Source: a virus. From it: DNA of 64,000 nt. Below are positions 1-64,000 of this stretch, piece after piece. Each line of letters begins with the position of its first letter. Positions within the stretch are counted from its first letter, which is position 1. Both the position numbers and the translations under genes were made by a program. Below the pieces are notes generated by a model, which was not told the DNA's origin, did not search any database, and saw only the letters and a list, made by a program, of their open reading frames with translations. The stretch spans positions 62,001-126,000 of the IMG/VR virus record IMGVR_UViG_3300009158_000031, one strand, 5' to 3'.

Positions 1-2
1 TA

Positions 3-317
3 TCACCAGAGATGTTAATTGATAGAAACTTCACCGTCACATTTCAGCTGTTAGACGGAAATGTTAATTATTGGATATTATTAGAAACATTCTTTCATTA
101 TTATAGCTTTGATAATCGTAATCCATATACATTTGATGTTCCTATTGGTATATTTGATGCTGAAGGAAATAAGATGTACTCATCAATATTCAAAGATTGT
201 TTGTTTACCGGAATGAATCAATTCACACTTTCTTATTCAGAATTAACTCCTGAATTTAGAACCTTCGAAGCTACATTTGCATTTAATGAGATAAAATTAG
301 AATTTGAAACTCAATAA
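3..317 (+). CDS. Tail-tube-like protein, C-terminal part (5' end outside window)
   Basis: The reading frame is already open at base 3, so the ATG at 12 is probably internal and the protein starts before the window. About 100 residues are visible. The ending, with an IFKDCLFTGMNQFTLSYS stretch followed by TPEFRTFEATFAFNEIKLE, has the layout of the C-terminal beta-strands of T4 gp19-type tail-tube proteins: a polar strand, a residue cluster before a T-F-x-V/A-T-F strand, then an acidic tail. That resemblance is from memory of the family and is weak. Another small virion protein is possible. The next gene begins 2 bases after the stop. Confidence 0.4.
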   Translation, partial: SPEMLIDRNFTVTFQLLDGNVNYWILLETFFHYYSFDNRNPYTFDVPIGIFDAEGNKMYSSIFKDCLFTGMNQFTLSYSELTPEFRTFEATFAFNEIKLEFETQ

Positions 318-318
318 A

Positions 319-957
319 ATGAAATTTTACAAATATCATGAATTTCTAAATGAGGCATCTATTGCATCGGTGATTGATAGAATAGGAAATGAAGAGAATA
401 TTCAAATTGAAAATATGGATGATTATGTTAATCATTTCATAAATATAGGCGCAAAAAGGATTGCCGGCGGTTCATCTGCTGAAATACTCGAATACCAAGG
501 TGGAGTTATCAAGATATATGCTCCTATCAATGATCCAGGAATGACTAGATATTTAGCATTTTGTTTATCTAATAAAACGAATTCATATACTCCTAAAATA
601 GAAAAAATTCTAAAGGTTTGGGCCAATGAAGAAAGATGGATATTTGCAGTATTCATGGAAAATCTAGAAAAACCAAGTGGAGATTTTACCAATGAATTAA
701 ACATGTATTTAGAAACTCAATTAAAGGGATATCGTTTCGGTAATAATAAAGAGGATACCAACTTTTTTGAAGGTTTAAAATCTATTATAATTAAATATTC
801 AAAAGATTCAGATAAAAAATCTTTAAACGATATAATTGCATTCCTTAATGGATCAATTGACAAATATCGATATCAGGTAGATTTTGGTCCTCAGAATTGG
901 ATGATGCGAAGAGGTCAATTAGTTTTAATTGATCCATTTTGGCCAAGTATGGAATAG
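319..957 (+). CDS. Kinase-fold-like protein with capsid-targeting-like N-terminus
   Basis: 212 aa from the ATG at 319; an upstream in-frame TTG at 304 lies inside the previous gene and is unlikely. The N-terminus MKFYKYHEFLNEA matches the motif shared by many proteins here, ending in L-N-E/A, the type of site cut by T4-like prohead protease gp21. The rest looks like a small protein-kinase or phosphotransferase fold: a glycine-rich turn (GGSSAEIL, residues 50-57), a candidate beta-3 lysine in GGVIKIY (K65), MENLEKP as a hinge, and near the C-terminus D188-F-G-P-Q-N193 followed by LVLIDP (D205), resembling the catalytic D-x-x-x-x-N and metal-binding aspartate. I infer an internal virion protein delivered with the DNA. 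Substrate unknown. Confidence 0.5.
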   Translation: MKFYKYHEFLNEASIASVIDRIGNEENIQIENMDDYVNHFINIGAKRIAGGSSAEILEYQGGVIKIYAPINDPGMTRYLAFCLSNKTNSYTPKIEKILKVWANEERWIFAVFMENLEKPSGDFTNELNMYLETQLKGYRFGNNKEDTNFFEGLKSIIIKYSKDSDKKSLNDIIAFLNGSIDKYRYQVDFGPQNWMMRRGQLVLIDPFWPSME

Positions 958-964
958 GATTGAA

Positions 965-973
965 TATATAAAT
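965..973 (+). promoter_or_regulatory. Candidate late promoter -10 (GAATATATAAAT)
   Basis: TATATAAAT lies about 22 bases before the ATG at 995. It belongs to the GAATATATAA / AGATATATAA group found before virion genes and resembles the T4 late -10 TATAAATA recognised with gp55. Confidence 0.5.
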
Positions 974-994
974 TAATATAAAAACAACAAACTA

Positions 995-1300
995 ATGAAT
1001 ATCATTCCAACATTTGATGGATTTATTAACGAAGGAAAGATTTCCATCGGAAAAATGAATTTTTTTGTACGAGTTTTTAACGATGCAAAAGGACTATACG
1101 TACAATTTATACCGGATGGCAAGACTTTAGATAAATTTTCTAAGAATGACATGGTAGAAAATATAAAAGATAAACTAGATTCAGCAATGCCTCAATTTGC
1201 AAGTGCTCTTTGGTTCGCAATTGACAATCAAGCCACAGGAGTAATTTTCAGATTAGACCCATATAAATTAGAAGAAATAATTACAAAAGCTATTAAATAA
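995..1300 (+). CDS. Small internal-protein candidate with capsid-targeting-like N-terminus
   Basis: 101 aa, function not recognised. It starts MNIIPTFDGFINEGK, the shared motif with I-N-E/G as a putative gp21 processing site. The remainder (FFVRVFNDAKGLYVQFIPDG, then a helix-rich part) has no motif I know. It follows a candidate late promoter and its stop overlaps the next start (TAATG at 1298-1302), so the two genes are translationally coupled. I infer a packaged protein expressed late. Confidence 0.6.
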   Translation: MNIIPTFDGFINEGKISIGKMNFFVRVFNDAKGLYVQFIPDGKTLDKFSKNDMVENIKDKLDSAMPQFASALWFAIDNQATGVIFRLDPYKLEEIITKAIK

Positions 1301-1665
1301 TGAAAACATTCAAAGAATATCTTATTGAAAGTAATACTTTCTCTGAAGAAGAAATCAAAGCACTTAATGAAAATCTTAAGTCTGAATTAACTGAAGCTGA
1401 AGAAGCTAAAATCGATAAAGCTATCAAAGAATTTTGTAGTCAATATCTTGATAAAAACAAGAATATAAAAGAATTTAATGAAGAGCTTACAAATGAAGGT
1501 TTTCTAGGATCTATCCTAGGAGGTCTTACCGGTTTTGCTCTAGGATCTTCGATCGGTAAAATTATTGCAAATGTACTAGGTATTGAGAGAGGCGTAATTT
1601 ACGATTTACTAACAAGTAGACTTGTTGGAGCTGCATTAGGTGCTGCATTAGGAAAACGTGTATGA
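1300..1665 (+). CDS. Glycine-zipper membrane-active protein, possible internal protein
   Basis: 121 aa. The N-terminus MKTFKEYLIES is a shorter variant of the shared capsid-targeting-like motif. An acidic helical stretch of about 65 residues follows, then L-T-N-E-G and a glycine-zipper region of two hydrophobic segments (GSILGGLTGFALGSSIG and VGAALGAALG) ending in KRV. Glycine zippers of this kind insert into membranes. A second possible gp21 cut at NE/G (about residue 67) would release the hydrophobic half. I infer a packaged, possibly membrane-perturbing protein, though a plain structural role is possible. The stop overlaps the next start. Confidence 0.5.
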   Translation: MKTFKEYLIESNTFSEEEIKALNENLKSELTEAEEAKIDKAIKEFCSQYLDKNKNIKEFNEELTNEGFLGSILGGLTGFALGSSIGKIIANVLGIERGVIYDLLTSRLVGAALGAALGKRV

Positions 1666-2279
1666 TAATAGGAATTGATTTCTCAATTAACAGTACAGCC
1701 GTATCTATAAACGAAGGAGGTAACCTCACTCTATTTTCATTCGTTCCAAATTTTCAATCAGGTAAAGCCGCATTCAGAACACATGATGCAATACGAGAAA
1801 TTGTCACGGTTGTTAGCTATAATAAAGAACCTAATACTAAAGATAGTTTAGAAGATCAAAGAATTAAGATTCGTAATGCTAACGAATTATCCGATCAAAT
1901 AATATCTCACATTAGACCTTATTTAGAAGAAGCAGAATTTATCAATATAGAAGGTTTCTCATTTGGATCTAAAGGAAATTCTTTCATCGATCTAATATCA
2001 TACAATACATTTTTAAAAGTAAAACTGCTACAAATTGTAGGAGAGAAGATTTGGGTTATCCCTCCAAAATCTATTAAGAAGCTATATACAGGAAATGGCA
2101 ATGCTTCAAAATGTATGATGGTTAATCGTTTCATGATGGATTCTTCTCCTCTTCGAGATAAAATCACCGAACTTGAATTTATTCAAGAAGGAGAATACGC
2201 TATCCCTAAACCGATTGACGATATTGTTGATGCCGTAGCTCTTTCTCGATTAAACCCGAGTACACAATCCATCATATAA
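1662..2279 (+). CDS. RuvC-like Holliday junction resolvase
   Basis: 205 aa with an RNase H-fold resolvase layout: first acidic residue in IIGIDFSINST (D6), second in FINIEGFSFGSKGN (E about 96), and the C-terminal DDIVDAVALS (about 186-195) that supplies the last acidic pair. Known relatives cut four-way DNA junctions. T4 itself uses endonuclease VII (gp49) to debranch DNA before packaging; a RuvC-type enzyme would replace it here. The start overlaps the end of the preceding gene by 4 bases. I saw no gp49 homologue in the window. Confidence 0.75.
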   Translation: MIIGIDFSINSTAVSINEGGNLTLFSFVPNFQSGKAAFRTHDAIREIVTVVSYNKEPNTKDSLEDQRIKIRNANELSDQIISHIRPYLEEAEFINIEGFSFGSKGNSFIDLISYNTFLKVKLLQIVGEKIWVIPPKSIKKLYTGNGNASKCMMVNRFMMDSSPLRDKITELEFIQEGEYAIPKPIDDIVDAVALSRLNPSTQSII

Positions 2280-2300
2280 GTAGTTAAAGACTGTAATTTC

Positions 2301-4130
2301 ATGAAAGTTAATATTATAACTAGGCTCACTCGACCTGAATACCTTAAAGAGGTTTGGAAATCTATAGAAGATTCTCGAGTAGATAACATCCAGATAAATT
2401 GGCATGTTATCATTGACATATTAGGTAATTTCTCAATATCCTCAGAACTTCTTAGGTTTATTGAGAGTAAAACTACCTCGATCATTATGGAAAAAGGTGA
2501 ACCAAACACTTTTGGATATAGCCTAATCAATAATCTAATTGATACTTTACCCGATGATGAATGGATATACATTCTTGACGATGATAATGCAATACATCCT
2601 GAATTTTTCAAAATCGTACAAGAAAGAGTTAACCTTCCCGGAATCTGGGCATTCAATCAATTAGTCGAAGGAAAAGACTTTACGAAATTACATATCAGAG
2701 AAGCCACTCTCGATAATATGAGATGGCAAGGAGTAGATGTTGGCCAACTACTTATTCATAAAGGAACAATGAATCCACATCGTTTTCATGCTCATTATAG
2801 TGGAGATGGATATTTCATCAATGCCATCAAGGCAGAAAAACCCGAGATATTTCATTTCATTAATGAAACCCTTACTAATTACAATTATTTTCAGAAGAAG
2901 AAGCTCAATAGAAAACTTCCAAGAATTCTATTAATACACGATAAAGATGTTGAGTTAATATCCAACAATCCACCTTATTTTGAATGTGAAGAACTTACAG
3001 TTAAAAGAATAGAGAAATATGATGAATCGGTCGTTTCTGAATTTAATCCAGATTGTATTTTATCGATTGGCGGTGAATGGAAAGATTATCCTGAGCTAGC
3101 TAATTCATCATTTGACTTTAAACAAAGGTGGTTGCATTTCGAAGAGTACTCACCAGAAATAGGAGAAGATGCCTATCAATGTGCAACTGCCTATATTCTA
3201 AATAGACAAACCACTCAACCGCTTTTAAGTATTATTACTCCAATATACAATACTGGAGATAAGCTAAGAAGAACTTATAAATCAATCAAAGAACAAACTT
3301 ACACGAATTGGGAATGGGTTATTGTTGACGATTCGACAGATGAATATACCTCTAATCTTGCAAAAGAAATCGAGAAAGATGATTCGAGAGTAACTGTCTA
3401 TCGAATACTTCCAATTAGTGGTGGAATTATTGGTGAAGCCAAATATCGTGCATTCATGCTTTCTCGAGGAGAAATTCTTATGGAAATGGATCATGATGAT
3501 GAGCTACATCCAGAAGCAAATGAATATATTATTAAGGCTTATAATCGATATCCAGATGCCGGTTTCTATTATTCAGATTGTATAGAGATTAACGAAAAAC
3601 ACGAATCTTTAACTTATGGACCTGATGGAACATGGGCTTTAGGTTATGGTAAATATTATGATTATCATCATAATGGAAGAGATTACAAATCCGTAGATCA
3701 ACCTAATATTAATCCTCTTACTATTCGCCACATTGTGGCTGTTCCAAATCACTTTCGTGCTTGGCGAAGAGATGTTTATCTTTCAGTTGGATCTCATAAT
3801 AGAAGATTATCCATAGCTGATGATTATGAGTTAATCGTTAGAACATTCCTACAAACTCGAATGGTTCACATTCCAAAACCTCTCTACTTCCAATATTATC
3901 ATGGAGGAAATTCTCAAGATGATGGTAATGCAAGAGCCGATATTCAAAGAAGAGTAAGATCTATTTCAGTTTTCTATAACTGGGATATCAGAAACAGATT
4001 CCGTCAATTAGGCGTAGAAGATTGGGCATTCGTTGATTCTAATTGGCCTTGGTACGAATCACCAAAATTCGGTGAGGAAGAGAAGTATGTTAATTATCTT
4101 TTAGATATTAATGAGAATGAAGGAGAATGA
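2301..4130 (+). CDS. Two-domain glycosyltransferase
   Basis: 609 aa. The N-terminal part (about 1-210) starts MKVNIITRLTRPEYL and carries a D-D-D motif in YILDDDNAIHPEF (about 92-104). The second half (about 305-520) is a classical GT-A family 2 domain: LLSIITPIYNTGDKL, the WVIVDDSTDEYT strand, GGIIGEAKYRAF and the metal/nucleotide-sugar motif MEMDHDDEL (about 393-401). Known family members transfer sugars from nucleotide-sugar donors. Its place just upstream of the fibre genes suggests it glycosylates virion fibres; modification of host surface polymer or phage DNA is also possible. Its TGA overlaps the ATG of the minigene in the repeated element that follows. Confidence 0.8.
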   Translation: MKVNIITRLTRPEYLKEVWKSIEDSRVDNIQINWHVIIDILGNFSISSELLRFIESKTTSIIMEKGEPNTFGYSLINNLIDTLPDDEWIYILDDDNAIHPEFFKIVQERVNLPGIWAFNQLVEGKDFTKLHIREATLDNMRWQGVDVGQLLIHKGTMNPHRFHAHYSGDGYFINAIKAEKPEIFHFINETLTNYNYFQKKKLNRKLPRILLIHDKDVELISNNPPYFECEELTVKRIEKYDESVVSEFNPDCILSIGGEWKDYPELANSSFDFKQRWLHFEEYSPEIGEDAYQCATAYILNRQTTQPLLSIITPIYNTGDKLRRTYKSIKEQTYTNWEWVIVDDSTDEYTSNLAKEIEKDDSRVTVYRILPISGGIIGEAKYRAFMLSRGEILMEMDHDDELHPEANEYIIKAYNRYPDAGFYYSDCIEINEKHESLTYGPDGTWALGYGKYYDYHHNGRDYKSVDQPNINPLTIRHIVAVPNHFRAWRRDVYLSVGSHNRRLSIADDYELIVRTFLQTRMVHIPKPLYFQYYHGGNSQDDGNARADIQRRVRSISVFYNWDIRNRFRQLGVEDWAFVDSNWPWYESPKFGEEEKYVNYLLDINENEGE

Positions 4131-4239
4131 AGGAGATTAACCTAACTAGTAAATACTAGTACTGCCTGAAGAACTATATTATTTCCTCGATCACCTTAGA
4201 TAAAGGTTATATGACAATTAGATAGGGGCAGATTCAGTA
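4122..4239 (+). repeat. Conserved intergenic element R1, copy 1 (structured RNA candidate with minigene)
   Basis: Bases 4122-4213 match 63553-63644 with one mismatch in 92. A 16-base variable stretch follows, then the conserved box AGATTCAGTA (4230-4239) at the same spacing in both copies. Visible structure: hairpin ACTAGT-AAAT-ACTAGT (4145-4160); TAACCT (4138-4143) can pair with AGGTTA (4204-4209), in competition with local hairpin ACCTT/AAGGT (4193-4207); TACTG (4160-4164) can pair with CAGTA in the 3' box. A 10-codon ORF MKEINLTSKY (4127-4159) starts on the stop codon of the glycosyltransferase gene. Function unknown; a cis-acting leader or 3' element before the fibre genes is plausible. 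Confidence 0.75.
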
Positions 4240-4277
4240 TTGATATATAAACTGAATAAAATTAAATTTAGCTTCTA

Positions 4278-5144
4278 ATGGCAAATAGTAGAGCATTCGC
4301 ATATAACCCGACTCTCGTGAGTGTAGCCGGAGCAACCAATTATGGATATCTATGTGTTGGATATCCGTCAGTTTCCTATGAATCTACTGGATTAACTTGG
4401 TGGGGTGGACCTAGTGAAGGTAAAGGTTATGTGATTGCTGCTGCTCTTCCAGGTGCTACTCAACCAACATCAGATCCAAATCGCCCTTTTGCCTCCGTGC
4501 AATTTTGGGGTACTGAAGTTCTTGTTGGTCCAACTAGTAATAATGCATTTCTTACATTAGCAAATTCTATAGGATCCACCACATTCACAACGGTCACTAA
4601 TGCAACGAATTGGTTAACTGCTAATGGATACTGGACTTCATATTTACCTTATGTTGCTGGATTATATAAGACAACATATAGTGGATATTTTGCTGACAAT
4701 GTTAGTTTCTTTGCAACGGCAACTCCTGCTTCAGTAGGAAATAATCCGGCAACATCTGTACAAACAACCTCTATATTTGAACCGGCTACTGATGATGGAA
4801 CTAATTTCAGTTGTCAATGGTTGGGATATTTCAAACCAACAACCACCGAAACCTACACATTTTTCACGTCATCCGATGATGCATCGTATGTTTGGGTTGG
4901 AAGTAATGCACAAACCGGATTTACTACCGGAAATGCAACGGTTAATAATGGAGGTGCTCATGGACCCACTGAAAGATCTGGTTCTATAGCTTTAACCGCT
5001 GGAGTTTATTATCCAATCCGAATACAATTTGGCGAACAAGGTGGAGGAGATGTAATGACATTTAATTACTCAACTCCAACTATTACTAAAACAACAAACG
5101 TAACCGGATTAGTTTTCTATAATTCAACAACTAACAATTTCTAA
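4278..5144 (+). CDS. Fibre / receptor-binding protein with PA14-like domain
   Basis: 288 aa. The first about 120 residues (MANSRAFAYN, GLTWWGGP, FLTLANSIG, WLTANGYWTSYLP) are clearly homologous to the start of the next gene and form a shared attachment domain. Residues about 135-288 look like a PA14 carbohydrate-binding domain: GYFADNVSFF, then FSCQWLGYFKPTTTETYTF, SSDDASYVWVG, SGSIALTAGVYYPIRIQFGE and GGGDVMTFNYSTP. PA14 domains bind glycans, so I infer binding to host surface sugar. The gene follows the conserved element R1 and the glycosyltransferase. Confidence 0.65.
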   Translation: MANSRAFAYNPTLVSVAGATNYGYLCVGYPSVSYESTGLTWWGGPSEGKGYVIAAALPGATQPTSDPNRPFASVQFWGTEVLVGPTSNNAFLTLANSIGSTTFTTVTNATNWLTANGYWTSYLPYVAGLYKTTYSGYFADNVSFFATATPASVGNNPATSVQTTSIFEPATDDGTNFSCQWLGYFKPTTTETYTFFTSSDDASYVWVGSNAQTGFTTGNATVNNGGAHGPTERSGSIALTAGVYYPIRIQFGEQGGGDVMTFNYSTPTITKTTNVTGLVFYNSTTNNF

Positions 5145-5148
5145 TTAA

Positions 5149-6426
5149 ATGGCAACCACTAGAACTTTCGCATATAATGTTGGTGCTACCGTTTCCGGTA
5201 CTCAAAAGATGGGATCTATTGCAATAGGAAGACCTACTTCAGGATTCTTTGCAACCGGATTAACCTGGAGAGGTGGTCCTGATGAAGATCTTGGATATAT
5301 TATTGCATATACTGCAACTCCTCCGAGAACTGCCGGAGGCAATACTATATCTATTTCGGTAAATGACATTGGATATAAAAGATCGATTGCTAAGACTGAT
5401 CAATCATTTATAAATTTGGCTAATCAAATTGGTGCTACATCTTTTGCATCCGCAATTGCTGCAAAAACCTGGTTAAATACAAACGGATACTGGACAAATT
5501 GGATACCAATAATTGATTCAGGATTAGTTCTGTATTTAGATGCAGGCTTAACTGCAAGTTATCCTCGTACTGGAACTACTTGGATTGATTTATCTGCATC
5601 TGGTAATATTGCAACTTTAGTTAACGGACCAACATTTAGTAGTACGAATGAGGGAAATTTTATATTTGATGGAGTAAATGATTATTGTTCAACCTCTCTA
5701 GTAAAAACTTTTACATCCATGACAATACAGGTTTGGTTTCGTGGAGATGGTGCTAATCAAAATGGAACATATGGTTTTGCAGGAGTAGTAGCAAATAGAA
5801 CTTCTCCGGCAGATGCAACTGGATTACTATTAAATAACAATAATAATAAATCATTAGGGTATAGTTGGAATGGTGTAACAAATACATGGAGTTGGAATTC
5901 TGGATTAGTATTAGATTATTATGGATGGCATTTTTTATCATTAACCGTAACACCAACATTAGCAACCGCATTTTTGAATGGAGCTACTGCTACTAACGTG
6001 GTTAATCACGCATCAACATCAATAACAAGTTTAGCAATAGGTAAAGATTATGTTACTGAACGATATGTTACTGGAGGCATAGCCTCCGTATCCGTTTATG
6101 ATAGAGCTCTATCTAACGCAGAAGTTCTCCAAAATTACAATGCAACTAAGGATAGGTTTGCCAATGCAACTATCGGTTATACCGTGTATAACGGTTGTAA
6201 TGCTGCTTCTGCGGTAATTTGGGTTGCATCTGCTGGACTTACTGTTGGTAAAACTGTTTATGCGGATTCTAATTTAACTACACTATATGCTAGCCAAACA
6301 TTTTCTCAAAATGTCTGGCCAGATGATCCTGACTATTCCGCTGACGGAATAGTAACTAATAGTTCTGGAATAATTACTTCAATTACGCAAACAATAGGCG
6401 GCTGTAATGTACAAACCTATTGTTAA
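5149..6426 (+). CDS. Fibre / receptor-binding protein with LamG-like lectin domain
   Basis: 425 aa. Residues 1-120 (MATTRTFAYN, GLTWRGGPDED, FINLANQIG, WLNTNGYWTNWIP) are paralogous to the upstream fibre protein. Residues about 125-335 form a concanavalin/LamG-type lectin domain: GLVLYLDAG, TWIDLSASGN, FDGVNDYC, MTIQVWFRGD, GWHFLSLTVTPTLATAFLNG and VSVYDRALSNAEVLQNYNA. The last about 85 residues (CNAASAVIWVASAGLTVG, YADSNLTTLY, GIITSITQTIGGC) resemble the C-terminal part of the fibre protein at 48.6 kb. I infer a modular virion fibre with a lectin tip. It is 4 bases downstream of its paralogue. Confidence 0.65.
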   Translation: MATTRTFAYNVGATVSGTQKMGSIAIGRPTSGFFATGLTWRGGPDEDLGYIIAYTATPPRTAGGNTISISVNDIGYKRSIAKTDQSFINLANQIGATSFASAIAAKTWLNTNGYWTNWIPIIDSGLVLYLDAGLTASYPRTGTTWIDLSASGNIATLVNGPTFSSTNEGNFIFDGVNDYCSTSLVKTFTSMTIQVWFRGDGANQNGTYGFAGVVANRTSPADATGLLLNNNNNKSLGYSWNGVTNTWSWNSGLVLDYYGWHFLSLTVTPTLATAFLNGATATNVVNHASTSITSLAIGKDYVTERYVTGGIASVSVYDRALSNAEVLQNYNATKDRFANATIGYTVYNGCNAASAVIWVASAGLTVGKTVYADSNLTTLYASQTFSQNVWPDDPDYSADGIVTNSSGIITSITQTIGGCNVQTYC

Positions 6427-6450
6427 ACGATTAAATATAAAATAAAACTT

Positions 6451-6717
6451 ATGCAAGAGTATAAAAACCGAAAATTTATGATTTTTAATGTATCGGAATT
6501 ATCCCAAATCAATTTTGAAGAAGTGTTAGAATCTTCAATTGATACTTCAAGAAAAAGCATAGATGGAACAAAAACTTTTGTGAAGTGGGAAGGTGAAATC
6601 CCAGAATGTGTTAATAATTTAACAACTAAACATGGTCCATATACATACGAAGAAATAATTCCAATTTTATCCGCTTCCGAATGGACATCAAATGAACAAA
6701 CCGAGGTTACTATATAA
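6451..6717 (+). CDS. Small conserved phage-type protein, unknown function
   Basis: 88 aa, no function recognised. The central part SIDGTKTFVKWEGEIPECVNNL followed by GPYTYEEIIPILSASEWT is a compact amphipathic unit of a kind I have seen in other phage tail regions, but I cannot name a family. It sits between the fibre genes and the pirin gene, 3 bases before the latter, and may serve fibre assembly. Confidence 0.6.
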   Translation: MQEYKNRKFMIFNVSELSQINFEEVLESSIDTSRKSIDGTKTFVKWEGEIPECVNNLTTKHGPYTYEEIIPILSASEWTSNEQTEVTI

Positions 6718-6720
6718 TTT

Positions 6721-7392
6721 ATGATAATACATAGACCATATACCACTAGAGGAAACGTAAAAGCTGATTGGATTAATTCATATAGAACATTTAGTTTTCC
6801 AAATTATTATGATCCTAATTATATGAATTTTAGTGATCTCCAAACTATCAATGATGATAGAGTTCAGCCAGGTGGTCATGTTCCTTTACATGAACATAAG
6901 AATATGGAAATATTTGGTTATGTTGTTGAAGGTACTTGTAGACACACCGATAGTCACGGTAAATCTTTAGATATACCATCAGGTTCCGTTCAAAGAATGA
7001 GTACCGGTTTAGGTATAAAACATACTGAAGGGAATGCTTCAGATAAACCAAATAGATATTTACAACTTTGGATAAGACCAAACGAACTTAATACGGAATC
7101 TTATCACGAATGGCATCAATTCACTAGAGAAGATAAATTAAATAAATTTTGTGATATAACAGAAAAATTGCCAATCAAACAAGATGCTAAATTATTAGCA
7201 GGTATATTTACTGAAGATTTTAAATTTGAAATTAAAAGCAACCGAAAATATTATTTATATGTGGTAAATGGTTCAATTAACGTAAATGGTTTAGATATTA
7301 TTGAAGGAGATGGTTTAAGTTATATTGAAGAAGAATCAATAAATATCTCTCCAAAAGAAGAATCTGAAATTATAGTATTTGATTTAAGATAA
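6721..7392 (+). CDS. Pirin / YhhW-like cupin protein
   Basis: 223 aa with the bicupin layout of the pirin family. The metal site is recognisable in the first cupin: HVPLHEHKNMEIFGYVVEG (two His and a Glu, about 59-77) and GIKHTEGN (about 98-105). Strong family signatures are the N-terminal FPNYYDPNYMNFSDL and LQLWIRPN. Known relatives are iron-binding redox sensors or quercetinase-like dioxygenases. A pirin is unusual cargo for a phage and its role here is unknown; it may have been picked up from a host. It starts 3 bases after the preceding ORF. Confidence 0.8.
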   Translation: MIIHRPYTTRGNVKADWINSYRTFSFPNYYDPNYMNFSDLQTINDDRVQPGGHVPLHEHKNMEIFGYVVEGTCRHTDSHGKSLDIPSGSVQRMSTGLGIKHTEGNASDKPNRYLQLWIRPNELNTESYHEWHQFTREDKLNKFCDITEKLPIKQDAKLLAGIFTEDFKFEIKSNRKYYLYVVNGSINVNGLDIIEGDGLSYIEEESINISPKEESEIIVFDLR

Positions 7393-7415
7393 AAAACATA
7401 TAAGATAAATATATT

Positions 7416-8024
7416 ATGAAACATATACAAAGCTTCGACGATTTCTTAAATGAAGAAGAGAAGAAACCTAGAGTAGGTCATACTGTAAAAAGAGGACATT
7501 ACAAATCAGATCCACCCGATATTGGTCTTTATTCTAAAGGAGGAAGAGACGCAATTAAAGGAACTGGATATGCCAACAAAGAAAAGGCAGAATTTACGGT
7601 AAAAGAGTTAGATAAACTTATGGACAAAGGTGAAAACGTTTGGGCTATGTCAATTGCAACTACTATGGAATCTCGAGCTAAAAAACATCCTCATCAATCA
7701 GATGGAATGCGAGATGCCATGAAGATATTTCGTGAATGGATTGATAAAAATAAGAAAAGTGAAGGTGTTGAAGAAGCTGAAAGTAAAACTCTATTTTCTC
7801 CGGGTAAAGATGATGCAGTAAAAGGAACCGGTTATAAAGATGCAGAAGCGGCAAACAAAACAATCACCATCATTAATAAATTAAATAAAACCGATCATAG
7901 TCACGCAATGGCAATTGCTACGACTATGGAGAATCGAGCTAAAACCCATAAATTTAGCACACCTGATATGAAAGCTGCTGCCAAGATATTTAGAGAATGG
8001 ATTGATAAAAATAGAACTACATAA
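7416..8024 (+). CDS. Internal-protein candidate with tandem duplicated domain
   Basis: 202 aa. It begins MKHIQSFDDFLNEEE, the shared capsid-targeting-like motif. Two copies of a roughly 75-residue unit follow. Copy 1 (about 36-110) contains AIKGTGYANKEKAEFTV and SIATTMESRAKKH with FREWIDK; copy 2 (about 128-200) contains AVKGTGYKDAEAANKTI and AIATTMENRAKTH with FREWIDK. The unit resembles a small helical domain seen in other T4-like phage proteins, of unknown function. An internal head protein is the best guess. The next gene overlaps its stop. Confidence 0.6.
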   Translation: MKHIQSFDDFLNEEEKKPRVGHTVKRGHYKSDPPDIGLYSKGGRDAIKGTGYANKEKAEFTVKELDKLMDKGENVWAMSIATTMESRAKKHPHQSDGMRDAMKIFREWIDKNKKSEGVEEAESKTLFSPGKDDAVKGTGYKDAEAANKTITIINKLNKTDHSHAMAIATTMENRAKTHKFSTPDMKAAAKIFREWIDKNRTT

Positions 8025-8209
8025 TGAATAATGCCTGGCTATATAACAGAAACCGAATAATGCGTCAACGATCAGATGAGCAATTACTTCAACAAATGAC
8101 AAATGCTCAACCAATTGATTTGCCTTTAGAGCAAACGATGTTACTTTTGTTAAATGACGATATCACAACCGTTACATCAATAGGAACCGGTTTAACTGGT
8201 CCTGCATAA
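8024..8209 (+). CDS. Small hypothetical protein
   Basis: 61 aa, unrecognised: a basic N-terminal half (YNRNRIMRQRSDEQLLQQM), then PIDLPLEQTMLLLLNDDITTV. The start overlaps the preceding stop (TAATG), which supports translation by coupling. It is the last gene before the long gp32 leader. Confidence 0.5.
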   Translation: MNNAWLYNRNRIMRQRSDEQLLQQMTNAQPIDLPLEQTMLLLLNDDITTVTSIGTGLTGPA

Positions 8210-8399
8210 TTTTTTGAAACCGAAATCTCATTTGAAGTGAGATACATATAATAATTATAACATCTAAAAAATGTTATAACCAAGTAAGTAGAACAAGCTT
8301 AGATTAGGTGAAACTAATTTAATCCGGAGTAAGTAAGTGAATCTAAGATTTAAGTAAGTTCATATTAAATAAACAACGTAAATAAAAAAGTAAGTAAAC
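8210..8399 (+). promoter_or_regulatory. gp32 leader with hairpins and AAGTAAGT repeats
   Basis: This 190-base non-coding stretch precedes gp32. It holds hairpin ATCTCA/TGAGAT near 8226, a strong hairpin TTATAACAT/ATGTTATAA near 8258-8282, a longer-range pair CTTAGATT (8298-8305) with AATCTAAG (8340-8347), and four copies of an AGTAAGT motif (about 8283, 8328, 8353 and 8390), the last abutting the start codon. In T4, gp32 represses its own translation by binding a structured leader and the adjoining unstructured repeats. I infer the same kind of control here. Confidence 0.55.
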
Positions 8400-9323
8400 A
8401 TGGAAAACAAATTCGACATCTTTAATCTGTCTTTGGAAGATTTCAAAACAGAAGAAAAACCAAAATCTGGTCAGGATCTTTACAAAACAGATCCTAAATT
8501 ATCTAAGGACTCTATCTACAGAGCAATCGTTCGTTTCATACCGAACGTTAAAAACCCAAAGAAATCTTTCGTTAAAAAATTCTCATACTGGTTGGAAGAC
8601 GCAGGTGGAAATGGATTTTACGTAGATTGTCCTTCATCAATTGGTGACAAATCAATTATTCAAGACACTTTCTGGAAGCTATACAAATCGGAATCCGCTT
8701 TCGATAAAAAACAAGCTGAAAAGATTAAACGTAAAGAGTACTACTACTCTCTTGTTTATATCATGAAAGATCCACAACGTCCTGAATACGAAAACACCGT
8801 ACAAATCCTTCGTTACCCTCGTGCCGTTAAGAAATTAATCGATTCGCAAATTCAACCAGATGTTACTGATTTGGAAATGGGAACCGAACCAACTAACGTT
8901 TTCGACTTCTTCGAAGGAAAAGACTTCTCATTAAAAGTTACAATGAAAGGTGGTTATTGGAATTATGACGAATGTAAATTCGCTCAAGCTAAAACTCCTA
9001 TCACGGTAAATGCAGTTAAAATGGATAACAATTCAGAATCACGTAAAATGATTATGGACCTTTACGAAGGTGCTGCTGATATTGAAATCTATGACTTCAA
9101 ACAATGGGATGAAGAATTAAGAAATAAGGTTAACAACGTATTGAGTGAAATTACAGGAAATCCCGGTGCTGCTTATAATGCAGTCACTTCTCCTGCTAAA
9201 ACTGCTTCAGCTCCTCAACGAACTGAATCTGCTCCTAAAAAAGAAGAATCAATTCCTACTCCATCTAATCCAGGTACCGATGAAAACATCGAGGATTGGT
9301 TGAAAGAATTTGATATCAAGTAA
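8400..9323 (+). CDS. 32: Single-stranded DNA-binding protein gp32
   Basis: 307 aa, about the length of T4 gp32 (301). It coats ssDNA at the replication fork and in recombination and recruits partners through an acidic tail. Support: the core stretch KFSYWLEDAGGNGFYVDCPSS, the aromatic-rich EYYYSLVYIMKDPQRPE (about 113-129) and VTMKGGYWNYDECKF, then a Ser/Pro/Ala linker and acidic tail ENIEDWLKEFDIK. T4 gp32 has a His/Cys zinc site; here I see only two well-separated cysteines, so that zinc site appears lost. A long structured leader precedes the gene and a terminator follows it. Confidence 0.88.
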   Translation: MENKFDIFNLSLEDFKTEEKPKSGQDLYKTDPKLSKDSIYRAIVRFIPNVKNPKKSFVKKFSYWLEDAGGNGFYVDCPSSIGDKSIIQDTFWKLYKSESAFDKKQAEKIKRKEYYYSLVYIMKDPQRPEYENTVQILRYPRAVKKLIDSQIQPDVTDLEMGTEPTNVFDFFEGKDFSLKVTMKGGYWNYDECKFAQAKTPITVNAVKMDNNSESRKMIMDLYEGAADIEIYDFKQWDEELRNKVNNVLSEITGNPGAAYNAVTSPAKTASAPQRTESAPKKEESIPTPSNPGTDENIEDWLKEFDIK

Positions 9324-9351
9324 TCAAATCTTATTAACACAAATTCATAAA

Positions 9352-9376
9352 GGGGTTCTATATGGACCCCTTTTTT
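9352..9376 (+). terminator. Rho-independent terminator after gp32
   Basis: Stem GGGGTTC/GGACCCC with loop TATAT, followed by six T (9371-9376). It overlaps an ATG at 9362, which argues that the primase starts further downstream at 9389. Confidence 0.8.
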
Positions 9377-9388
9377 CTTATAATAAAT

Positions 9389-10459
9389 ATGGAATTAAAA
9401 GAATCTTCGAGGAATCATATTACATCGTTGATAGATTCAATTCTCCATGAACAATTTTCAGGAGAAAAGGCACAACCAAAAATATATCGAGATCGTATAA
9501 ATTTTGCATGCCCTTATTGTGGCGATTCACATGGTGCTCACAAGAAACGTGGAAATATTTATTGGAAAAATTTAAAATTTCATTGCTACAATGGTGGATG
9601 TCCTAAACCACATACTACGGTAGTTGATTTTTTAAAAGATCATGGAAAATCTTTCAATAAGAAAGATGAACTTATTTATGTACTAGATTTTATTCAAGCA
9701 AATACGATTGTAGTACCAACTAAAGATTATCTTCAAGTAGGTATATTTGGCGAACTTCGAAAAGGTGCAATACCTTTAATTGAAGTAAAAACCAAGCTAA
9801 ATCTAATTGATCCAAATAAGAATTTAAGAATTGAAGCATATTTAAAAGCTCGATTCATGCATTACAAAATGGAATTCTTTGCATACGATCCTAAACGAGA
9901 TCAACTCTACATATTCAATCTAACACCAGATAAACAAAGTGTATTAGGTTGGCAAATTCGTAATTTCGGTAAAAGAACCGATGAAGCAAAATATGTAAGT
10001 TATAATATGGAAAAAATGCATCTCATCGTTCGAGAAAAACTTCTAGAAGGAAGTGGTGAAACGGTAATGCGTTTAAATACTTTATCACTTTTCTTCAATA
10101 TAATGTTAACCGACTTTACTCAAATGGTAACTGTATTTGAAGGTCCAATGGATGCATTTCTTTGTAAAAATGCAATAGCACTTTCAGGAATCGATAAACC
10201 ATTTGATATGTTTAATGAAATGCCTAATATGCGTTATCTATTTGATAATGATTATATTGGCAGAAAGAAAATGGAAGATATCTTAAAGAAAAAACGATCA
10301 GTATTTATGTGGAATAAAATCATAAGAGATTATAAGATACGTGAAAAGGTGAAAGATCTACAAGATCTATTCGCTTATTGTTGGAAAACTAAGAATGAAG
10401 CAATTAAAAATTATGGTGAATACTTTACATCAAATCCCCTCGATATCAGATCTGTATAG
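9389..10459 (+). CDS. 61: DNA primase gp61
   Basis: 356 aa from the ATG at 9389 (MELKESSRNH); the upstream ATG at 9362 lies inside the gp32 terminator. It makes RNA primers for lagging-strand synthesis with the gp41 helicase. An N-terminal zinc ribbon is visible: CPYCGDSHGAH (C about 41 and 44), then FHCYNGGCPKPH. The Toprim core follows: FEGPMDAFLCKNAIA (E about 251) and YLFDNDYIG (D about 286, 288), then KVKDLQDLF near the end. T4 gp61 is 342 aa. Confidence 0.85.
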   Translation: MELKESSRNHITSLIDSILHEQFSGEKAQPKIYRDRINFACPYCGDSHGAHKKRGNIYWKNLKFHCYNGGCPKPHTTVVDFLKDHGKSFNKKDELIYVLDFIQANTIVVPTKDYLQVGIFGELRKGAIPLIEVKTKLNLIDPNKNLRIEAYLKARFMHYKMEFFAYDPKRDQLYIFNLTPDKQSVLGWQIRNFGKRTDEAKYVSYNMEKMHLIVREKLLEGSGETVMRLNTLSLFFNIMLTDFTQMVTVFEGPMDAFLCKNAIALSGIDKPFDMFNEMPNMRYLFDNDYIGRKKMEDILKKKRSVFMWNKIIRDYKIREKVKDLQDLFAYCWKTKNEAIKNYGEYFTSNPLDIRSV

Positions 10460-10460
10460 A

Positions 10461-10673
10461 ATGGAAAACGAAGCTAAAAAACTCGAAGAATTTGAGGAAC
10501 AAAATCTCAAAGCGCCAATAGATTTTATCGCATCCGAGAAATTAGTAGCCGAAGATCTACATAAACAATTTGAGATTCCCAGCATAAAATATAAAGAAAG
10601 ACCCAAAAATAAGGGTAAGGCCATTGTGGTAAAACCTAATCGAAAACAAAAGGCTACTAATAATTTATTTTAA
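10461..10673 (+). CDS. Small hypothetical protein
   Basis: 70 aa from the ATG at 10461; the frame is open upstream, but that part overlaps the primase and reads like out-of-frame sequence. The product is charged and partly coiled (MENEAKKLEEFEEQNLKAP) with a basic C-terminus (KGKAIVVKPNRKQKATNNLF). It lies between primase and uvsY and overlaps the uvsY start by one base. No function recognised. Confidence 0.6.
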   Translation: MENEAKKLEEFEEQNLKAPIDFIASEKLVAEDLHKQFEIPSIKYKERPKNKGKAIVVKPNRKQKATNNLF

Positions 10674-11119
10674 TGACACCAGAAGAACAAAAAGTCGAAA
10701 CCTTAGATACCGCATTAACATCTGAAAGAGATGATTTTTCAGTAAAGATTCTTGAGCTAATCAAGAGTATTAACGATGTATCTAAAATTGCAGAGGCTCA
10801 AGTTCTTATGTTATCTTATCGTCACATGATGGTTGATAAGATAACTAAATATCGAGTAGCACTTTACAAAAAGAAAACATCGGATTCAAATTATCGAAAA
10901 CTTCGATATGAATATTATAAAACTCAACATGATGTTAGATTAGATCATCGAGAAATTAACCAATACATTGATTCGGATATGGCACTTAGAATCCGTCAAA
11001 CTGAATTACTAGAATCTCAAGTAAACTTCTTTCAACAATGTGTTGAAACTCTCGATAAAATGGGATTCTCAATAAAGAATCGAATACAAATCGAGGAAAT
11101 TAATCAACGAGCATACTAA
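10673..11119 (+). CDS. uvsY: Recombination mediator UvsY
   Basis: 148 aa (T4 UvsY is 137). UvsY loads UvsX recombinase onto gp32-covered ssDNA. The C-terminal half aligns by eye with T4 UvsY: an Y-x-K spaced region, then EINQYIDSDMALRIRQTELL, FFQQCVETLDKMGFSIKN (T4 has a very similar LD-x-I-K-S-R-G-F-A-I-K block) and a short terminal helix. The gene directly precedes uvsW, overlapping it by one base, as uvsY and uvsW are neighbours in T4. All three T4 mediator and remodelling proteins (UvsX, UvsY, UvsW) are thus present. Confidence 0.82.
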   Translation: MTPEEQKVETLDTALTSERDDFSVKILELIKSINDVSKIAEAQVLMLSYRHMMVDKITKYRVALYKKKTSDSNYRKLRYEYYKTQHDVRLDHREINQYIDSDMALRIRQTELLESQVNFFQQCVETLDKMGFSIKNRIQIEEINQRAY

Positions 11120-12642
11120 TGGAATGGAACTTAACACATAACGATAAAATACTTACTTTAGTTTCTGCAACGGAAATGGAGATAGAACAACTCAATTTGA
11201 CATTTGAACGTGAAGTAGCAAATGCCAAATGGGATCCAAGAGTAAAGAAAGGTTGGTGGAATGGGAAAATTTCTTATTTCAAATCAAACCGATATCTTCC
11301 TGCTGGATTATGGGATGAACTAGTAGGATTAGGAAGACAATATAATTTTGAACTTAAAATCAATGGTATTGAACGTAAATTCGATCGAGATATTACGATG
11401 GAAGATTTACAAGCTTGGGTTGATGATCGTTGGAAAGATGCTAAGATGAAACCTCGAGATTATCAAGTTGAAGCCGTATTCAATATTGTTAAATATCAAA
11501 ATTGTTTAGCTGAACTTGCTACATCTGCTGGTAAGACCTTAATTACTTACATGGCAATCGCCTATTTGCTAGAAACTCAAAGATCTCACAAGATTTTAAT
11601 GATCGTTCCTACCGTTGACCTTGTTGTACAAGGAACAGAAGATTTTTATGAATATAACGAAGAGTCTTGTAGATTAAAGCTAGACATTCAACAAATATTT
11701 GCTGGATCTATTATTCGAGAAAAATCTAACGTAGTTATCGGTACATATCAATCTCTGGTTAAAAAAGAAAAATCATATTTCGACGAATTCGATGCTGTTA
11801 TTGTAGATGAAACTCATAAAGCTAAATCTGCATCAATTAAAACTATTCTTGAAAAATGTGAAAACGCAACAAGGAAATTTGGTTTATCTGGAACTATTCC
11901 AAAACCAGGAACTCTTGATAGATTAACTCTTATGGCATATACCGGACCGGTTATATCTAATGTTCGTGCTGATTTTTTAATTGAACAAGGACATATCACT
12001 CCATGTGAAGTATATGTAGTTGAAATGGATTATGCCACTAAAGAAGTTAAAGAAGGATTCAAAACTTTATTTCAAAGATCAGAAGATGATCGTAAGAAGC
12101 TACTTCATATGGAACAAAATTATGCAATCCAATCCGAAGAACGATTAGATTTTATTACCGATCTAATTCTAAAGAACAAGAAAAATGCATTAGTTCTTTT
12201 TTATCGAATCGAATATGGCCAAAAAATATTCAATAAGCTAAGAGATAAAACCGATCGAAGAGTACTTTACATAGATGGTGGAATTGACAAAGATGTCAGA
12301 GAAACTCATCGTGAAGCCCTCGAAGAAGGTGAAGAGAAAATAATGATTGCATCATATGGAACTTTCTCAACCGGTATCAACGTAAAGAATATTCATACGG
12401 TATATCTAACTGAATCATTCAAATCAGAAGTAATTATTCGTCAATCTATTGGTAGAGGATTAAGATTACATGAAGATAAGAAAAAACTTCTCATAGTTGA
12501 CTTCGTGGATGATTTTAGATCAGGAAAATTTCAAAACTACTTATATAAGCACTCTATAGCTCGTCAAGCTATCTACGACGATCAAAACTTTCCATACACC
12601 ATAAAAACCGTAGATCTTCAGAGAATATATAATAAAAAATAG
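11119..12642 (+). CDS. uvsW: Recombination helicase UvsW
   Basis: 507 aa (T4 UvsW about 503). This superfamily 2 helicase unwinds R-loops and branched DNA and drives the switch from origin- to recombination-dependent replication. Motifs: Q-motif region MKPRDYQVEAV, Walker A ELATSAGKTL (about 132-141), DETHKAKS (motif II, about 232), FGLSGTIPKP (motif III), YGTFSTGINVKNIH (motif V) and RQSIGRGLRLHEDK (motif VI). The N-terminal about 90 residues match the small UvsW DNA-binding domain region (DPRVKKGWWNGKISYF). Confidence 0.92.
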   Translation: MEWNLTHNDKILTLVSATEMEIEQLNLTFEREVANAKWDPRVKKGWWNGKISYFKSNRYLPAGLWDELVGLGRQYNFELKINGIERKFDRDITMEDLQAWVDDRWKDAKMKPRDYQVEAVFNIVKYQNCLAELATSAGKTLITYMAIAYLLETQRSHKILMIVPTVDLVVQGTEDFYEYNEESCRLKLDIQQIFAGSIIREKSNVVIGTYQSLVKKEKSYFDEFDAVIVDETHKAKSASIKTILEKCENATRKFGLSGTIPKPGTLDRLTLMAYTGPVISNVRADFLIEQGHITPCEVYVVEMDYATKEVKEGFKTLFQRSEDDRKKLLHMEQNYAIQSEERLDFITDLILKNKKNALVLFYRIEYGQKIFNKLRDKTDRRVLYIDGGIDKDVRETHREALEEGEEKIMIASYGTFSTGINVKNIHTVYLTESFKSEVIIRQSIGRGLRLHEDKKKLLIVDFVDDFRSGKFQNYLYKHSIARQAIYDDQNFPYTIKTVDLQRIYNKK

Positions 12643-12652
12643 TAGACTCAGA

Positions 12653-12859
12653 ATGGCGATACTAAAGTTCAAACAATTTCGTAATGTACGAAATGAGACT
12701 AAAGCGACTAAATTAAAAGAGAAAGCCTCAACTGCTTTCAAAGAAGCATATTATTCTAAATTAGAAGCTTTAGGTGCTAAAGATGCATCTGAATTAAATG
12801 ATGCTCAGCTTACTCAATTCTTAGATGAATTAAAAACCTACCGAAACCAACAATCATAA
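12653..12859 (+). CDS. Small basic helical protein
   Basis: 68 aa. The start MAILKFKQFRNVRNETKA loosely recalls the capsid-targeting-like motif (F-x-x-F...N-E/T) but is divergent. The rest is a charged helix (LKEKASTAFKEAYYSKLEAL, ELNDAQLTQFLDEL). Its stop overlaps the next start (TAATGG). Function unknown; a small prohead-core or internal protein is possible. Confidence 0.55.
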   Translation: MAILKFKQFRNVRNETKATKLKEKASTAFKEAYYSKLEALGAKDASELNDAQLTQFLDELKTYRNQQS

Positions 12860-14085
12860 TGGCAGAACTACAATCATTAAAGTCGATATTTCAAAGAGAA
12901 GGCTTGGAATTCATCCAAAAACTTTTCAACAATTTTGTGGTTGTTTCTGAGAAAGTTGGTGGGACTAGATTTGCATTTGAAAAAACCGAAAATGGTTTAT
13001 CTTTCTTTAAGAAGGAAGGTAAAATCACTAAGGTCGATAGATCTTTATCTAAATTATACGAACAACCTATTAGGTATATTGAAACTTTATCCAAAGATAT
13101 TATAAAAGAACTTCCTGAAGGTTATCGTTATGGATTCCGATACTTCTTAAATACCAAACCGGAAGCTATTCAATATGATAATATGCCTCTCAATGGTTTA
13201 ATTCTAACCGATCTTCAAAGAACATCTGATGGAAAAATGATTGAAGATCCTAAAATTCTTCAAAAAATATCAGATCTTTTAACCGTTCAATCACCTCCAA
13301 TTATTTGGTATGGTAAATTAGACGACGCTCAAAAAGAAGACCTTTTGACATTTATAAAGACGGCAGAATCCGAGCTAACTTTACTTTATAAAACCTCTTC
13401 ATTTACAAAATATGTGGTTTCTATACTGAATCCAAAGTTAAAGAAAACTGCACTTAATAATGATTTGAACAAACCGATTGATTCAATCATATTCAAATTC
13501 ATATCTGATGAAAATCAAGAAACCGTCTCTGCTAAAGTAGTAGATCCCATTATTGCAAATGTAAACCGCGATAAAAAAGTTGATAGAGAACCAACGGATA
13601 TGTATGGAATTATCCTATCTGATATCGTTGAATTTCTTAAAATTACCGGTCTTGGCCAATATAGTTTAAAAGAAACTGAAGAAGAGGAAAGATTCCTTGA
13701 GTTAATGTGCTTGGTATATAATAAATATATTAAGAAAAATGAATACAAATATGAAGGCGTAGAAATGGATCCTCTTTCATTTAATTCGGTTCCTCAATTT
13801 GATCTTAATATCGGATTCATTACTAACGAAGAAACTCGCGAATTCCTAGAGAAATCTAAAATGAATAAAATCATATTCCGAATTCTTGTATCTTCTATAA
13901 TTAAACCCAAGAAGAAACCTACCGGAACTCTTACCGATCTTCTCTTAAAAGAACTTAAATTGATTGCCGATAAGATTTCCATCAAAGTTCAAGGCAAATC
14001 AGACACAAACAAAAATGAAGGTCTTGCAACATTTGAAGACTTCCTAAAAAGAAAACAGGAAGGTAAATATATAATAAAAGACTAA
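12859..14085 (+). CDS. Ligase-like nucleotidyltransferase-fold protein
   Basis: 408 aa. Order and spacing of motifs suggest the ATP/RNA-DNA ligase nucleotidyltransferase fold: motif I-like SEKVGGTRFAF (K-x-x-G-x-R, about 31-41), FFKKEGKITKVDR, a motif III-like YRYGFRYFLN (about 90-99), LNGLILTDL, then a motif IV/V-like SIIFKFISD...VSAKVVDP (about 210-230). The usual aspartate of K-x-D-G is a glycine here, so activity is uncertain. Similar proteins occur in T4-like marine phages, to my memory without an assigned role. It could be an inactive homologue or an RNA ligase. It sits between uvsW and a run of internal-protein candidates. Confidence 0.45.
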   Translation: MAELQSLKSIFQREGLEFIQKLFNNFVVVSEKVGGTRFAFEKTENGLSFFKKEGKITKVDRSLSKLYEQPIRYIETLSKDIIKELPEGYRYGFRYFLNTKPEAIQYDNMPLNGLILTDLQRTSDGKMIEDPKILQKISDLLTVQSPPIIWYGKLDDAQKEDLLTFIKTAESELTLLYKTSSFTKYVVSILNPKLKKTALNNDLNKPIDSIIFKFISDENQETVSAKVVDPIIANVNRDKKVDREPTDMYGIILSDIVEFLKITGLGQYSLKETEEEERFLELMCLVYNKYIKKNEYKYEGVEMDPLSFNSVPQFDLNIGFITNEETREFLEKSKMNKIIFRILVSSIIKPKKKPTGTLTDLLLKELKLIADKISIKVQGKSDTNKNEGLATFEDFLKRKQEGKYIIKD

Positions 14086-14093
14086 AACACCAA

Positions 14094-14354
14094 ATGAAAG
14101 CTATTCCAAAATTTAATGAGTTTAAAACTGTAGGTATGAATGAAGCCCATGATAATGTTGAGCATTACATGTTCTTTAAGAATATCGAAACTATTAAAAT
14201 GATGATCGATGATCTTATGCAAATGAATCCTACTGAAGTAGATATGCTTTTGAATAATGGACACGATTGGGCAGCTGATCATATTGCATCTTCAAAAGAT
14301 GATATTCAAGAAGTTACTGACTTCCTTAAAGGAGAAATAAAACAACAATCATAA
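14094..14354 (+). CDS. Internal-protein candidate with capsid-targeting-like N-terminus
   Basis: 86 aa. Starts MKAIPKFNEFKTVGMNEAHDN, a longer version of the shared motif with M-N-E/A as the likely cut. The mature part would be a mostly helical, acidic protein of about 70 residues (MFFKNIETIKMMIDDLMQM, HDWAADHIASSKDDI). No known domain. I infer packaging in the head. Confidence 0.55.
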   Translation: MKAIPKFNEFKTVGMNEAHDNVEHYMFFKNIETIKMMIDDLMQMNPTEVDMLLNNGHDWAADHIASSKDDIQEVTDFLKGEIKQQS

Positions 14355-14369
14355 AAAAAACATCTAAGT

Positions 14370-14726
14370 ATGTCACAAGATCTAAACGAAGGAACTCATC
14401 AAATTAAACGCAAATATGCGGAACATGGAGCAATCAATGTATATGAAAGAGGTCCAATCAGAAACAAAATTATTGAATTCGTAAAAAACAAACATGTTAC
14501 GGAATCTGAACTTAAAGATTATGTTAAGAAATTAGCAGAAGATCGTGGAGCTGATTTTGACTCTAACAAATGGTTCAAAAGAAATGAAAGATATTTTGAA
14601 TCATATCAAAACCGAGGTCAACAAGTTTATACTCTTTCTAAATTTGGTCAACGAGTTTATGAGTATATTGTTAAAGCTCAAGCACAAAAACAAATCAACG
14701 AATCTGTTGGTTTATTCAAATTCTAA
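14370..14726 (+). CDS. Hypothetical protein, winged-helix-like
   Basis: 118 aa. N-terminus MSQDLNEGTHQIKRKYAEHG contains L-N-E/G. The middle (NKIIEFVKNKHVTESELKDYVKKL) and the part before the C-terminus (YTLSKFGQRVYEYI) read like a winged-helix core with a basic wing (WFKRNERYFES). DNA binding is a guess. It sits among internal-protein candidates. Confidence 0.5.
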   Translation: MSQDLNEGTHQIKRKYAEHGAINVYERGPIRNKIIEFVKNKHVTESELKDYVKKLAEDRGADFDSNKWFKRNERYFESYQNRGQQVYTLSKFGQRVYEYIVKAQAQKQINESVGLFKF

Positions 14727-14744
14727 ATAAAAATTAACATAAAT

Positions 14745-15770
14745 ATGAAATTACTTAACTTTAATGAGTTCATTACTCATCTAAATGAATCACAAGAACT
14801 TCTATTAGAAGCTTTCAATTCGAGCATTCTACAAAGCATCGTGACTAAACAACGTCAAGGAGGAATTGATAAGAAATTCTTTGATATGCTTTCTAAAAAC
14901 TATGGTATTGCTCCTTCTGAAGTAACTAACCTAGATATTAATATCGTTCAACCTGCAGATGCTGCTAAATATGCGGCTGCAAATCCAAATCAAATCTTAA
15001 TTTATTATTCAACAACTGAAAAGGAAAATCCTTATGTTTCCAAAGATGGTAAATATTACTACGGAACAATTAAAGCAGATGTTCCTTTAGCTATCGTTAA
15101 AGGTAAATTATTCATGGGGTTATCTTATGATCGTTGGGCTTCCAAAGGTGGAAAAGCCGTATATAAATTAGTTCCTGGAACCGATGCTGGTTCTTCATTA
15201 GGACTTGATAACAAACAAGGTAGTGGATATGGTTCTAGTGGAATCAATACCCTTAAGAAAATGGCAGATATTTCTGATATCGTTTATGCCATCAATCCGG
15301 ATACAGTTCCTTCATCTAAACAAACTAGAGATGATCGAAAAGAATCTAAATCTGGTGCTGCTGCTTTTATCGATGATAAACAATTTAAAGCGGACAATCA
15401 AGCTAGATATGAAGCTATTTTAAAAGATCGTGCTTCTAATGAAGATATTGATGCAATAGTTTCTGCCGCAATCGAAGAGCTTACTGCACAAATTAAAGCG
15501 GCCGTAGCTAAAAAGACCATGACCAAATATGGAGATATTCTTGTTGGAACTTCACCTAAAGGAAGAGAAGTTAAAATGAGTGATGCTGGTAATCATATGA
15601 GTAACATTCTTAGAGATTATGGTTATTATGCTCAAGGTAAAAATGATCAAGCTAAATCTGAAGAACGTTGGGGTGAAATGGACAAATACCAACGTGATAG
15701 ATCTGCTCAATATGCTAAATCTATTAAAGACGCTTATAACAAGATTAGTACTTTTAATTACGCTTGGTAA
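14745..15770 (+). CDS. Large internal-protein candidate with capsid-targeting-like N-terminus
   Basis: 341 aa. Begins MKLLNFNEFITHLNESQELLLEA, giving two possible processing points (L-N-E/S and L-L-E/A). The body has a Gly/Ser-rich segment (GSSLGLDNKQGSGYGSSG), then a charged helical domain ending KISTFNYAW. No enzyme motif recognised. Length and placement suggest an ejected or core protein, as T4 internal proteins share a common leader but differ in body. Confidence 0.55.
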   Translation: MKLLNFNEFITHLNESQELLLEAFNSSILQSIVTKQRQGGIDKKFFDMLSKNYGIAPSEVTNLDINIVQPADAAKYAAANPNQILIYYSTTEKENPYVSKDGKYYYGTIKADVPLAIVKGKLFMGLSYDRWASKGGKAVYKLVPGTDAGSSLGLDNKQGSGYGSSGINTLKKMADISDIVYAINPDTVPSSKQTRDDRKESKSGAAAFIDDKQFKADNQARYEAILKDRASNEDIDAIVSAAIEELTAQIKAAVAKKTMTKYGDILVGTSPKGREVKMSDAGNHMSNILRDYGYYAQGKNDQAKSEERWGEMDKYQRDRSAQYAKSIKDAYNKISTFNYAW

Positions 15771-15771
15771 T

Positions 15772-16278
15772 ATGCCATCAACTTCAATTGCACAACAAAG
15801 ACTTATGGGTCAGGCTTACGCTCTCAAAACTGGAGAGCTTAAGTCTTCTGACTTAGATCCTAAATATCGAAAACAAATAGAAGATCTAGCCGCATCAATG
15901 ACAGAAAAAGACCTAAAAGACTTTGCTGAAACATCACATAAAGGCCTACCACAAAAAATAAAAGAAAACTATAAAATGAATAAACACATACCTACGTTCG
16001 AATCTTTCATTAATGAAAACATTGATGTTAAATATTGGGCAGGATATAATGATGATGCTGGAGTTCAAGGACAAAGCAAACATTATTCAGATAAATCAAC
16101 AGATTTTGAGGATACCTTTGAAGATGCTGTTACTGAATGGAACCAAGAAGCTGATGGTGAAAATATGATAAAAGGTGCTCAAATTCAAAAGATCAAGAAA
16201 TTAGCACAAGAATTCTTCAAGAAAGCCGGTTGGATATCTGTTAATGTTGTCCAAGCAATGATTACTCAAGAATCTTAA
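15772..16278 (+). CDS. DUF3008-like domain fused to an internal-protein domain
   Basis: 168 aa from the ATG at 15772. Residues 1-65 (MPSTSIAQQRLMGQAYALK, ASMTEKDLKDFAETSHKGLP) match the small DUF3008-type family as I know it. Then, in the same frame, MNKHIPTFESFINENIDV begins at residue 69 (15976): a complete capsid-targeting-like leader in mid-protein. The linker KIKENYK looks like translated intergenic leader. Either the second half is also made from its own ATG at 15976, or prohead protease cuts the fusion at I-N-E/N. The C-terminal 100 residues are acidic with a helical end (KLAQEFFKKAGWISVNVV). Confidence 0.6.
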   Translation: MPSTSIAQQRLMGQAYALKTGELKSSDLDPKYRKQIEDLAASMTEKDLKDFAETSHKGLPQKIKENYKMNKHIPTFESFINENIDVKYWAGYNDDAGVQGQSKHYSDKSTDFEDTFEDAVTEWNQEADGENMIKGAQIQKIKKLAQEFFKKAGWISVNVVQAMITQES

Positions 16279-16280
16279 TA

Positions 16281-16517
16281 ATGAAACCTATAAAAGAAAA
16301 TACTTCTGCTGCAACACCTGCTTCTGTAAATGGAATGGGTGCTCCGGCATTGCCAGGTAATCCTGGAACTCAAGCTGGATTCGTCTCACAAAAGACAGGA
16401 TCCGGTGATATACCTTATTCGTTGGTTAAAGGCCAACCGAAGAAAAAGAAGAAATCCTCCTTCAAGAAATTTAAAGACTTCATTAAAGGAAGCGAGGAAG
16501 TTAGAACTGCCTTTTAA
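16281..16517 (+). CDS. Small basic protein carrying a capsid-protein N-arm motif
   Basis: 78 aa. Residues 16-49 match the N-terminal arm of the major capsid protein at 41.7 kb: VNGMGAPALPGNPGTQ here and VNGMGATRFPGNPGTQ there, followed in both by F, then G-S-G-D and a leucine. The C-terminus is strongly basic (KGQPKKKKKSSFKKFKDFIK). It begins 3 bases after the previous stop. I infer a capsid-associated or prohead-core protein that uses the same contact or processing signal as gp23. No enzyme motif. Confidence 0.55.
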   Translation: MKPIKENTSAATPASVNGMGAPALPGNPGTQAGFVSQKTGSGDIPYSLVKGQPKKKKKSSFKKFKDFIKGSEEVRTAF

Positions 16518-16552
16518 GTTAGCGGTCCTTAATAAAACAGAGAAAATGGACA

Positions 16553-16774
16553 GTGATAATTGTAAAACGAACATTCAACAAATTGTCTTGGAGGACGATT
16601 TGCCTGATCCTAGCAACATTCTTCAACCCTCTTGGATTCGACGCCTTATTCGCTTTGGTGACGAAACTGACTGGATCTTATCTAATAACCGATATTATCT
16701 TCTATTCCATTTCGGCATTCTTTTTTGGTTTATATTTTTTAACCGATCCAAATAAAAAGTTTTCTACAAAGTAA
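16553..16774 (+). CDS. Small membrane protein (GTG start)
   Basis: 73 aa with a GTG start. FNPLGFDALFALVTKLTGSY followed by the hydrophobic IIFYSISAFFFGLYFLT gives two membrane-spanning segments; the FNPLGFDA...TGSY pattern recurs in small membrane proteins of T4-like marine phages as I remember them. A 69-aa ORF in another frame (ATG at 16546) overlaps completely and cannot be excluded, but has no recognisable pattern. Role unknown; inner-membrane location likely. Confidence 0.5.
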   Translation: MIIVKRTFNKLSWRTICLILATFFNPLGFDALFALVTKLTGSYLITDIIFYSISAFFFGLYFLTDPNKKFSTK

Positions 16775-16779
16775 AATCC

Positions 16780-16811
16780 CAACATATAATTTCATATAAT
16801 TATAAAATCAT
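16780..16811 (+). promoter_or_regulatory. Upstream block shared with gp41 (CATATAATT type)
   Basis: CAACATATAATT followed by CATATAATTATAAAATC is almost the same as 25735-25766 before gp41. Other replication genes (gp44, gp62-like) carry single CATATAATT copies. Candidate middle promoter or leader element. Confidence 0.4.
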
Positions 16812-17303
16812 ATGAAATTTCTAAAAGTACGTAATGTGAAGTCACCTATCCGAGGAACTTCAAGATCTGCCGGTATCGATTTTTTTGTTCCTGATGAATG
16901 GAATGAAGGTCAACCATACTCAATACCTCCAGGAGGCAGAGTTCTAATTCCCAGTGGAATCAAAGTAAATGTAATTGATGGTCATGCTCTTATTGCTTTT
17001 AATAAGAGTGGAATTGCCACGAAGAAAGGTATTGTCGTAGGTGCTGAAGTAGTTGATGAAGATTACCAAGGAGAAATTCATTTACATATTATAAACACAA
17101 ATCAACTAACCGAAACTTTCGGTGATAGTGCTTATGCAATAGATACTGGTTATGTAGACATTATTCCAGGTGAAAAATTAATGCAATTTATTTTGCTACC
17201 TATTAATTATTCAATGCCAGAAGAAGTCGAAACCATCGATGATCTATATGATGGTGTTACTGAAAGAGGTGAAGGTGGATTTGGATCAACTGGATTAAAA
17301 TAA
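16812..17303 (+). CDS. dUTPase (trimeric dUTP diphosphatase)
   Basis: 163 aa. Converts dUTP to dUMP, keeping uracil out of DNA and feeding dTMP synthesis. Trimeric dUTPase motifs appear in order: SAGIDFFVP (motif 1), FNKSGIATKKGI (motifs 2/3 region, about 63-75), AEVVDEDYQGEIHLHI (motif 3), and the C-terminal P-loop-like RGEGGFGSTG (motif 5, about 152-161). The ending is complete and the key residues look intact. It heads the nucleotide-metabolism and polymerase cluster. Confidence 0.93.
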   Translation: MKFLKVRNVKSPIRGTSRSAGIDFFVPDEWNEGQPYSIPPGGRVLIPSGIKVNVIDGHALIAFNKSGIATKKGIVVGAEVVDEDYQGEIHLHIINTNQLTETFGDSAYAIDTGYVDIIPGEKLMQFILLPINYSMPEEVETIDDLYDGVTERGEGGFGSTGLK

Positions 17304-17316
17304 AAAAAAACAAATT

Positions 17317-17544
17317 ATGCAAAATCAAAATTTAAAAGGACCGAGTGTCGATTTATCGATGACAACCGCTGTAAAATGTGAAGCTGAAGATTGTGAGAAT
17401 GAACGTTTCCGAGAAGTATATTTGATTCGTAAAATATCATCTATAATTACCGGAAGTGCTAAAGATTCTTACATGCCAATACCAACTTTCGAGTGCACTA
17501 AATGCGGTCATATAAATAAAGAATTCACCGTAAAAACAACGTAA
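17317..17544 (+). CDS. Small zinc-ribbon protein
   Basis: 75 aa. A zinc-ribbon layout is visible: CEAEDCEN (C-x4-C) near residue 19 and CTKCGH near residue 63, separated by VYLIRKISSIITG. Similar proteins sit near polymerase genes in other T4-like phages. The stop overlaps the polymerase start by a few bases (TAAATG). Function unknown; nucleic acid or protein binding likely. Confidence 0.65.
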   Translation: MQNQNLKGPSVDLSMTTAVKCEAEDCENERFREVYLIRKISSIITGSAKDSYMPIPTFECTKCGHINKEFTVKTT

Positions 17545-18945
17545 ATGATATTAGATATTGAAAACAATTTCAATGAATTAACCATTTCTTATTTCAATAA
17601 GGAAGGAAATATTCGTTTAAAGAAATATAAACTAACTGAAGAACAATGTTCCAATTGGCGATTATGTTCTGAATCCGATACCAAGAAATCTACACAATTC
17701 AGGAATTGGGATGGAAAACCAGTAAAGAAAGTTAAAGATAAAAAACTTCAAAAATTCTCCATCTATGAATTTATCAACAATTTAGAAGATGAAGATAAAG
17801 ATGAAATTATCGGCTTCCATCTTCCTAAAATACAATCCGTCGATATTGAAACTGAAGTAATTGATTCTTTTCCAGATCCAAATATTGCTCGAGAAAGAAT
17901 CACCACAATTGCAATTTCAACAGAAACTAATAAAACTATTGTTCTTGGTTGGAAAAAGATCACAAAAGAACAAGAGAAAGAAATATTCGATAAACATCGA
18001 GAATATCTGAAAAACTTCGGTGATTGGGATTTCAAATATATTTGTTTCGAGGATGAATTCAATATGATGTATACTTTTGTTAATCAATTTATTCCAAATT
18101 TCTCCGTAATGATTGGATGGAATTTTATGAACTTTGACTGGAAATACATCTATAATCGTTGTAAAAAGCTCGGGATAGATATTACCTCGGCTTCTCCTAG
18201 TAAGAAAGTACAAGGTAATGACAATATCTTAATGCACGTTGGTATTATCGATTATCTTGATATTTATAGAAGATGGGATAGAACAGTAGCTATCAAAGAA
18301 AGCAATTCATTAGATTTTGTTGCTAGTGCTGTTTTAGGAACAACCAAATTAAAGTACAATGGAACTCTACAAGAGTTATACGAAAATGATTATGACAAAT
18401 ACATTTTATATAATGCCGTCGATGCTGCATTGGTGTCTTTAATACATCGTAAATTAAAAACTCTTAATATGGTATTCTCTATCGGATGTATTTGTCGCGT
18501 TCCCATCTATCGAGCTTCCTCGGCTGTGAATGTTACTGAAGCTCTTCTTTGGAAAGGATTCTATAATCGAAATCAAGTAATTGCCGATGATAGAACCGAA
18601 AAAATCAAAGGATCTTATGAAGGTGCTTATGTTAAAGAACCTGAACCAGGAATGTTCAGAGCGGCAACATGTTTTGATTATGCATCTCTATATCCATCAA
18701 TTATGCGTCAATACAATGTGTCACCTGAATCATTCTTACGAAAAGAATTAAACCAAGAAAATCTAGAAAAATATCGTCAAGATCCCAATTTCGTTGTATC
18801 GGTTACCGGTGCAATATATGATAACTCTAAGGTTTCTGTGTTAAAAGAAATTCTAACCGACCTTTATACTGAACGTAAAACGAATAAAAATCGTGGACTC
18901 GATATCGAAAGATCTCTAATTAAAATAAAAAAGAAAAATGCCTAA
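17545..18945 (+). CDS. 43: DNA polymerase gp43, N-terminal half (exonuclease and palm motif A)
   Basis: 466 aa. Family B polymerase with 3'-5' exonuclease: Exo I SVDIETEV (about 99-106), Exo II IGWNFMNFDWKYIYNR (about 190-205), Exo III-region YNAVDAALV, and polymerase motif A DYASLYPS (about 378-385). The frame ends at 18945, after the first fingers helix (LTDLYTERKTNKNRG) and before motif B. Motif B is found 4 kb downstream in the separate ORF at 23003. The two halves together are 868 aa, close to T4 gp43 (898), so this looks like a split, two-subunit enzyme rather than a broken gene. The stop overlaps nrdB. Confidence 0.9.
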   Translation: MILDIENNFNELTISYFNKEGNIRLKKYKLTEEQCSNWRLCSESDTKKSTQFRNWDGKPVKKVKDKKLQKFSIYEFINNLEDEDKDEIIGFHLPKIQSVDIETEVIDSFPDPNIARERITTIAISTETNKTIVLGWKKITKEQEKEIFDKHREYLKNFGDWDFKYICFEDEFNMMYTFVNQFIPNFSVMIGWNFMNFDWKYIYNRCKKLGIDITSASPSKKVQGNDNILMHVGIIDYLDIYRRWDRTVAIKESNSLDFVASAVLGTTKLKYNGTLQELYENDYDKYILYNAVDAALVSLIHRKLKTLNMVFSIGCICRVPIYRASSAVNVTEALLWKGFYNRNQVIADDRTEKIKGSYEGAYVKEPEPGMFRAATCFDYASLYPSIMRQYNVSPESFLRKELNQENLEKYRQDPNFVVSVTGAIYDNSKVSVLKEILTDLYTERKTNKNRGLDIERSLIKIKKKNA

Positions 18946-19942
18946 ACTATTCGAAGAACGATTGGAGTACAAGCCCTTTGAGTACCCTGTGTACTATAAT
19001 GAAGGATGGTTAAAACAAATGCAAGCATTTTGGCTGCATACAGAAATACAAATGCAAGGTGATGTAAAAGATTGGAAAGAACACCTTCTTCCTCATGAAA
19101 AAAATCTAGTTGGAAATATTCTTCTTGGTTTCGCACAAACTGAATGTGCTGTTTCTGATTATTGGACTGGAATGGTTACTAAATGGTTTCCTAAACATGA
19201 AATCAAACAAATGGCAATAGCCTTTGGTTCTCAAGAAACAATACATGCAACTGCATATTCTTATCTGAATGAAACTTTAGGTCTTGAAGATTTTGCTGCT
19301 TTTATGCATGAACCTACTATTGCTGCTAAATTCGAATATCTACTTTCAACGGAATCTGATTATACTCATGAAGATCTAATAAAATCTCCTAAGGCTAGAA
19401 AAGATGCTGCTAAATCGCTTGCTATCTTTTCTGCATTTGCTGAAGGTGTTTCTTTATATTCATCGTTTGCCGTTTTATATTCTTTTCAAATGCGAAACAT
19501 GCTTAAAGGAATTGGTCAACAAATGAAATGGTCAGTAAGAGATGAATCACTACATTCTAAAATGGGTTGCCAACTATTCCGTCATATGTGTGAAGAGTAT
19601 CCTGAATTAAAGGAAGATGTTCGTTATGAAGTTGAATATGCTGCGAAACTTATGGTAGATATGGAACATAAATTTATTAATAAAATATTCGAAGAAGGAG
19701 ATTTACTAAATCTCAAAGCTGAAGATGTTAAAAACTTTATTTCTCGTAGAGCAAATGAAAAGCTAATGGAATTAGGTTACGATCCTATTTTAGAATATGA
19801 TATTGAATCAGCTAATCAATTAGAATGGTTCGATCACTTAACTGGTGGAACTACACATACCGACTTTTTTGCTATTCGTTCAACTGATTATGCAAAAGCC
19901 GGTGAAGGTGAAGATTGGTCCGATGATGAACTATGGAATTAA
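18938..19942 (+). CDS. nrdB: Ribonucleotide reductase class I small subunit NrdB
   Basis: 334 aa. Provides the tyrosyl radical for ribonucleotide reduction by NrdA. Diiron ligands and radical tyrosine are present: E100-T-I-H103 with Y107 in QETIHATAYSYL, FAEGVSLYSSF (glutamate ligand), and RDESLHSKMG (E and H ligands). The C-terminal tail is acidic (AGEGEDWSDDELWN), as expected for docking to NrdA. The ATG lies within the last codons of the polymerase N-half, so nrdB is coupled to it. Confidence 0.93.
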   Translation: MPKLFEERLEYKPFEYPVYYNEGWLKQMQAFWLHTEIQMQGDVKDWKEHLLPHEKNLVGNILLGFAQTECAVSDYWTGMVTKWFPKHEIKQMAIAFGSQETIHATAYSYLNETLGLEDFAAFMHEPTIAAKFEYLLSTESDYTHEDLIKSPKARKDAAKSLAIFSAFAEGVSLYSSFAVLYSFQMRNMLKGIGQQMKWSVRDESLHSKMGCQLFRHMCEEYPELKEDVRYEVEYAAKLMVDMEHKFINKIFEEGDLLNLKAEDVKNFISRRANEKLMELGYDPILEYDIESANQLEWFDHLTGGTTHTDFFAIRSTDYAKAGEGEDWSDDELWN

Positions 19943-19956
19943 AAATTAAGTAATAT

Positions 19957-21765
19957 ATGGAAGAAAGAAAAGATAATATAAATCATCATGGAACCGAATT
20001 AGGTTGGGAACTCGGTGTAGATTTTCCTATGTGGGGAAATACCGAGATTTACGTAAAGACAATATCTAAAGGATATTTGTTAAAAGGAGAGACTCCTAAA
20101 GATGCCTATTGGCGAGTATGTACAACCGTAGCAAAACGTTTAGGCAAACCAGAAATGGCTTCTAAATTCTTTGATTATATTTGGAAAGGTTGGTTAAATC
20201 TAGCTACTCCAGTTCTTTCAAATACCGGAACTGAACGAGGTCTTCCAATATCATGTTTTGGTATTGATGTTGCCGATTCAATTTTTGATATTGGTACCAA
20301 GAATCTGGAACTTATGTTGCTTGCTAAACATGGTGGTGGTGTTGGAGTTGGTATTAATCAAATCCGACCTGCCGGAACAATAATCAAGAATAATGGAACA
20401 TCTGATGGTGTCGTTCCTTTTTGTAAAATTTATGATTCAACTATTTTAGCAACTTCACAAGGAAGTGTTAGACGAGGCGCTGCTTCTGTTAATATTGATA
20501 TTGAACACAATGATTTTTGGGAATGGTTAGAAATTCGAGAACCAAAAGGTGATGTTAATCGACAATCTCTTAATCTGCATCAATGCGTTATTATCTCTGA
20601 TGCATTTATGAATAAAGTTGAACAAGGAGATAAAGAAGCAAGATCAAGATGGACTGCAGTACTTCGTAAACGACGTACAACCGGTGAACCATATATCATG
20701 TACAAAGGAAATGTTAATCGCAACAATCCTGAAGCCTATAAACAAAATGGTCTTAAAGTTTACATGACTAATATTTGTTCAGAAATTACTTTACATACCG
20801 ACGAATCTCATTCATTTGTATGTTGTTTATCTTCTATTAATCTTGCTAAATATGATGAATGGAAAGATACTGATCTTATTTACACATCAACTTGGTTTTT
20901 AGATGGTGTACTTGAAGAATTTATACAGAAAGCAAAATACATGAGCGGATTTACCAATTCTGTTAGATCTGCCGAAAAAGGAAGAGCATTAGGTCTTGGA
21001 GTTTTAGGATGGCATACTTATTTACAAGATAAAGGGCTTCCTTTCGAAGGTCTTCTTGCAAGATTCGAAACTCGCAAGATATTCTCTCAAATTAAGCTAG
21101 AATCTGATCAAGCTTCTAGAGATATGGCTAGAGAATATGGAGAACCACTTTGGTGTATTGGAACTGGAATGCGTAATACTCATTTACGAGCAATTGCACC
21201 AACCGTATCCAATTCTAAATTAAGTGGAAATGTATCTGCTGGTATTGAACCATGGGCAGCAAACGTATTTACCGAACAAACTGCTAAAGGAACTTTCATT
21301 CGTAAAAATCCTACATTGGAGAAATATCTTAAACGTATGAAACGTAATCAAAAAGAAGTATGGGATCAAATACTTATTGATGGTGGATCGATTCAAGGTT
21401 TACAATTTCTAGATGATTGGTTCTTTCACCGAGATTCTTTGGTAAATAAAGAAAAGATCGAAACTTTATCTGATATTGAAAAAACCGAATTGATTCCATT
21501 CAAAGATGTATTTAAGACATTCAAAGAAATTAATCAATTGGAATTAGTAAAACAAGCCGGATTACGTCAACAATACATTGACCAATCAGTTTCTCTTAAT
21601 CTTGCATTTCCTACTGAAGCTACTCCTAAATTTATCAATCAAGTTCATATGGAAGCTTACAAACAAGGAATTAAAACACTCTATTACATGAGAACCGAAT
21701 CTGTTCTTCGAGGTGATATTGCCGCTAAAGCACTCGATGAAAATTGTGCATCTTGCGACGGATAG
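19957..21765 (+). CDS. nrdA: Ribonucleotide reductase class I large subunit NrdA
   Basis: 602 aa, shorter than the E. coli enzyme (761) and without an ATP-cone at the N-terminus, so overall activity control by dATP is probably absent. Catalytic features are intact: first active cysteine in LPISCFGIDV, TNICSEITL (N-x-C-x-E radical site), FVCCLSSINL (second active cysteine), a tyrosine dyad in KTLYYMRTES, and the C-terminal redox pair in ENCASCDG. Makes dNDPs for replication together with NrdB. A terminator follows. Confidence 0.94.
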   Translation: MEERKDNINHHGTELGWELGVDFPMWGNTEIYVKTISKGYLLKGETPKDAYWRVCTTVAKRLGKPEMASKFFDYIWKGWLNLATPVLSNTGTERGLPISCFGIDVADSIFDIGTKNLELMLLAKHGGGVGVGINQIRPAGTIIKNNGTSDGVVPFCKIYDSTILATSQGSVRRGAASVNIDIEHNDFWEWLEIREPKGDVNRQSLNLHQCVIISDAFMNKVEQGDKEARSRWTAVLRKRRTTGEPYIMYKGNVNRNNPEAYKQNGLKVYMTNICSEITLHTDESHSFVCCLSSINLAKYDEWKDTDLIYTSTWFLDGVLEEFIQKAKYMSGFTNSVRSAEKGRALGLGVLGWHTYLQDKGLPFEGLLARFETRKIFSQIKLESDQASRDMAREYGEPLWCIGTGMRNTHLRAIAPTVSNSKLSGNVSAGIEPWAANVFTEQTAKGTFIRKNPTLEKYLKRMKRNQKEVWDQILIDGGSIQGLQFLDDWFFHRDSLVNKEKIETLSDIEKTELIPFKDVFKTFKEINQLELVKQAGLRQQYIDQSVSLNLAFPTEATPKFINQVHMEAYKQGIKTLYYMRTESVLRGDIAAKALDENCASCDG

Positions 21766-21786
21766 TAAAAACTAATTAACATATTT

Positions 21787-21815
21787 AAGGGATTCATTTT
21801 TATGGATCCCTTTTT
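21787..21815 (+). terminator. Rho-independent terminator after nrdA
   Basis: Stem AAGGGATTCAT/ATGGATCCCTT (11 pairs, one G-T) with a TTTT loop and a T-run. It ends the polymerase-N/nrdBA unit. Confidence 0.75.
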
Positions 21816-21828
21816 CATATAATTAAAT

Positions 21829-22041
21829 ATGGCGATATTACATCATTTAAGTAAACCTAAATCTAGACAAGATATTGTCTTTGAAGAAGATCTAGCAATG
21901 GATTCAGATGGATGGTTCATTCGAGTAAAACACATAAACAAAAAAGACGGATCTACCGCTAGTTCATCGTGTATTATACTCAAAGATATGGAACAATGGC
22001 TAAATACTTATATCCGAGATGGATATGCAGAGCTTACTTAA
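21829..22041 (+). CDS. Small hypothetical protein
   Basis: 70 aa, no function recognised. Starts MAILHHLSKPKSRQD; contains GWFIRVKHINKKDG and a hydrophobic ending (IILKDMEQWLNTYIRDGYAEL). Lies between the nrdA terminator and the clamp gene. Confidence 0.55.
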   Translation: MAILHHLSKPKSRQDIVFEEDLAMDSDGWFIRVKHINKKDGSTASSSCIILKDMEQWLNTYIRDGYAELT

Positions 22042-22081
22042 TAATCAAATCAATCATAAAATAATAAACAAATCAATAAAA

Positions 22082-22828
22082 ATGAAAATTAAAATCACGA
22101 AAATTTCCGTTGCAAATTTATCTATGTTAGTAAGGAAAATGTTGCTAATGGACAATTCAATCTATTTGAATTTTGATAGTGAAAGAATTTGGTCAGATGT
22201 TTATACTCCAACAAAGGATGTTGTAAAATCTAATTACCTTCCAATCGCCAGCGTATTTGAATTTGAATCACCAATAACACAACCAATTAAGTTATCGTTC
22301 TATTCAGGATCTAAGCTACTCGAATGTTTAAAATATTTTGATGCACATCATCTTTCTGCCGAAGTATCTTGCTTCGAAGATATGGAAGATAAACTAATCT
22401 ATGCAGATAAAATCATTCTACAAGATCAAAAACTAAAAATTGAAATTGCCTGTCAAGATATTTCTTTAGGATTCACTTCAATGACTCCAGATCAAACCAT
22501 TCGAGCATTTGATCTTGGTAGTGAAGAATTCCAATTTATCTTAGCCGCTGAAGACTTCAATAAAATTGTATCTTTACAAACAATGGATAAGGGTGAATTA
22601 CTATCAATTTATTCCGACGAACAAGGTGTACATATCAAAAATGAAGGATTTGATATTATCGTAGATGATCGAGTAAAAATCAAATCTACTCCAAAAAATA
22701 TCTTCAAATCTTTTCTATCTAGAATTGATAAAGAAACTTATCGCATCCATGTTTGTTCTAATAAATTAATTCTTGATTCAACTGAAACAAACACAAAATT
22801 AGCTCTAAACCTAGCAATAACAGAATAA
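22082..22828 (+). CDS. 45: Sliding clamp gp45
   Basis: 248 aa from the ATG at 22082 (MKIKITKISVANLSM); an earlier in-frame ATG at 22019 lies inside the previous gene and adds low-complexity residues. T4 gp45 is 228 aa and forms the trimeric processivity ring. The fold is inferred from length, repeated beta-alpha-beta pattern (PIKLSFYSGSKLLECLKYF, FQFILAAEDFNKIVSLQTM, ELLSIYSDEQGVHIKNEG) and its place immediately before the polymerase C-half. No single diagnostic motif exists, so identification rests on pattern plus context. Confidence 0.72.
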   Translation: MKIKITKISVANLSMLVRKMLLMDNSIYLNFDSERIWSDVYTPTKDVVKSNYLPIASVFEFESPITQPIKLSFYSGSKLLECLKYFDAHHLSAEVSCFEDMEDKLIYADKIILQDQKLKIEIACQDISLGFTSMTPDQTIRAFDLGSEEFQFILAAEDFNKIVSLQTMDKGELLSIYSDEQGVHIKNEGFDIIVDDRVKIKSTPKNIFKSFLSRIDKETYRIHVCSNKLILDSTETNTKLALNLAITE

Positions 22829-22833
22829 AAATT

Positions 22834-23010
22834 ATGTACAACCTATACCCAAAATTTATTCATTACAATGAATATACGAAAAAATGGTTCGCTTTCGATA
22901 GAGAAGAAGCCGTTTTATATCTTAACGATAATACACAAATGGAATCTCTTAAAGAATACAATTCAATTGAAGATTTATTAAAGGACCATAAACAAAAAAC
23001 AAATGATTAA
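22834..23010 (+). CDS. Small hypothetical protein between clamp and polymerase C-half
   Basis: 58 aa (MYNLYPKFIHYNEYTKKWFA, then EYNSIEDLLKDHKQKTND). Its stop overlaps the polymerase C-half ATG by 8 bases, indicating coupling. The aromatic-rich start is a compact beta unit. Function unknown. Confidence 0.6.
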   Translation: MYNLYPKFIHYNEYTKKWFAFDREEAVLYLNDNTQMESLKEYNSIEDLLKDHKQKTND

Positions 23011-24211
23011 TTTCAATCCAGAAAAAATTGCAATAGAAGATATTCCAGCACTTCTCGAATCCCTATCAGGTAAAGATCGAGAAGATGCTATAACCGCTCT
23101 TAAAGCCGAACAACTTCGATGCAGTACTCAGGAACAGGGAATTAAACTAATTATTAACTCAATTTATGGAGCCTTCGCGAATGAGTATTTTCACTTCTAT
23201 AATATTTCAGTTGCAGAAACAGTAACTCTTCAAGGACAAGATGCTATCAAATTTACTGAACGTATGGTTGATAAGTATTTCAAAGAATTCTTTCATCGAG
23301 ACAAACCTTTACTAACTGAATTAGGTGTTATCGAAAACCAAGTAGTTCCTAGAATCAAAGGTAATGTTTGGAAATATACCGATACGGATTCAGGTTATTT
23401 AATCTTCGAAGAATGTATGGAAGCGGTTCAATGGAAAGGTACCGTAAAAGAATTTGTTCTAACTCTTAATTCCTTTAGATTATCTGATTATATTAAGAAA
23501 GTTCTTAATGATTATGCCAAAACATTTCAAACCGAAAATTATCTAGATTTCGAATTAGAAACTATTGCAGAAAATGCAATTTGGGTAGCTAAGAAAAAAT
23601 ACATCCAAAATATCATTTGGAAAGATGGTAAAGATTACGATAATCTTTCATATATCAAAACAACTGGTCTAGAAATTATTCAATCATCAACTCCTGTATT
23701 TTGCAGAGGTAAACTTATCGATGCTGTAAAGTATATGTTCTCAAAAGGTAAGATTACCGAAAAAGACGTAAGTGATTTAGTTAAGCTAATCAAAGAAATC
23801 AAACGAGAATTTAAGCTATCTAATATTGAAAAAATTTCAATGGGTCGTTCGGTTTCCGATTATCAAAAATTTGTAATCAACGATAACGATAAGCTAGAAC
23901 TTCAAAAAGGTTGTCCTATTCATGTTCGAGCAGCAGCACATTACAATTATTTACTTAATCAAAATCCCAAACTTAAAGGTAAATACGAAATGATTCGATC
24001 AGGTGATAAGCTAAAATGGTATCATGCAAACGATTCATTTTGTGATGTATTCGCCTATAAAGCAGGAATGCATCCCATGGAAATTGCTCCTAAAATGAAT
24101 ATTGAAAGACAATTTCAAGGATCAATTCTAGATCCACTTAATCGAATCATAACGCCAACAGGTATTCCGGCTTTGAATCCTTCATTGGCATATACAGTAA
24201 GCCTTTTCTAA
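23003..24211 (+). CDS. 43: DNA polymerase gp43, C-terminal half (motif B, motif C, thumb)
   Basis: 402 aa. Starts MINFNPEKIAIEDI, covers the second fingers helix and motif B (IKLIINSIYGAFANEY, about 48-63), palm motif C (KYTDTDSGYL, about 123-132), the K-K-K-Y motif (WVAKKKYIQN, about 194-203) and thumb, and ends NPSLAYTVSLF, consistent with a C-terminal clamp-binding peptide as in T4 gp43. It has its own ATG in a coupled arrangement. No intein or intron boundaries are apparent, so reassembly of two polypeptides is the simplest reading. Confidence 0.9.
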   Translation: MINFNPEKIAIEDIPALLESLSGKDREDAITALKAEQLRCSTQEQGIKLIINSIYGAFANEYFHFYNISVAETVTLQGQDAIKFTERMVDKYFKEFFHRDKPLLTELGVIENQVVPRIKGNVWKYTDTDSGYLIFEECMEAVQWKGTVKEFVLTLNSFRLSDYIKKVLNDYAKTFQTENYLDFELETIAENAIWVAKKKYIQNIIWKDGKDYDNLSYIKTTGLEIIQSSTPVFCRGKLIDAVKYMFSKGKITEKDVSDLVKLIKEIKREFKLSNIEKISMGRSVSDYQKFVINDNDKLELQKGCPIHVRAAAHYNYLLNQNPKLKGKYEMIRSGDKLKWYHANDSFCDVFAYKAGMHPMEIAPKMNIERQFQGSILDPLNRIITPTGIPALNPSLAYTVSLF

Positions 24212-24239
24212 CATATAAAAATTAAATTAAATAAACAAC

Positions 24240-25433
24240 ATGAGCAAAGAATTTACAATTGGTGAGCTTCAGAAAGAGCTTAGAAAAATCAATCCATTTG
24301 GTGACGTTATCAGCAAATCGGAATTTTCAAAAATAACAGAATGGATCGATACTGGAAATTATCATCTAAACGCAGTTTTTAGTGGTGATCTTTTCGGTGG
24401 TATTCCTAACAATCGAACAATATGTTTAGCTGGTGATTCAGGTACTGGTAAAACATTCTTACTTCTTAATATGGTCGCAAAAGCTCAGGAAATGGGTTAT
24501 TATGTGGTTTATTATGATACTGAAGGTGCAGTCGATGTAGATAACATTCAATCATTTGGAGTTAATCCTGAAAGATTCGATCATCAACCGGTTTCAGATA
24601 TTGCAAAATTCAGAACTTCTATTACCACATTAGTGAAAAAAATGATGGAAGCTAAACAAGCTAAAATGACTCTACCTAAAATCATGATTTGTCTCGATTC
24701 GTTAGGGATGCTTGCAACTACAAAAGAAATTGATGATGCAATCAGTGGAAATACTGCCGCTGATATGACTCGTGCAAAATCGATTCGCTCTTTATTCCGT
24801 ATTATTACTTCTGATCTAACTGGTCTTGGAATTCCATTCGTATTTACAAATCACACATACGCTTCTACTGGAATGTTCCCTACAGTGAACCTATCCGGTG
24901 GTGGAGGTTTAATCTATTCGGCTTCTGTTATCTTGGCTTTATCTAAAGCTCAAATTAAAGAAGGAACCGTACAAACTGGAATTATTGTTACCGTTAAAAC
25001 TCTTAAAAATCGTTTTGGTAAACCAATTCCTATTAAGTTTCATATCCGTTGGGATAAAGGAATGAACCCTTATATTGGAATGGAAGAATATATGAATTGG
25101 GAAACTTGTGGTATTCAAAAAGGAAATTTAATTACCGATAAAGAATACGAGAAAATGAGCGATAAAGATAAAGCAACCGCTCATTCTTTTGATTATCAAG
25201 GTGAAACCAAATACTTCATTCCTCGCGAAACTGCTCGTAATTATATAGTTAAACATTTAGGAAAGGGTATTCCAGCTAATGAATTATTTACTCCGGAAGT
25301 TTGGACTAACGAAATACTACAGATGATTAATGAAAAATGTATTAAACCTAAATTCAGCTATGGAATTAATTCTGCTGAAGATGAAGTTGAATCAATTTTC
25401 TTAAACTCTGATGATATTAGCGATGCTGAATAA
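24240..25433 (+). CDS. uvsX: UvsX RecA-like recombinase
   Basis: 397 aa (T4 UvsX 391). Catalyses strand exchange on gp32-coated ssDNA. Walker A LAGDSGTGKTFLLL (about 63-76), YYDTEGAVDVDNI (RecA-type conserved acidic loop), Walker B-like IMICLDSLGML (about 148-158), IPFVFTNHTYAST (about 199-211), and the L2-like GGGGLIYSASVILAL. Preceded by an ACATATAAAA motif and an A-rich leader. UvsY and UvsW are also present in this window. Confidence 0.92.
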   Translation: MSKEFTIGELQKELRKINPFGDVISKSEFSKITEWIDTGNYHLNAVFSGDLFGGIPNNRTICLAGDSGTGKTFLLLNMVAKAQEMGYYVVYYDTEGAVDVDNIQSFGVNPERFDHQPVSDIAKFRTSITTLVKKMMEAKQAKMTLPKIMICLDSLGMLATTKEIDDAISGNTAADMTRAKSIRSLFRIITSDLTGLGIPFVFTNHTYASTGMFPTVNLSGGGGLIYSASVILALSKAQIKEGTVQTGIIVTVKTLKNRFGKPIPIKFHIRWDKGMNPYIGMEEYMNWETCGIQKGNLITDKEYEKMSDKDKATAHSFDYQGETKYFIPRETARNYIVKHLGKGIPANELFTPEVWTNEILQMINEKCIKPKFSYGINSAEDEVESIFLNSDDISDAE

Positions 25434-25734
25434 AGAACAAATAAAAATCAAATACATGCTCGGATCTTTTCGAGATGAACTAGATTTTCCTACATATGAG
25501 GACTTCCTCTACCTAGTACATAATTGGTACTGGGTAGAAGGTGGTCATAATTTTATACATACATATCGTGGTTTAGAAGAAACCGGTAATGTGATTTTTC
25601 CAGATTCAACCTTGAAAGAAAAACTAAACGGAAACATTGAACAATATAACGACCTTATTAGCAATTTGCTAAAGGACAACAAAATAAAAGTAAATAAAGA
25701 TACTAAATTCACAATATACTATGAAGTTCTATAA
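25423..25734 (+). CDS. Small hypothetical protein
   Basis: 103 aa from the ATG at 25423, overlapping the end of uvsX (another in-frame ATG is at 25411). Acidic, with FRDELDFPTYEDFLYLVHNW and a Trp/Tyr-rich stretch, and helix ENGN-type spacing toward the C-terminus (EQYNDLISNLLKDNK). Unrecognised. Position between uvsX and gp41 suggests a replication role. Confidence 0.6.
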   Translation: MLNKEQIKIKYMLGSFRDELDFPTYEDFLYLVHNWYWVEGGHNFIHTYRGLEETGNVIFPDSTLKEKLNGNIEQYNDLISNLLKDNKIKVNKDTKFTIYYEVL

Positions 25735-25766
25735 CAACATATAATTAACATATAATTATAAAATCT
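25735..25766 (+). promoter_or_regulatory. Upstream block of gp41 shared with dUTPase (CATATAATT type)
   Basis: CAACATATAATT then ACATATAATTATAAAATC directly before the gp41 ATG, nearly identical to 16780-16811. Candidate middle promoter or leader. Confidence 0.4.
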
Positions 25767-27065
25767 ATGATTGGATCATCCGAATTTGAAAAGGCGTTTT
25801 ACTTATATACCTGTAAAAACCCAGAATACTTATCAAGTATTGACGAAGGATTTTACGATAACGACGAAATCTCGACTTTACACAAAATCACAAAAGGCTT
25901 TCACAGTAGATTTTCACAAATTCCTACCCGAGACCAAGTTAAATTAATTGCTAGACAAGATCAATTTAAAGATCGAATCACGGAATCTATTATAGATCTT
26001 GTATTCGACGAACCTCTTGATTCATACGATCCTGATTGGATTCGAGAAACTAGTGAAGCTTGGATTCTTTGGAAATCTCTAGATAAATCTTTGATTGATA
26101 CAATCGAATATGTTAAAACTGTAAAGGTTAATCCTGATAATGTTAAAGACGTAATTCAAAAAGTAAAATCTCTTATTAATGAAAGAAACTCTATTACTTT
26201 TGATAAGGACTTAGGTAAAGACTTCTTCTCTGCTGAAAATCACATACCTACAGCAAATTCTAAAATCACCACATGTCATAATTTCGTTGATAATTTCAGT
26301 GGTGGTTATCGAACAAAATCTTTAATTGTATATGCCGGTGAACAAAATGTCGGTAAATCAATTTGGTTAGCTAATGATGCTGTAAATTATGTTCGTGCAG
26401 GTTTCGATGTTGCAGTAATAACTGCTGAAATGGCAGATATTGATTTCATTCATCGTATCGGTGCAAACCTATTAAATGTTAAAGTAAGTGAATACGAAAG
26501 AAAATCTAAAGAATCAGGATTTATACAAACTCGTTTAGCTTCTTTAGCAAATGGAGTAATCCCTACTGGAAATCTATTCGTTAAAGAATATCCAACTTCT
26601 CAAGTAACTGTTCCTGAAATTGAAATGTATTTAAGAGAATTAGAATTAACTAAAGGAATTAAACTTAAAGTAATTATAATTGACTATATTAATATTCTAG
26701 CAAATTATCGAAATCCCAATACAGAAAATACTTACATGAAGATTAAACAAATCGCCGAAGATCTTCGTGCTATGGCAGTTCGAAACGATTGGGTTGTAAT
26801 AACTGCTACTCAAATTAATCGAAGTGGTTATGATTCAACTGAATTAAACCTAGGAAATATCGCTGAATCTGCCGGATTATCACATACTGCCGATATGATT
26901 TATGGTATTATACAAGATACCTCAATGCATATGAATAATGAATATTGGTTGAAACTATTAAAAATAAGAAACGGTTCTGGTAAAAACAGCCGAACCATGT
27001 ATCGAATAAATTATGAATATATGAGATTAACTGAAAGCGATACAACAATAACAGCAAGTATATAA
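25767..27065 (+). CDS. 41: Replicative helicase gp41 (DnaB-like)
   Basis: 432 aa (T4 gp41 475). Hexameric 5'-3' helicase that works with the primase gp61. RecA-fold core: Walker A YAGEQNVGKSIWLAN (about 189-203), VAVITAEMADIDFIHRI (motif H1a-like, about 214-230), Walker B LKVIIIDYINILANYR (about 303-318), and WVVITATQINRSGYDS (motif H3-like glutamine, about 343-358). The helical N-domain (about 1-140) is unremarkable. It is followed by a 165-aa ORF that could be an accessory protein. Confidence 0.88.
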   Translation: MIGSSEFEKAFYLYTCKNPEYLSSIDEGFYDNDEISTLHKITKGFHSRFSQIPTRDQVKLIARQDQFKDRITESIIDLVFDEPLDSYDPDWIRETSEAWILWKSLDKSLIDTIEYVKTVKVNPDNVKDVIQKVKSLINERNSITFDKDLGKDFFSAENHIPTANSKITTCHNFVDNFSGGYRTKSLIVYAGEQNVGKSIWLANDAVNYVRAGFDVAVITAEMADIDFIHRIGANLLNVKVSEYERKSKESGFIQTRLASLANGVIPTGNLFVKEYPTSQVTVPEIEMYLRELELTKGIKLKVIIIDYINILANYRNPNTENTYMKIKQIAEDLRAMAVRNDWVVITATQINRSGYDSTELNLGNIAESAGLSHTADMIYGIIQDTSMHMNNEYWLKLLKIRNGSGKNSRTMYRINYEYMRLTESDTTITASI

Positions 27066-27066
27066 A

Positions 27067-27564
27067 ATGAATACTCCAGAAAATAACATACCAGAAAATG
27101 AATTATCGGAAGATGGTCTACCATTAGTTCCTGAAGAAAATGCAGTAAAACGAGATAAAATATTCGATAACGATTACGATCAAATCGAATTAGAAAGTTC
27201 CAATCAAACGTTTTCTATTGATGATTCTTATAAAGCTCATTCCATCGAAGATTCAATCGATGTTGATCTAGTGAAAGAAAGACTATATGAAGAAATTGCT
27301 AAAGTCGAGAAATATCAAGCATACCTAGAACCCATCAATGGTGAATTTAAGAAAATTGGAAAATCTGAAATTAATGAAATATACAGTCATTTAATTAAAG
27401 CAATTGGTCCAGGAACTCGAATTGAAATTTACTCTTGTATGTGTGAAATATATGAAATATCACCTGACAAATTCTACGAATCTTTATCTAATAAGTTCAA
27501 AACCGAACTTATTCAAGATCTCAAGTCCCGAGGATATTTACAAAACATAAAAGCACTTTTTTAA
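27067..27564 (+). CDS. Hypothetical acidic protein between gp41 and gp47
   Basis: 165 aa. A disordered acidic N-terminal half (PENNIPENELSEDGLPLVPE, and DDSYKAHSIEDSIDVD) precedes a helical C-half (EEIAKVEKYQAYLEP, EINEIYSHLIKAIGPG) ending IKALF. It is sandwiched with 1-base spacing between the helicase and gp47 genes. A helicase-loader role (T4 gp59) is conceivable by place only; I see no sequence support. Confidence 0.6.
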   Translation: MNTPENNIPENELSEDGLPLVPEENAVKRDKIFDNDYDQIELESSNQTFSIDDSYKAHSIEDSIDVDLVKERLYEEIAKVEKYQAYLEPINGEFKKIGKSEINEIYSHLIKAIGPGTRIEIYSCMCEIYEISPDKFYESLSNKFKTELIQDLKSRGYLQNIKALF

Positions 27565-28640
27565 TGAAGATAAACGCAAACAAAGCAATCATTGTATCCG
27601 ATACACACTTAGGAGCAAGGTCAAATTCTGCTGAATGGTTAACCACAATGATGGATTGGTTTCGCGAAGATTTTATACCTAAAGCAAAAGAGCTTTACGA
27701 ACCAGGAACAATTCTAATACATACTGGTGATGTATTTGATAATCGTCAATCTATTAATCTAATGGTTCTTCATGAAGGAATGGCAATATTCGAAGAACTT
27801 GGTCATATTTTTGATGCTATATACATTATAGCCGGAAATCATGATGTTATGAAAAAAACATCAAACGACATATCATCTTTAGATTGCTTAAAATACATTC
27901 CTAAAGTACATATCATCAAAGAACCTACTTTAGCAGATATCAATGGAACCAAAGCTCTATTTATGCCTTGGAGAACCGATGTTAATGAAGAAAAAACTTG
28001 TATTGCCGAATTTGGTAAAGAAGATCCTAAACTTCTATTCTGTCATACTAACATCTACTCGCTTAAATTTGATAATTCAAGAGATGTAGAAGAAGGTCTT
28101 CATGCCGATGATCTAAAAACCTACGAACGAGTTTATTCTGGTCATATACATTGGGGACAGAAACGAGGAAATGTAACAATGGTTGGCAATCCATATCAAA
28201 TGACTCGTTCCGATGCTGGAAATCCAAAAGGATTCTATGAATTTAACTTCAATACCTTTGAAGAAACTTTTCATGAGAATACTTATTCACCTAAGTTTGT
28301 TAGAGTTCATCTAAATCGTTATTTAGAGAATACTTTAGGAGAGATATTAGATGAATGTAGGAATAACAGAGTTGATCTGTATATACCTTCGCACTATATA
28401 CTTAAATACCAAGTTAATCCAATCATAGACGCCATCTCAGAAGTGGCTAGGAAGCTAGAGGTATTCCCATTTGAAGAAGATCAAAATATTGATATCAATG
28501 GAGAAGATCTAGAAACACTTTCAATATTTGAAATGTGCCAAAAATACATCACTCAAATGCGTAGTGTAGATGATTCCGTAAAGAAAAGAATCGAGGTTAA
28601 AATCTCTAATTTATACAATCAAACCATCAAAGAAATTTAA
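27564..28640 (+). CDS. 47: Recombination nuclease subunit gp47 (SbcD/Mre11-like)
   Basis: 358 aa (T4 gp47 339). Metallophosphoesterase nuclease that with gp46 resects DNA ends. All five metal motifs: VSDTHLG (about 12-18), HTGDVFDNR (about 53-61), AGNHDVM (about 91-97), LFCHTNIYS (about 170), YSGHIHWGQK (about 192-201). The stop is one base from the gp46 start, as expected for a stoichiometric complex. Confidence 0.92.
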   Translation: MKINANKAIIVSDTHLGARSNSAEWLTTMMDWFREDFIPKAKELYEPGTILIHTGDVFDNRQSINLMVLHEGMAIFEELGHIFDAIYIIAGNHDVMKKTSNDISSLDCLKYIPKVHIIKEPTLADINGTKALFMPWRTDVNEEKTCIAEFGKEDPKLLFCHTNIYSLKFDNSRDVEEGLHADDLKTYERVYSGHIHWGQKRGNVTMVGNPYQMTRSDAGNPKGFYEFNFNTFEETFHENTYSPKFVRVHLNRYLENTLGEILDECRNNRVDLYIPSHYILKYQVNPIIDAISEVARKLEVFPFEEDQNIDINGEDLETLSIFEMCQKYITQMRSVDDSVKKRIEVKISNLYNQTIKEI

Positions 28641-28641
28641 T

Positions 28642-30312
28642 ATGCGAATTCAAACAGTAGAATGGAAAAATTTCAATAGTTATGGAAATCAAATTCAGAA
28701 GATTGAATTTGAAAAAGATGCAGGAGATTTATACCTGCTTCTAGGATCTAATGGTCATGGAAAATCTACAATATCAGAAGTAATTACATTTGCTCTTTAC
28801 GGTAGAATTGAAAGAAAAAACAAATCAGATCTTCCTAATAGAATTAATAAAAACCTTTGGTGTCGAATCGTTATTCGATCGAAAAATAAATTAGTCGAAA
28901 TTACTCGTGGAGTATCTCCTAATCTATTTGAAGTTAAAATAGATACGGTTACTTATGATACTGCTGGTAATGCAAATGTCCAAGATTATCTAGAAACCGA
29001 AATATTCGATATTCCATATCAAGTATTTAAGAATATCATTGTACTTTCAATTAATGATTTTAGATCATTCTTAACAATGTCTACTGGTGATAAACGAAAC
29101 ATCGTAGATAGGCTATTTGGATTCACTATAATTAATCAAATGCGTGACCAAATTAGATCAGAAAGAAAAGATCTTCGCGAAAGAATTAAAACGCTTAGTG
29201 ATGAGCTAAATATTATTCAAGAATCCATTGAATCTGTCAATACTAAAATTTCTACATTAGAATCTTCTAAAAAAGTAGATCGAATTAGATTAATAGAAGA
29301 ATACAAAGGGAAAATTAAAGATATGATTGAACAAAAACGTAAGATCAATGATGCTTTAGCCTTAGTTAAAACCAAAGAAACCGACTTTAATGATGCAATC
29401 AAATCAAAAGGGAATGAAAAAGAACAATTATCTTTTGAGCTAAGAAATGCAGTAAATTCATTAAAGCTATACAACAATGCAAAATGTCCTACATGTAATG
29501 CAGATCTAAATACAGAAAATCATCAACATCTTAAATCTGAATTAGAAGAGAAAGTAAGAACCAAACAGGAAGAATATAACGATATCCAAGAAGAATATCT
29601 AGACCTTTCCGGCAAAATGAATTCTCTTTCTTCTAAAATAAAAGAAATGGATTCATCTTGTATTAAGATCAATCTTCTTATCGGACAATACAAAAATGAA
29701 GCTGAAAGAATTGCTAAAGAGACTCGAGAAGAAGATATGGATTATCTTAATGAAATCTTATCCGAGAATGAAACTAAACTTCTTGAAAGAAAATCTAGCG
29801 TCTCTAATAACTCAACCGAAGATACCTTCTTAGATATTGTTGAAAGTGTACTTGGCGATGATGGTGTTAAGAATTTAGCTATGAAAACTATCATTCCAAC
29901 CATCAATCAATCTATTCAAAATATGTCTAAACAAATGCACTTACCTTATTTGATTAGATTCGATGAAAAATTCGATTGTTCGATACACTCTTTAGGTGAA
30001 GAAATTAATGCTCGAAGCATGTCAACTGGTGAACGTAAAAAAGCAGATTTTGTTATTATTATCTCTCTTTTAAGATTGCTTAAAATTAGATATCCTTCAT
30101 TAAACCTTCTTTTCTTAGATGAAATATTCTCATCAGTAGATTCTGGAGGTATTTATGAAATTTTAAAAATTCTAAAAGATGTATCGGTTGAAAATTCATT
30201 AAACACATGGGTAGTTAACCATACAGAACTTCCAATAGAACTTTTCGATAAAAGAGTTGAAGCTATAAAAGAATCTGGGTTCTCTAAATTGCATATAGAA
30301 AATATCTCGTAA
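28642..30312 (+). CDS. 46: Recombination ATPase subunit gp46 (SbcC/Rad50-like)
   Basis: 556 aa (T4 gp46 560). ABC-type ATPase with long coiled coil. Walker A LLGSNGHGKSTISEV (about 34-48), zinc hook AKCPTCNADL (about 281-290) between two coiled-coil arms, ABC signature SMSTGERKKADFV (about 456-468), Walker B NLLFLDEIFSSVD (about 487-499), and a switch His in WVVNHTELP. Complete and typical. Confidence 0.93.
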   Translation: MRIQTVEWKNFNSYGNQIQKIEFEKDAGDLYLLLGSNGHGKSTISEVITFALYGRIERKNKSDLPNRINKNLWCRIVIRSKNKLVEITRGVSPNLFEVKIDTVTYDTAGNANVQDYLETEIFDIPYQVFKNIIVLSINDFRSFLTMSTGDKRNIVDRLFGFTIINQMRDQIRSERKDLRERIKTLSDELNIIQESIESVNTKISTLESSKKVDRIRLIEEYKGKIKDMIEQKRKINDALALVKTKETDFNDAIKSKGNEKEQLSFELRNAVNSLKLYNNAKCPTCNADLNTENHQHLKSELEEKVRTKQEEYNDIQEEYLDLSGKMNSLSSKIKEMDSSCIKINLLIGQYKNEAERIAKETREEDMDYLNEILSENETKLLERKSSVSNNSTEDTFLDIVESVLGDDGVKNLAMKTIIPTINQSIQNMSKQMHLPYLIRFDEKFDCSIHSLGEEINARSMSTGERKKADFVIIISLLRLLKIRYPSLNLLFLDEIFSSVDSGGIYEILKILKDVSVENSLNTWVVNHTELPIELFDKRVEAIKESGFSKLHIENIS

Positions 30313-30323
30313 TTACACGAGAA

Positions 30324-30330
30324 TATATAA
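30324..30330 (+). promoter_or_regulatory. Candidate late promoter -10 (GAATATATAAAA)
   Basis: TATATAA 16 bases before the TTG start at 30346, marking the switch from replication genes to virion genes. Confidence 0.45.
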
Positions 30331-30345
30331 AATAAAAGATACTAA

Positions 30346-31230
30346 TTGTCTCAATACGATCTTCATTTTAATAAAGATGACGTTTATTTTAGAAACGTCA
30401 TGGTTGGGTTGCTAGCGACTCTTTATGATTCCATCAAATGGTATAATCAGACCGGAAGGGGTGTTAGCGATAAAAGAGAAATTAAAGTTCCTTTTTATTT
30501 TAGTACAACCGGTACTGAACGTTACTTACAAGATAACTTCCTAAATAATATAGATTTTGATCCTCAATTATTAGAGGCAGAATCATTCTATAACAAGATT
30601 CCTAGAGGAATATGTGACTTTTCTGGAATTTCTATTGAAACTTCGGCTATCGTTAATAAGTTTGTTCGTATGAATAGACTTAAACAAGAAGAGGATGGTA
30701 CTCTTAATACCTATAATTACGAAACCTATATGGTTCCCATGATTATGAATGTAGATTGCACAATCTATTTGGATTCTATTTTAGATCAATTGAAATGTTC
30801 AGAGGCTATTATCAAAACTTTCTATAAGAATAAAGTTTATCAAGTGGATATTGGTTATACTAGAATACCATGTCTAATTATGTTCCCAGATGATCTTGCC
30901 AATGAAAGAACCGTAGAATTCACATTCAATGATAAGAAAGAATTCAAGGTAACTTTTTCTCTTCAAATTAAGAGTCATTTACCGATATTTAGACCAGAAA
31001 CCGAGATTTTTGCTGGAAATACTATGCAAGGATTCATTTCATCTACAGTAGCTCCTCCTTTTACTTTAGGACCTACCGGAATAATTGGAAATACTGGAGC
31101 TAGTGGATCGTCAACAACCGATCCAAATTACAACGCAACCACTGTTACGCAAATAAATAGTGCAATCCCATCAGCGGATCCTGTGCCTTGGCCAAAATCA
31201 ACTGATCCCCAAGGACCTATTAATGCATAA
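30346..31230 (+). CDS. T4-like virion structural protein with collagen-like tail
   Basis: 294 aa, apparently from a TTG start (MSQYDLHFNKDDVYF); no ATG lies nearby in frame. It resembles a family of T4-like marine phage structural proteins: FRNVMVGLLATLYDSI, a conserved basic stretch DKREIKVPFYFSTTGTER, and YMVPMIMNVDCTIYLDSI, IDFxP-type loops, and FNDKKEFKVTFSLQIKSHLP. The C-terminal 70 residues are Gly/Pro/Thr-rich (LGPTGIIGNTGASGSSTT), collagen-like and probably exposed. I infer a tail, neck or baseplate part; the exact T4 counterpart is unclear. Confidence 0.6.
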   Translation: MSQYDLHFNKDDVYFRNVMVGLLATLYDSIKWYNQTGRGVSDKREIKVPFYFSTTGTERYLQDNFLNNIDFDPQLLEAESFYNKIPRGICDFSGISIETSAIVNKFVRMNRLKQEEDGTLNTYNYETYMVPMIMNVDCTIYLDSILDQLKCSEAIIKTFYKNKVYQVDIGYTRIPCLIMFPDDLANERTVEFTFNDKKEFKVTFSLQIKSHLPIFRPETEIFAGNTMQGFISSTVAPPFTLGPTGIIGNTGASGSSTTDPNYNATTVTQINSAIPSADPVPWPKSTDPQGPINA

Positions 31231-31239
31231 AAACAAAGA

Positions 31240-31248
31240 TATATAATA
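31240..31248 (+). promoter_or_regulatory. Candidate late promoter -10 (AGATATATAATA)
   Basis: TATATAATA 15 bases before the ATG at 31264, same motif group as at 34696 and 39657. Confidence 0.45.
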
Positions 31249-31263
31249 AAATCAAGAAGTGAC

Positions 31264-32016
31264 ATGAGTATCAAATCTTACGACGAATTTGTAAACGAAC
31301 ATTTAATAGGAGCTTACTCTTATTACGGACAAGGGTCATTATACCCTATTGTAAAAAAATTAGCTGAAGAAGGAAAAACCCCTCAACAAGTTTATACCTA
31401 CCTTACAACTTTAGGAATTGACGAAGAACGCAAACAACGTGTTCTTGGTCAAGTATTTGAAAGAGTGAATGAAGGTTTATTTGAAGATGATGACATCCTT
31501 AAGGCTGATACATCTGACCTTACTAAAGGAATTCCACCATCAAAAGCTAAACCCGATGAAGATGTTAAAGATGCCTTAGATAAATTGAAAAAGGGAGATA
31601 GTGACGATATGGAAGATAAAGCAGAAGATGGTGAAACTAAAACTGACGATGATGATGCTTCCGCTAAAGTTGCTGCATTACAATCTGCTCTTAAAGATGC
31701 AGAAAAGCTAGAAAAAATCAAGAAAATCCTTGGAGAATCTATGGAAATGGAAATTGAAGGAATCGAAGATGAAGTATTAGTTGACGTTTTAGATTATCAT
31801 TTAGATGAAAAACTCGATCCTAAAGTTAGAGCTAAATTGAAAGACGACGATTTCGTATTTCCAGTTAAAAGATCATGGCCTATACATGACGAAAAACATG
31901 GTAAAACTGCATTAGTTTGGGCAACTTGGCCACAATATAAAGATCTTAAAAATGATATCGTTAAAGCCGTTATCAAAAAATATCCTAACCTTAAAGGTGT
32001 AGGTGCTGCAAAGTAA
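31264..32016 (+). CDS. Internal / prohead-core candidate with capsid-targeting-like N-terminus
   Basis: 250 aa. Begins MSIKSYDEFVNEHLIGA, the shared leader with V-N-E/H. Residues about 20-60 (YYGQGSLYPIVKKLAEEGKT, QVYTYLTTLGIDEERKQRVL) are a helical segment; a very acidic linker follows (DDDILKADTSDLTKG, DSDDMEDKAEDGETK), then a C-terminal folded part (KSWP-like, TALVWATWPQYKDL). Acidic, helical content fits a prohead core or internal protein. A late promoter motif precedes it. Confidence 0.6.
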   Translation: MSIKSYDEFVNEHLIGAYSYYGQGSLYPIVKKLAEEGKTPQQVYTYLTTLGIDEERKQRVLGQVFERVNEGLFEDDDILKADTSDLTKGIPPSKAKPDEDVKDALDKLKKGDSDDMEDKAEDGETKTDDDDASAKVAALQSALKDAEKLEKIKKILGESMEMEIEGIEDEVLVDVLDYHLDEKLDPKVRAKLKDDDFVFPVKRSWPIHDEKHGKTALVWATWPQYKDLKNDIVKAVIKKYPNLKGVGAAK

Positions 32017-32044
32017 AATCATTAAAACAAAAAAACATATAAAC

Positions 32045-33451
32045 ATGTCAAAATTAAAAACCGCTTTCGAATCTGCTTCTTTGAAAGATAGAGTTTCAAC
32101 TCTACTTGAGAGTATTGATAGAAACAACACATCTAAATTTATTGCTGAACGTATTCTTTCTAGATTCGCTACAGTAGAAGTTTCTGAAGGAACTACAACT
32201 GCAACTGATGCATACACATACCTAATGGGTAAAGGTGTTGAACAAGCAAAAGCAAAAAGTGTTGCTAATGCTGCTATCAACGAATCAACTTCACGGGTTG
32301 CTAATCCTTACTTAATTGAAAAGGTAAATATCATGAGAACCGCAGTTAAAGAATTATCTGCTTATTCTTGGATGCCAGTTATTAACGATTACATCAAAGA
32401 ATGTAATAACATCCTTGCTGAAAATGAATTTGCTATCTTAGTTGAATCTGTTATTTTTGATCTTGAAAATCACAGAGAATCTAAATTCTATATGAATGCA
32501 ATTAATAAACTTCGTGAATGTTCAAATGCAGAAAATCCAGTATTTGCCATATCTGAAGATCTTACATCAGAAAAATGGATTCCTCTAGTTAAACAATTAG
32601 TTGAATTTGCTGAAAAATCTAAAGGATCTCTTTCAGAAAGCGATAGTAACTACAAAGTTTCTAAAGTTTATTCTCCAGTTATCATTAACGAAGAAGAAAA
32701 ATCTTATACATTCTATTCTAACGGAAAAATGTTAACGATTAAAGGTGAAGAAATCACTGAATCTACAATTACTCCTGATGAAAAATTTAAAGGATTACTT
32801 AACTTAATGGAATCATCTACTATCGTTAAAAACGGTATGAGATTCTATCCTAAGGCTGGATCTATTTTAGATGTTACCTTCGAAGCAGATGGTACTAAAA
32901 TTACAGTTGATGGTAAATTGGTTGAAGCTGCTAATCTAGAAACACATTTACTTAAAACTGGTCTTTTCAAATTCAACGAAATCAATAAAGTTAATGTTAT
33001 CAATCGTGCAATTGCCGAAGGTGCAGAAATTAAAGATATGGATTTCGCTTACCGAGTTGAATCTAAAAAATTCCGTGGAGTATCTACAACTGTATTTACT
33101 ATTGCAGAAAATATCTACATTCAAAAGGTTAATCCTGCAATGAATGTTAATGAATTTGTTAAAGCTGAAACTGCTGAAGCCGCCGTATCAATCGTTAAAG
33201 AATTTATGAATTATGATATTACTAATTCTTTGACTAAATTGATTGAAGCTGAAGAAGTTACTAAAGCTAAAATTGCTGATGAAAACTCTAAAATTGAAAG
33301 AAAAATTCAATTCTTACAAGAGAAATTAGAAGAACTTAACAGAATCGAGAAATTATCCGTTTACGATATTGAGCATATAAATAAAGCGAAAGCTATAGTA
33401 GAGAGTGAAATTAACACTCAATCCGAAGAGCTTACAAAAAAAAACTCTTAA
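32045..33451 (+). CDS. Large virion / prohead protein, zero-frame product of a likely -1 frameshift pair
   Basis: 468 aa from the ATG at 32045 (MSKLKTAFESASLKDR); an upstream GTG in frame overlaps the previous gene and is unlikely. No known domain. It has helical N-terminal (EAVxxxxx) segments, a beta-rich middle (SYTFYSNGKMLTIKGEEI, GSILDVTFEADGTKITVDG) and a C-terminal coiled coil (KIERKIQFLQEKLEELNRI). The last codons run ACA AAA AAA AAC TCT TAA: nine A then C, containing the slippery heptamer A AAA AAC. A -1 shift there opens a further about 63 codons (next entry). By place an abundant head or core protein. Confidence 0.7.
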   Translation: MSKLKTAFESASLKDRVSTLLESIDRNNTSKFIAERILSRFATVEVSEGTTTATDAYTYLMGKGVEQAKAKSVANAAINESTSRVANPYLIEKVNIMRTAVKELSAYSWMPVINDYIKECNNILAENEFAILVESVIFDLENHRESKFYMNAINKLRECSNAENPVFAISEDLTSEKWIPLVKQLVEFAEKSKGSLSESDSNYKVSKVYSPVIINEEEKSYTFYSNGKMLTIKGEEITESTITPDEKFKGLLNLMESSTIVKNGMRFYPKAGSILDVTFEADGTKITVDGKLVEAANLETHLLKTGLFKFNEINKVNVINRAIAEGAEIKDMDFAYRVESKKFRGVSTTVFTIAENIYIQKVNPAMNVNEFVKAETAEAAVSIVKEFMNYDITNSLTKLIEAEEVTKAKIADENSKIERKIQFLQEKLEELNRIEKLSVYDIEHINKAKAIVESEINTQSEELTKKNS

Positions 33452-33639
33452 TTGAAGCAAGTGACGATTATGTCGTTGCTACTTTAGCTGAACCCTTTAA
33501 AGGTTTGGCAAAAGGTGATTCAGTAAAGATGGACGCTTTAGATTTTACCAAAAGAGGAGATGATGATATGGTTGATATTATTATGCCTGATGGAAGTAAA
33601 GCTCAAGCGAAAAAAAGAATACTTTTCGCTAAAATTTAA
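33442..33639 (+). CDS. Frameshift extension of the upstream protein (no start codon of its own)
   Basis: From the slippery run at 33436-33445 the -1 frame reads KKLLIEASDDYVVATLAEPF, KGLAKGDSVKMDALDFTKRG and then a basic end KAQAKKRILFAKI, stop at 33637-33639. Between its previous stop (about 33410) and a late internal ATG there is no ATG or GTG, and the only TTG lies well inside it. The encoded stretch has a compact beta-rich, SH3-like look and ends 3 bases before gp55. Both facts suggest it is read by programmed -1 frameshifting. An ordinary frameshift mutation or sequencing error in the A-run is the alternative. Confidence 0.6.
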   Translation, partial: KLLIEASDDYVVATLAEPFKGLAKGDSVKMDALDFTKRGDDDMVDIIMPDGSKAQAKKRILFAKI

Positions 33640-33642
33640 AAA

Positions 33643-33999
33643 ATGGCAATATACGTAAAACCAAAAGAACTATACGAAGAAATTTGTATATCACTAGAGC
33701 AAAAGAAACTAACTCCAAAGGCGGAGAAGATGCTCATATTAATAGCTGAACGAGCTAATCAAAAGCTAAGATATGAAAATCCAATGGACCGAGAGGATTG
33801 TATCGCTTTTGCTCTTTTGGATTTGTTCAAGTACTGGGATCGATTCAAACCAGAAAAAACTAAAAACGCATTTGCATTCTATACACAAGTTGCAAAGAAT
33901 GCATATGCTAAAGGATGGAATAAACTACATCCAGGTAAATACAAAGGAACTTTATCACTTGATGGTGGTATGGATCGCGAAGGTATCTACTCAATATAA
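33643..33999 (+). CDS. 55: Late transcription sigma factor gp55
   Basis: 118 aa (T4 gp55 185). Directs host RNA polymerase to late promoters together with the sliding clamp. The conserved core matches gp55 of marine T4-like phages as I know it: ENPMDREDCIAFALLDLFKYWDRF-type block (about 45-69), NAFAFYTQVAKNAYAKGWNKLHPG (about 77-101), then a short tail. It is a stripped sigma-2-like domain. The candidate late promoters (TATATAA) fit such a factor. Confidence 0.85.
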   Translation: MAIYVKPKELYEEICISLEQKKLTPKAEKMLILIAERANQKLRYENPMDREDCIAFALLDLFKYWDRFKPEKTKNAFAFYTQVAKNAYAKGWNKLHPGKYKGTLSLDGGMDREGIYSI

Positions 34000-34007
34000 A
34001 ATATAAT

Positions 34008-34286
34008 ATGAGCACTATTAAAACATTTTCGGAATTCATTAATGAAGCTGCAAGAAGCAATGAAGCTCTTAAGTATGTAACTTCTAAATACAAAGATCAA
34101 CGAATTAATTCAGTTACATTTAATGAAGTTCTAGTTCCTTTAGCTAATCACCTAGATGATTATGCTGATAGAGAAATGGGTGATTTAGAGTATTCGAAGA
34201 AAACATTTGCTGCTTTTAAAGCTCTAGTAGATTTAATGGTCGTGGATCAAATCGAATCAGACAAATATCATCGAGGGGAAATATAA
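34008..34286 (+). CDS. Small internal-protein candidate with capsid-targeting-like N-terminus
   Basis: 92 aa. Begins MSTIKTFSEFINEAARS: I-N-E/A is an ideal gp21-type site. The mature part would be about 80 residues, helical, mixed charge (EALKYVTSKYKDQRINSVTF, DYADREMGDLEYSKKTFAAF). No recognised domain. Follows gp55 by 8 bases. Confidence 0.6.
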   Translation: MSTIKTFSEFINEAARSNEALKYVTSKYKDQRINSVTFNEVLVPLANHLDDYADREMGDLEYSKKTFAAFKALVDLMVVDQIESDKYHRGEI

Positions 34287-34295
34287 AATAATTGA

Positions 34296-34691
34296 ATGTA
34301 CGCAATTAAAACCTTTTCAGAATTCGTTAATGAAGGTAAAACTTCAGGATTTAATAGAACTTATACTATGGGTTCTACTTGGTGGGCTTTATGGAAAATT
34401 GAAAACAAAGAAGATTATACTATAAAACAAGATTCTTTTACTAAAACTTTCGAAGTGTATACTAAAGATAAAGAACCTAAATTATCTTTCGTTTTTGATT
34501 ATGGTCGTAATGTAGTTTTCACCAATGATTCACCTAAACAATTTGAGTTAAAAAGAGTTGATCCTAAAGCAAAAGCTAAAGCCGAAGAAACCGATGCCGA
34601 AACTGGTAAAAAAGAAGTTCTTCCTGGTGGAACTCCAAAAGAGGAAGAAGCAGAAGGTGAATTAGAAACCGATAAAACAGAAGAAGAATAA
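34296..34691 (+). CDS. Small internal-protein candidate with acidic tail
   Basis: 131 aa. Begins MYAIKTFSEFVNEGKTSGF, almost the same leader as the preceding gene, with V-N-E/G. A small beta domain follows (YTMGSTWWALWKIENKEDY, PKLSFVFDYGRNVVF), then a highly acidic, Glu-rich tail (KEEEAEGELETDKTEEE). Shared leaders with unrelated bodies are the hallmark of T4 internal proteins. Confidence 0.6.
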   Translation: MYAIKTFSEFVNEGKTSGFNRTYTMGSTWWALWKIENKEDYTIKQDSFTKTFEVYTKDKEPKLSFVFDYGRNVVFTNDSPKQFELKRVDPKAKAKAEETDAETGKKEVLPGGTPKEEEAEGELETDKTEEE

Positions 34692-34695
34692 AAAA

Positions 34696-34704
34696 TATAT
34701 AATA
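34696..34704 (+). promoter_or_regulatory. Candidate late promoter -10 (AATATATAATAA)
   Basis: TATATAATA just before the ATG at 34708. The short distance would leave a nearly leaderless transcript, so it may instead be part of the start context. Confidence 0.3.
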
Positions 34705-34707
34705 ACA

Positions 34708-35574
34708 ATGAATCATTTACCAACATACTCGGATTTTATTCTAGGTCCTCCAATTGCATTTGATGGAACCAACTTAAAAGTTGGTCAAAGCATTGTAGCT
34801 GCTGATGGTTACTCGGGTATTATAATTTCAAGAGAAATGGTTAATGGACGAATAATGTTCAGGGATCATTTAGGAGTACATCATTTAGTTGAATCGCATA
34901 ATGTAGTTATCGATGAAGCCATTAATGAAGATCTTCAATGGTGGGAAGTTACCAAAGGTATACTTGCTGCTGATGCAATTAAAACAGGAATGGCTATTGC
35001 CGGTGGTGGTCTTGCTATTGCCGCAGTAATTTTCTCTCAATGGTTTGCCGGTATCTCTCAGAAAATGATTGCCGCTAGAAAAGATGCTAAATTGAAAGCT
35101 TCGGCTGGAGCAATCGCTACTAAATTTAACGATGATCCAGAATTAAATGGATTTATGACTAAACTTCAACAATTCCCTTATATGAAGCCTCTTATGGCAG
35201 GTAAAAGAGAAACTGTTAAAGTTGCTGCCAATAATAAAGAAAGATCTAAGATCTTAAGAGAAATGGCTAAATATGTAAAATCTAAGCTAACTCCAGAAGA
35301 AATGGAATTCTTTATAGAAGTTAATAAGATGCTTAAAACCAAACCATTAGAAACTAATGATGGTCAAAAAGTTGAAGAAGATTTGCAACAAATGGCCGAT
35401 GCTGTTTTAGATCCATCAAATTCTAATGCAGAATCTTCTATTAATAAAGATCCAAATAGAACTGTTGGTACAGGAACTTATACCTCTACTGCATCAGATC
35501 TAAATGTGAAAACTAAAGGTATATACAAAACTAATGATCCTGCATCTGGTGGTTGGAATCCAATTATGACTTAA
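34708..35574 (+). CDS. Membrane-segment-containing virion protein candidate
   Basis: 288 aa. N-terminus MNHLPTYSDFILGPP keeps the first half of the shared leader but lacks the N-E end; a possible gp21 site appears later as I-N-E/D (residue about 72). A hydrophobic Gly/Ala-rich segment (GMAIAGGGLAIAAVIFSQWF, about 93-112) could span a membrane, followed by a long charged helical domain (RSKILREMAKYVKSKL, EEMEFFIEVNKMLKT). Function unknown; an ejected or channel-forming protein is one option. Confidence 0.5.
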   Translation: MNHLPTYSDFILGPPIAFDGTNLKVGQSIVAADGYSGIIISREMVNGRIMFRDHLGVHHLVESHNVVIDEAINEDLQWWEVTKGILAADAIKTGMAIAGGGLAIAAVIFSQWFAGISQKMIAARKDAKLKASAGAIATKFNDDPELNGFMTKLQQFPYMKPLMAGKRETVKVAANNKERSKILREMAKYVKSKLTPEEMEFFIEVNKMLKTKPLETNDGQKVEEDLQQMADAVLDPSNSNAESSINKDPNRTVGTGTYTSTASDLNVKTKGIYKTNDPASGGWNPIMT

Positions 35575-35628
35575 TTAGGCATATAACTATATGTCATAGA
35601 TAAATATAAAAAACAAAATAATACAAAT

Positions 35629-35931
35629 ATGAAAAATTTAATGTCTTTCGACGAATTCGTAGTTAATGAAGCTGGTAAATACGATGCTTCAGGATTTAAT
35701 CCGGCAGCAGAAGCTACTAGCGATGAATTCAATCAAGAATTAACTCCAGGAAAAAAATACAATGTTAAAAAAGGAGAAGAAACTTCTCTTTGCATTTATC
35801 AAGGTAATACTGACGGAGTTTATATCTTCAACCCAGAAGCTAAAGAAGATGGTATAACTACTTCTCCATGTGAATTTACTGAAGCTGAATATGCTGCTGC
35901 ATTTAAAGCTGGTGAAATCGTTGCTGCTTAA
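35629..35931 (+). CDS. Internal-protein candidate with one copy of a repeated beta domain
   Basis: 100 aa. Leader MKNLMSFDEFVVNEAGK. Residues about 45-100 (TPGKKYNVKKGEE, CIYQGNTDGVYIFNPEA, EFTEAEYAAAFKAGEIV) are homologous to two units in the next gene. Preceded by AGATAAATATAAA, another late-promoter-like motif. Confidence 0.6.
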   Translation: MKNLMSFDEFVVNEAGKYDASGFNPAAEATSDEFNQELTPGKKYNVKKGEETSLCIYQGNTDGVYIFNPEAKEDGITTSPCEFTEAEYAAAFKAGEIVAA

Positions 35932-35952
35932 TTAAAAACTTAAAAATTCTAT

Positions 35953-36738
35953 ATGAAGAATCTAAAAACATTTTCTGAATTCGTATCAGAAGCCGCTGAA
36001 TTTAATCCAGCTAATACATCTGATATAGATGTTCTATTGCCTGCAATTAAATCTGCATCAGAGCTAATGCCTGGTAAAGAATACGTCATTAAATTAGATG
36101 GTAAAACTCATTCGAATATGATGTATCAAGGAGTAAGTGATGGTAGTTATATCTTCAATTCCGAAGATATGGAAACTGTGCTTAATCTTAAGGATGACCA
36201 AATTAATAGTGCTGTTTCTGATGGTGGTGTTCAACCAGTAAATGAAGCAGTTAAAAGAACTGCAGATCAAGTAAATAAAGATGCAGAAGATCGAATCAAA
36301 AATCAAATTGCTCGTTATTCAGAAATGATGAAATCTAAACCAGAAAAAGCTAATGTTTATAAAGCTCAATTGGATTTAGCTCATGCTAAAATGACGGTTG
36401 TTAATTTGAAGAAAAAGGTTGATGCTCTAAGAGAATCTACCGAATTAGATGAATCTAAACTTTATAAAGGAAAAGAAGTTTTACCTGATTATATTGATCC
36501 ACGAAGAGATTTTGGTGCTCCTGTTAAAAACAGTAAAGAGTTAAAAGTTGGTGCTGAATATGTTATATATGAGCCTGGAATGGATAACTGGCAAGCAGAA
36601 AACATTTATCAAGGTTACACTGGTGGAATTCATATATTCAATTCATCTACACAATTTGGTGAAGCGGAACCTCTAGAATTAACTGACAAAGAATTAGAAT
36701 CAGCTATTAAAGATGGCGAAATTATTAAACAAAACTAA
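35953..36738 (+). CDS. Internal-protein candidate with two copies of a repeated beta domain
   Basis: 261 aa. Leader MKNLKTFSEFVSEAAEF (V-S-E/A). Unit 1 (about 37-92: LMPGKEYVIKLDGK, MYQGVSDGSYIFNSE, INSAVSDGGVQ) and unit 2 (about 195-258: LKVGAEYVIYEPG, IYQGYTGGIHIFNSS, LESAIKDGEII) match the unit in the preceding gene. A charged helical linker (NKDAEDRIKNQIARYSEMMK) joins them. Gene and domain duplication produced three copies. Function unknown. Confidence 0.6.
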   Translation: MKNLKTFSEFVSEAAEFNPANTSDIDVLLPAIKSASELMPGKEYVIKLDGKTHSNMMYQGVSDGSYIFNSEDMETVLNLKDDQINSAVSDGGVQPVNEAVKRTADQVNKDAEDRIKNQIARYSEMMKSKPEKANVYKAQLDLAHAKMTVVNLKKKVDALRESTELDESKLYKGKEVLPDYIDPRRDFGAPVKNSKELKVGAEYVIYEPGMDNWQAENIYQGYTGGIHIFNSSTQFGEAEPLELTDKELESAIKDGEIIKQN

Positions 36739-36752
36739 TAATTTCAACATGT

Positions 36753-37235
36753 ATGCGCTCAATAAAAGGAAACAAACCAACTAAGAAATCAGGTTTCGTT
36801 CAAGGATATTTCCCTATCCAAGAGTGCAAGAAATACTTCGGTAATGGACCAATCATTTACCGTTCATCATGGGAAAAGAAATTTTGCTTATATTGCGAAA
36901 GGAATCCGGAGATCATTCAGTGGTCTTCGGAATCGCTTTCTATTAAATACTTCAATCCTTTAGACGAGAAATATCATACATATTTCCCTGATTTTTTGGT
37001 AAAAACTTCTAATGAAAGAACCATTATAGTTGAAGTTAAACCCAAGGCTCAATTAACGAAGCCAAATCCTCCAAAACGTAAAACTCCCAAACAACTAGAA
37101 AGTTATAAATGGGCATATTCAGCTTTTGTTACTAATATGTGCAAAAAGAAATATGCCGAAGAGTATGCTAAAAATAGAGGTTGGGAATATATGTTAGTCA
37201 CTGAAGATTTTTTTACCAAAACCCTTAATTCATGA
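36753..37235 (+). CDS. 4: Head completion protein gp4
   Basis: 160 aa (T4 gp4 150). Needed to finish DNA-filled heads before tail joining. Family pattern: KKSGFVQGYFPI, YRSSWEKKFCLYCERNPEII, EWSSESLSIKY-type block (here QWSSESLSIKYFNP), YHTYFPDFLVKT, and IIVEVKPKAQL, then KWAYSAF. D-F...E-V-K has the look of a PD-(D/E)xK nuclease core. It precedes the portal gene, consistent with a head module. Confidence 0.82.
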   Translation: MRSIKGNKPTKKSGFVQGYFPIQECKKYFGNGPIIYRSSWEKKFCLYCERNPEIIQWSSESLSIKYFNPLDEKYHTYFPDFLVKTSNERTIIVEVKPKAQLTKPNPPKRKTPKQLESYKWAYSAFVTNMCKKKYAEEYAKNRGWEYMLVTEDFFTKTLNS

Positions 37236-37963
37236 AAGGGCTATTAGATCTTTTTGGAATGCTTTTGGACCTTATTAAAGTCCAAGCTAATACAAATCCT
37301 GAAACTCCTCAATCTGAAGGCGTCGATGATGCGTATCAATGGTTCATTGACACACTCAAAGATACTCGAAATAAAAGAGTAGTTGAAACTGGTGATAATA
37401 AACTTAAGCCTGGTAAAATATACGTTTTTAAATACGATCCAAAATATAAGACCGTTCTAGATTATTATGATATGCATCCTATTGTTATTGCATTAGGTCA
37501 AGTTATGACAGAGAATGGAAAGTTAGAAGTTGGTATCAATATTAGTTGGTATCCTCCAAAAGCTAGAAAATATATTGTTGGTAAAATTAGAGAAATGTAT
37601 AAACCTCTATATGAAGCCGCATCAAAGAAGAATCCATTTGATGGACAAGAACAAGCATTCGTACCTATTGATTTGTATGCTCTTAAAGTTGCTCTAGATA
37701 GAGCCGGTTTATCATATGCCGTAAGAACTTATATTCCAGATAGAATAAAATCACCTAAAGCAATTGTTTGTTATGAAGATTGGGAAATTGTTTCTAGAAT
37801 GGATAAGCCTAAGATTTTTCCACAATTAGAAGGGAAAGTTTCGTTGTTCGATGTATATAAAGGATTTGAACTTTATCTTAGATCTCAAATGAGTAATGGT
37901 GCCGCAAACGCTAAGAAACGAGAGATGGCGAAAAAACTAAATAGATATAAATTCATAAAATAA
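37232..37963 (+). CDS. Conserved phage structural-region protein, unknown role
   Basis: 243 aa. The conserved centre PGKIYVFKYDPKYK, LDYYDMHPIVIALG, and GINISWYPPKARKYIVG recurs in phages that I have seen annotated variously as structural or DNA-end-binding; I cannot assign it firmly. It overlaps gp4 by 4 bases and lies before the portal gene, so T4 gp2-type end protection is possible. The C-terminus is basic (KKREMAKKLNRYKFIK). Confidence 0.55.
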   Translation: MKGLLDLFGMLLDLIKVQANTNPETPQSEGVDDAYQWFIDTLKDTRNKRVVETGDNKLKPGKIYVFKYDPKYKTVLDYYDMHPIVIALGQVMTENGKLEVGINISWYPPKARKYIVGKIREMYKPLYEAASKKNPFDGQEQAFVPIDLYALKVALDRAGLSYAVRTYIPDRIKSPKAIVCYEDWEIVSRMDKPKIFPQLEGKVSLFDVYKGFELYLRSQMSNGAANAKKREMAKKLNRYKFIK

Positions 37964-38026
37964 GTAATTGAAGTCATTATGGCTCGATCACAACGAATAA
38001 ATAATAAAATACTAAAATAAACTAAT

Positions 38027-39640
38027 ATGGCAGGCTTTGTAAATAGAGAGGAAACCTACGCTGGTAGACCATCCGCATCTTCGAGAAATGTCGTTTCTAA
38101 AGCTCTTAAGTCGTTATCATCTTTCGGGATGATATACGATGATATGGTTCTTAGAAACTCAAAAGCCATAGGTATCAATGAAGACCGTTTCGGTTGGAGA
38201 TTAGATCCAAGAAATGCAGCCGGTGGTGAATATGACGATTATGCTCTATTTGCCAACCTTTCAATGACGGATATTAATCTCCGTAAAAGTATTTCTATTT
38301 TTGACAAATCTTATATTAAAAAGAGAGAGGATCTTAGAAAATTCTCTATTCAAGATGAAATTGAAGAGATTCTCGATACCCTATGTGACGAATGTGTCGT
38401 CTATGACGAAAAAAATTACTTCTGTACACCATTAACTTTTGATGATCAGACACTTGAACCGGAAACACTAGAAGCCGTTAAGTATGCATTAGATACAAAC
38501 TTTAAAAGAGTTTATCAATACTTTGGTTTCAATAACGATATTTCTGCTTGGTCTTATTTTCGTAAATGGTTAATTGATGGATATCTCGCATTTGAGATTA
38601 TCTACAATAAAGAACAAACTAGAATTATCGGTTTCAAAGAACTTGATCCAGTATCTTTAGAACCAGGTCTTGATAAAGAGGGTAAGAAAATTTGGAAACA
38701 ATTTAAAGCTCAACCTGGTAAAGAAAGAGTTATATATGATTCTCAACTAATTTATCTTTCATATGCACATGCCAATACCGTAAGTCGTGTTTCTTACGTA
38801 GAACGTCTTATTCGTGCATTTAACTTGCTTCGTATCATGGAGCATTCAAGAGTTATTTGGGCTACGGTAAATGCCTCATTCAAAACTAAATTTGTAATTC
38901 CGGTTGGTGGTAAATCCAAAACTAGAGCTCGTCAAAGCTTAGGTGTTTTGATGCAAAATTATCGTGAGAATATTGATTTTGATACAGAATCAGGAGAACT
39001 TAAAGTTAACGGTAAACCAATGATGCCTTTCAATAAAGAGTATTGGTTACCATCCGGTGAAGCTGGAGAACCTACTATCGAGAATATTGGTAATGATGGT
39101 CCAGATTTATCAGATACAGATGCTCTTAAATATTTCCGAGAAAAACTAATTAAAGTATCTAAAATTCCTCTTTCTCGTTTTGATATGGAATCACCTCCAT
39201 CATGGGAAATGAATGCTGAAGGTATGACAAGAGATGAAATTAAATTTGGTCGTTTTGTTAATCGTATGCGTTCAGTTTATCAAGAGATTCTTGTTAAACC
39301 ATTATGGATTCAAATGTGTTTAGACTTTCCAGAACTTAAAGAAGATGATGCTTTTAAAGCTCAAATTGGAATTAAGTTTAACAAATATAACATCTTTGAA
39401 GAAATGAAAGAAATTGAAATCCTTCAAAAACGTCTAGATTTTGTTACTTCAATGAAAGATGGTCTTGTTGAACAAGATGCTAATATGAACGAAATCAAGT
39501 ATTTTGCATCAGAATTCTTAATTCAACGTTTCTTAGGTTTATCATCAGATGATATCCGAACTAATAAGAAAATGAAAGAAATTGAAGATGAAGAAAAAAT
39601 TGCTTCTGCTAAGAAAGCTGCTGAAGCAACTGGAATGTAA
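38027..39640 (+). CDS. 20: Portal protein gp20
   Basis: 537 aa (T4 gp20 524). Forms the dodecameric DNA entry/exit ring. T4-type portal features: WSYFRKWLIDGYLAFEIIYN, FKELDPVSLEPG, LIYLSYAHANTVSRVSYVER (wing region), then the clip/stem region ATVNASFKTKFVIPVGGKSK, and EYWLPSGEAGEPTIENIGN, LKYFREKLIKVSKIPLSRFD. The C-terminal crown region is Lys/Glu-rich. Portal, protease and capsid genes are consecutive, as in T4. Confidence 0.92.
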   Translation: MAGFVNREETYAGRPSASSRNVVSKALKSLSSFGMIYDDMVLRNSKAIGINEDRFGWRLDPRNAAGGEYDDYALFANLSMTDINLRKSISIFDKSYIKKREDLRKFSIQDEIEEILDTLCDECVVYDEKNYFCTPLTFDDQTLEPETLEAVKYALDTNFKRVYQYFGFNNDISAWSYFRKWLIDGYLAFEIIYNKEQTRIIGFKELDPVSLEPGLDKEGKKIWKQFKAQPGKERVIYDSQLIYLSYAHANTVSRVSYVERLIRAFNLLRIMEHSRVIWATVNASFKTKFVIPVGGKSKTRARQSLGVLMQNYRENIDFDTESGELKVNGKPMMPFNKEYWLPSGEAGEPTIENIGNDGPDLSDTDALKYFREKLIKVSKIPLSRFDMESPPSWEMNAEGMTRDEIKFGRFVNRMRSVYQEILVKPLWIQMCLDFPELKEDDAFKAQIGIKFNKYNIFEEMKEIEILQKRLDFVTSMKDGLVEQDANMNEIKYFASEFLIQRFLGLSSDDIRTNKKMKEIEDEEKIASAKKAAEATGM

Positions 39641-39656
39641 TCATAATAAACCTAGA

Positions 39657-39665
39657 TATATAAAA
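39657..39665 (+). promoter_or_regulatory. Candidate late promoter -10 (AGATATATAAAA)
   Basis: TATATAAAA 16 bases before the ATG at 39682 of the protease-scaffold gene. Confidence 0.45.
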
Positions 39666-39681
39666 AAATCAACTAAGTAAA

Positions 39682-41583
39682 ATGAGTCAAAAGTATTTGC
39701 TCGTATTGGAAAGATCTTCTTCTGAATTGGACATCAAAACAGAAGGTGACAATTACATCCTAGAAGGAATCTTTACAGAAATCGGCGTTAAAAACAAAAA
39801 CAATCGTATTTACGACGAAAAGGAAGTTCTTCCTCACATAGATGAACTTCTTCAAAAAGTAAAAGGAAGTAAACTTTTAGGTGAATTAGATCATCCTAAA
39901 TCTTTTGAAGTTTCTTTAAAAAATGCTTCTCATGTTATTGAAGCTTTAGATTACGACAAAAACACTAAGAAGGTAATGGGAAGAATCCGTTTACTTAATA
40001 CTAGTGCTGGAAAAGAAGCAAAGGCTCTGGTTGATGCTGGTATTCCTTTACACATTTCTAGTCGTGCTGCTGGAGTGGTTGAAAGTAATGGTCACGTTAA
40101 AATCAAAAAAATGTTTACTTACGATTTAGTTGCAGATCCTGGATTTGCTAATGCTGAATTATCAAGAGTAAATGAAGCATTTGGATTTGAAATGGATGAT
40201 ACATTAGGTCTTTACGAAATGCCTTATAGTGCTAAATTAGCCGAGTCTTTCGAAGATCACGAAAAAATTGATGAAAACAAACAAACTCAAAACATAAACA
40301 AATCTTCAAAAATGAATAATACAACAGAGAACATATCAGTTGAAGATTTTAACGAATATACAAAAATCGTTAAAAACGAAATTGAAAATCTTAAAAAACA
40401 AATCGCTGAAAGTAACACTGATTCTGTAACTGAAAGTACTGAATCATTAGTTAAGTACACTGAAACTATTGCCAAACGAGTAAATCAAATCCAAGAAAAT
40501 TTAGGATCTTTAAAAGAGAACTTCGATCATTTGATATCTCACAATGATTACATCGTAGAAAACCTTGAAAAGGTTAAAGATTACGCTGAAATGGTTGGCG
40601 AAAAATCAAATCAAGGAATTAACTACTCAGAAAAACTTGCTGAATCGGTTGACCACTTAATTGAATATACTAAAATGGTTGCTGAAAAAGCAGATAGTGG
40701 AATTTCTTACACTGAAAGAATTGCTGAATCTGTTGATTCTTCGATCGAATATCAAAATCATGTTGCTAAAGAAGTTAATGAGCGTTTTGCTTATCAAACT
40801 TACATCAATGAACAAGTTGACAATATCATTTCACATACCGATTATATCGTTGAAGGTTGTGATTCAATTATTAAGTACAGTGAGTACCTAAAAGAGAATC
40901 AAGCAAGCTTAACCGGTTATATGGATTATGTTGTTAAAGGTCTTAACGAAGGTACTTCTAATAACGATCCATCCGATAATAACAAATCTGAAAATGCAAA
41001 CGAAGATGATACTAAAGTAAATGAAAATGCTGAAGCTATCAATTCAACTGAAAGTGCTGATGATTTTGAAAATGAAATTAACTCTAGAGTTGATGCTATT
41101 TTAGAATCTGCTAAATCCCAAAAAGATGAAGAGAAAAAATCTAAAATGCATTTCTTTAATTTCTTAGCTGAATCTAAAAGAAACGAATTTGAATCTTTAA
41201 CTGCTGAAGTTCAAGAAAAAATTGTTGATCTTTTCGAAAATACTAAATGGTACGGATCAATTGATGCTAATAACATCTGGGAATCTGCTTTCACTAAACC
41301 AGTTGCTAAAAATGATTGGTTAGCTAATATGCCAAATCGTTATAACGAAGCTTGGAATTCTTTAAACGAATCTCAAAAGAATGCTATTAAAGCTCAAGCA
41401 TCAGTAAGAGTTCTTAGTACACAATATCAAATCGATTCATTTTGGTCTTCAAGAGATTTAAGAGTTTCTAAAGTAGAATCAACTGAACCGGTTGCTCCTA
41501 TTAACGAATCTTCTAAGTATGAAACTCCTCAAGATTATATGGATACTGTTGCTGCTGAATTAAAACGTAGATTCAAAAGATAA
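39682..41583 (+). CDS. 21: Prohead protease gp21 fused to scaffold (gp22-like) protein
   Basis: 633 aa; T4 gp21 is about 212 aa and the scaffold gp22 is a separate gene. Residues 1-205 are the protease: ILEGIFTEIGVKNKNNRIY, KLLGELDHPKSF (catalytic His 71) and IPLHISSRAAGVV (catalytic Ser about 126-127), DLVADPGF. Residues about 210-440 are a heptad-rich coil with imperfect 20-25 residue repeats around Y-x-E/D-x-I/V-A/E (YAEMVGEK, YTKMVAEK, YTERIAES), followed by an acidic linker and a folded C-terminus. An in-frame ATG at 40312 (codon 211) sits in an A-rich start-like context, so a separate scaffold may also be made. Confidence 0.85.
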   Translation: MSQKYLLVLERSSSELDIKTEGDNYILEGIFTEIGVKNKNNRIYDEKEVLPHIDELLQKVKGSKLLGELDHPKSFEVSLKNASHVIEALDYDKNTKKVMGRIRLLNTSAGKEAKALVDAGIPLHISSRAAGVVESNGHVKIKKMFTYDLVADPGFANAELSRVNEAFGFEMDDTLGLYEMPYSAKLAESFEDHEKIDENKQTQNINKSSKMNNTTENISVEDFNEYTKIVKNEIENLKKQIAESNTDSVTESTESLVKYTETIAKRVNQIQENLGSLKENFDHLISHNDYIVENLEKVKDYAEMVGEKSNQGINYSEKLAESVDHLIEYTKMVAEKADSGISYTERIAESVDSSIEYQNHVAKEVNERFAYQTYINEQVDNIISHTDYIVEGCDSIIKYSEYLKENQASLTGYMDYVVKGLNEGTSNNDPSDNNKSENANEDDTKVNENAEAINSTESADDFENEINSRVDAILESAKSQKDEEKKSKMHFFNFLAESKRNEFESLTAEVQEKIVDLFENTKWYGSIDANNIWESAFTKPVAKNDWLANMPNRYNEAWNSLNESQKNAIKAQASVRVLSTQYQIDSFWSSRDLRVSKVESTEPVAPINESSKYETPQDYMDTVAAELKRRFKR

Positions 41584-41691
41584 AATATCCAAGAGATCAT
41601 AGATAAATAGATTATAATATTCCACCACACTAAGATGCAAAAAGTGTAACGGAAAACTAAACAATAAAACAACAAAATAAAACATTTAAAA

Positions 41692-43302
41692 ATGTACTTA
41701 ATTAACGAAAGTGAAATTTTTTCAAAATGGGCTCCAATTATCGAGTCTAATACTGGAATCACTGAGCGTGCTAGAGTTGAGTGGATGTCAAAATATTGCC
41801 ATAACCACGAATTATATGAGAACAACTCATATGCACAACTAGGCGCTGTGAACGGTATGGGTGCTACTCGTTTCCCTGGAAACCCTGGTACTCAAGATGC
41901 TTTTGCTACATCCACTTCTGGATCTGGTGATAAAGCTCACACATTGCTACCTCTTGCTATGCAAGTTGCAGCTCAAACAATCGGATTGGATTTAGTTCCA
42001 GTCGTGCCAATGCCTGGTCCAATGGGTGTATTAACTTACTTGGATTTCGTATATGCTGGTGGTAAAACTGCTGGTACTGGTGCTGATGTTCCTTTAATGG
42101 TTAAATTAGACTACGGTTCTAACACTATCCCTTCATTTACTGTAGGTGGTTCTGGTGCTTCTGGTGGTGCTACTTTCTACATGGTAGGATCTTCTCGTTT
42201 GGATGGTAATCCAATCTTACGTGTTGCTGGAACTTTAACTGGTTCTAACACAATCAAAGATTGTTTAACTAACATCACAATCGGTGGTGCTTCTGCTGGA
42301 ACTGTTACTAACTATTCTATCGAATTAGTTAAAGCTTTAGAAGATCACATCACTGGATTCTCTGGTAATGCTCTTGCTAACAACGATTACACTGGATTTG
42401 ATATTAACGATCCATATTCTCGTAACGACGGTGAAAGTACTACAGATAACGTAATGAACTTAAGTCTATTCAACAAATCAGTTGAAGCTAAGACTTTCCA
42501 AGTTGCTGCTGCTGTTACTCGTGAGCAAGTTCAAGACTTGAAACAATTTGGTATTGATGCAGTTTCTCAAGTAGAAGCAGTTCTTATCAATGAGTTAACT
42601 CAATCAATTAACAAGAACATCCTTGGACGTATCTTCGCTTTAGGAGAAAGAAACCACGAATACGTAATCCGTACTCAAGGTCAAAACTTCTTCTTGAACT
42701 TAGGTGCTACTGCCCTTTTAGTTTCTAACTCTGCGTCAGCAACTAACTTCGGTTCATTTATCCAATCAACTACTTTACGTGGTGCTACAATGGCTGCTAC
42801 TGAAAACGTTAACTCTGCTTCAGAAAACATGCATACTCGTCAACGTAAAATTATGTCTAAAGTATTAGCTATCGCTAACTTAATCGCTATTAGAGGTCGT
42901 CGTGGACCAGCTACTTTCGTAGTTACTAACGGTCAAGTTTGTTCAGCTTTACAAGACGTTGCTGGTTTCGTACCTGCTCCAATGGCTAACACAATTAACC
43001 AAATGAGTGGTTCACTTTATCCTATCGGTACTTTAGCTGGTATGGCAGTGTACAACGATCCTAACATGAACTGGGCAGATACTCGTTTCTGCGTAGGTCG
43101 TAAAGGTGACGGTAACTCTCCAGGATTAGTATTCATGCCTTATTTAATGGCTGAAAGCGTTCAAACTATCGCTGAAGGTACTATGGCTCCTAAAGTTGCG
43201 GTTAAATCTCGTTATGCTTTAGTTGAAGCTGGTTTCCACCCAGAAACTATGTACTTAACTTCAGGTGTATCTTTAAGTGCTACATTCGGTTCTTTAGTAT
43301 AA
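41692..43302 (+). CDS. 23: Major capsid protein gp23
   Basis: 536 aa (T4 gp23 521). HK97-fold shell protein. N-terminal arm MYLINESEIFSKWAPIIE, then VNGMGATRFPGNPGTQ (shared with the 78-aa protein at 16.3 kb), LPLAMQVAAQTIGLDLVPVV, MPGPMGVLTYLDFVYAGG, VTREQVQDLKQFGIDAVSQ, and the C-terminal RYALVEAGFHPETMYL typical of gp23. T4 gp23 is trimmed by gp21 near residue 65; an equivalent cut would fall shortly before or inside the arm motif. Codons look tuned toward GCT/GGT/AAC compared with neighbours, and the gene is followed by a strong terminator: both fit very high late expression. Confidence 0.93.
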   Translation: MYLINESEIFSKWAPIIESNTGITERARVEWMSKYCHNHELYENNSYAQLGAVNGMGATRFPGNPGTQDAFATSTSGSGDKAHTLLPLAMQVAAQTIGLDLVPVVPMPGPMGVLTYLDFVYAGGKTAGTGADVPLMVKLDYGSNTIPSFTVGGSGASGGATFYMVGSSRLDGNPILRVAGTLTGSNTIKDCLTNITIGGASAGTVTNYSIELVKALEDHITGFSGNALANNDYTGFDINDPYSRNDGESTTDNVMNLSLFNKSVEAKTFQVAAAVTREQVQDLKQFGIDAVSQVEAVLINELTQSINKNILGRIFALGERNHEYVIRTQGQNFFLNLGATALLVSNSASATNFGSFIQSTTLRGATMAATENVNSASENMHTRQRKIMSKVLAIANLIAIRGRRGPATFVVTNGQVCSALQDVAGFVPAPMANTINQMSGSLYPIGTLAGMAVYNDPNMNWADTRFCVGRKGDGNSPGLVFMPYLMAESVQTIAEGTMAPKVAVKSRYALVEAGFHPETMYLTSGVSLSATFGSLV

Positions 43303-43336
43303 TCCTAAAAAGATTAACTAATCTAACTATAAAATT

Positions 43337-43366
43337 AAAGAGCTTCCTTCGGGAAGCTCTTTTTTT
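43337..43366 (+). terminator. Strong terminator after gp23
   Basis: Stem AAAGAGCTTCC/GGAAGCTCTTT with a TTCG tetraloop and a seven-T run. Confidence 0.88.
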
Positions 43367-43386
43367 GTTTGTAGCTTTTGCATGAA

Positions 43387-43396
43387 TATATAAATA
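43387..43396 (+). promoter_or_regulatory. Candidate late promoter -10 (GAATATATAAATAA)
   Basis: TATATAAATA, containing the T4-like TATAAATA exactly, 21 bases before the ATG at 43418 and after the gp23 terminator. Confidence 0.55.
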
Positions 43397-43417
43397 AAAT
43401 ACGATCATATAATTGAA

Positions 43418-44041
43418 ATGATATATCCCAGTCAAGCCATTCAAATTAGACCAGATCTAATAGAATACCGAGAACTTTGTTCAAAATTTGGTTATCAACC
43501 AAGCAAAGAAGAATATGAGGAGACTCTTAAATTTCTTTTATTATTTCATACTGGAATAGGCCATACATGTGAATCTAGTGAAGTAGATTTTTTCTATGAA
43601 AATATGGATATGCATCTTCTAGAAAATAATGTTAATGAATCTCTTTTTGAATCCGCTTTAATAGCAGAAGATTCAAACACCGTTGCCGATGTCGCAAAAG
43701 AGAAAGATGCGGCATTAGGACTTGTAGCTGCTGCCGGTGTTGGTGCTGCTGGTGCAGTGGCTGGTGCTGGAGCATTAGCAGTAGTTGGAGTAGTGAAAGT
43801 TGGAGGACTTATTCAATATCTATTTAAAAAAGGTAAAGTAAAAAGTGCTGCAAAAGCAGAACTTGGAGTTGCTATGAAAAAATTAGAACCTTATCAAGAG
43901 ATATACAAGATAAAAAAGGAATTGGCTACTCTTAAAGGAGAAGAATTCACTGGATTATCTTCGTTACCTGGAATGCCATCTGCTCCAGGATCACCTGCCG
44001 AGAAAAAATCTGCTCCTGCTCCTGCCTCTAAAAAGAAATAA
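43418..44041 (+). CDS. Hypothetical head-region protein with Ala/Gly hydrophobic segment
   Basis: 207 aa. N-terminal helical region (YRELCSKFGYQPSKEEYEET), then VNESLFESALIAEDS with candidate gp21 sites (V-N-E/S, I-A-E/D). An Ala/Gly/Val-rich segment (GLVAAAGVGAAGAVAGAGAL, about 100-120) could insert into a membrane. A basic helical part and a Pro/Ala/Ser/Lys tail end the protein. I infer a processed head protein, possibly membrane-active after ejection. Confidence 0.5.
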   Translation: MIYPSQAIQIRPDLIEYRELCSKFGYQPSKEEYEETLKFLLLFHTGIGHTCESSEVDFFYENMDMHLLENNVNESLFESALIAEDSNTVADVAKEKDAALGLVAAAGVGAAGAVAGAGALAVVGVVKVGGLIQYLFKKGKVKSAAKAELGVAMKKLEPYQEIYKIKKELATLKGEEFTGLSSLPGMPSAPGSPAEKKSAPAPASKKK

Positions 44042-44060
44042 TACCAAAAAGATAATATAC

Positions 44061-46646
44061 ATGATGACTAAAAATCTAGAAAATCTTATAAGAGACGAGT
44101 ATTTAATTGCTCTATATGAAAAACAAATATTAGAAAATTTTGATAGTGCTGAGGTAGAAACCTTATTTTCTGAATTTGTTTTAAATATATCAGAACATTT
44201 TAACTTATCTATAGATGAAGATGCAACAATAGAAGATGTTATGGAAGCATTTTCAGATTGGGATCTTTCTGATAACGAAACGTATCAAGAGCTTATTGAG
44301 GCAGTTAAAAGAAAACCTCGAGCTAAAAGAAAACCTGCTAGGCCGGCTGCCAAGAAACCTGCTGCTAAGAAACCGGCACCTAAACCTAAGGCAAAATCGG
44401 ATGCCAAACCAAAACCGGATGCTAAACCAAAAGCCGAGGCAAAGCCAAAAGCGGAAGAGAAACCTAAAGGAGAAGAAAAACCTAAAGGTGAAGAAAAACC
44501 TAAATCTAATCCAGAAGCAGATGCTAAAAAGATAGAAAAGATTAATGCAGAAAAGAAGAAGATTGACGATGAGTCTAAATCGATATCTCAACAATTAGAA
44601 ACCGAGAAAGATACAGATAAAAAAGGTGAATTAGAAGCAAAGAAAAAAGGTCTTAGAGCTGATTCCGCTATGTTATTAGCAAGTAAAAAGAAACTTGAAG
44701 GTGCTGATGATGCAAAAGAGGCATCTCAAATAGCTAAGGCTAAATCTGATGCTGCTAAAAATTACGATGAGTATATAAAGATCAAACAGCAAATATCTAA
44801 ATTAGGTGAATCTGCTAATGAAGCAGAAGAATTAACTCCGGCTACTCCTGCTACTCCAGCTGCTCCTATTGCTGCTGATCCCAAGATTAAAGAAGAAAAA
44901 GAAAAACTTGAAGCTGCTGCGAAAGTTGCACTTATTGCTTCATTAGAAGGAGATTTAGCTGCCGCTAAAATCGGAATAACCACTGCTACACCTGAAAGTA
45001 AAGCAGCTGCCCAATTAACTCATGATAATCTTGTAAAGAAAATAGAAGATTTAAAAAAGGATTCTGGTGGAACTCCAGCAACCGAAGAAAAACCTAAAGT
45101 AGATCCTGAAGCAGTCAAAGCTGCAGAAGCTAAAGTAAAAACTGCAACCGAAGCTAAAACCAATGCTGAAAAAGCATTAGCCGATAATAAGGATGAAACT
45201 AAAACCGAAGAATTAAAGAAAGCAGTTGCAGATGAAGATATTAAAGTTAAGGCTGCTGAAGGAGAATTAACTAAAGCTAAAGGTGAAGATGTAAAAACTC
45301 CTGGAACTGAAGAAAAACCTAAAGTAGATCCTGAAGCAGTCAAAGCTGCAGAAGCTGAAGTTGAAAAGGCTAAAACCGCACTTAAAACAGCAACTGAAGC
45401 TAAGGCTGCTCTAAAATCAGATGCAACTCCTGAAGAGAAGACTAAGGCAGAAACCGAAGTCACTAATGCTCAAACGGCTTTAGATACTGCAAATACGAAC
45501 TTAACTAAAGCTAAAGGTGAAGATGTAAAAACCCCTAAAAAAGGAGAAACTGAAGTTGATCAGGCTGCTATTGATTCCGCAAAGAAGAAAGTTGAAGAAG
45601 CTACAAAGGCACTTGAAACCGCAAAAGCGGCTAAGGCTGCTTTAAAATCAGACGCAACCGAAGAAGAAAAAGCTGCTGCCGAAACTGCCATTACTAATGC
45701 TCAAACGGCTTTAGAAACGGCAAACGGTGAATTGACTAAAGCTGAAGGTGCTGGAAAATCCGTAAAAAAAGAAGATCCAGCAAAACCTGCTAAAAATGTT
45801 TCACCTGAAGATAAAGCCAAAATAGAAAAATTAGAAGCTAGAGCAAAAGCTTTAGAAGAAGATATTGATCAGAAATCAGATATTAATGATGAGCAATTCG
45901 ATGCATTAGGGCAGAAAAGTAATGAAATTGCTGGAGATAATGGTATGCTTAAAAATCTCTTAACTAAAATCAGATTAGAAAACACTATAGAATATAATAA
46001 CATGAGACTTAAATTGTCTAGTGATAAAGATTCCGAAAAAATTGAGGATCAAAACAAAACAGCAGAAAAAACAATCGCTAAAGCAGACGCTAATCTTACG
46101 GATGCCGAATCTCAATCTTCTGAGGATGCAGAAAAAAATGCAACTCCAGAACAAAAGGCGGAATTAAAGAAAGCCCAAGAAGCAGCGGCTAAAGAGGCTG
46201 CTAAAGGTGGTGAAGGTGGAGAAGAAGATACCGAAGCTAAATTTGCTGCTCAAAAGAAAGAAAGAGAAGCAGCCGAAAAAGCCTCTCAAGGAAAAGGTAG
46301 AGATGCTGATATAGAAGCAGTTGGTGATACTCAAGCAGCAAAAGAGAAAGATTTTAAAATAAAATCATTAGATAAGAAAGTTAGTGCTATATCTGTTGCT
46401 TGGCAAAAAATGCAAGATGAAGCTAGTAAAGCAGAAGGTGACGATAAACCTAAAAAAGAAAAAGCCGCTGCTGCAATTGAAGCCAATCTTAATAAAGCAA
46501 AAGAAGAATTAACCGCATTAAAAGGAGGAACTCCTAAGCCTAATGAATCTCTTAATGATTTTGACTCACAAATCTGGGCAATCGAATTTATTCTAGAGAG
46601 AATCAATCAACAAATGGAAGAATATCAATTCTTAATTAATGAATAA
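44061..46646 (+). CDS. Long Lys/Ala/Glu/Pro repeat protein, head-associated
   Basis: 861 aa, low complexity throughout. Residues about 77-155 are histone-H1-like (AKKPAAKKPAPKPKAKSD, repeated EEKPKG). Then comes a repeating unit built around EEKPKVDPEAVKAAEA (twice nearly identical, DNA at about 45085 and 45309), TKAKGEDVKTP and a K-A-A-L-K-S-D-A-T-x-E-E-K block (three variants), with long charged helical spacers. The N-terminal 75 residues and the C-terminal 40 (ESLNDFDSQIWAIEFILERI) are more normal. It lies just downstream of the capsid genes. DNA condensation, prohead core or internal-head function are options. No tape-measure features such as hydrophobic segments. Confidence 0.6.
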   Translation: MMTKNLENLIRDEYLIALYEKQILENFDSAEVETLFSEFVLNISEHFNLSIDEDATIEDVMEAFSDWDLSDNETYQELIEAVKRKPRAKRKPARPAAKKPAAKKPAPKPKAKSDAKPKPDAKPKAEAKPKAEEKPKGEEKPKGEEKPKSNPEADAKKIEKINAEKKKIDDESKSISQQLETEKDTDKKGELEAKKKGLRADSAMLLASKKKLEGADDAKEASQIAKAKSDAAKNYDEYIKIKQQISKLGESANEAEELTPATPATPAAPIAADPKIKEEKEKLEAAAKVALIASLEGDLAAAKIGITTATPESKAAAQLTHDNLVKKIEDLKKDSGGTPATEEKPKVDPEAVKAAEAKVKTATEAKTNAEKALADNKDETKTEELKKAVADEDIKVKAAEGELTKAKGEDVKTPGTEEKPKVDPEAVKAAEAEVEKAKTALKTATEAKAALKSDATPEEKTKAETEVTNAQTALDTANTNLTKAKGEDVKTPKKGETEVDQAAIDSAKKKVEEATKALETAKAAKAALKSDATEEEKAAAETAITNAQTALETANGELTKAEGAGKSVKKEDPAKPAKNVSPEDKAKIEKLEARAKALEEDIDQKSDINDEQFDALGQKSNEIAGDNGMLKNLLTKIRLENTIEYNNMRLKLSSDKDSEKIEDQNKTAEKTIAKADANLTDAESQSSEDAEKNATPEQKAELKKAQEAAAKEAAKGGEGGEEDTEAKFAAQKKEREAAEKASQGKGRDADIEAVGDTQAAKEKDFKIKSLDKKVSAISVAWQKMQDEASKAEGDDKPKKEKAAAAIEANLNKAKEELTALKGGTPKPNESLNDFDSQIWAIEFILERINQQMEEYQFLINE

Positions 46647-47134
46647 TGGAAATATTTAGACAAAATCTAGGTAAACGTCCAACGAAGTTCGGTATCGTTC
46701 TCGATCGATTAAAACCTAGATATCAAAAAATATTGAAGAAGAATCCCATCATTCGTAATTATTCTACGGATGATAGGCTTCTTAAATGTATCTTCAAAAT
46801 AGAAGATCGATTAATACAAGTATCACATCTAAAAAGAGTTTTTATCGAACCTAAAAGTGGAGAAATATCTTCATTTAAAATCATCAGGGAATCATATCAT
46901 CAATTTGATTGGAATTGTACTTTTTGCAATAAACCTATCAAATCTCGTATAGATAATTATGAACCAGGAAACTTTACTTGCATGAAATGCGAGAATACAT
47001 ATATTAAAGGAACTCGAAAAATTCCAAGAAGAATTATCGAGGAATCTTTGAGATTCACAGAACATGTGAAAACCTTAATGAAAGAAGATCAAAAGAAAAT
47101 TATAAAATATATCAAGAAAAATGATGAATCTTAA
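46646..47134 (+). CDS. Zinc-ribbon protein, unknown function
   Basis: 162 aa. A zinc ribbon is visible: NCTFCNKPIKSR (C-x2-C, about 92-95) and FTCMKCENTYIKG (C-x2-C, about 112-115). The N-terminal part is basic (FRQNLGKRPTKFGIVLDRLK). It shares a stop/start base with the previous gene and overlaps the next. Nucleic-acid binding is likely; role unknown. Confidence 0.6.
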   Translation: MEIFRQNLGKRPTKFGIVLDRLKPRYQKILKKNPIIRNYSTDDRLLKCIFKIEDRLIQVSHLKRVFIEPKSGEISSFKIIRESYHQFDWNCTFCNKPIKSRIDNYEPGNFTCMKCENTYIKGTRKIPRRIIEESLRFTEHVKTLMKEDQKKIIKYIKKNDES

Positions 47135-48626
47135 ATACTTCAGTGATTTTGTTAACGAAGCAAAAACCACTGACGCAAAAACTGTTAAAAATCCGAGAGT
47201 TAAATTAGTACTTCTAACAAATGCTAGTAAAGAATCTCATACAGTTCCTACCTTTGCAGCCGAATGTAAAAAAATGGGTGCTGAATTTATCGTTATTGAT
47301 ATTAGTACAGCAATGATTGCCGAAACCAAAGATGGTAATTTTCTAATCAGTGATAAAGAAAATCCCAAAGGTCTTAAAATCAATGCTGATAATACCGCAA
47401 TTCTTACTCGTCGTGGAGTTGTTAGAAATACTTATACAAAATCTCTAGTTGAAAAACTTCAAGATAATAACTTCTTTGTGGTTAATACTCTTGAAGCTAT
47501 TATGGCTTGCGAAAACAAATATGTTACTACTAAAATCCTTAAAGAAGCTGGAATTCCAGTTCCTAAAACTGCAATCGTTGATGGAGAAGATTCTATTGAT
47601 AGAGCGGTTAAAGATATTGGTGGTAAATTTCCAGTAGTATGTAAGATACTTTCCGGATCTCAAGGAATTGGAGTTTCTATCGTTGATTCTCTTGCTTCTC
47701 TTAAATCAGTTCTACAAACCATTTGGAAAGTGGATCCTTCAGTTGAAATCTTGATTCAAGAGAAAATTGAATCTGAATATGATTTAAGAATACACGTTTT
47801 GACGAGAAAATTCAACTCGCCAACACCAGAAGATACAGATTCAGTACTTCTTGGTTATATGAGAAGAAATCGTGTTAAAAAAGACTTCCGTACCAATTAC
47901 TCATTAGGAGGAACTGTTGAAAAAACTAAAGTAACTCCAGAACAAGAAAAAATTGCTATCGAATCAGCTAAGGCGGTTGGTTGCAATTGGTGTGGTGTGG
48001 ATATTATTGTAGATAAGAAAACTGGAAAAAATTACGTACTTGAAGTTAATGCTTCTCCCGGAACTACCGGATTAAAGAAAGCAACTGGAGTTAACGTGGT
48101 TAAAGATATCGTTCAATTCTTAATGGATAAAACCAATTGGATTCGTTCTAGAAAACGTGTTGGATTCCGTGAAGTTATTACAATTCCTAATATTGGAGAT
48201 ATGGTTGCTAAATTTGATACCGGTAATGGATCTCTTTCATGCACAATCACTTATGATAAATTAGATGTAAATGAGAAAGAGAAGATTGTTAAATGGACAC
48301 TTGGTGGAAGAGATTTTGAATCTAAATTTGTAGGATTCACTGAAACTGAAGTAGGTGATACTATCGAGAAACGTCCTGTTATCGAAATGGATATTCAATT
48401 TGCTGGTAAAGTTTATAAGAAAGTTCAAGTTGCATTAGATGATCGCTCAACCAAGAGTACTAAATTCCTTGTGAATCGTAAATTCATGGAGAGAATTGGT
48501 TGTTCCGTTGATCCAATGAGAACCTTCATCGTATCCTCATTCCCAGTAGCTTATCATGGTGGAGAAGCGAAGAAAGAGCCACATGCCGGAATTATTTTCG
48601 AATGGGATAAAAAGAAAACTAAATAA
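47124..48626 (+). CDS. RimK-like ATP-grasp ligase fused to retropepsin-like (RimB-type) domain, capsid-targeting-like leader
   Basis: About 500 aa; start at 47124 (MNLKYFSDFVNEAKTT) or one codon earlier. Leader V-N-E/A suggests packaging and trimming. Residues about 25-330 are a RimK-type ATP-grasp: VKLVLLTNASKESH, ENKYVTTKILKEAGIPVPKT, FPVVCKILSGSQGIGVSIV, ILIQEKIESEYDLRIHV, NWCGVDIIVDKK and VLEVNASPGTTGLKKATG (Mg-binding E/N). Residues about 345-480 match the retropepsin-like family once called ATP-dependent zinc protease: MVAKFDTGNGSLSCTI (D-T-G) and KSTKFLVNRKFMERIG. In bacteria RimK adds and RimB trims glutamates on ribosomal protein S6. Here both are one polypeptide. Confidence 0.75.
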   Translation: MNLKYFSDFVNEAKTTDAKTVKNPRVKLVLLTNASKESHTVPTFAAECKKMGAEFIVIDISTAMIAETKDGNFLISDKENPKGLKINADNTAILTRRGVVRNTYTKSLVEKLQDNNFFVVNTLEAIMACENKYVTTKILKEAGIPVPKTAIVDGEDSIDRAVKDIGGKFPVVCKILSGSQGIGVSIVDSLASLKSVLQTIWKVDPSVEILIQEKIESEYDLRIHVLTRKFNSPTPEDTDSVLLGYMRRNRVKKDFRTNYSLGGTVEKTKVTPEQEKIAIESAKAVGCNWCGVDIIVDKKTGKNYVLEVNASPGTTGLKKATGVNVVKDIVQFLMDKTNWIRSRKRVGFREVITIPNIGDMVAKFDTGNGSLSCTITYDKLDVNEKEKIVKWTLGGRDFESKFVGFTETEVGDTIEKRPVIEMDIQFAGKVYKKVQVALDDRSTKSTKFLVNRKFMERIGCSVDPMRTFIVSSFPVAYHGGEAKKEPHAGIIFEWDKKKTK

Positions 48627-49084
48627 TGGCACTTCCTAGTAGCGGTGCAATTGGATTAGATGCCATATATACAGAATTAAGTGGAGGTAATCAACGTCCA
48701 CGTACAGGAATAAGTCTTAAATTTGCATCTATTGGAACTTATGTCGCAATTAATCCAAATAGTGGACATAAACCAAATGAAGTTGCTCCTTTTAGTATTA
48801 GCTCTTGGTATTCATACGATCAAACGGCTTCTGCCGCATATAGTTATACTTTTGGTGATGGACCATTTCCATTTCCTGGTAGAGCTTGTGCATTTGGTCC
48901 AGGTATTGGAACTCAAACGCTTTTCTCAGCAGATTCAGAAATAACTTTTGGAACCATCCTATATACGGATCAAGAATTAACCTCTGCTTTTGCTGGAATG
49001 AGCCAATGGTGGTACCGTACCAATTATTCAGTTTATCAAATTGATAATGGAGGATCCGTCCAAGATATTTCAACCTGTGATTAA
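48626..49084 (+). CDS. Short tail-fibre-like protein
   Basis: 152 aa. N-terminus MALPSSGAIGLDAIYTELSG is a common opening of phage fibre proteins. The C-terminal half (ACAFGPGIGTQTLF, ILYTDQELTSAFAG, YQIDNGGSVQDIST-C) resembles the C-terminal domain of the fibre at 5.1-6.4 kb, with C-...-C bracketing. A small fibre, spike or decoration protein is likely. One base overlap with the RimK-like gene; a terminator follows. Confidence 0.55.
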   Translation: MALPSSGAIGLDAIYTELSGGNQRPRTGISLKFASIGTYVAINPNSGHKPNEVAPFSISSWYSYDQTASAAYSYTFGDGPFPFPGRACAFGPGIGTQTLFSADSEITFGTILYTDQELTSAFAGMSQWWYRTNYSVYQIDNGGSVQDISTCD

Positions 49085-49108
49085 TTCAATAAACTTAATT
49101 TTTTGTTT

Positions 49109-49135
49109 AAAAGAGATCATCAGGTGATCTCTTTA
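49109..49135 (+). terminator. Terminator after the short fibre gene, plus further hairpins
   Basis: Stem AAAGAGATCA/TGATCTCTTT, loop TCAGG, weak T-run. Two more hairpins follow before the promoter: AGAGATC/GATCTCT (49158-49187) and CTCTAT-ACA-ATAGAG (49197-49211). The rest of 49136-49238 holds no ORF. Confidence 0.65.
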
Positions 49136-49238
49136 TTCCCATGTGGTATTATATAAAAGAGATCTTAAAGTATCTTAGATGATCTCTCGGATACTCCTCT
49201 ATACAATAGAGAATCCTCTAGTTAATTAACACCAAAAT

Positions 49239-49303
49239 GTTAATAAGTTTTGAAAAATAATTGACTAAAAATTTTTTTATTCCACTTATTTGTATTATAT
49301 TTG
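49239..49303 (+). promoter_or_regulatory. Early promoter PE1 (57-bp spacing class)
   Basis: GTTAATAAGTTTTGA (49239) ... ATTTTTTTATTCC (49271) ... TATATTTG (49296-49303), 24 bases before the ATG at 49327. TATATTTG matches the Bacteroidetes -7 consensus TAnnTTTG, so host RNA polymerase should read it without phage factors. Distance from GTTAATAA to TATATTTG is 57 bases, as in PE3. Confidence 0.8.
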
Positions 49304-49326
49304 TTATAACCAATTAATATAAACAT

Positions 49327-49521
49327 ATGAAATTAACTATCGATCTTAAATTCTTCGCTTACTTCGTAATTGCATTTCTCGTTTCCTTTTCAATCGTCTC
49401 AGGATTTGCACAAAGGTACATTCATTTTGCTGCCGTGGAAAACGAAATGGCTTGCTTCACACTTTCTTCTACTATGGCCGTAATTTGTTTATTTGCCTCT
49501 TTCGAACGAGTAAAAAAGTAA
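49327..49521 (+). CDS. Small membrane protein under an early promoter
   Basis: 64 aa. Two hydrophobic segments: FFAYFVIAFLVSFSIVSGF (about 9-27) and CFTLSSTMAVICLFASF (about 42-58), ending ERVKK. It is the first gene behind early promoter PE1. Probably an inner-membrane protein acting early, such as in host takeover or exclusion of other phages; not recognised. Confidence 0.65.
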   Translation: MKLTIDLKFFAYFVIAFLVSFSIVSGFAQRYIHFAAVENEMACFTLSSTMAVICLFASFERVKK

Positions 49522-49559
49522 TTTGTCAATCATATAATTAAAACAATTCAAATCTTAAT

Positions 49560-50510
49560 ATGAAGGTATCAAATATGTTATGGACCGAGAAATATCGTCC
49601 AAAGGTTCTAGAAGAACTTATTCTCCCTGAACGTGTCTTTGCCAAAGTTAAAAATGGCGTATATCAAAATCTACTTTTTTATGGTGGTCCAGGCAGTGGA
49701 AAAACTTCTACGGCAAAAGTACTTGCCAAAGAACATCCAACAATGTATATCAATTGCTCATCAGAAACTGGTGTCGATGTGGTTCGCACAAAAATCACAG
49801 AATTCTGCTCGACTCTTTCTGTAATCGATGGTGAACGTAAAATGAAAGTGGTTATTCTCGACGAGTTCGATGGTGTATCTGATCAATATATGAAAGCTCT
49901 TCGTGGAACAATCGAACAATTTCATAAAACTGCTCGTTTTATTGCAACTTGTAATTACTTCAATAAGATTCCCGATAATATTCAATCTCGATTCGAATGT
50001 ATTAACTTCGACTTTTCCGACGAAGAATCTAAAGAAATCGAAAAGAAATATCTTCGTCGAGTATTTGATATTCTTAAGACTGAAGGTATGGAAATCGAAA
50101 AAGATGCTTTACTTGAATTAGTTCGTCGTAAATTCCCAGATCTTCGTGCTACCATCTCGATTCTTCAAGGTTATAATGCCGAAGGAAGAAATAAAATTAC
50201 ATCCGAAGATGTGAAGAAATTTCATGGTGTATTCCGTGATCTTTACGAACACATATTCTCAACTAATGACGAAATCAAGAATTATCAATTTCTCGTTTCC
50301 AATTACTCAAATCGAGTTGAAGATGTTATTCAAGCATTAGGAACTGAATTTATCGAATATATTCAACTCGAAAAACCTCATCTAATGCGTAAAGTTGGTG
50401 AAATCTGTTTCGAAACAAATCGACACTCTTACGAACAACGTTTTGTAATTGATCCGGTAATTACCATGCTTTCTTTGGTTTATAAAATACAGGCAATCGT
50501 ACGATCTTAA
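49560..50510 (+). CDS. 44: Clamp loader large subunit gp44
   Basis: 316 aa (T4 gp44 319). AAA+ ATPase that loads gp45. MLWTEKYRPKVLEELILP, Walker A FYGGPGSGKTSTAKVL (about 40-55), Walker B VVILDEFDGVS (about 96-106), sensor 1 FIATCNYFNKIP, SRC-type SRFECINFDFSDEE (about 143-156), then sensor 2 region PDLRATISILQ. Start at 49560 or the ATG at 49575 (MLWTEKY). The gp62-like partner is 10 kb downstream rather than adjacent as in T4. Confidence 0.92.
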   Translation: MKVSNMLWTEKYRPKVLEELILPERVFAKVKNGVYQNLLFYGGPGSGKTSTAKVLAKEHPTMYINCSSETGVDVVRTKITEFCSTLSVIDGERKMKVVILDEFDGVSDQYMKALRGTIEQFHKTARFIATCNYFNKIPDNIQSRFECINFDFSDEESKEIEKKYLRRVFDILKTEGMEIEKDALLELVRRKFPDLRATISILQGYNAEGRNKITSEDVKKFHGVFRDLYEHIFSTNDEIKNYQFLVSNYSNRVEDVIQALGTEFIEYIQLEKPHLMRKVGEICFETNRHSYEQRFVIDPVITMLSLVYKIQAIVRS

Positions 50511-50519
50511 ATCACTAGA

Positions 50520-50527
50520 TATATAAA
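50520..50527 (+). promoter_or_regulatory. Candidate late promoter -10 (AGATATATAAAG)
   Basis: TATATAAA 18 bases before the ATG at 50546, between an early or middle gene (gp44) and an internal-protein candidate. Confidence 0.45.
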
Positions 50528-50545
50528 GTAATAAAACATCAGAAT

Positions 50546-50944
50546 ATGAAACATATACAAAATTTTGAGGAATTCGTTAACGAATCGATCATAAACGAAG
50601 GTAAATTCACTGACGTTTGGCCAACAATGCCTTACGGAGATTGGAAATCTGAATATGACATTCCAAATAGCATTCAAAAAGAGCTATACCTGGAACTTCA
50701 ATCTAAATTAGGTTCTAAGTCAGTAAAGGTAAAAGAAGACATTGAAGACCGAGCAAAATCTCCAGTATTTAATGAATTTATTACGATGCCAGAATGGAAT
50801 ATGTTTTATAATTGGACTAATCGTTCTGAATCTACTACCGTTGCTGCTTTTGAATTAAAAAATGGAGAAATTGCAGTTGCCGTATATCAAACGTATTCAA
50901 GGAGCGATCCAAAAACCACACAAATGTGGACTATTACTAAATAA
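50546..50944 (+). CDS. Internal-protein candidate with doubled cleavage motif
   Basis: 132 aa. Begins MKHIQNFEEFVNESIINEGK: V-N-E/S and I-N-E/G in tandem. The mature part (FTDVWPTMPYGDWKSEYD, EFITMPEWNMFYNWTNRS, VAAFELKNGEIAVAVYQTY) is a small alpha/beta domain, not recognised. Late promoter motif upstream; structured 3' RNA and terminator downstream. Confidence 0.6.
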   Translation: MKHIQNFEEFVNESIINEGKFTDVWPTMPYGDWKSEYDIPNSIQKELYLELQSKLGSKSVKVKEDIEDRAKSPVFNEFITMPEWNMFYNWTNRSESTTVAAFELKNGEIAVAVYQTYSRSDPKTTQMWTITK

Positions 50945-50945
50945 T

Positions 50946-51044
50946 CTCTCAACCGGCGAGTCACTTCTAAAGTAGACTCCACTTTTAGGACCGGTATAGT
51001 TACGACTATAAAAACCAGGAATTCGCTACTCCTGGTTTTGTTTT
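50946..51044 (+). ncRNA. Structured 3' RNA / small RNA candidate
   Basis: About 100 bases with four consecutive helices: outer ACCGG (50952-50956)/CCGGT (50991-50995); enclosed hairpin GAGTCACTT (50958-50966)/AAGT-A-GACTC (50970-50979); ATAGT-TACG-ACTAT (50996-51009); then the terminator. The inner loop and flank CTAAAG (50967-50972) could also pair with CTTTTAG (50982-50988). Could be a 3'-end stability element of the preceding mRNA or a processed small RNA. Confidence 0.5.
51011..51044 (+). terminator. Rho-independent terminator
   Basis: Perfect 10-bp stem AAAACCAGGA/TCCTGGTTTT with 9-base loop, followed by GTTTTT. Confidence 0.85.
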
Positions 51045-51053
51045 TGATAAATT

Positions 51054-51108
51054 GTTAATAACTTTCCTCATAAAGATTTTTTTATTCCCAAAAGATTTAT
51101 TATATTTG
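51054..51108 (+). promoter_or_regulatory. Early promoter PE2 (47-bp spacing class)
   Basis: GTTAATAACTTT (51054) ... ATTTTTTTATTCC (51077) ... TATATTTG (51101-51108), 31 bases before the ATG at 51140. GTTAATAA to TATATTTG is 47 bases, exactly 10 less than PE1. Confidence 0.8.
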
Positions 51109-51139
51109 TAATATATTAATCAATTAAAAAATCAAATCA

Positions 51140-51625
51140 ATGGCAACATTCTTTATCAATCGCTTCCCTATTTGTACAATGGTTTACAAGGAAGCTGCAG
51201 AAATGCAAAATCACGAACCACAATTTGCAAAATCACTTGCAGTCGCTAGAGCAGTATTCTTTGCTGCCGCCAAGAAAGGATTCACAAACAAAAATGGAAA
51301 ACATTACAACGGTCTAAATTCTCCAGATTTAGATATGCCTGAAATTTACTCAATGAACTTCTCCGGTATCGACGCATTTTGTATGGAAACTCCTAATGGT
51401 ACTCGATCATGTTTACTTGATGGTAAAGTATTTGAACCTGAAGCTTATGATAAAACCGAAGAAAAAATCATTTCTTTAGTAGGTGTCGATGGGTTACAAA
51501 AAATGCAAACTGAAATACGAACTAGATTAGAAAAACTTGGTGATAAAATCAATTCCACTAAGGTATTCGATGTATATGCATCTATTCGCGATAAAGTACG
51601 TTCAATCGAATTTATAAATTCATAA
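51140..51625 (+). CDS. Early protein, unknown function
   Basis: 161 aa, directly behind early promoter PE2. Segments: FFINRFPICTMVYKEAAEM, KSLAVARAVFFAAAKKGFTN, GIDAFCMETPNGTRSC, and a C-terminal helix pair (KMQTEIRTRLEKLGDKI, FDVYASIRDKVRSIEF). No motif recognised. Likely an early takeover protein; its transcript probably continues into the ligase-like gene. Confidence 0.65.
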   Translation: MATFFINRFPICTMVYKEAAEMQNHEPQFAKSLAVARAVFFAAAKKGFTNKNGKHYNGLNSPDLDMPEIYSMNFSGIDAFCMETPNGTRSCLLDGKVFEPEAYDKTEEKIISLVGVDGLQKMQTEIRTRLEKLGDKINSTKVFDVYASIRDKVRSIEFINS

Positions 51626-51628
51626 TCT

Positions 51629-52141
51629 ATGCTAGCATATCCTCCTAAACCTACAGCAATTCTTCCACATGAATCCAAGATAGAGAATTACATAATTCAA
51701 CCTAAATGGCGTGGATGGCGAATTGCAATACATAAAAATAAATCATGGACAAGGACTGGTAATTCAATTCCAGTCCAAACTGATTATCCTGAAAAACCTT
51801 ATGAATATCAACTAGATGGAGAAATCATTTCAACGGACAAAGAAGTAGAACATCGAGTTCGTGGTGCAATAAAAAGTGGTCGATATCAAATTCGTATATT
51901 TGACATATATCTACCAGAAAGACCTGATGCTACTATTGAGGAAAGACTTCAAGTTCTTAAATCGGATTTTGGAATTGAAGTAGAAACTCATAGTGCAAAA
52001 ACCGGAAAGGATATTGAATCGCTCTTTAAGATGTTTACTGCTCGTGGAAATGAAGGTTTGGTAATGAAACTTAAGGGATCTAAATATCGAGCATCGCAAA
52101 GTGGAAATGAAATTGATAACAATTGGTCAAAAATCCGTTAA
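51629..52141 (+). CDS. Minimal ligase-like nucleotidyltransferase
   Basis: 170 aa, only the catalytic domain of the ATP-dependent ligase fold. Motif I-like IIQPKWRGWRIAIHK (K-x-x-G-x-R, about 22-36), motif III YQLDGEIIS (about 58-66), motif IIIa RIFDIYLPE (about 89-97), motif IV GNEGLVMKLKGSKYR (about 144-158) and a motif V-like ending WSKIR. The usual Asp/Glu after the motif I lysine is changed (K-W-R-G). Lacks the OB-fold and is about half the size of T4 ligases. RNA or DNA nick sealing, or end-capping, is possible. It lies just upstream of the non-coding region and the Ro60 gene. Confidence 0.65.
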   Translation: MLAYPPKPTAILPHESKIENYIIQPKWRGWRIAIHKNKSWTRTGNSIPVQTDYPEKPYEYQLDGEIISTDKEVEHRVRGAIKSGRYQIRIFDIYLPERPDATIEERLQVLKSDFGIEVETHSAKTGKDIESLFKMFTARGNEGLVMKLKGSKYRASQSGNEIDNNWSKIR

Positions 52142-52158
52142 AAATCAAAGTACCGAGA

Positions 52159-52167
52159 TATATAATT
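52159..52167 (+). promoter_or_regulatory. Candidate late-type promoter before the non-coding region
   Basis: AGATATATAATT fits the late motif group. A second possibility is TTTG (52185) with TAACTTTC (52206-52213), a 17-base spacer, close to the Bacteroidetes TTTG/TAnnTTTG pattern. Both point into the ORF-free region that ends at the 52513 terminator. Confidence 0.35.
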
Positions 52168-52220
52168 AACAAACTTTTAAAATGTTTGTATTCTGTGAAA
52201 CTGGATAACTTTCCATCATA

Positions 52221-52544
52221 TAATATAAACAAACGTTCTTTAAATTAACACAAACTTTAACAAGTGGTAAGCGGTCGAGTTACTTCGTTATCAGAAAAAC
52301 ACTCACCCATCATTCCCTTGATAAGATATTTTGATAGTAGTTATGCGTAGAGTTACATCGTAATCCAACTTCGCAAGAAGTTATTATACAATTAATTCTA
52401 TAAATGAAAACCAAAGATTGCGGTTCTTAATTGATCCACTATCACACGAATTTAAGCTTAGGCTTTTATTCAAAACCATCTCTACCCGGGATTCTCTATC
52501 AAACATTTTTACAAGGGATTTGCTTTCGAGCGAATCCCTTTTTT
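52221..52544 (+). ncRNA. Candidate non-coding RNA next to Ro60 (possible Y-RNA)
   Basis: No ORF in 52142-52574. The region ends in its own terminator 30 bases before the Ro60 gene. Visible elements: hairpin GGTAAgCG (52266-52273)/CGTTATC (52286-52292); near-duplicated GAGTTACTTCGTTATC (52277) and GAGTTACATCGTAATC (52350), 13 of 16 identical; GNRA-capped hairpin AACTTC-GCAA-GAAGTT (52367-52382); AAGC-TTAG-GCTT (52454-52465). AAGTGGTAAGC at 52262 looks like a tRNA D-arm. Bacterial Ro proteins are typically encoded beside a Y RNA, some tRNA-like. The exact ends are unknown. Confidence 0.5.
52513..52544 (+). terminator. Rho-independent terminator of the non-coding region
   Basis: AAGGGATT (52513-52520)/AATCCCTT (52533-52540), extended inward by a T-G and GC/GC pairs, loop TTTCGA, followed by TTTT. 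Confidence 0.85.
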
Positions 52545-52574
52545 ATTGAATTGAAATTAATATAAAATCGATAT

Positions 52575-54164
52575 ATGGCACGTTACAATCAAAAACCGAC
52601 AAATACAGTAGAAACTGTAACTAACCACCAAGGTGGAGTATCTGTAAAATTAGATCCTAAAATAGAGCTGGTAAGCATTCTAGCTAATGGATTCGATAAT
52701 ACCTATTACGAGAAATTGAGTGATCGAGAAATTCGATTTGCAGACTTAATTCAAGAAATCGCAAAGACCGATTTGGAATTCGTTGCAAAAGCTCTTGTAT
52801 ATACTCGTTCAGTAATGGGTCAACGATCAGTAACACATTTTGGATCCGTTGCTTTAGCATCCGAACTTTCAGGAAGTGAAATCGCAAAAAGATTTTTCTC
52901 TAAACGAGATCGTAAAGAAAATCAAGGTGGTATTGTATATCGCATTGATGATATGCTCGAAATTATGGCTTGCTATCAAGCTCTTAATCCCGGTAAACCA
53001 ATGCCTAACTCAATGAAAAAAGGTTTTCGAGATACTCTTGAATCATCCGATGCTTATGAGCTAGCTAAATATCAAGGTAAAGGAAGAACGGTTTCATTGG
53101 TTGACTTAATAAACCTAGTTCATCCAAAACCGAATATCAAAATGCAACCCATCTTTAAATCATTGATGGAAGGAACTCTTAAACAATTCAATACCGTTGA
53201 AGATAAGAATACCTCATCTGGTCAAGAAGTTGCAAAGAAAGTGAAAGAAGGAACCATCACTAAAGATGAAGCGGTGATCGAGCTAAAGGTTGCAAAGGAA
53301 TCGAATTATCGTGAGCTAATCACAACGAAGAAAATTGGTTATCTTGCTCTTTTAAGAAATGTTCGCAATATTCTCTCGAATTCAACCGAAGCAGATTTAA
53401 TCGATTCAGTTTGTGAAATGTTAACTAACAAAGGTGCAATTCACAAATCTCTAGTATTTCCATATCAAATCGATTTAGCAATGGAAATGATTATGGAAAC
53501 CGGATCTTCTACTAGTCGCAATCGAGTTATTAAAGCTCTTAATGATGCATATGAGCTATCAATTCCTAATATGGCTGAATTGGGAATGAGTGGTAGAACT
53601 GCAGTTGTACTTGATACATCTGGTTCTATGAATTCTCAAATTCGTTTAGCAAATAAAGCACACGGTTCTCAATCAGCACTTGATAAAGGCGGTTTAATCG
53701 CTGCAACTTTTGCTAAAGGTTTAAATGCCGATGTTTATGAATTCTCTAATACTTGTAAACGAGTAAATGTGAATCCATTAGATACCTCCAATACCATCAA
53801 AGAAAAGATTATTCGTCAAGGATCTCATGGTGGAACTGAATTTAATTCAATCTTCTCAACCCTAGAAAAAAATGGTGCATATGATCGAGTATTCATTATT
53901 TCCGATATGCAAGGAAGAGATGATATTATTAATGGTAATCAATGGTCATCCAAAGGAAAAAGTACATACTCAAATTACATATCTAAATTTGGTTCACCAC
54001 ATGTTTATACAATTGATCTTTGTAGTTATGGAACTACCATGTTCAAACCAAATAACAAAGTTTATCAGCTATTTGGATATTCATCAGAAATGTATGAGTT
54101 AGCTAAACGAATGGAAATTGATCCTAAAGCTCTTATCAAAGCGATTGAAGCTATTGTAATCTAA
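52575..54164 (+). CDS. Ro60 / TROVE-domain RNA-binding protein (Rsr-like)
   Basis: 529 aa, about the size of vertebrate Ro60 (538) and bacterial Rsr. The N-terminal TROVE ring of HEAT-like helices is recognisable: RFADLIQEIAKTDLEFVAKA, RSVTHFGSVALASELSG, LVDLINLVHPKP and LITTKKIGYLALLRNVRNIL. The C-terminal von Willebrand A domain has a MIDAS site VVLDTSGSMNSQ (about 345-356), THGGTEFNSIF-type loop (here SHGGTEFNSIF) and RVFIISDMQGRDD. Known Ro proteins bind misfolded RNAs and Y RNAs and work with exonucleases in RNA quality control. Ends in a strong terminator. A Ro gene in a phage is unusual. Confidence 0.88.
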   Translation: MARYNQKPTNTVETVTNHQGGVSVKLDPKIELVSILANGFDNTYYEKLSDREIRFADLIQEIAKTDLEFVAKALVYTRSVMGQRSVTHFGSVALASELSGSEIAKRFFSKRDRKENQGGIVYRIDDMLEIMACYQALNPGKPMPNSMKKGFRDTLESSDAYELAKYQGKGRTVSLVDLINLVHPKPNIKMQPIFKSLMEGTLKQFNTVEDKNTSSGQEVAKKVKEGTITKDEAVIELKVAKESNYRELITTKKIGYLALLRNVRNILSNSTEADLIDSVCEMLTNKGAIHKSLVFPYQIDLAMEMIMETGSSTSRNRVIKALNDAYELSIPNMAELGMSGRTAVVLDTSGSMNSQIRLANKAHGSQSALDKGGLIAATFAKGLNADVYEFSNTCKRVNVNPLDTSNTIKEKIIRQGSHGGTEFNSIFSTLEKNGAYDRVFIISDMQGRDDIINGNQWSSKGKSTYSNYISKFGSPHVYTIDLCSYGTTMFKPNNKVYQLFGYSSEMYELAKRMEIDPKALIKAIEAIVI

Positions 54165-54178
54165 TTTAATAACCTCAC

Positions 54179-54212
54179 AAAAGCTCGGATTCGCAAGTTT
54201 CCGAGCTTTTTT
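54179..54212 (+). terminator. Rho-independent terminator after Ro60
   Basis: Perfect 11-bp stem AAAAGCTCGGA/TCCGAGCTTTT followed by T-run; 12 bases before the smpB ATG. Confidence 0.85.
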
Positions 54213-54224
54213 AATTTGTACTCC

Positions 54225-54656
54225 ATGAAAAAAGAAATATACATACAAAATCGCAAAGCAAAATTTGATTATCATTTTATAGAACAATATGAAGCCGGTA
54301 TTGTATTATTTGGTACCGAAGTAAAGAGTATCAAAGCGGCTAAAGTGTCTTTAGTAGATTCATATTGTTTCTTTGATAAAGGTGAGTTATTTGTCAAATC
54401 AATGAATATAACTCCGGTTGACAAATCTTTCGTTCATGAACCAATGAGAATACGAAAACTTCTTCTACACAAAAAGGAACTTCGTAAATTAGAAAAGGGA
54501 CTTAATGATGGAATTACTATTATAGTAACTGCACTCAAATCCGTGAATGGAAAAATCAAATGTGGTATTGCATTAGCCAAAGGTAAGAAAGAATACGACA
54601 AACGAGAAACTATTAAGCAGAGAGAATCTGATCGATATGTTCGAGAAGAATGTTAA
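54225..54656 (+). CDS. smpB: SmpB, tmRNA-binding protein
   Basis: 143 aa from the ATG at 54225 (MKKEIYIQNRKAKFDY). Near-textbook SmpB: NRKAKFDYHFIEQYEAGIVL, GTEVKSIKAAKVSLVDSY, PMRIRKLLLHKKELRKL, GIALAKGKKEYDKRETIKQR. The C-terminal tail (ESDRYVREEC) is shorter than in host SmpB, which inserts a basic helix into the mRNA channel, so trans-translation may be altered. SmpB loads tmRNA onto stalled ribosomes. No tmRNA is visible in this window; it may act with the host tmRNA. Next gene is driven by early promoter PE3. Confidence 0.92.
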   Translation: MKKEIYIQNRKAKFDYHFIEQYEAGIVLFGTEVKSIKAAKVSLVDSYCFFDKGELFVKSMNITPVDKSFVHEPMRIRKLLLHKKELRKLEKGLNDGITIIVTALKSVNGKIKCGIALAKGKKEYDKRETIKQRESDRYVREEC

Positions 54657-54663
54657 TAAAGAT

Positions 54664-54728
54664 GTTAATAAGTTTTGAATCTTTTCCTCAAATAAATTTT
54701 TTTATTCCACAAAAAAGTATTATATTTA
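54664..54728 (+). promoter_or_regulatory. Early promoter PE3 (57-bp spacing class)
   Basis: GTTAATAAGTTTTGA (54664) ... ATTTTTTTATTCC (54696) ... TATATTTA (54721-54728), 26 bases before the ATG at 54755. Same 57-base spacing as PE1; last base of the -7 box is A instead of G. Confidence 0.78.
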
Positions 54729-54754
54729 TACTATAATTAATAATACAAATAACC

Positions 54755-55066
54755 ATGGAAAAACATAATCTTCTATTAACCGATTTAGAAACACGAGTTC
54801 TTGAAAATCTAATCGACAATCTTTATGCAGAACCCGGGTTTTCCGATGTAGACGCAAAAGATATTTCTCGTTCAACTGGAATTCCAACGAAATCCATTCG
54901 AGGTGTACTTTCATCACTCGTTAAAAAAGGAATCGTTCATCTAGAAGAAACCGATACATACGGTGCTTCTGAACAATTCGTTCTCATTTATTTAATGGAT
55001 TCACATTACTATCTCCATCCACAATGGAAGGAAGAATACGATTCACAAAGATATGGTCAAATATAA
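54755..55066 (+). CDS. Winged-helix regulator candidate (early)
   Basis: 103 aa. A MarR/winged-helix layout: LLTDLETRVLENLIDNLYAE, then helix-turn-helix SDVDAKDISRSTGIPTKSIR with recognition-type helix GVLSSLVKKGIVHLEE. The C-terminal third is acidic and aromatic (DSHYYLHPQWKEEY). Being first behind an early promoter, it may regulate early-to-middle transcription. Coupled to the next gene at 12-base spacing. Confidence 0.65.
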   Translation: MEKHNLLLTDLETRVLENLIDNLYAEPGFSDVDAKDISRSTGIPTKSIRGVLSSLVKKGIVHLEETDTYGASEQFVLIYLMDSHYYLHPQWKEEYDSQRYGQI

Positions 55067-55078
55067 AAACAAAACATT

Positions 55079-55813
55079 ATGCCAAAATTATTTAAAGTAG
55101 GAGGTTGTGTAAGAGATTCCTTTCTAGGAATTGATTCAAAAGATATCGACTTTACATTTGTTCTCGATAACCTTGAACAAACCGTCGAACATGGTTTTGC
55201 CGATATGGCAAAATGGATGAAAGATAAAGGATTTGTAATATTTCTATCAACTCCAGAAATGTTTACTATTCGAGCTAAATTTCCGAAAGGAGATACAAAC
55301 GAAGGTTTAGTCGCTGACTTCGTAATGGCTAGAAAAGAAATTGGTTATGTTGAAGGAACTAGACGTCCAATACTTGCATTAGGTACTTTGGAGGATGATC
55401 TTTTACGAAGAGATTTTACTCTTAATGCAATGGCTGTTGCAGAAGACGGAACGCTAATCGATCTATTCAACGGTAAAGAAGATCTTGAAAATGGTTTACT
55501 TAGAACTCCTCTTCCGGCTTCACAAACGATGATGGATGATCCATTAAGGTTCCTAAGAGCTTTAAGATTTTCCATCACTAAAGATTTTCAAATACATCCT
55601 TCTATATTTGTTGCTATGATGCAACCGGATATATTAGAAAAACTTAAACATGTAGTTTCTGCTGAAAGAATAAGAGATGAAGTTTACAAAATGATGAAAG
55701 CCGATACCATAAAAACTCTCGAGCTATTTGCAGTTGTAGAAGCCACTATACCTGGATTTATTGAATTAGTATTTAGTCGAGGTCTATGGTTAAAACCAAC
55801 ATTCGAATTATAA
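55079..55813 (+). CDS. CCA-adding enzyme / poly(A) polymerase-like nucleotidyltransferase
   Basis: 244 aa. Class II tRNA nucleotidyltransferase core: FKVGGCVRDSFLG (about 5-17), DIDFTFVL (catalytic D-x-D), then the basic R-R-D-F-T motif DLLRRDFTLNAMAV (about 107-120) and DDPLRFLRALRFS (about 153-165), PHPS-type helix, and AERIRDEVYKMM. Full bacterial enzymes exceed 400 aa; the body and tail domains are missing after residue about 215. The core needed for nucleotide addition is complete. Repair of tRNA or Ro-bound RNA 3' ends is possible, given the neighbours. No tRNA genes seen in the window. Confidence 0.82.
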   Translation: MPKLFKVGGCVRDSFLGIDSKDIDFTFVLDNLEQTVEHGFADMAKWMKDKGFVIFLSTPEMFTIRAKFPKGDTNEGLVADFVMARKEIGYVEGTRRPILALGTLEDDLLRRDFTLNAMAVAEDGTLIDLFNGKEDLENGLLRTPLPASQTMMDDPLRFLRALRFSITKDFQIHPSIFVAMMQPDILEKLKHVVSAERIRDEVYKMMKADTIKTLELFAVVEATIPGFIELVFSRGLWLKPTFEL

Positions 55814-55854
55814 TGGCAATTCCATCATAAAATAATAAAATTAAAACAAAACAA

Positions 55855-56298
55855 ATGGCGCAAGCACAAAAGAAAAAACCGGTAAGCAAAACAAAAGAGC
55901 TAACGGATATAGAAATTGCAAAGAAGATGATTAATATACATCAAAGTGCAATGGATCGTAAAATCGAATTTAACCTATCATTTGAATATGTTAAACGTAT
56001 GTTAGGATTCAAAACCTGTTATTATACAGGAGTAACATTTACTGAAGATGGACCTAATGCAAGATCATTCGATCGAATAGATTCCGATAAAGGTTATATT
56101 GAAGGTAACGTAGTTGCATGCACGATCGATATCAATGGAAAGAAAAGTAATTTAACCATTGATGAAATCGCTTGTCTTTACAACAAATTAGTAAAGACTA
56201 AAAAGGAACCAATCCATAAAGCATTTGATGAAGATCATGCAACGGATATGGTTCTAAATTCGATGGTTGTTGATATCGCTGAAAATCTAAATTGTTAA
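55855..56298 (+). CDS. HNH-like nuclease-fold protein
   Basis: 147 aa. Core CYYTGVTFTEDG followed by RSFDRIDSDKGYIEGNVVAC and a GKKSNLT end has the spacing of HNH/endonuclease-VII-type proteins (C-x2-C replaced by C-x-x-T; S-x-D-R-I-D-x-x-K-G-Y...G-N). Zinc cysteines are largely absent and the central His is not obvious, so activity is uncertain. Similar proteins occur in T4-like phages. Basic N-terminal tail. Confidence 0.55.
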   Translation: MAQAQKKKPVSKTKELTDIEIAKKMINIHQSAMDRKIEFNLSFEYVKRMLGFKTCYYTGVTFTEDGPNARSFDRIDSDKGYIEGNVVACTIDINGKKSNLTIDEIACLYNKLVKTKKEPIHKAFDEDHATDMVLNSMVVDIAENLNC

Positions 56299-56313
56299 TA
56301 ATTAACATAAACT

Positions 56314-56643
56314 ATGAAAAAATCAATTATGATGGTATTATTAGTAAGTAGCTTACTAAGTTTTACAAAAGTAAACGCACAATCTTTCAACAAAGAAACA
56401 AACTATAAATTGCAATTCAGTCCAACCATGATTGGAGCAATTGCTGGTGGAGGTTTTATCGTGGCAGGAATATTACAGAAACCTGATCGTAAATGGGTGA
56501 TAGATCAAAACAGTTATAATGCAACCGCTTATGGACAACCAGGTTATTGGCGAAATGAGCACATTTGGGAATCGCCGGGACGTATGGCTGCAATAATTTC
56601 TGGAGTAGCAATAATGGGTTTATCTATAACATTTAGTTTTTAA
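56314..56643 (+). CDS. Secreted / membrane protein with signal peptide
   Basis: 109 aa. A clear signal peptide (MKKSIMMVLLVSSLLSFTKV, cut near N-A-Q), then LQFSPTMIGAIAGGGFIVAGIL and a C-terminal hydrophobic segment (MAAIISGVAIMGLSITF), suggesting a periplasmic loop held by one or two membrane segments. With the next lipoprotein gene it makes an envelope pair. Such proteins in phages often block superinfection, but that is inference. Confidence 0.65.
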   Translation: MKKSIMMVLLVSSLLSFTKVNAQSFNKETNYKLQFSPTMIGAIAGGGFIVAGILQKPDRKWVIDQNSYNATAYGQPGYWRNEHIWESPGRMAAIISGVAIMGLSITFSF

Positions 56644-56653
56644 ACTTACAAAA

Positions 56654-56980
56654 ATGAAACTATTATCAACATTTATCCTATTAACCAGTATTTGCGTATC
56701 ATGTAATTCTGACTATCCATATATCATTAAAGAAACCAGAACAACCGATACAATACAATATCCGGTTGTTGAGTATACTAACAATATATCTTTTAAAGAA
56801 GATACTGCATTTTATGGGATTATAAAGGATTGTCAATTTAATTGTTATGTTATGGATATTTATAAGGAAAATGATTCGGTTACTGCATATGTAACAGAAT
56901 GTGGTCTTTATTTTTATTCGGATATCCCATATAGCATAGGAGATTCACTTTTTAAGTTTTCGTCACCTAAACATAATTAA
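56654..56980 (+). CDS. Lipoprotein
   Basis: 108 aa. Lipoprotein signal peptide MKLLSTFILLTSICVSCNSD with a lipobox ending at C17, so lipidation is expected. The mature part is Tyr-rich and acidic (FKEDTAFYGIIKDCQFNC, YVTECGLYFYSDIPY). A phage-coded outer-envelope lipoprotein suggests alteration of the host surface, such as superinfection exclusion; not shown by sequence. The ORF-free stretch to 57080 carries early promoter PE4. Confidence 0.7.
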   Translation: MKLLSTFILLTSICVSCNSDYPYIIKETRTTDTIQYPVVEYTNNISFKEDTAFYGIIKDCQFNCYVMDIYKENDSVTAYVTECGLYFYSDIPYSIGDSLFKFSSPKHN

Positions 56981-56997
56981 TCCATTATCTTTAAATT

Positions 56998-57052
56998 GTT
57001 AATAACTTTTTGTCAATAAATTTTTTTATTCCACAAAGATTTATTATATTTG
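56998..57052 (+). promoter_or_regulatory. Early promoter PE4 (47-bp spacing class)
   Basis: GTTAATAACTTT (56998) ... ATTTTTTTATTCC (57020) ... TATATTTG (57045-57052), 27 bases before the ATG at 57080. Same 47-base class as PE2. Confidence 0.8.
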
Positions 57053-57079
57053 TATATACAATTTAAACTATTTAAAATT

Positions 57080-57421
57080 ATGTACAAACACGAAGAAAAC
57101 CAATTAGATCCAAGAGATAAAGCTTTAGTTACTTACTCTCCCACTACAAAAAGATTTATTGTAGAAGCATCCTCTCTTAAAGGTTCTGGAATCGAACCAC
57201 AATATCATCCAGGTGTTCTTGGATCTTATTATTATTTATGGTTATGGTCAGAAAAACTACAAACGAGTATTCTTTACAAAGAAAAAAATGTAGTAAAATC
57301 ATCTGATGGTGAAATTATTGCAAATGTTTTTATTCCGGATTTTACTATGATTACTACGGATAAAGAACTAAAAGCTAGATCATTATCAAAAGAAACGGAA
57401 TTACACATCTTAAACGATTAA
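57080..57421 (+). CDS. Early protein, unknown function
   Basis: 113 aa from the ATG at 57080 (MYKHEENQLDPRDKAL); an upstream TTG at 57050 lies inside the promoter. Mixed charge with beta-strand-like stretches (TKRFIVEASSLKGSG, YYYLWLWSEKLQTSILY, VFIPDFTMITT). First gene behind PE4, so probably an early takeover protein. Confidence 0.65.
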   Translation: MYKHEENQLDPRDKALVTYSPTTKRFIVEASSLKGSGIEPQYHPGVLGSYYYLWLWSEKLQTSILYKEKNVVKSSDGEIIANVFIPDFTMITTDKELKARSLSKETELHILND

Positions 57422-57431
57422 TAATCTACAT

Positions 57432-57623
57432 ATGCAAAAACAAGTAATATACCTGCAAATAAGCAAATATCGTCGTTTGTATAACGATAATGTTCGAAAA
57501 TCTCTAGAAAGAATTGGAATCAAATATTCAGAAGTATCTACAAAATTCGGTTATCGATTAATGGTCAACGAATCAGATTTTTCGGCTGCATCTAGAGCAA
57601 TATTAAGCATTCCACTTAGATAA
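57432..57623 (+). CDS. Small hypothetical protein
   Basis: 63 aa, basic (MQKQVIYLQISKYRRLYNDN, RKSLERIGIKYSEV) with an SAASRAILSIP tail. Looks like a small two-strand, two-helix unit. Co-transcribed with the preceding early gene and upstream of RNase H. Not recognised. Confidence 0.55.
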   Translation: MQKQVIYLQISKYRRLYNDNVRKSLERIGIKYSEVSTKFGYRLMVNESDFSAASRAILSIPLR

Positions 57624-57657
57624 AAACATCATATAAAAATAATAAAACATTTATAAA

Positions 57658-58929
57658 ATGGTTGGTAAATACACTCTTATATTCGATGCAAATTTCTGGT
57701 TACACAAAACCTATTTCATCGGTCAAAAAATTAAACAAGGAAAACCTTTTAATTTCTTTGACGAACCCGAAGCCGATAAGAATTTGCTTCTTTGGAAACT
57801 TTCAGTAGACTTCGCTGCCGAAGTAAAACGTTTCGACGGAATCGTTAATCGTGTGGTTTACTGCATCGATTCATCTTCATGGCGTAAGGAATTCTTTCCA
57901 CAAGCCGAATACAAAGGAACTCGTAAAAAATCTAGCGAAATCAATTGGAATGCAATCTATCAAGTACATGATGAATTTGCTAAAGCTCTTGAATCTCTTG
58001 GTGTTACAATTTCTCGAGTACCTGGTGCTGAAGCCGACGATTTAATTTTCGCATGGTCAGCATTCCTTAATCAAAATGGTCAAAATGCCCTTATTATCTC
58101 TGGTGATAATGATTTACTTCAATTAACTAATCATGATACATCTGCTGGTACAAACACTATTTACTACAACAAATTCGATAAAGATATTCACGTCTTCCGA
58201 GGATTCGAAAAATGGTTAAATGAAGATGCTACTCAATCTGCACCAACGGATATTTTCAATCTTCCAGTAGATCTAATGTCTAATGTAAAACTGAATCTTC
58301 GAGATATCGTTCGTACTAATAAAATGAAAATCGATGAAGTAAATACTCTTGAATTCGTTTTCAAAAAAGTACTTATTGGTGATGCCGGCGATAATGTTTC
58401 GCCATTAGATACCAAGATTAAAGAAACTAAAAAAGGACCTATTACTTATCGAGTTACCGATAATCATGCTCGTCAAGTTCTAGATGAATTCAAAAGCGAT
58501 AAAGTATTTGTTAATCAATCTCACTTTTTTCAAGATGAATTCATCGAGGAAATCTGTACAATTGCTAAAAGAATAATCAAAATCGATAAACCTATCGAAG
58601 ATATTATTACCAAATGGAAACAAAACCGAGATCTAGTATTCTTACATAAGCGTTGTATCCCGGAAAGAGTAAACGGTCTTATGTTCGAAAATATCGAAAC
58701 TAAATGGAACAAATCACTTTCAGGTGCTTCAGTTCATGGTATTCAAGATAAAGATGCTATTCTTCGAGGAACTACATATTCAAAAGAAAAAACAGATTCA
58801 TTTAACGAATCAGGAGTTTTCAAAGCAATGAAAATTGAAGATATTATAAAAGGAAATCATGAAGTAACGGTAACTAAAACTCCGGCTGAAGGATTCAATG
58901 ATGATTTTTGGTCAAATCTAACTAAATAA
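57658..58929 (+). CDS. rnh: RNase H / 5'-3' exonuclease (FEN-like)
   Basis: 423 aa; T4 RNase H is 305 aa. Removes RNA primers and flaps behind the fork. FEN/PIN motifs: TLIFDANFWLHKTYF (D10 region), VVYCIDSSSWRKEFFP, PGAEADDLIFAW (about 121-132), LIISGDNDLLQLTNHD (about 145-160), VLIGDAGDNVSPL (about 240-252). An extra about 100 C-terminal residues end in FWSNLTK; a C-terminal gp32- or clamp-binding tail is possible. Preceded by an ACATCATATAAAA motif. Confidence 0.88.
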   Translation: MVGKYTLIFDANFWLHKTYFIGQKIKQGKPFNFFDEPEADKNLLLWKLSVDFAAEVKRFDGIVNRVVYCIDSSSWRKEFFPQAEYKGTRKKSSEINWNAIYQVHDEFAKALESLGVTISRVPGAEADDLIFAWSAFLNQNGQNALIISGDNDLLQLTNHDTSAGTNTIYYNKFDKDIHVFRGFEKWLNEDATQSAPTDIFNLPVDLMSNVKLNLRDIVRTNKMKIDEVNTLEFVFKKVLIGDAGDNVSPLDTKIKETKKGPITYRVTDNHARQVLDEFKSDKVFVNQSHFFQDEFIEEICTIAKRIIKIDKPIEDIITKWKQNRDLVFLHKRCIPERVNGLMFENIETKWNKSLSGASVHGIQDKDAILRGTTYSKEKTDSFNESGVFKAMKIEDIIKGNHEVTVTKTPAEGFNDDFWSNLTK

Positions 58930-58930
58930 T

Positions 58931-59200
58931 ATGAAACCTAAATTAAAAGAATTTACTACATTATTCGTAATACAAGTTATCTCATATTCTCTATTATGTA
59001 TAAACTTTAGAGCCGTTGCTCAAGCGCATTACATGCAATCAGCAATTACTGACTTTGTAATTGCGACTCTTTCGTTTTTTGTAATTCGTAAAATTGCTAA
59101 AAGTGAAGATACCTTTCATGGATGGGCAGGTTATGCTTTTGGAGGAGTAGTCGGTTCTTTCCTAGGAATATGGCTTTCTAAAATACTATTAGGATCATAA
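58931..59200 (+). CDS. Small membrane protein
   Basis: 89 aa. Three hydrophobic stretches: LFVIQVISYSLLCINF, ITDFVIATLSFFVI and a Gly-rich AGYAFGGVVGSFLGIWLSKILL. Inner-membrane protein of unknown role, starting 1 base after RNase H. Confidence 0.65.
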   Translation: MKPKLKEFTTLFVIQVISYSLLCINFRAVAQAHYMQSAITDFVIATLSFFVIRKIAKSEDTFHGWAGYAFGGVVGSFLGIWLSKILLGS

Positions 59201-59214
59201 AATAAAAAAAATAT

Positions 59215-59445
59215 ATGGCAGAAACAAATTTTCATTCAACTCGTAGAGGATCTAAATTCTACGATTTCGATATTCCTAAATTAACTGAGCAATTAGAAAG
59301 AATTGCAAATGCATTAGAAGGAAAAAATAAAATCGAAGAAAAACGATTAATTCTAGAACAGAAAAAATTACTTAAAGAAACCAAAGATGCCAGAGTTACC
59401 GGAAGTAGCGAGGACAGCAACGAGTCTACACCAGAGAATGTATAA
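59215..59445 (+). CDS. Small coiled-coil protein
   Basis: 76 aa. Central coil (IPKLTEQLERIANALEG, KRLILEQKKLLKET) with a Ser/Glu tail. Its 3' end overlaps the Fpg gene by 59 bases in another frame. Not recognised. Confidence 0.6.
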   Translation: MAETNFHSTRRGSKFYDFDIPKLTEQLERIANALEGKNKIEEKRLILEQKKLLKETKDARVTGSSEDSNESTPENV

Positions 59446-60205
59446 TTCGGAAATTTCCGAAATTAACATTTTATCAGGTCGATATTCTCGACACGGAAAA
59501 CCTCCAGGTTTCGATGAATTTACCAATAACCTTCCTATGAAGGTAGACAAAGTTTCCTTTTCCGGGAAACTTTTGATTTTTTATTTAAAAGATAAAAATG
59601 ACAAACCTTGGTTTATTTGGAATACATTAGGAATGTCTGGTGGATGGCGATTAGAACCATCTAAACATGGTCATGTTGAAGTAGTAACTGAAGATGGTAG
59701 ATTTTATTTCACGGATCCTCGAAACTTTGGAACTATGCGTTTCACTGATTCTGAAGAACTTACTCGAAGAAAATCAAATGGAATTGGACCAAATCATCTT
59801 CAACATGAAATTACCGACGAATTATTTAAGACTCGTTTGATGAAATTTCCACATTTGACACTCCCGGCAGTTATGATGAATCAAAGTCTAATTGGTGGTA
59901 TTGGAAATTATATTAAAGCAGAAGCTCTTTATCGAGCTCAACTTTCTCCTCATCGAATTGTTGAATCTTTAAATGACCGAGATTTTTCTCGTCTTAATGC
60001 TGCAGTTAAAGAAGTTATTGTTGGATCATATGAAAATCGAGGTGCAACAATAAGAACATATGCTAATCTAGACGGAGAATCAGGAGATTTTCCATTCTTC
60101 TTTAAAGTCTATGGAAGAAACATTTGCGAAGCCGGCTATGAGGTAATTACCGAAGGAACTCAAGATGGTAGAACAACACATTGGGTACCACAAATACAAA
60201 TCTAA
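59387..60205 (+). CDS. Fpg/Nei-type DNA glycosylase
   Basis: 272 aa. Excises oxidised bases; Pro-1 after Met removal is the catalytic nucleophile. MPELPEVARTATSL (P2, E3), SGKLLIFYL (K61), TDPRNFGTMRF (about 114-124), H2TH region PAVMMNQSLIGGIGNYIKAE (about 160-179), and the C-terminal end YGRNICEAGYEV...RTTHWVPQIQI. The last segment normally holds C-x2-C...C-x2-C; here only one cysteine remains, so it is a zincless variant whose arginine hairpin (GGRSTHYCP in relatives) is kept as DGRTTHWVP. Overlaps the upstream ORF. Confidence 0.9.
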   Translation: MPELPEVARTATSLHQRMYNSEISEINILSGRYSRHGKPPGFDEFTNNLPMKVDKVSFSGKLLIFYLKDKNDKPWFIWNTLGMSGGWRLEPSKHGHVEVVTEDGRFYFTDPRNFGTMRFTDSEELTRRKSNGIGPNHLQHEITDELFKTRLMKFPHLTLPAVMMNQSLIGGIGNYIKAEALYRAQLSPHRIVESLNDRDFSRLNAAVKEVIVGSYENRGATIRTYANLDGESGDFPFFFKVYGRNICEAGYEVITEGTQDGRTTHWVPQIQI

Positions 60206-60218
60206 TCATATAATTATT

Positions 60219-60632
60219 ATGGAACTATTCGATCTTGTCAGAATTATGTTTTCTGATCAAAAGAAATATGCAAAGCTATCTTATCATGAAAAGTCTAAAA
60301 ACTTCTTTATGATTCAAAGATTCATGTCTATTAAATACCCAACAACTGCTCAATCACTTAATCGTGTAGGTGCTAATCCCGGTGCCATCATTGATCTATG
60401 GCAATTAGTTGCTTCTCGTTTTAGTAAAGTTCCAGGATGGATATATACTAAGACGAAAAAAGTATCTACTACAACAGAAAAACGTTGGAAACCTGATCCA
60501 GAAATTGCAACTATTTGGATGCAAAGAAATTCAGTAGGTCCAAGAGAACTAGATGAATGTATCAAATACCGTCCAGAGGAAATGAAAAAACTTTTCAAAT
60601 CCCTAGAAAAACAGATTGGAATGTATGAATGA
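60219..60632 (+). CDS. 62: Clamp loader small subunit gp62-like
   Basis: 137 aa from the ATG at 60219 (MELFDLVRIMFSDQ); the open frame upstream lies in fpg. The opening LFDLV...K-Y...EKSKNFFMIQRFMSIKYP matches gp62 of marine T4-like phages as I recall it, and the helical end (RNSVGPRELDECIKYRPEEM) resembles their C-terminal region. T4 gp62 is 187 aa. gp62 pairs with gp44 to load the clamp. Preceded by CATATAATT, as is gp44. Assignment rests on pattern only. Confidence 0.5.
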   Translation: MELFDLVRIMFSDQKKYAKLSYHEKSKNFFMIQRFMSIKYPTTAQSLNRVGANPGAIIDLWQLVASRFSKVPGWIYTKTKKVSTTTEKRWKPDPEIATIWMQRNSVGPRELDECIKYRPEEMKKLFKSLEKQIGMYE

Positions 60633-61278
60633 TTACATATCACCATTAGTACAACCTTTAATTCTCGAAGTATTTCTCTATCAAAACAATTATAAAGATC
60701 GTTTATTGGTATCTGAGTTACGAAAGAAGACTAATATTATTCAAAATGGCGAAGATGAGAATTCTTTCTTTGTTAAAGCAGATGATGTTTTTTTCGTGAT
60801 TAGCTCAAAATTTGCCAAAGATCTAGATACATTCAGAAATTCATCGGATAAAACTATTTTTAAAAATGCCACTTCGATTTACTTTCTAGATACAATTCTA
60901 GAAAGGTTTCAATCTATAAAGTACTTCAAAATTAATGTATCTCAATCTACCAATTTTACTAGAGAGAAAGAAAACGTCATTAATTTTGATTATCGAATAG
61001 CTCATTCTCGAGTAGATCTTACTTCTGAATTTGATGGCGTAGATCTATTTCTATTGGAGTGTATTTTGCGAGATATTAAAATTTTCGAATATGATATTCT
61101 TCAACCGAAGGCTTATACCGAGATAAATGCACACGATCTAATTGATAAACTATCCATCTATCTTACCGGCATAGAAGAGAGTAGCGAAGAATTCGAAATT
61201 ATCCAAAGAATTCTTATGATTATTGGTCCAAAACTCGAACAGGACAATTCAATTATACTTCTAATTATTAAGAAGTAG
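60625..61278 (+). CDS. Hypothetical protein downstream of gp62-like gene
   Basis: 217 aa from the ATG at 60625 (MNDYISPLVQPLILEVFLYQ), overlapping the previous stop by 8 bases. Alternating alpha/beta stretches: DVFFVISSKFAKDLDTF, KYFKINVSQSTNF, FLLECILRDIKIFEYD, FEIIQRILMIIGPKLEQ. No recognised motif. Tight coupling to a replication gene. Confidence 0.65.
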   Translation: MNDYISPLVQPLILEVFLYQNNYKDRLLVSELRKKTNIIQNGEDENSFFVKADDVFFVISSKFAKDLDTFRNSSDKTIFKNATSIYFLDTILERFQSIKYFKINVSQSTNFTREKENVINFDYRIAHSRVDLTSEFDGVDLFLLECILRDIKIFEYDILQPKAYTEINAHDLIDKLSIYLTGIEESSEEFEIIQRILMIIGPKLEQDNSIILLIIKK

Positions 61279-61284
61279 TTTGAA

Positions 61285-61293
61285 TATATAAAA
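61285..61293 (+). promoter_or_regulatory. Candidate late promoter -10 (GAATATATAAAA)
   Basis: TATATAAAA 16 bases before the ATG at 61310, where structural genes resume. Confidence 0.45.
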
Positions 61294-61309
61294 AAAACAT
61301 TCCGAAATA

Positions 61310-61711
61310 ATGTCAGGAACTGGTCCAACTATAGATAAACGATTCGAAGAAATCTTACTAGCAATACAAACCATTCAAGCTAAATTACCAAATGGCGAGC
61401 TTGAGAGTATGAAATCGATGATTGCATCTATGCAGAACGATCAAAAAGTAATTAAAGAAGACTTAGAATATTTCAAAAAACGTCTGTTTAATCCAGATGA
61501 TGGAGTTATTGTAAGAATCAACAAAAATACCGACTCTATTGAAAGATTCGGAAAGGAAATTGAGGACATCGTTGATGATTATCCTAGAGTACTTTCTAGA
61601 TTAGAATCTCTTGAATCTTGGAGAGATGGAGTAAATAAAGCACTTTGGATAATATACACATCTATTATAGGTTTAATTCTTACTGCAGTTTTCGGCATTA
61701 TTTTAAAATAA
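61310..61711 (+). CDS. Coiled-coil protein with C-terminal membrane anchor
   Basis: 133 aa. Long amphipathic coil (RFEEILLAIQTIQAKL, KVIKEDLEYFKKRLF, RVLSRLESLESWRDGV) followed by one C-terminal transmembrane segment (ALWIIYTSIIGLILTAVFGI). The layout resembles XhlA/holin-accessory proteins. I suggest a lysis-accessory or membrane-docking role, weakly. Confidence 0.5.
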   Translation: MSGTGPTIDKRFEEILLAIQTIQAKLPNGELESMKSMIASMQNDQKVIKEDLEYFKKRLFNPDDGVIVRINKNTDSIERFGKEIEDIVDDYPRVLSRLESLESWRDGVNKALWIIYTSIIGLILTAVFGIILK

Positions 61712-61720
61712 CCAAACTTA

Positions 61721-63550
61721 ATGAGATTTGTACTTGATATATCTGCAAACAATAACACTTACAAGGCTAATGATTCTTTGGTTGTTAAATTTTCAGATTC
61801 TTTTAAATTAATTGGATCTATACAATCAATTAACTTTGATTTTGCTCCACTAGATACTGCATCAAATGGACACGATATTTCTATTCGTTGGTCGTATGAC
61901 GGTATGGTATGGTCAGCATGGGAAGATTGGATAATCAAAACAGCAGCTGTTGCAAATCAACAAGATCTAATTAGTAAAATTATCACCAATCACGATTCAT
62001 TCTTTTTAGAATTTCGTTTAGTTAGATATGGTACAGATGTAGGAACTAGAACTCTTACATTAGCGGCAATGGAATTCGAGAGCAAATCTGCTCCTGAACA
62101 AATGGTTGAATCGCCATTTGGAAATACATCATGTTATGCACAATGTTCTCCATCACAAAACTTCTATACCGGAGTAAGAATTGATTGTGATCCAAGACTT
62201 CTATTTCAACCTTACAATTTAATGAATCCGGCAATAAACTTCTATCGAGAAGCTTCGAATGCCGTATCTGAAATGTTTGGTCATTGTGTTCGTTATTTCA
62301 AAACTCAAGCAGATGTTGCTTCAGCTGATGCGGTACTTAAAGAATATTCATTATTCAATGTGACTGATGTTAAAGACATCAAAATCATGGTTCCGGATAA
62401 TACATTCCCAGATAATGCTATTGCATTCTTTCCTTATGATATGGATTTTGGAGAAGGTCTAGAGATACACATAGTAAGAGATCATTTCGAAAGAGCATTC
62501 GGTGTAGATGATTTACCTGAACAAAAAGATTATTTATACTTTCCTCTCATAGATCGTATGTTCGAAGTTCATTCAGCATATCTTTATAGAGATTTTATGA
62601 TGTCTCAAGTTTATTACAAAGTGATGCTATACAAATGGCAAGATAAGCTAAATGTAATGAGAGATATCAAAGAAATCAATGATTATGTAGATAATTTAAC
62701 TGAGAATTTTGATGAAGTTCTACAACCAGAGGTGGATAAAGAATTTTTACAAATAACGAAACCAGATCAATATGTAACTTCATCCATGAATAATATCGGT
62801 GGATATGATAATGTTAGATCTCTTATTAATACAGATATTCAAATAAAGACTTATGATCTAAACAATTACTTTACAATAGTAGGTAAGTATTTTTACGAAT
62901 TGAATACCGGAATAAAACAAAATGATTTAGCGGTGAAATATAAATTGTTAGTAAATAGATCACAAAGTGAACATACTGCATTTTCTGCATGGTTCAAACC
63001 TTTAAAGTCTAATTGGACAACGCAAACAAATACATACGATACAATAATCAATGGATATAATACTGCAGAATCCAAAGGTTATCGAATCAATCTTCTTTAT
63101 AGTAATGTAAATAATACAGTTGTTACTAGTGGAATAGAAGTTAAAATAAATGGACAAACTTTACAATTCAATCAAGATTTTCCTCAATTAAATAGAGACG
63201 AATGGTATGCAATCGTATTTAATCAGCTAAACGATTTTTCACAGGCATCAATTCATATTTGGAAAATGAAATGGACAGGGGCACCAAACACACAAAAGAC
63301 AACCGATCTTCAATTAGTATACACTCAAAACGTTTCAATTATTGCAGAAGAAGTCAAACCAACTGCAACTAATTTTACTTTAGTCGGTGGAACTTTAGGA
63401 ATAACAAATGTAAGAATTTGGAAAGAATCTATTGAAGAAGAAAAACAACCATTGGTTCTTAATCAATATGTAGTAAGAGATTCTCATTTATCTTTAGCTA
63501 CAGACAATGCTATACCACCTTTACGATTAGTTAAAGAATATGTTAGATAA
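61721..63550 (+). CDS. Large virion structural protein (baseplate/tail), LamG-like C-terminus
   Basis: 609 aa. N-terminal beta-rich part (FVLDISANNNTYKANDSLVV, ISIRWSYDGMVWSAWEDW) resembles a jelly-roll as in phage baseplate or fibre bases. Middle part (LFQPYNLMNPAINFYREA, FGEGLEIHIVRDHFERAFG, KDYLYFPLIDRMFEVHSAYL) is conserved-looking; the C-terminal about 200 residues (TAFSAWFKPLKSNWTTQT, GYRINLLYSN, WYAIVFNQLNDFSQASIHIW, GTLGITNVRIWKES) look LamG/concanavalin-like. I infer a baseplate or tail component. It ends at the conserved element R1 copy 2. Confidence 0.6.
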   Translation: MRFVLDISANNNTYKANDSLVVKFSDSFKLIGSIQSINFDFAPLDTASNGHDISIRWSYDGMVWSAWEDWIIKTAAVANQQDLISKIITNHDSFFLEFRLVRYGTDVGTRTLTLAAMEFESKSAPEQMVESPFGNTSCYAQCSPSQNFYTGVRIDCDPRLLFQPYNLMNPAINFYREASNAVSEMFGHCVRYFKTQADVASADAVLKEYSLFNVTDVKDIKIMVPDNTFPDNAIAFFPYDMDFGEGLEIHIVRDHFERAFGVDDLPEQKDYLYFPLIDRMFEVHSAYLYRDFMMSQVYYKVMLYKWQDKLNVMRDIKEINDYVDNLTENFDEVLQPEVDKEFLQITKPDQYVTSSMNNIGGYDNVRSLINTDIQIKTYDLNNYFTIVGKYFYELNTGIKQNDLAVKYKLLVNRSQSEHTAFSAWFKPLKSNWTTQTNTYDTIINGYNTAESKGYRINLLYSNVNNTVVTSGIEVKINGQTLQFNQDFPQLNRDEWYAIVFNQLNDFSQASIHIWKMKWTGAPNTQKTTDLQLVYTQNVSIIAEEVKPTATNFTLVGGTLGITNVRIWKESIEEEKQPLVLNQYVVRDSHLSLATDNAIPPLRLVKEYVR

Positions 63551-63552
63551 TG

Positions 63553-63670
63553 GGAGAATGAAGGAGATTAACCTAACTAGTAACTACTAGTACTGCCTGA
63601 AGAACTATATTATTTCCTCGATCACCTTAGATAAAGGTTATATGTTATTTTGAAGTAGTCAGATTCAGTA
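63553..63670 (+). repeat. Conserved intergenic element R1, copy 2
   Basis: Bases 63553-63644 differ from 4122-4213 at one position (A to C inside the hairpin loop, changing codon 9 of the minigene from Lys to Asn: MKEINLTSNY, 63558-63590). A 16-base non-conserved spacer and the box AGATTCAGTA (63661-63670) follow, at the same distance as in copy 1. The helices are all preserved. Bases 63671-63752 downstream have no ORF and no recognised signal. Confidence 0.75.
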
Positions 63671-63752
63671 CCATCGTTGATTCATTTACACATTTCCTGC
63701 AAATAATAATAAAACCTAAGAGATGCTAATTTATGCATCCAATAAATAAATT

Positions 63753-64000
63753 ATGGAAGATAAAAACGATTCAGTAAGAAAATCTATAGATGATTTATTA
63801 GCAGAAGATCAACAATCAAATTCTTTGTCTACTACATCAGGTGGAGGTTTACCTGCATTTCAAGTAACAGATCCTTTAGATTATGATGGAGAAAAAGATA
63901 TAGCACAGAATAAGGCCAAGAAATTAATGAATTCTCTTTTGAAATTCTACCTATCACAGGAGATAATTCAAAAGAATGAATATATTACTCTCAAAGCTAA
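63753..64000 (+). CDS. Hypothetical protein, 5' part (continues beyond window)
   Basis: 82 codons visible, open at the window edge. Starts MEDKNDSVRKSIDDLLAEDQ; a Ser/Thr/Gly linker (SNSLSTTSGGGLPAF) precedes a helix (NKAKKLMNSLLKFYLSQEII). Family unknown; a terminase small subunit or structural adaptor is possible by helical style only. Confidence 0.5.
   Translation, partial: MEDKNDSVRKSIDDLLAEDQQSNSLSTTSGGGLPAFQVTDPLDYDGEKDIAQNKAKKLMNSLLKFYLSQEIIQKNEYITLKA

What the first reader, a model, noticed from the sequence alone, without database searches (positions are those of the whole stretch)
995..50944. A large set of putative internal proteins sharing a capsid-targeting-like N-terminus
At least twelve otherwise unrelated proteins (genes at 319, 995, 7416, 14094, 14745, 31264, 34008, 34296, 35629, 35953, 47124, 50546, plus 15976 inside a fusion and weaker cases at 1300 and 34708) begin M-x2-5-(F/Y)-x-(E/D)-F-(I/V/L)-N-E followed mostly by A, G or S. 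T4 internal proteins share a roughly 10-residue leader (MKTYQEFI-x-E-A in IPIII) cut by gp21 after (I/L)-x-E. So this phage seems to package an unusually broad repertoire of ejected proteins.
Basis: partly seen in the sequence, partly recalled or inferred. Interest (0 to 1): 0.78.

Follow-up and report, generated by a model that had tools for sequence, protein, structure and literature searches.

The report
Phage protein cargo with shared address tag
A giant phage and its relatives put the same 13-residue label at the front of dozens of unrelated proteins, very likely an address tag that gets them packed inside the virus head and is then cut off, so the label shows which proteins the virus probably carries.

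Summary
In the window the strict motif occurs 8 times at gene N-termini and 0 times inside genes; shuffled proteins give 0.006. It is genome-wide (19 forward, 2 reverse strict matches, control 0), and one relative has 35 with control 0.

The leader matches the T4 capsid-targeting sequence at the positions T4 genetics assigns to targeting or cleavage. Conservation ends one residue after the predicted cut. The genome has a T4-type portal, Gp23 and S77 prohead protease. Bodies fall into 142 non-T4 sequence clusters; few are recognisable (RimK/RimB-like, Acb1-like).

Best reading: a T4-type packaging tag on a far larger cargo set. PAU has another leader, 19 matches. A small protein copying the capsid protein's N-arm occurs here and in T4. 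Packaging, cleavage and ejection are inferred. New variant of a known kind.

The parts
319..957 (+). leader protein MKFYKYHEFLNE|A, 212 aa (start inside ORF 304); weak similarity to a phage protein kinase family
   Evidence: phrog_15752 E 0.0038; no PDB match up to E 5; AlphaFold model unusable, pLDDT 37
995..1300 (+). leader protein MNIIPTFDGFINE|G, 101 aa
1300..1665 (+). weaker leader MKTFKEYLIE|S, 121 aa
7416..8024 (+). leader protein MKHIQSFDDFLNE|E, 202 aa; body cluster of 6 distinct leader proteins
14094..14354 (+). leader variant with insertion MKAIPKFNEFKTVGMNE|A, 86 aa
14745..15770 (+). leader variant with insertion MKLLNFNEFITHLNE|S, 341 aa
15976..16278 (+). leader MNKHIPTFESFINE|N in frame inside ORF 15619-16278, after a DUF3008 domain (fusion or internal start)
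   Evidence: PF11450 E 1.5e-10
16281..16517 (+). small protein (78 aa) that copies the N-arm of this phage's own Gp23 and has a Lys-rich stretch; a relative in L220 bears a fuller leader (FNQFIEE|N)
31264..32016 (+). leader protein MSIKSYDEFVNE|H, 250 aa
34008..34286 (+). leader protein MSTIKTFSEFINE|A, 92 aa; weak match to an 'internal head protein' family
   Evidence: phrog_2667 E 0.0098
34296..34691 (+). leader protein MYAIKTFSEFVNE|G, 131 aa
35629..35931 (+). leader protein MKNLMSFDEFVVNE|A, 100 aa; aligned with 14 relatives; leader F7 and E14 invariant; predicted helix 7-15, low-confidence linker, small beta-rich domain
35953..36738 (+). leader protein MKNLKTFSEFVSE|A, 261 aa
38027..39640 (+). 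T4-type portal (gp20 family)
   Evidence: Portal_T4 E 5e-71
39682..41583 (+). S77 prohead protease with a long C-terminal part (633 aa in all); His of GELDHP and Ser of ISSR align with T4 gp21
   Evidence: Peptidase_S77 E 6.3e-13; phrog_207; alignment
41692..43302 (+). Gp23-type major capsid protein; candidate propeptide cut ELYE|N
   Evidence: Gp23 E 4.1e-36; ELYE in all 29 distinct N-termini found by the NGMG search in 80 loci
47124..48626 (+). leader MNLKYFSDFVNE|A on a RimK-like ATP-grasp ligase with a RimB/zinc-protease-like C-terminal part (500 aa)
   Evidence: RimK E 2.1e-34, Zn_protease E 6.5e-6 just under its cut-off; PDB relatives; 25 of 25 relatives read keep [ILV]NEA
50546..50944 (+). 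leader protein MKHIQNFEEFVNE|S, 132 aa

Best explanation
The leader is a cleavable capsid-targeting sequence of the T4 type. During head assembly the tag (probably a short helix, with aromatic residues at -6 and -3 from the cut) binds the scaffold core of the growing prohead and draws the cargo in; the phage's S77 protease then cuts after [LIV]-x-E, releasing the mature protein, which usually begins with Ser, Ala or Gly; DNA fills the head and the freed cargo leaves with it into the next host. One tag serves dozens of otherwise unrelated proteins, many of them in tandem arrays of small genes. Shown by sequence: the shared leader, its sharp boundary, its genome-wide and clade-wide extent, the matching protease and head genes. 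Inferred: binding to the core, cleavage, presence in virions. Inferred with less support: ejection and action as early host-takeover or counter-defence proteins.
For: Non-random N-terminal placement and motif recovery without a presupposed motif. Conserved columns coincide with T4 IPIII residues 4, 7, 8, 10 (PMC9026906 passages; T4 leaders read). On 142 non-T4 cluster representatives, columns not used for selection are conserved up to the first residue after the cut (N at -1 in 104 of 142; S, A or G at +1 in 100 of 142 against 0.19 background) and fall to 0.24 bits at +2. G005 has 35 matches, all on one strand, control 0; G003 18, control 0; G004 23, control 1. The same pattern finds 3 places in T4: ipII, ipIII and 61.1. 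Protease His and Ser align with T4 gp21. Relatives keep [ILV]NEA while the residues before it vary: 25 of 25 RimK-type relatives read, some near-identical to each other; in the 35629 family leader F7 and E14 are invariant in 15 sequences and 8 of 15 have a second [IV]xE|A just downstream. PAU has another leader ending in [YF]E, 19 matches, control 0, and its record calls two of those proteins internal capsid proteins (basis of the label unknown). A homologue of the RimK-like cargo in phage YerA41 is annotated as a structural protein; that phage's particle proteome was measured by LC-MS/MS (PMC7354516 passages; its table not seen).
Against: No virion proteomics for this clade was found. No T4-type late promoter enrichment upstream of leader genes (TATAAATA in 0 of 30 against 2 of 109). 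F at -3 is TTC in 23 of 29 own leaders against 0.42 in the window's genes, so part of the sharing may be at DNA level. YerA41's RimK-like protein lacks such a leader. PTm1, pT24, MA9V-1 and Lak-B5, with related capsid proteins, show no excess of the strict pattern and none of PAU's; the broad pattern is above control in Lak-B5 (83 against 51). Motif discovery found no clear leader in the head regions of LR756500, LR756501, LR756502 and LR756504, although the strict pattern is enriched in those whole records. The residue after the cut is not always small (H at 31264, E at 7416).
Confidence: 0.82

Rival explanations
1. The tag does bring proteins into the prohead and is cut, but most of the tagged proteins are head-assembly or core proteins that are consumed or stay in the head, not ejected effectors.
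For: T4 IPIII affects head assembly (PMC9026906 passages). The 35629 family lies 5-7 kb upstream of the capsid gene in the window and in its 14 aligned relatives. At least 112 of 142 scanned proteins have no Pfam match at E 0.001, so most have no recognised enzyme domain.
Against: The set varies much between phages (145 body clusters, 105 singletons) and includes domains with no obvious role in head building: RimK/RimB-like, Acb1-like, polynucleotide 3' phosphatase.
Confidence: 0.2
2. The leader is a sorting signal for some other place (replication compartment, vesicle, membrane, tail) and is not a prohead tag.
For: Localisation was not tested; in phiKZ some proteins are sorted to a nucleus-like compartment (PMC13282480 passages).
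Against: It has the T4 capsid-targeting residues and a T4-type cut site with conservation ending there; the same kind of DNA pattern finds T4's own internal proteins and 4 places in RB69 (the RB69 genes were not looked up); PAU's different leader also ends in a cut-like motif.
Confidence: 0.06
3. The shared 5' end is a DNA-level element (recombination site or translation enhancer) that spread by duplication and has no protein role.
For: TTC bias at F(-3) (23 of 29 against 0.42); tandem arrays, 15 of 30 own leader genes followed within 60 bp by another.
Against: Other conserved residues use synonymous codons near usage in the window: N 21 AAT and 5 AAC, E 24 GAA and 6 GAG, F(-6) 13 TTT and 8 TTC; more distant relatives keep the key residues while the rest of the leader varies.
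Confidence: 0.04

Closest known systems
T4 internal proteins with capsid-targeting sequence (IPI, IPII, IPIII, Alt)
   Same: Short N-terminal tag, aromatic residues at -6 and -3, hydrophobic at -2, Glu at the cut, small residue after it in ipII and ipIII; T4-type portal, Gp23 and S77 protease.
   Different: By one and the same pattern, 3 places in T4, 19 forward and 2 reverse in this record (17 in-frame genes) and 35 in relative G005; leader usually 13 residues, not 10; bodies show no similarity to the T4 proteins at E 1e-4.
T4 gp61.1
   Same: Leader plus a copy of the mature Gp23 N-arm plus a Lys-rich tail, the same design as window 16281.
   Different: Each copies the capsid protein of its own phage; window 16281 has only a short front part (MKPIKE), its relative in L220 has a fuller leader.
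Sphingomonas phage PAU leader MK[ST][LI]xxL[YF]E
   Same: A repeated N-terminal leader ending in a Glu motif on many head-region genes; the phage has a protease that aligns with T4 gp21.
   Different: Other residues; 19 matches in PAU and 0 in 9 other records including this one.
phiKZ/SPN3US-type ejection proteins
   Same: Many proteins packed in a giant head, some with propeptides cut by a prohead protease (PMC5694885 passages).
   Different: Several propeptides longer than 100 residues and a protease of family S80; phiKZ has 1 match to the pattern, control 0.
Polyvalent and MuF-fused virion effectors
   Same: Enzymes predicted to be carried in heads and injected (PMC9503650 passages).
   Different: There the cargo is fused to a head protein or to other domains; here the tagged cargo are separate, mostly small genes (median 149.5 aa).

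Membership tests
T4-type capsid-targeting-sequence proteins | N-terminal tag of about 10-19 residues | tested here: met
   13 residues in 210 of 287 distinct leader proteins, range 9-17; the search itself bounded the length
T4-type capsid-targeting-sequence proteins | residues equivalent to IPIII 4 and 7 (targeting) and 8 and 10 (processing) | tested here: met
   columns -6, -3, -2, 0; these were search criteria there, but motif discovery without criteria finds them in own N-termini; T4 mutant data from PMC9026906 passages
T4-type capsid-targeting-sequence proteins | cut site hydrophobic-x-Glu then small residue, with no conservation beyond | tested here: met
   S/A/G at +1 in 100 of 142; 0.24 bits at +2, null level by +6
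T4-type capsid-targeting-sequence proteins | S77 prohead protease, T4-type portal and Gp23 in the same genome | tested here: met
T4-type capsid-targeting-sequence proteins | major capsid protein propeptide cut at the same kind of site | tested here: inconclusive
   ELYE followed by N or S in 29 distinct N-termini and matched by the start of the mini-protein; cutting not observed
T4-type capsid-targeting-sequence proteins | proteins present in mature heads with the tag removed | not testable with these tools
   needs virion proteomics
T4-type capsid-targeting-sequence proteins | ejected into the host with the DNA | not testable with these tools
   needs infection experiments
T4 internal proteins IPI-IPIII by descent of the bodies | mature parts homologous to T4 internal proteins | tested here: inconclusive
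   34008 alone touches an 'internal head protein' family, E 0.0098; the 13 other leader or leader-like proteins scanned with it do not; ipII, ipIII and 61.1 bodies are singletons in the clustering
phiKZ/SPN3US-type ejection proteins | long propeptides and S80 protease | tested here: not met
   13-residue leaders; protease is S77
MuF-fused or polyvalent virion effectors | fusion of cargo to a head protein or multi-domain polyvalent protein | tested here: not met
   leader bodies are separate genes; no MuF or portal domain among the first 25 of 30 Pfam families listed

The most novel reading that the evidence does not exclude
Giant T4-type phages of this group carry a large, fast-changing bank of ready-made proteins (30 or more kinds per virion), all admitted by one short tag, swapped as tandem cassettes, and aimed at the host's first defences and its ribosomes (Acb1-like, RimK/RimB-like). 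Different phage lineages speak different tag dialects matched to their own core and protease, so the tag is a lineage-specific code that lets anyone read a phage's virion cargo from its genome; and a tagged copy of the capsid protein's own N-arm is an unrecognised head component shared by T4 and these phages.
Probability: 0.45. Interest if true: 0.82.

Novelty: new variant of a known kind. Interest (0 to 1): 0.63.

Why it matters
Which proteins a phage carries into the cell is normally learned by virion proteomics of a cultured phage. If the tag works as argued, one short motif lists the likely virion cargo of uncultured giant phages, turning about 140 sequence clusters, mostly without a name, into candidates for first-minute host takeover and counter-defence. 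It also makes testable how far one tag-and-protease pair can be stretched, and whether tag and protease change together between lineages.

Tried and rejected
T4-type late promoters as a sign of co-expression: TATAAATA in 0 of 30 upstream stretches of leader genes and 2 of 109 others, TATAAA in 11 of 30 and 30 of 109; no support. Structure of 319: single sequence, pLDDT 37, unusable; the only related viral loci found were two copies with 100% identity; the kinase idea rests on one weak profile match. Structure of 35629: leader modelled as a helix at modest confidence, small beta-rich body, no Foldseek match at E 0.001 or better in the viral or PDB library. Ribosomal protein S21, known from other freshwater Bacteroidetes phages (PMC9723584 passages): 0 of 8 records. 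Broad pattern on 18 phage records, both strands against control: T4 19/16, PAU 25/11, PTm1 19/15, pT24 31/31, Lak-B5 83/51, MA9V-1 21/14, P-SSM2 22/24, S-PM2 15/14, KVP40 23/6, HTVC008M 9/14, RB69 21/14, Aeromonas 65 15/18, phiKZ 25/18, RM378 9/12, LR756504 126/78, LR756501 144/53, MaF61 13/14, LR756502 117/76; too noisy for single genomes, and the excess in KVP40 was not followed up. Defence-protein library on leader proteins: 6 families, best E 1.8e-6, not pursued. NCBIfam: 87 families, many of the 25 shown are repeat-protein or ATP-grasp matches from single members; not used. Body clustering is single linkage at E 1e-4; the largest cluster (45 distinct proteins) merges several families, and remote relatives may sit in different clusters, so 145 is not exact. 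The share 489 leader genes of 2374 called is not used as a rate, because many loci were fetched around matches and loci overlap; in the same set the strict motif occurs 25 times elsewhere in 570,743 aa. Scripts that failed: searches (file name; alignment files read as DNA), rerun.

Papers: PMC9026906, PMC5694885, PMC13282480, PMC9723584, PMC12363816, PMC7824862, PMC9503650 and PMC7354516 were seen as found passages only; PMC7162821 gave no passage for the terms; the rest as search listings. That tag use on this scale is not in print is said only of searches in the held open-access library.


Full report
What is in the window. The window is bases 62001-126000 of a 254,393-bp IMG/VR virus record. 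Of 80 genes called by a simple script, 79 run on the + strand. It holds a T4-type head module: portal 38027 (Portal_T4, E 5e-71), prohead protease 39682 (Peptidase_S77, E 6.3e-13) and capsid protein 41692 (Gp23, E 4.1e-36). The best-ranked phage records by capsid protein are an uncultured 462-kb phage (LR756500, 54% identity), Prevotella Lak phages (39-40%), and further down Tenacibaculum pT24 and PTm1, Sphingomonas PAU and Chryseobacterium MA9V (about 33%).

The leader. The strict motif occurs 8 times at N-termini and 0 times inside 80 proteins; shuffling gives 0.006 on average and at most 1 in 1000 rounds. With no motif presupposed, a simple EM search on 144 own N-termini finds [FYL][EKD][ED]F[LIV]NE (log-likelihood ratio 288, internal control 126).

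Extent in the own record. The ATG-anchored strict pattern gives 19 forward and 2 reverse matches, control 0 and 0; one gene is counted twice and one forward match is out of frame, leaving 17 genes. In the window plus 40 kb of other stretches, chosen because matches lie there, 30 genes carry the relaxed leader: 10 in the window, 20 outside. The variants at 14094, 14745, 15976 and 35629 are not among them. Ten lie between 133.2 and 137.4 kb of the record, and 15 of 30 are followed within 60 bp by another. A broad pattern over the whole record gives 53 forward and 21 reverse matches against 8 and 22 for the reversed pattern.

Extent elsewhere. Strict pattern, both strands summed, raw counts against control, all 20 records: G001 18/0, G002 15/1, G003 18/0, G004 23/1, G005 35/0, G006 6/0, G007 18/0, G008 26/0, G009 4/0, G010 20/2, G011 14/0, G012 15/2, G013 10/0, T4 3/0, PAU 1/0, PTm1 0/0, pT24 0/0, Lak-B5 1/2, LR756500 21/2, MA9V-1 0/1. 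G001 and G011 repeat window sequence, G007 and G008 share sites, and G010 shares many sites with LR756500, so these are not independent; some genes are counted twice through neighbouring ATGs. A further 12 records, slightly wider spacing: P-SSM2 1/2, S-PM2 1/2, KVP40 2/0, HTVC008M 0/0, RB69 4/0, Aeromonas 65 0/1, phiKZ 1/0, RM378 1/0, LR756504 8/1, LR756501 15/2, MaF61 1/0, LR756502 14/2. So three 636-735-kb phages also show an excess, and the other phages in that call, RB69 apart, have 0-2 matches. EM on the head-region stretches of LR756500, LR756501, LR756502 and LR756504 gave no clear motif, so there the tagged genes lie elsewhere or are few.

Anatomy of the leader. From 192 loci I collected 287 distinct leader proteins (3 from T4), in 145 body clusters of which 105 are singletons. 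One representative per non-T4 cluster (142) gives M-K-[NH]-[IL]-[KPQ]-[TS]-[FY]-[ED]-E-F-[LIV]-N-E followed by S, A or G. Columns -6, -3, -2 and 0 were selection criteria. The others were not: N at -1 in 104 of 142, D or E at -5 in 83 and at -4 in 100 of 142, K at -11 in 86 of 136, S/A/G at +1 in 100 of 142 (background 0.19). Information drops from 1.17 bits at +1 to 0.24 at +2 and to the null level by +6. This is what a cleavable tag would look like.

T4 comparison. T4 ipII and ipIII read MKTYQEFIAEA. According to a review of Black's work (PMC9026906, passages), the first 10 residues of IPIII suffice for incorporation, residues 4 and 7 matter most for targeting and 8 and 10 for processing, and the tag may be a general means by which T4-like phages load proteins. 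Residues 4, 7, 8 and 10 are Y, F, I and E, the four columns conserved here. Run on T4, the DNA pattern finds ipII, ipIII and 61.1. The window's protease has a His (GELDHP; T4 GELNHP) and a Ser (ISSR; T4 VSSR) aligned with T4 gp21; that these are the catalytic residues is recalled.

Relatives keep the cut, not the rest. The RimK-like cargo was found in 26 viral loci; 25 were read (L330 was not) and 25 of 25 have [ILV]NEA at the end of a leader of variable sequence and length; several of these contigs are near-identical. In the 35629 family (15 aligned sequences, a non-member having been dropped) leader F7 and E14 are invariant and F10 nearly so, against a mean column identity of 48%. In 8 of these 15 the tag is followed a few residues later by a second [IV]xE|A placed before the same A-[TNS]-D-A segment, while in L025 the first cut lies there: the cut motif is kept where the mature part begins. 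AlphaFold models the leader as a helix (residues 7-15, modest confidence), then a low-confidence linker and a small beta-rich domain (mean pLDDT 70).

Different dialect. PAU, whose annotated capsid maturation protease aligns with T4 gp21, shows MK[ST][LI]xxL[YF]E on many head-region genes, followed by [KR]LNE in 5 of the 14 pattern-fitting genes read: 19 matches in the record, 0 control, and 0 in the 9 other records searched. Its record labels gp142 and gp154, both with this leader, internal capsid proteins (basis of the label unknown). PTm1, pT24, MA9V-1 and Lak-B5 show no clear repeated leader in the 20-48 kb examined.

Cargo. I scanned 142 of the 145 representatives (ipII, ipIII and a 35-aa ORF left out, 61.1 included). 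Pfam: 30 families at E 0.001 or better (25 shown), each in one protein: RimK, pentapeptide, leucine-rich repeats, PNK3P, cupin, Acb1, cytidylyltransferase-like and others; so at least 112 have none. PHROGs: 27 families (25 shown), most of those without a stated function. By contrast 63 other window proteins match DNA polymerase, helicases, ribonucleotide reductase, clamp loader, portal and so on (90 families, 25 shown; the set with 16330 replaced by 16281). Named cases: window 47124, RimK-like (E 2.1e-34) with a C-terminal part like an ATP-dependent zinc protease (E 6.5e-6, just under Pfam's cut-off; PDB 9g59, E 0.00022); L195:17605 in a close relative (G002, capsid protein 94% identical), Acb1/2H phosphoesterase (E 1.4e-7, above Pfam's cut-off) with two HxT motifs; L202:5588, polynucleotide 3' phosphatase (E 2.4e-21); own-record L198:8842, KTSC domain (E 1.6e-13); L129:1539, weak ADP-ribosyltransferase (E 0.0011, below cut-off). 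A homologue of the window RimK protein in Yersinia phage YerA41 is annotated 'structural protein', and YerA41's particle proteome listed 63 proteins by LC-MS/MS (PMC7354516 passages; its table was not seen). That homologue has no such leader; Pelagibacter phage Mosig (MQVQPFKNYLEEA) and Methylophilales phage Melnitz (TQKFSQFITEE, TTG start) have leader-like starts, cyanophage S-RIM8 does not.

Capsid-arm copies. Window 16281 (78 aa) matches the stretch of this phage's Gp23 just after ELYE (VNGMGA..LPGNPGTQ..F.....GSGD) and has a Lys-rich stretch behind it. In 50,697 phage records one record matches, LR756500, in two places; the one listed lies inside its capsid gene. A relative in L220 has a fuller leader, FNQFIEE, before the same arm. 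T4 gp61.1 has the leader MKTFKEFIKE, then a copy of the mature Gp23 arm, then Lys/Glu-rich sequence, and aligns with gp23 across FLTE|A, which is residue 65, the propeptide length given in PMC9026906. So T4 and this phage, independently or by common descent, have a small protein that copies their own capsid arm. T4 61.1-like matches occur in 1386 records, an upper bound, because gp23 itself may be among the weak matches.

DNA or protein? In own leaders the conserved N, E and F(-6) use synonymous codons near usage in the window; F(-3) is an exception (TTC 23 of 29 against 0.42). Protein-level selection explains most, with perhaps some recent copying.

How it most likely works. Tag binds the prohead core; cargo is enclosed; S77 protease cuts after [LIV]xE; mature cargo is packed with DNA and leaves with it. 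The first and last steps are inferred from T4. Confidence 0.82 for a prohead tag with cleavage; lower, about 0.6, for ejection of most cargo.

Novelty. Tags of this kind are known in T4 and related phages; virion-borne effectors are known in polyvalent and MuF fusions (PMC9503650 passages) and in phiKZ-like phages (PMC5694885 passages). I saw no report of dozens of tagged genes per genome or of lineage dialects in searches; for gp61.1 one search listed 6 papers, one of which uses the name (seen as a listing only), so nothing firm is claimed there. Hence a new variant of a known kind.

Noticed in passing
window 16281-16517; L220; L217:367-531 (T4 61.1): Small proteins made of a leader (short in the window copy), a copy of the phage's own mature Gp23 N-arm and a Lys-rich part, in this clade and in T4. 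Role unknown; possible decoy or stabiliser of the capsid lattice.
   Followed up: partly
window 15619-16278: A DUF3008 domain runs in frame into a leader and a cargo body; either a fusion that the protease would split or an internal start at 15976.
   Followed up: no
window 39682-41583 and 44061-46646: S77 protease with a long C-terminal part that holds a leader-like FFNFLAE|S (base 41152); the 861-aa repetitive protein at 44061 ends in FLINE. Both are scaffold candidates.
   Followed up: partly
window leaders, column -3: Phe at -3 is coded TTC in 23 of 29 own leaders against 0.42 in the window's genes, unlike the other conserved residues; unexplained.
   Followed up: partly
L195:17605-18162 (relative G002): A tagged Acb1-like 2H phosphoesterase with two HxT motifs: a candidate pre-packed anti-CBASS protein.
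   Followed up: partly
records LR756501, LR756502, LR756504 (636-735 kb): Huge phages with 15, 14 and 8 strict leader matches against 2, 2 and 1 in the control; their cargo was not examined.
   Followed up: no
window 14370-14726: Next to leader gene 14094 a protein starts MSQDLNEG, perhaps a degenerate tag.
   Followed up: no
L129:1539-2006 and L184:1183-1569: Tagged proteins that look like ADP-ribosyltransferases (ART-PolyVal E 0.0011 for the first, below cut-off; no Pfam match for the second), a function like T4 Alt.
   Followed up: partly
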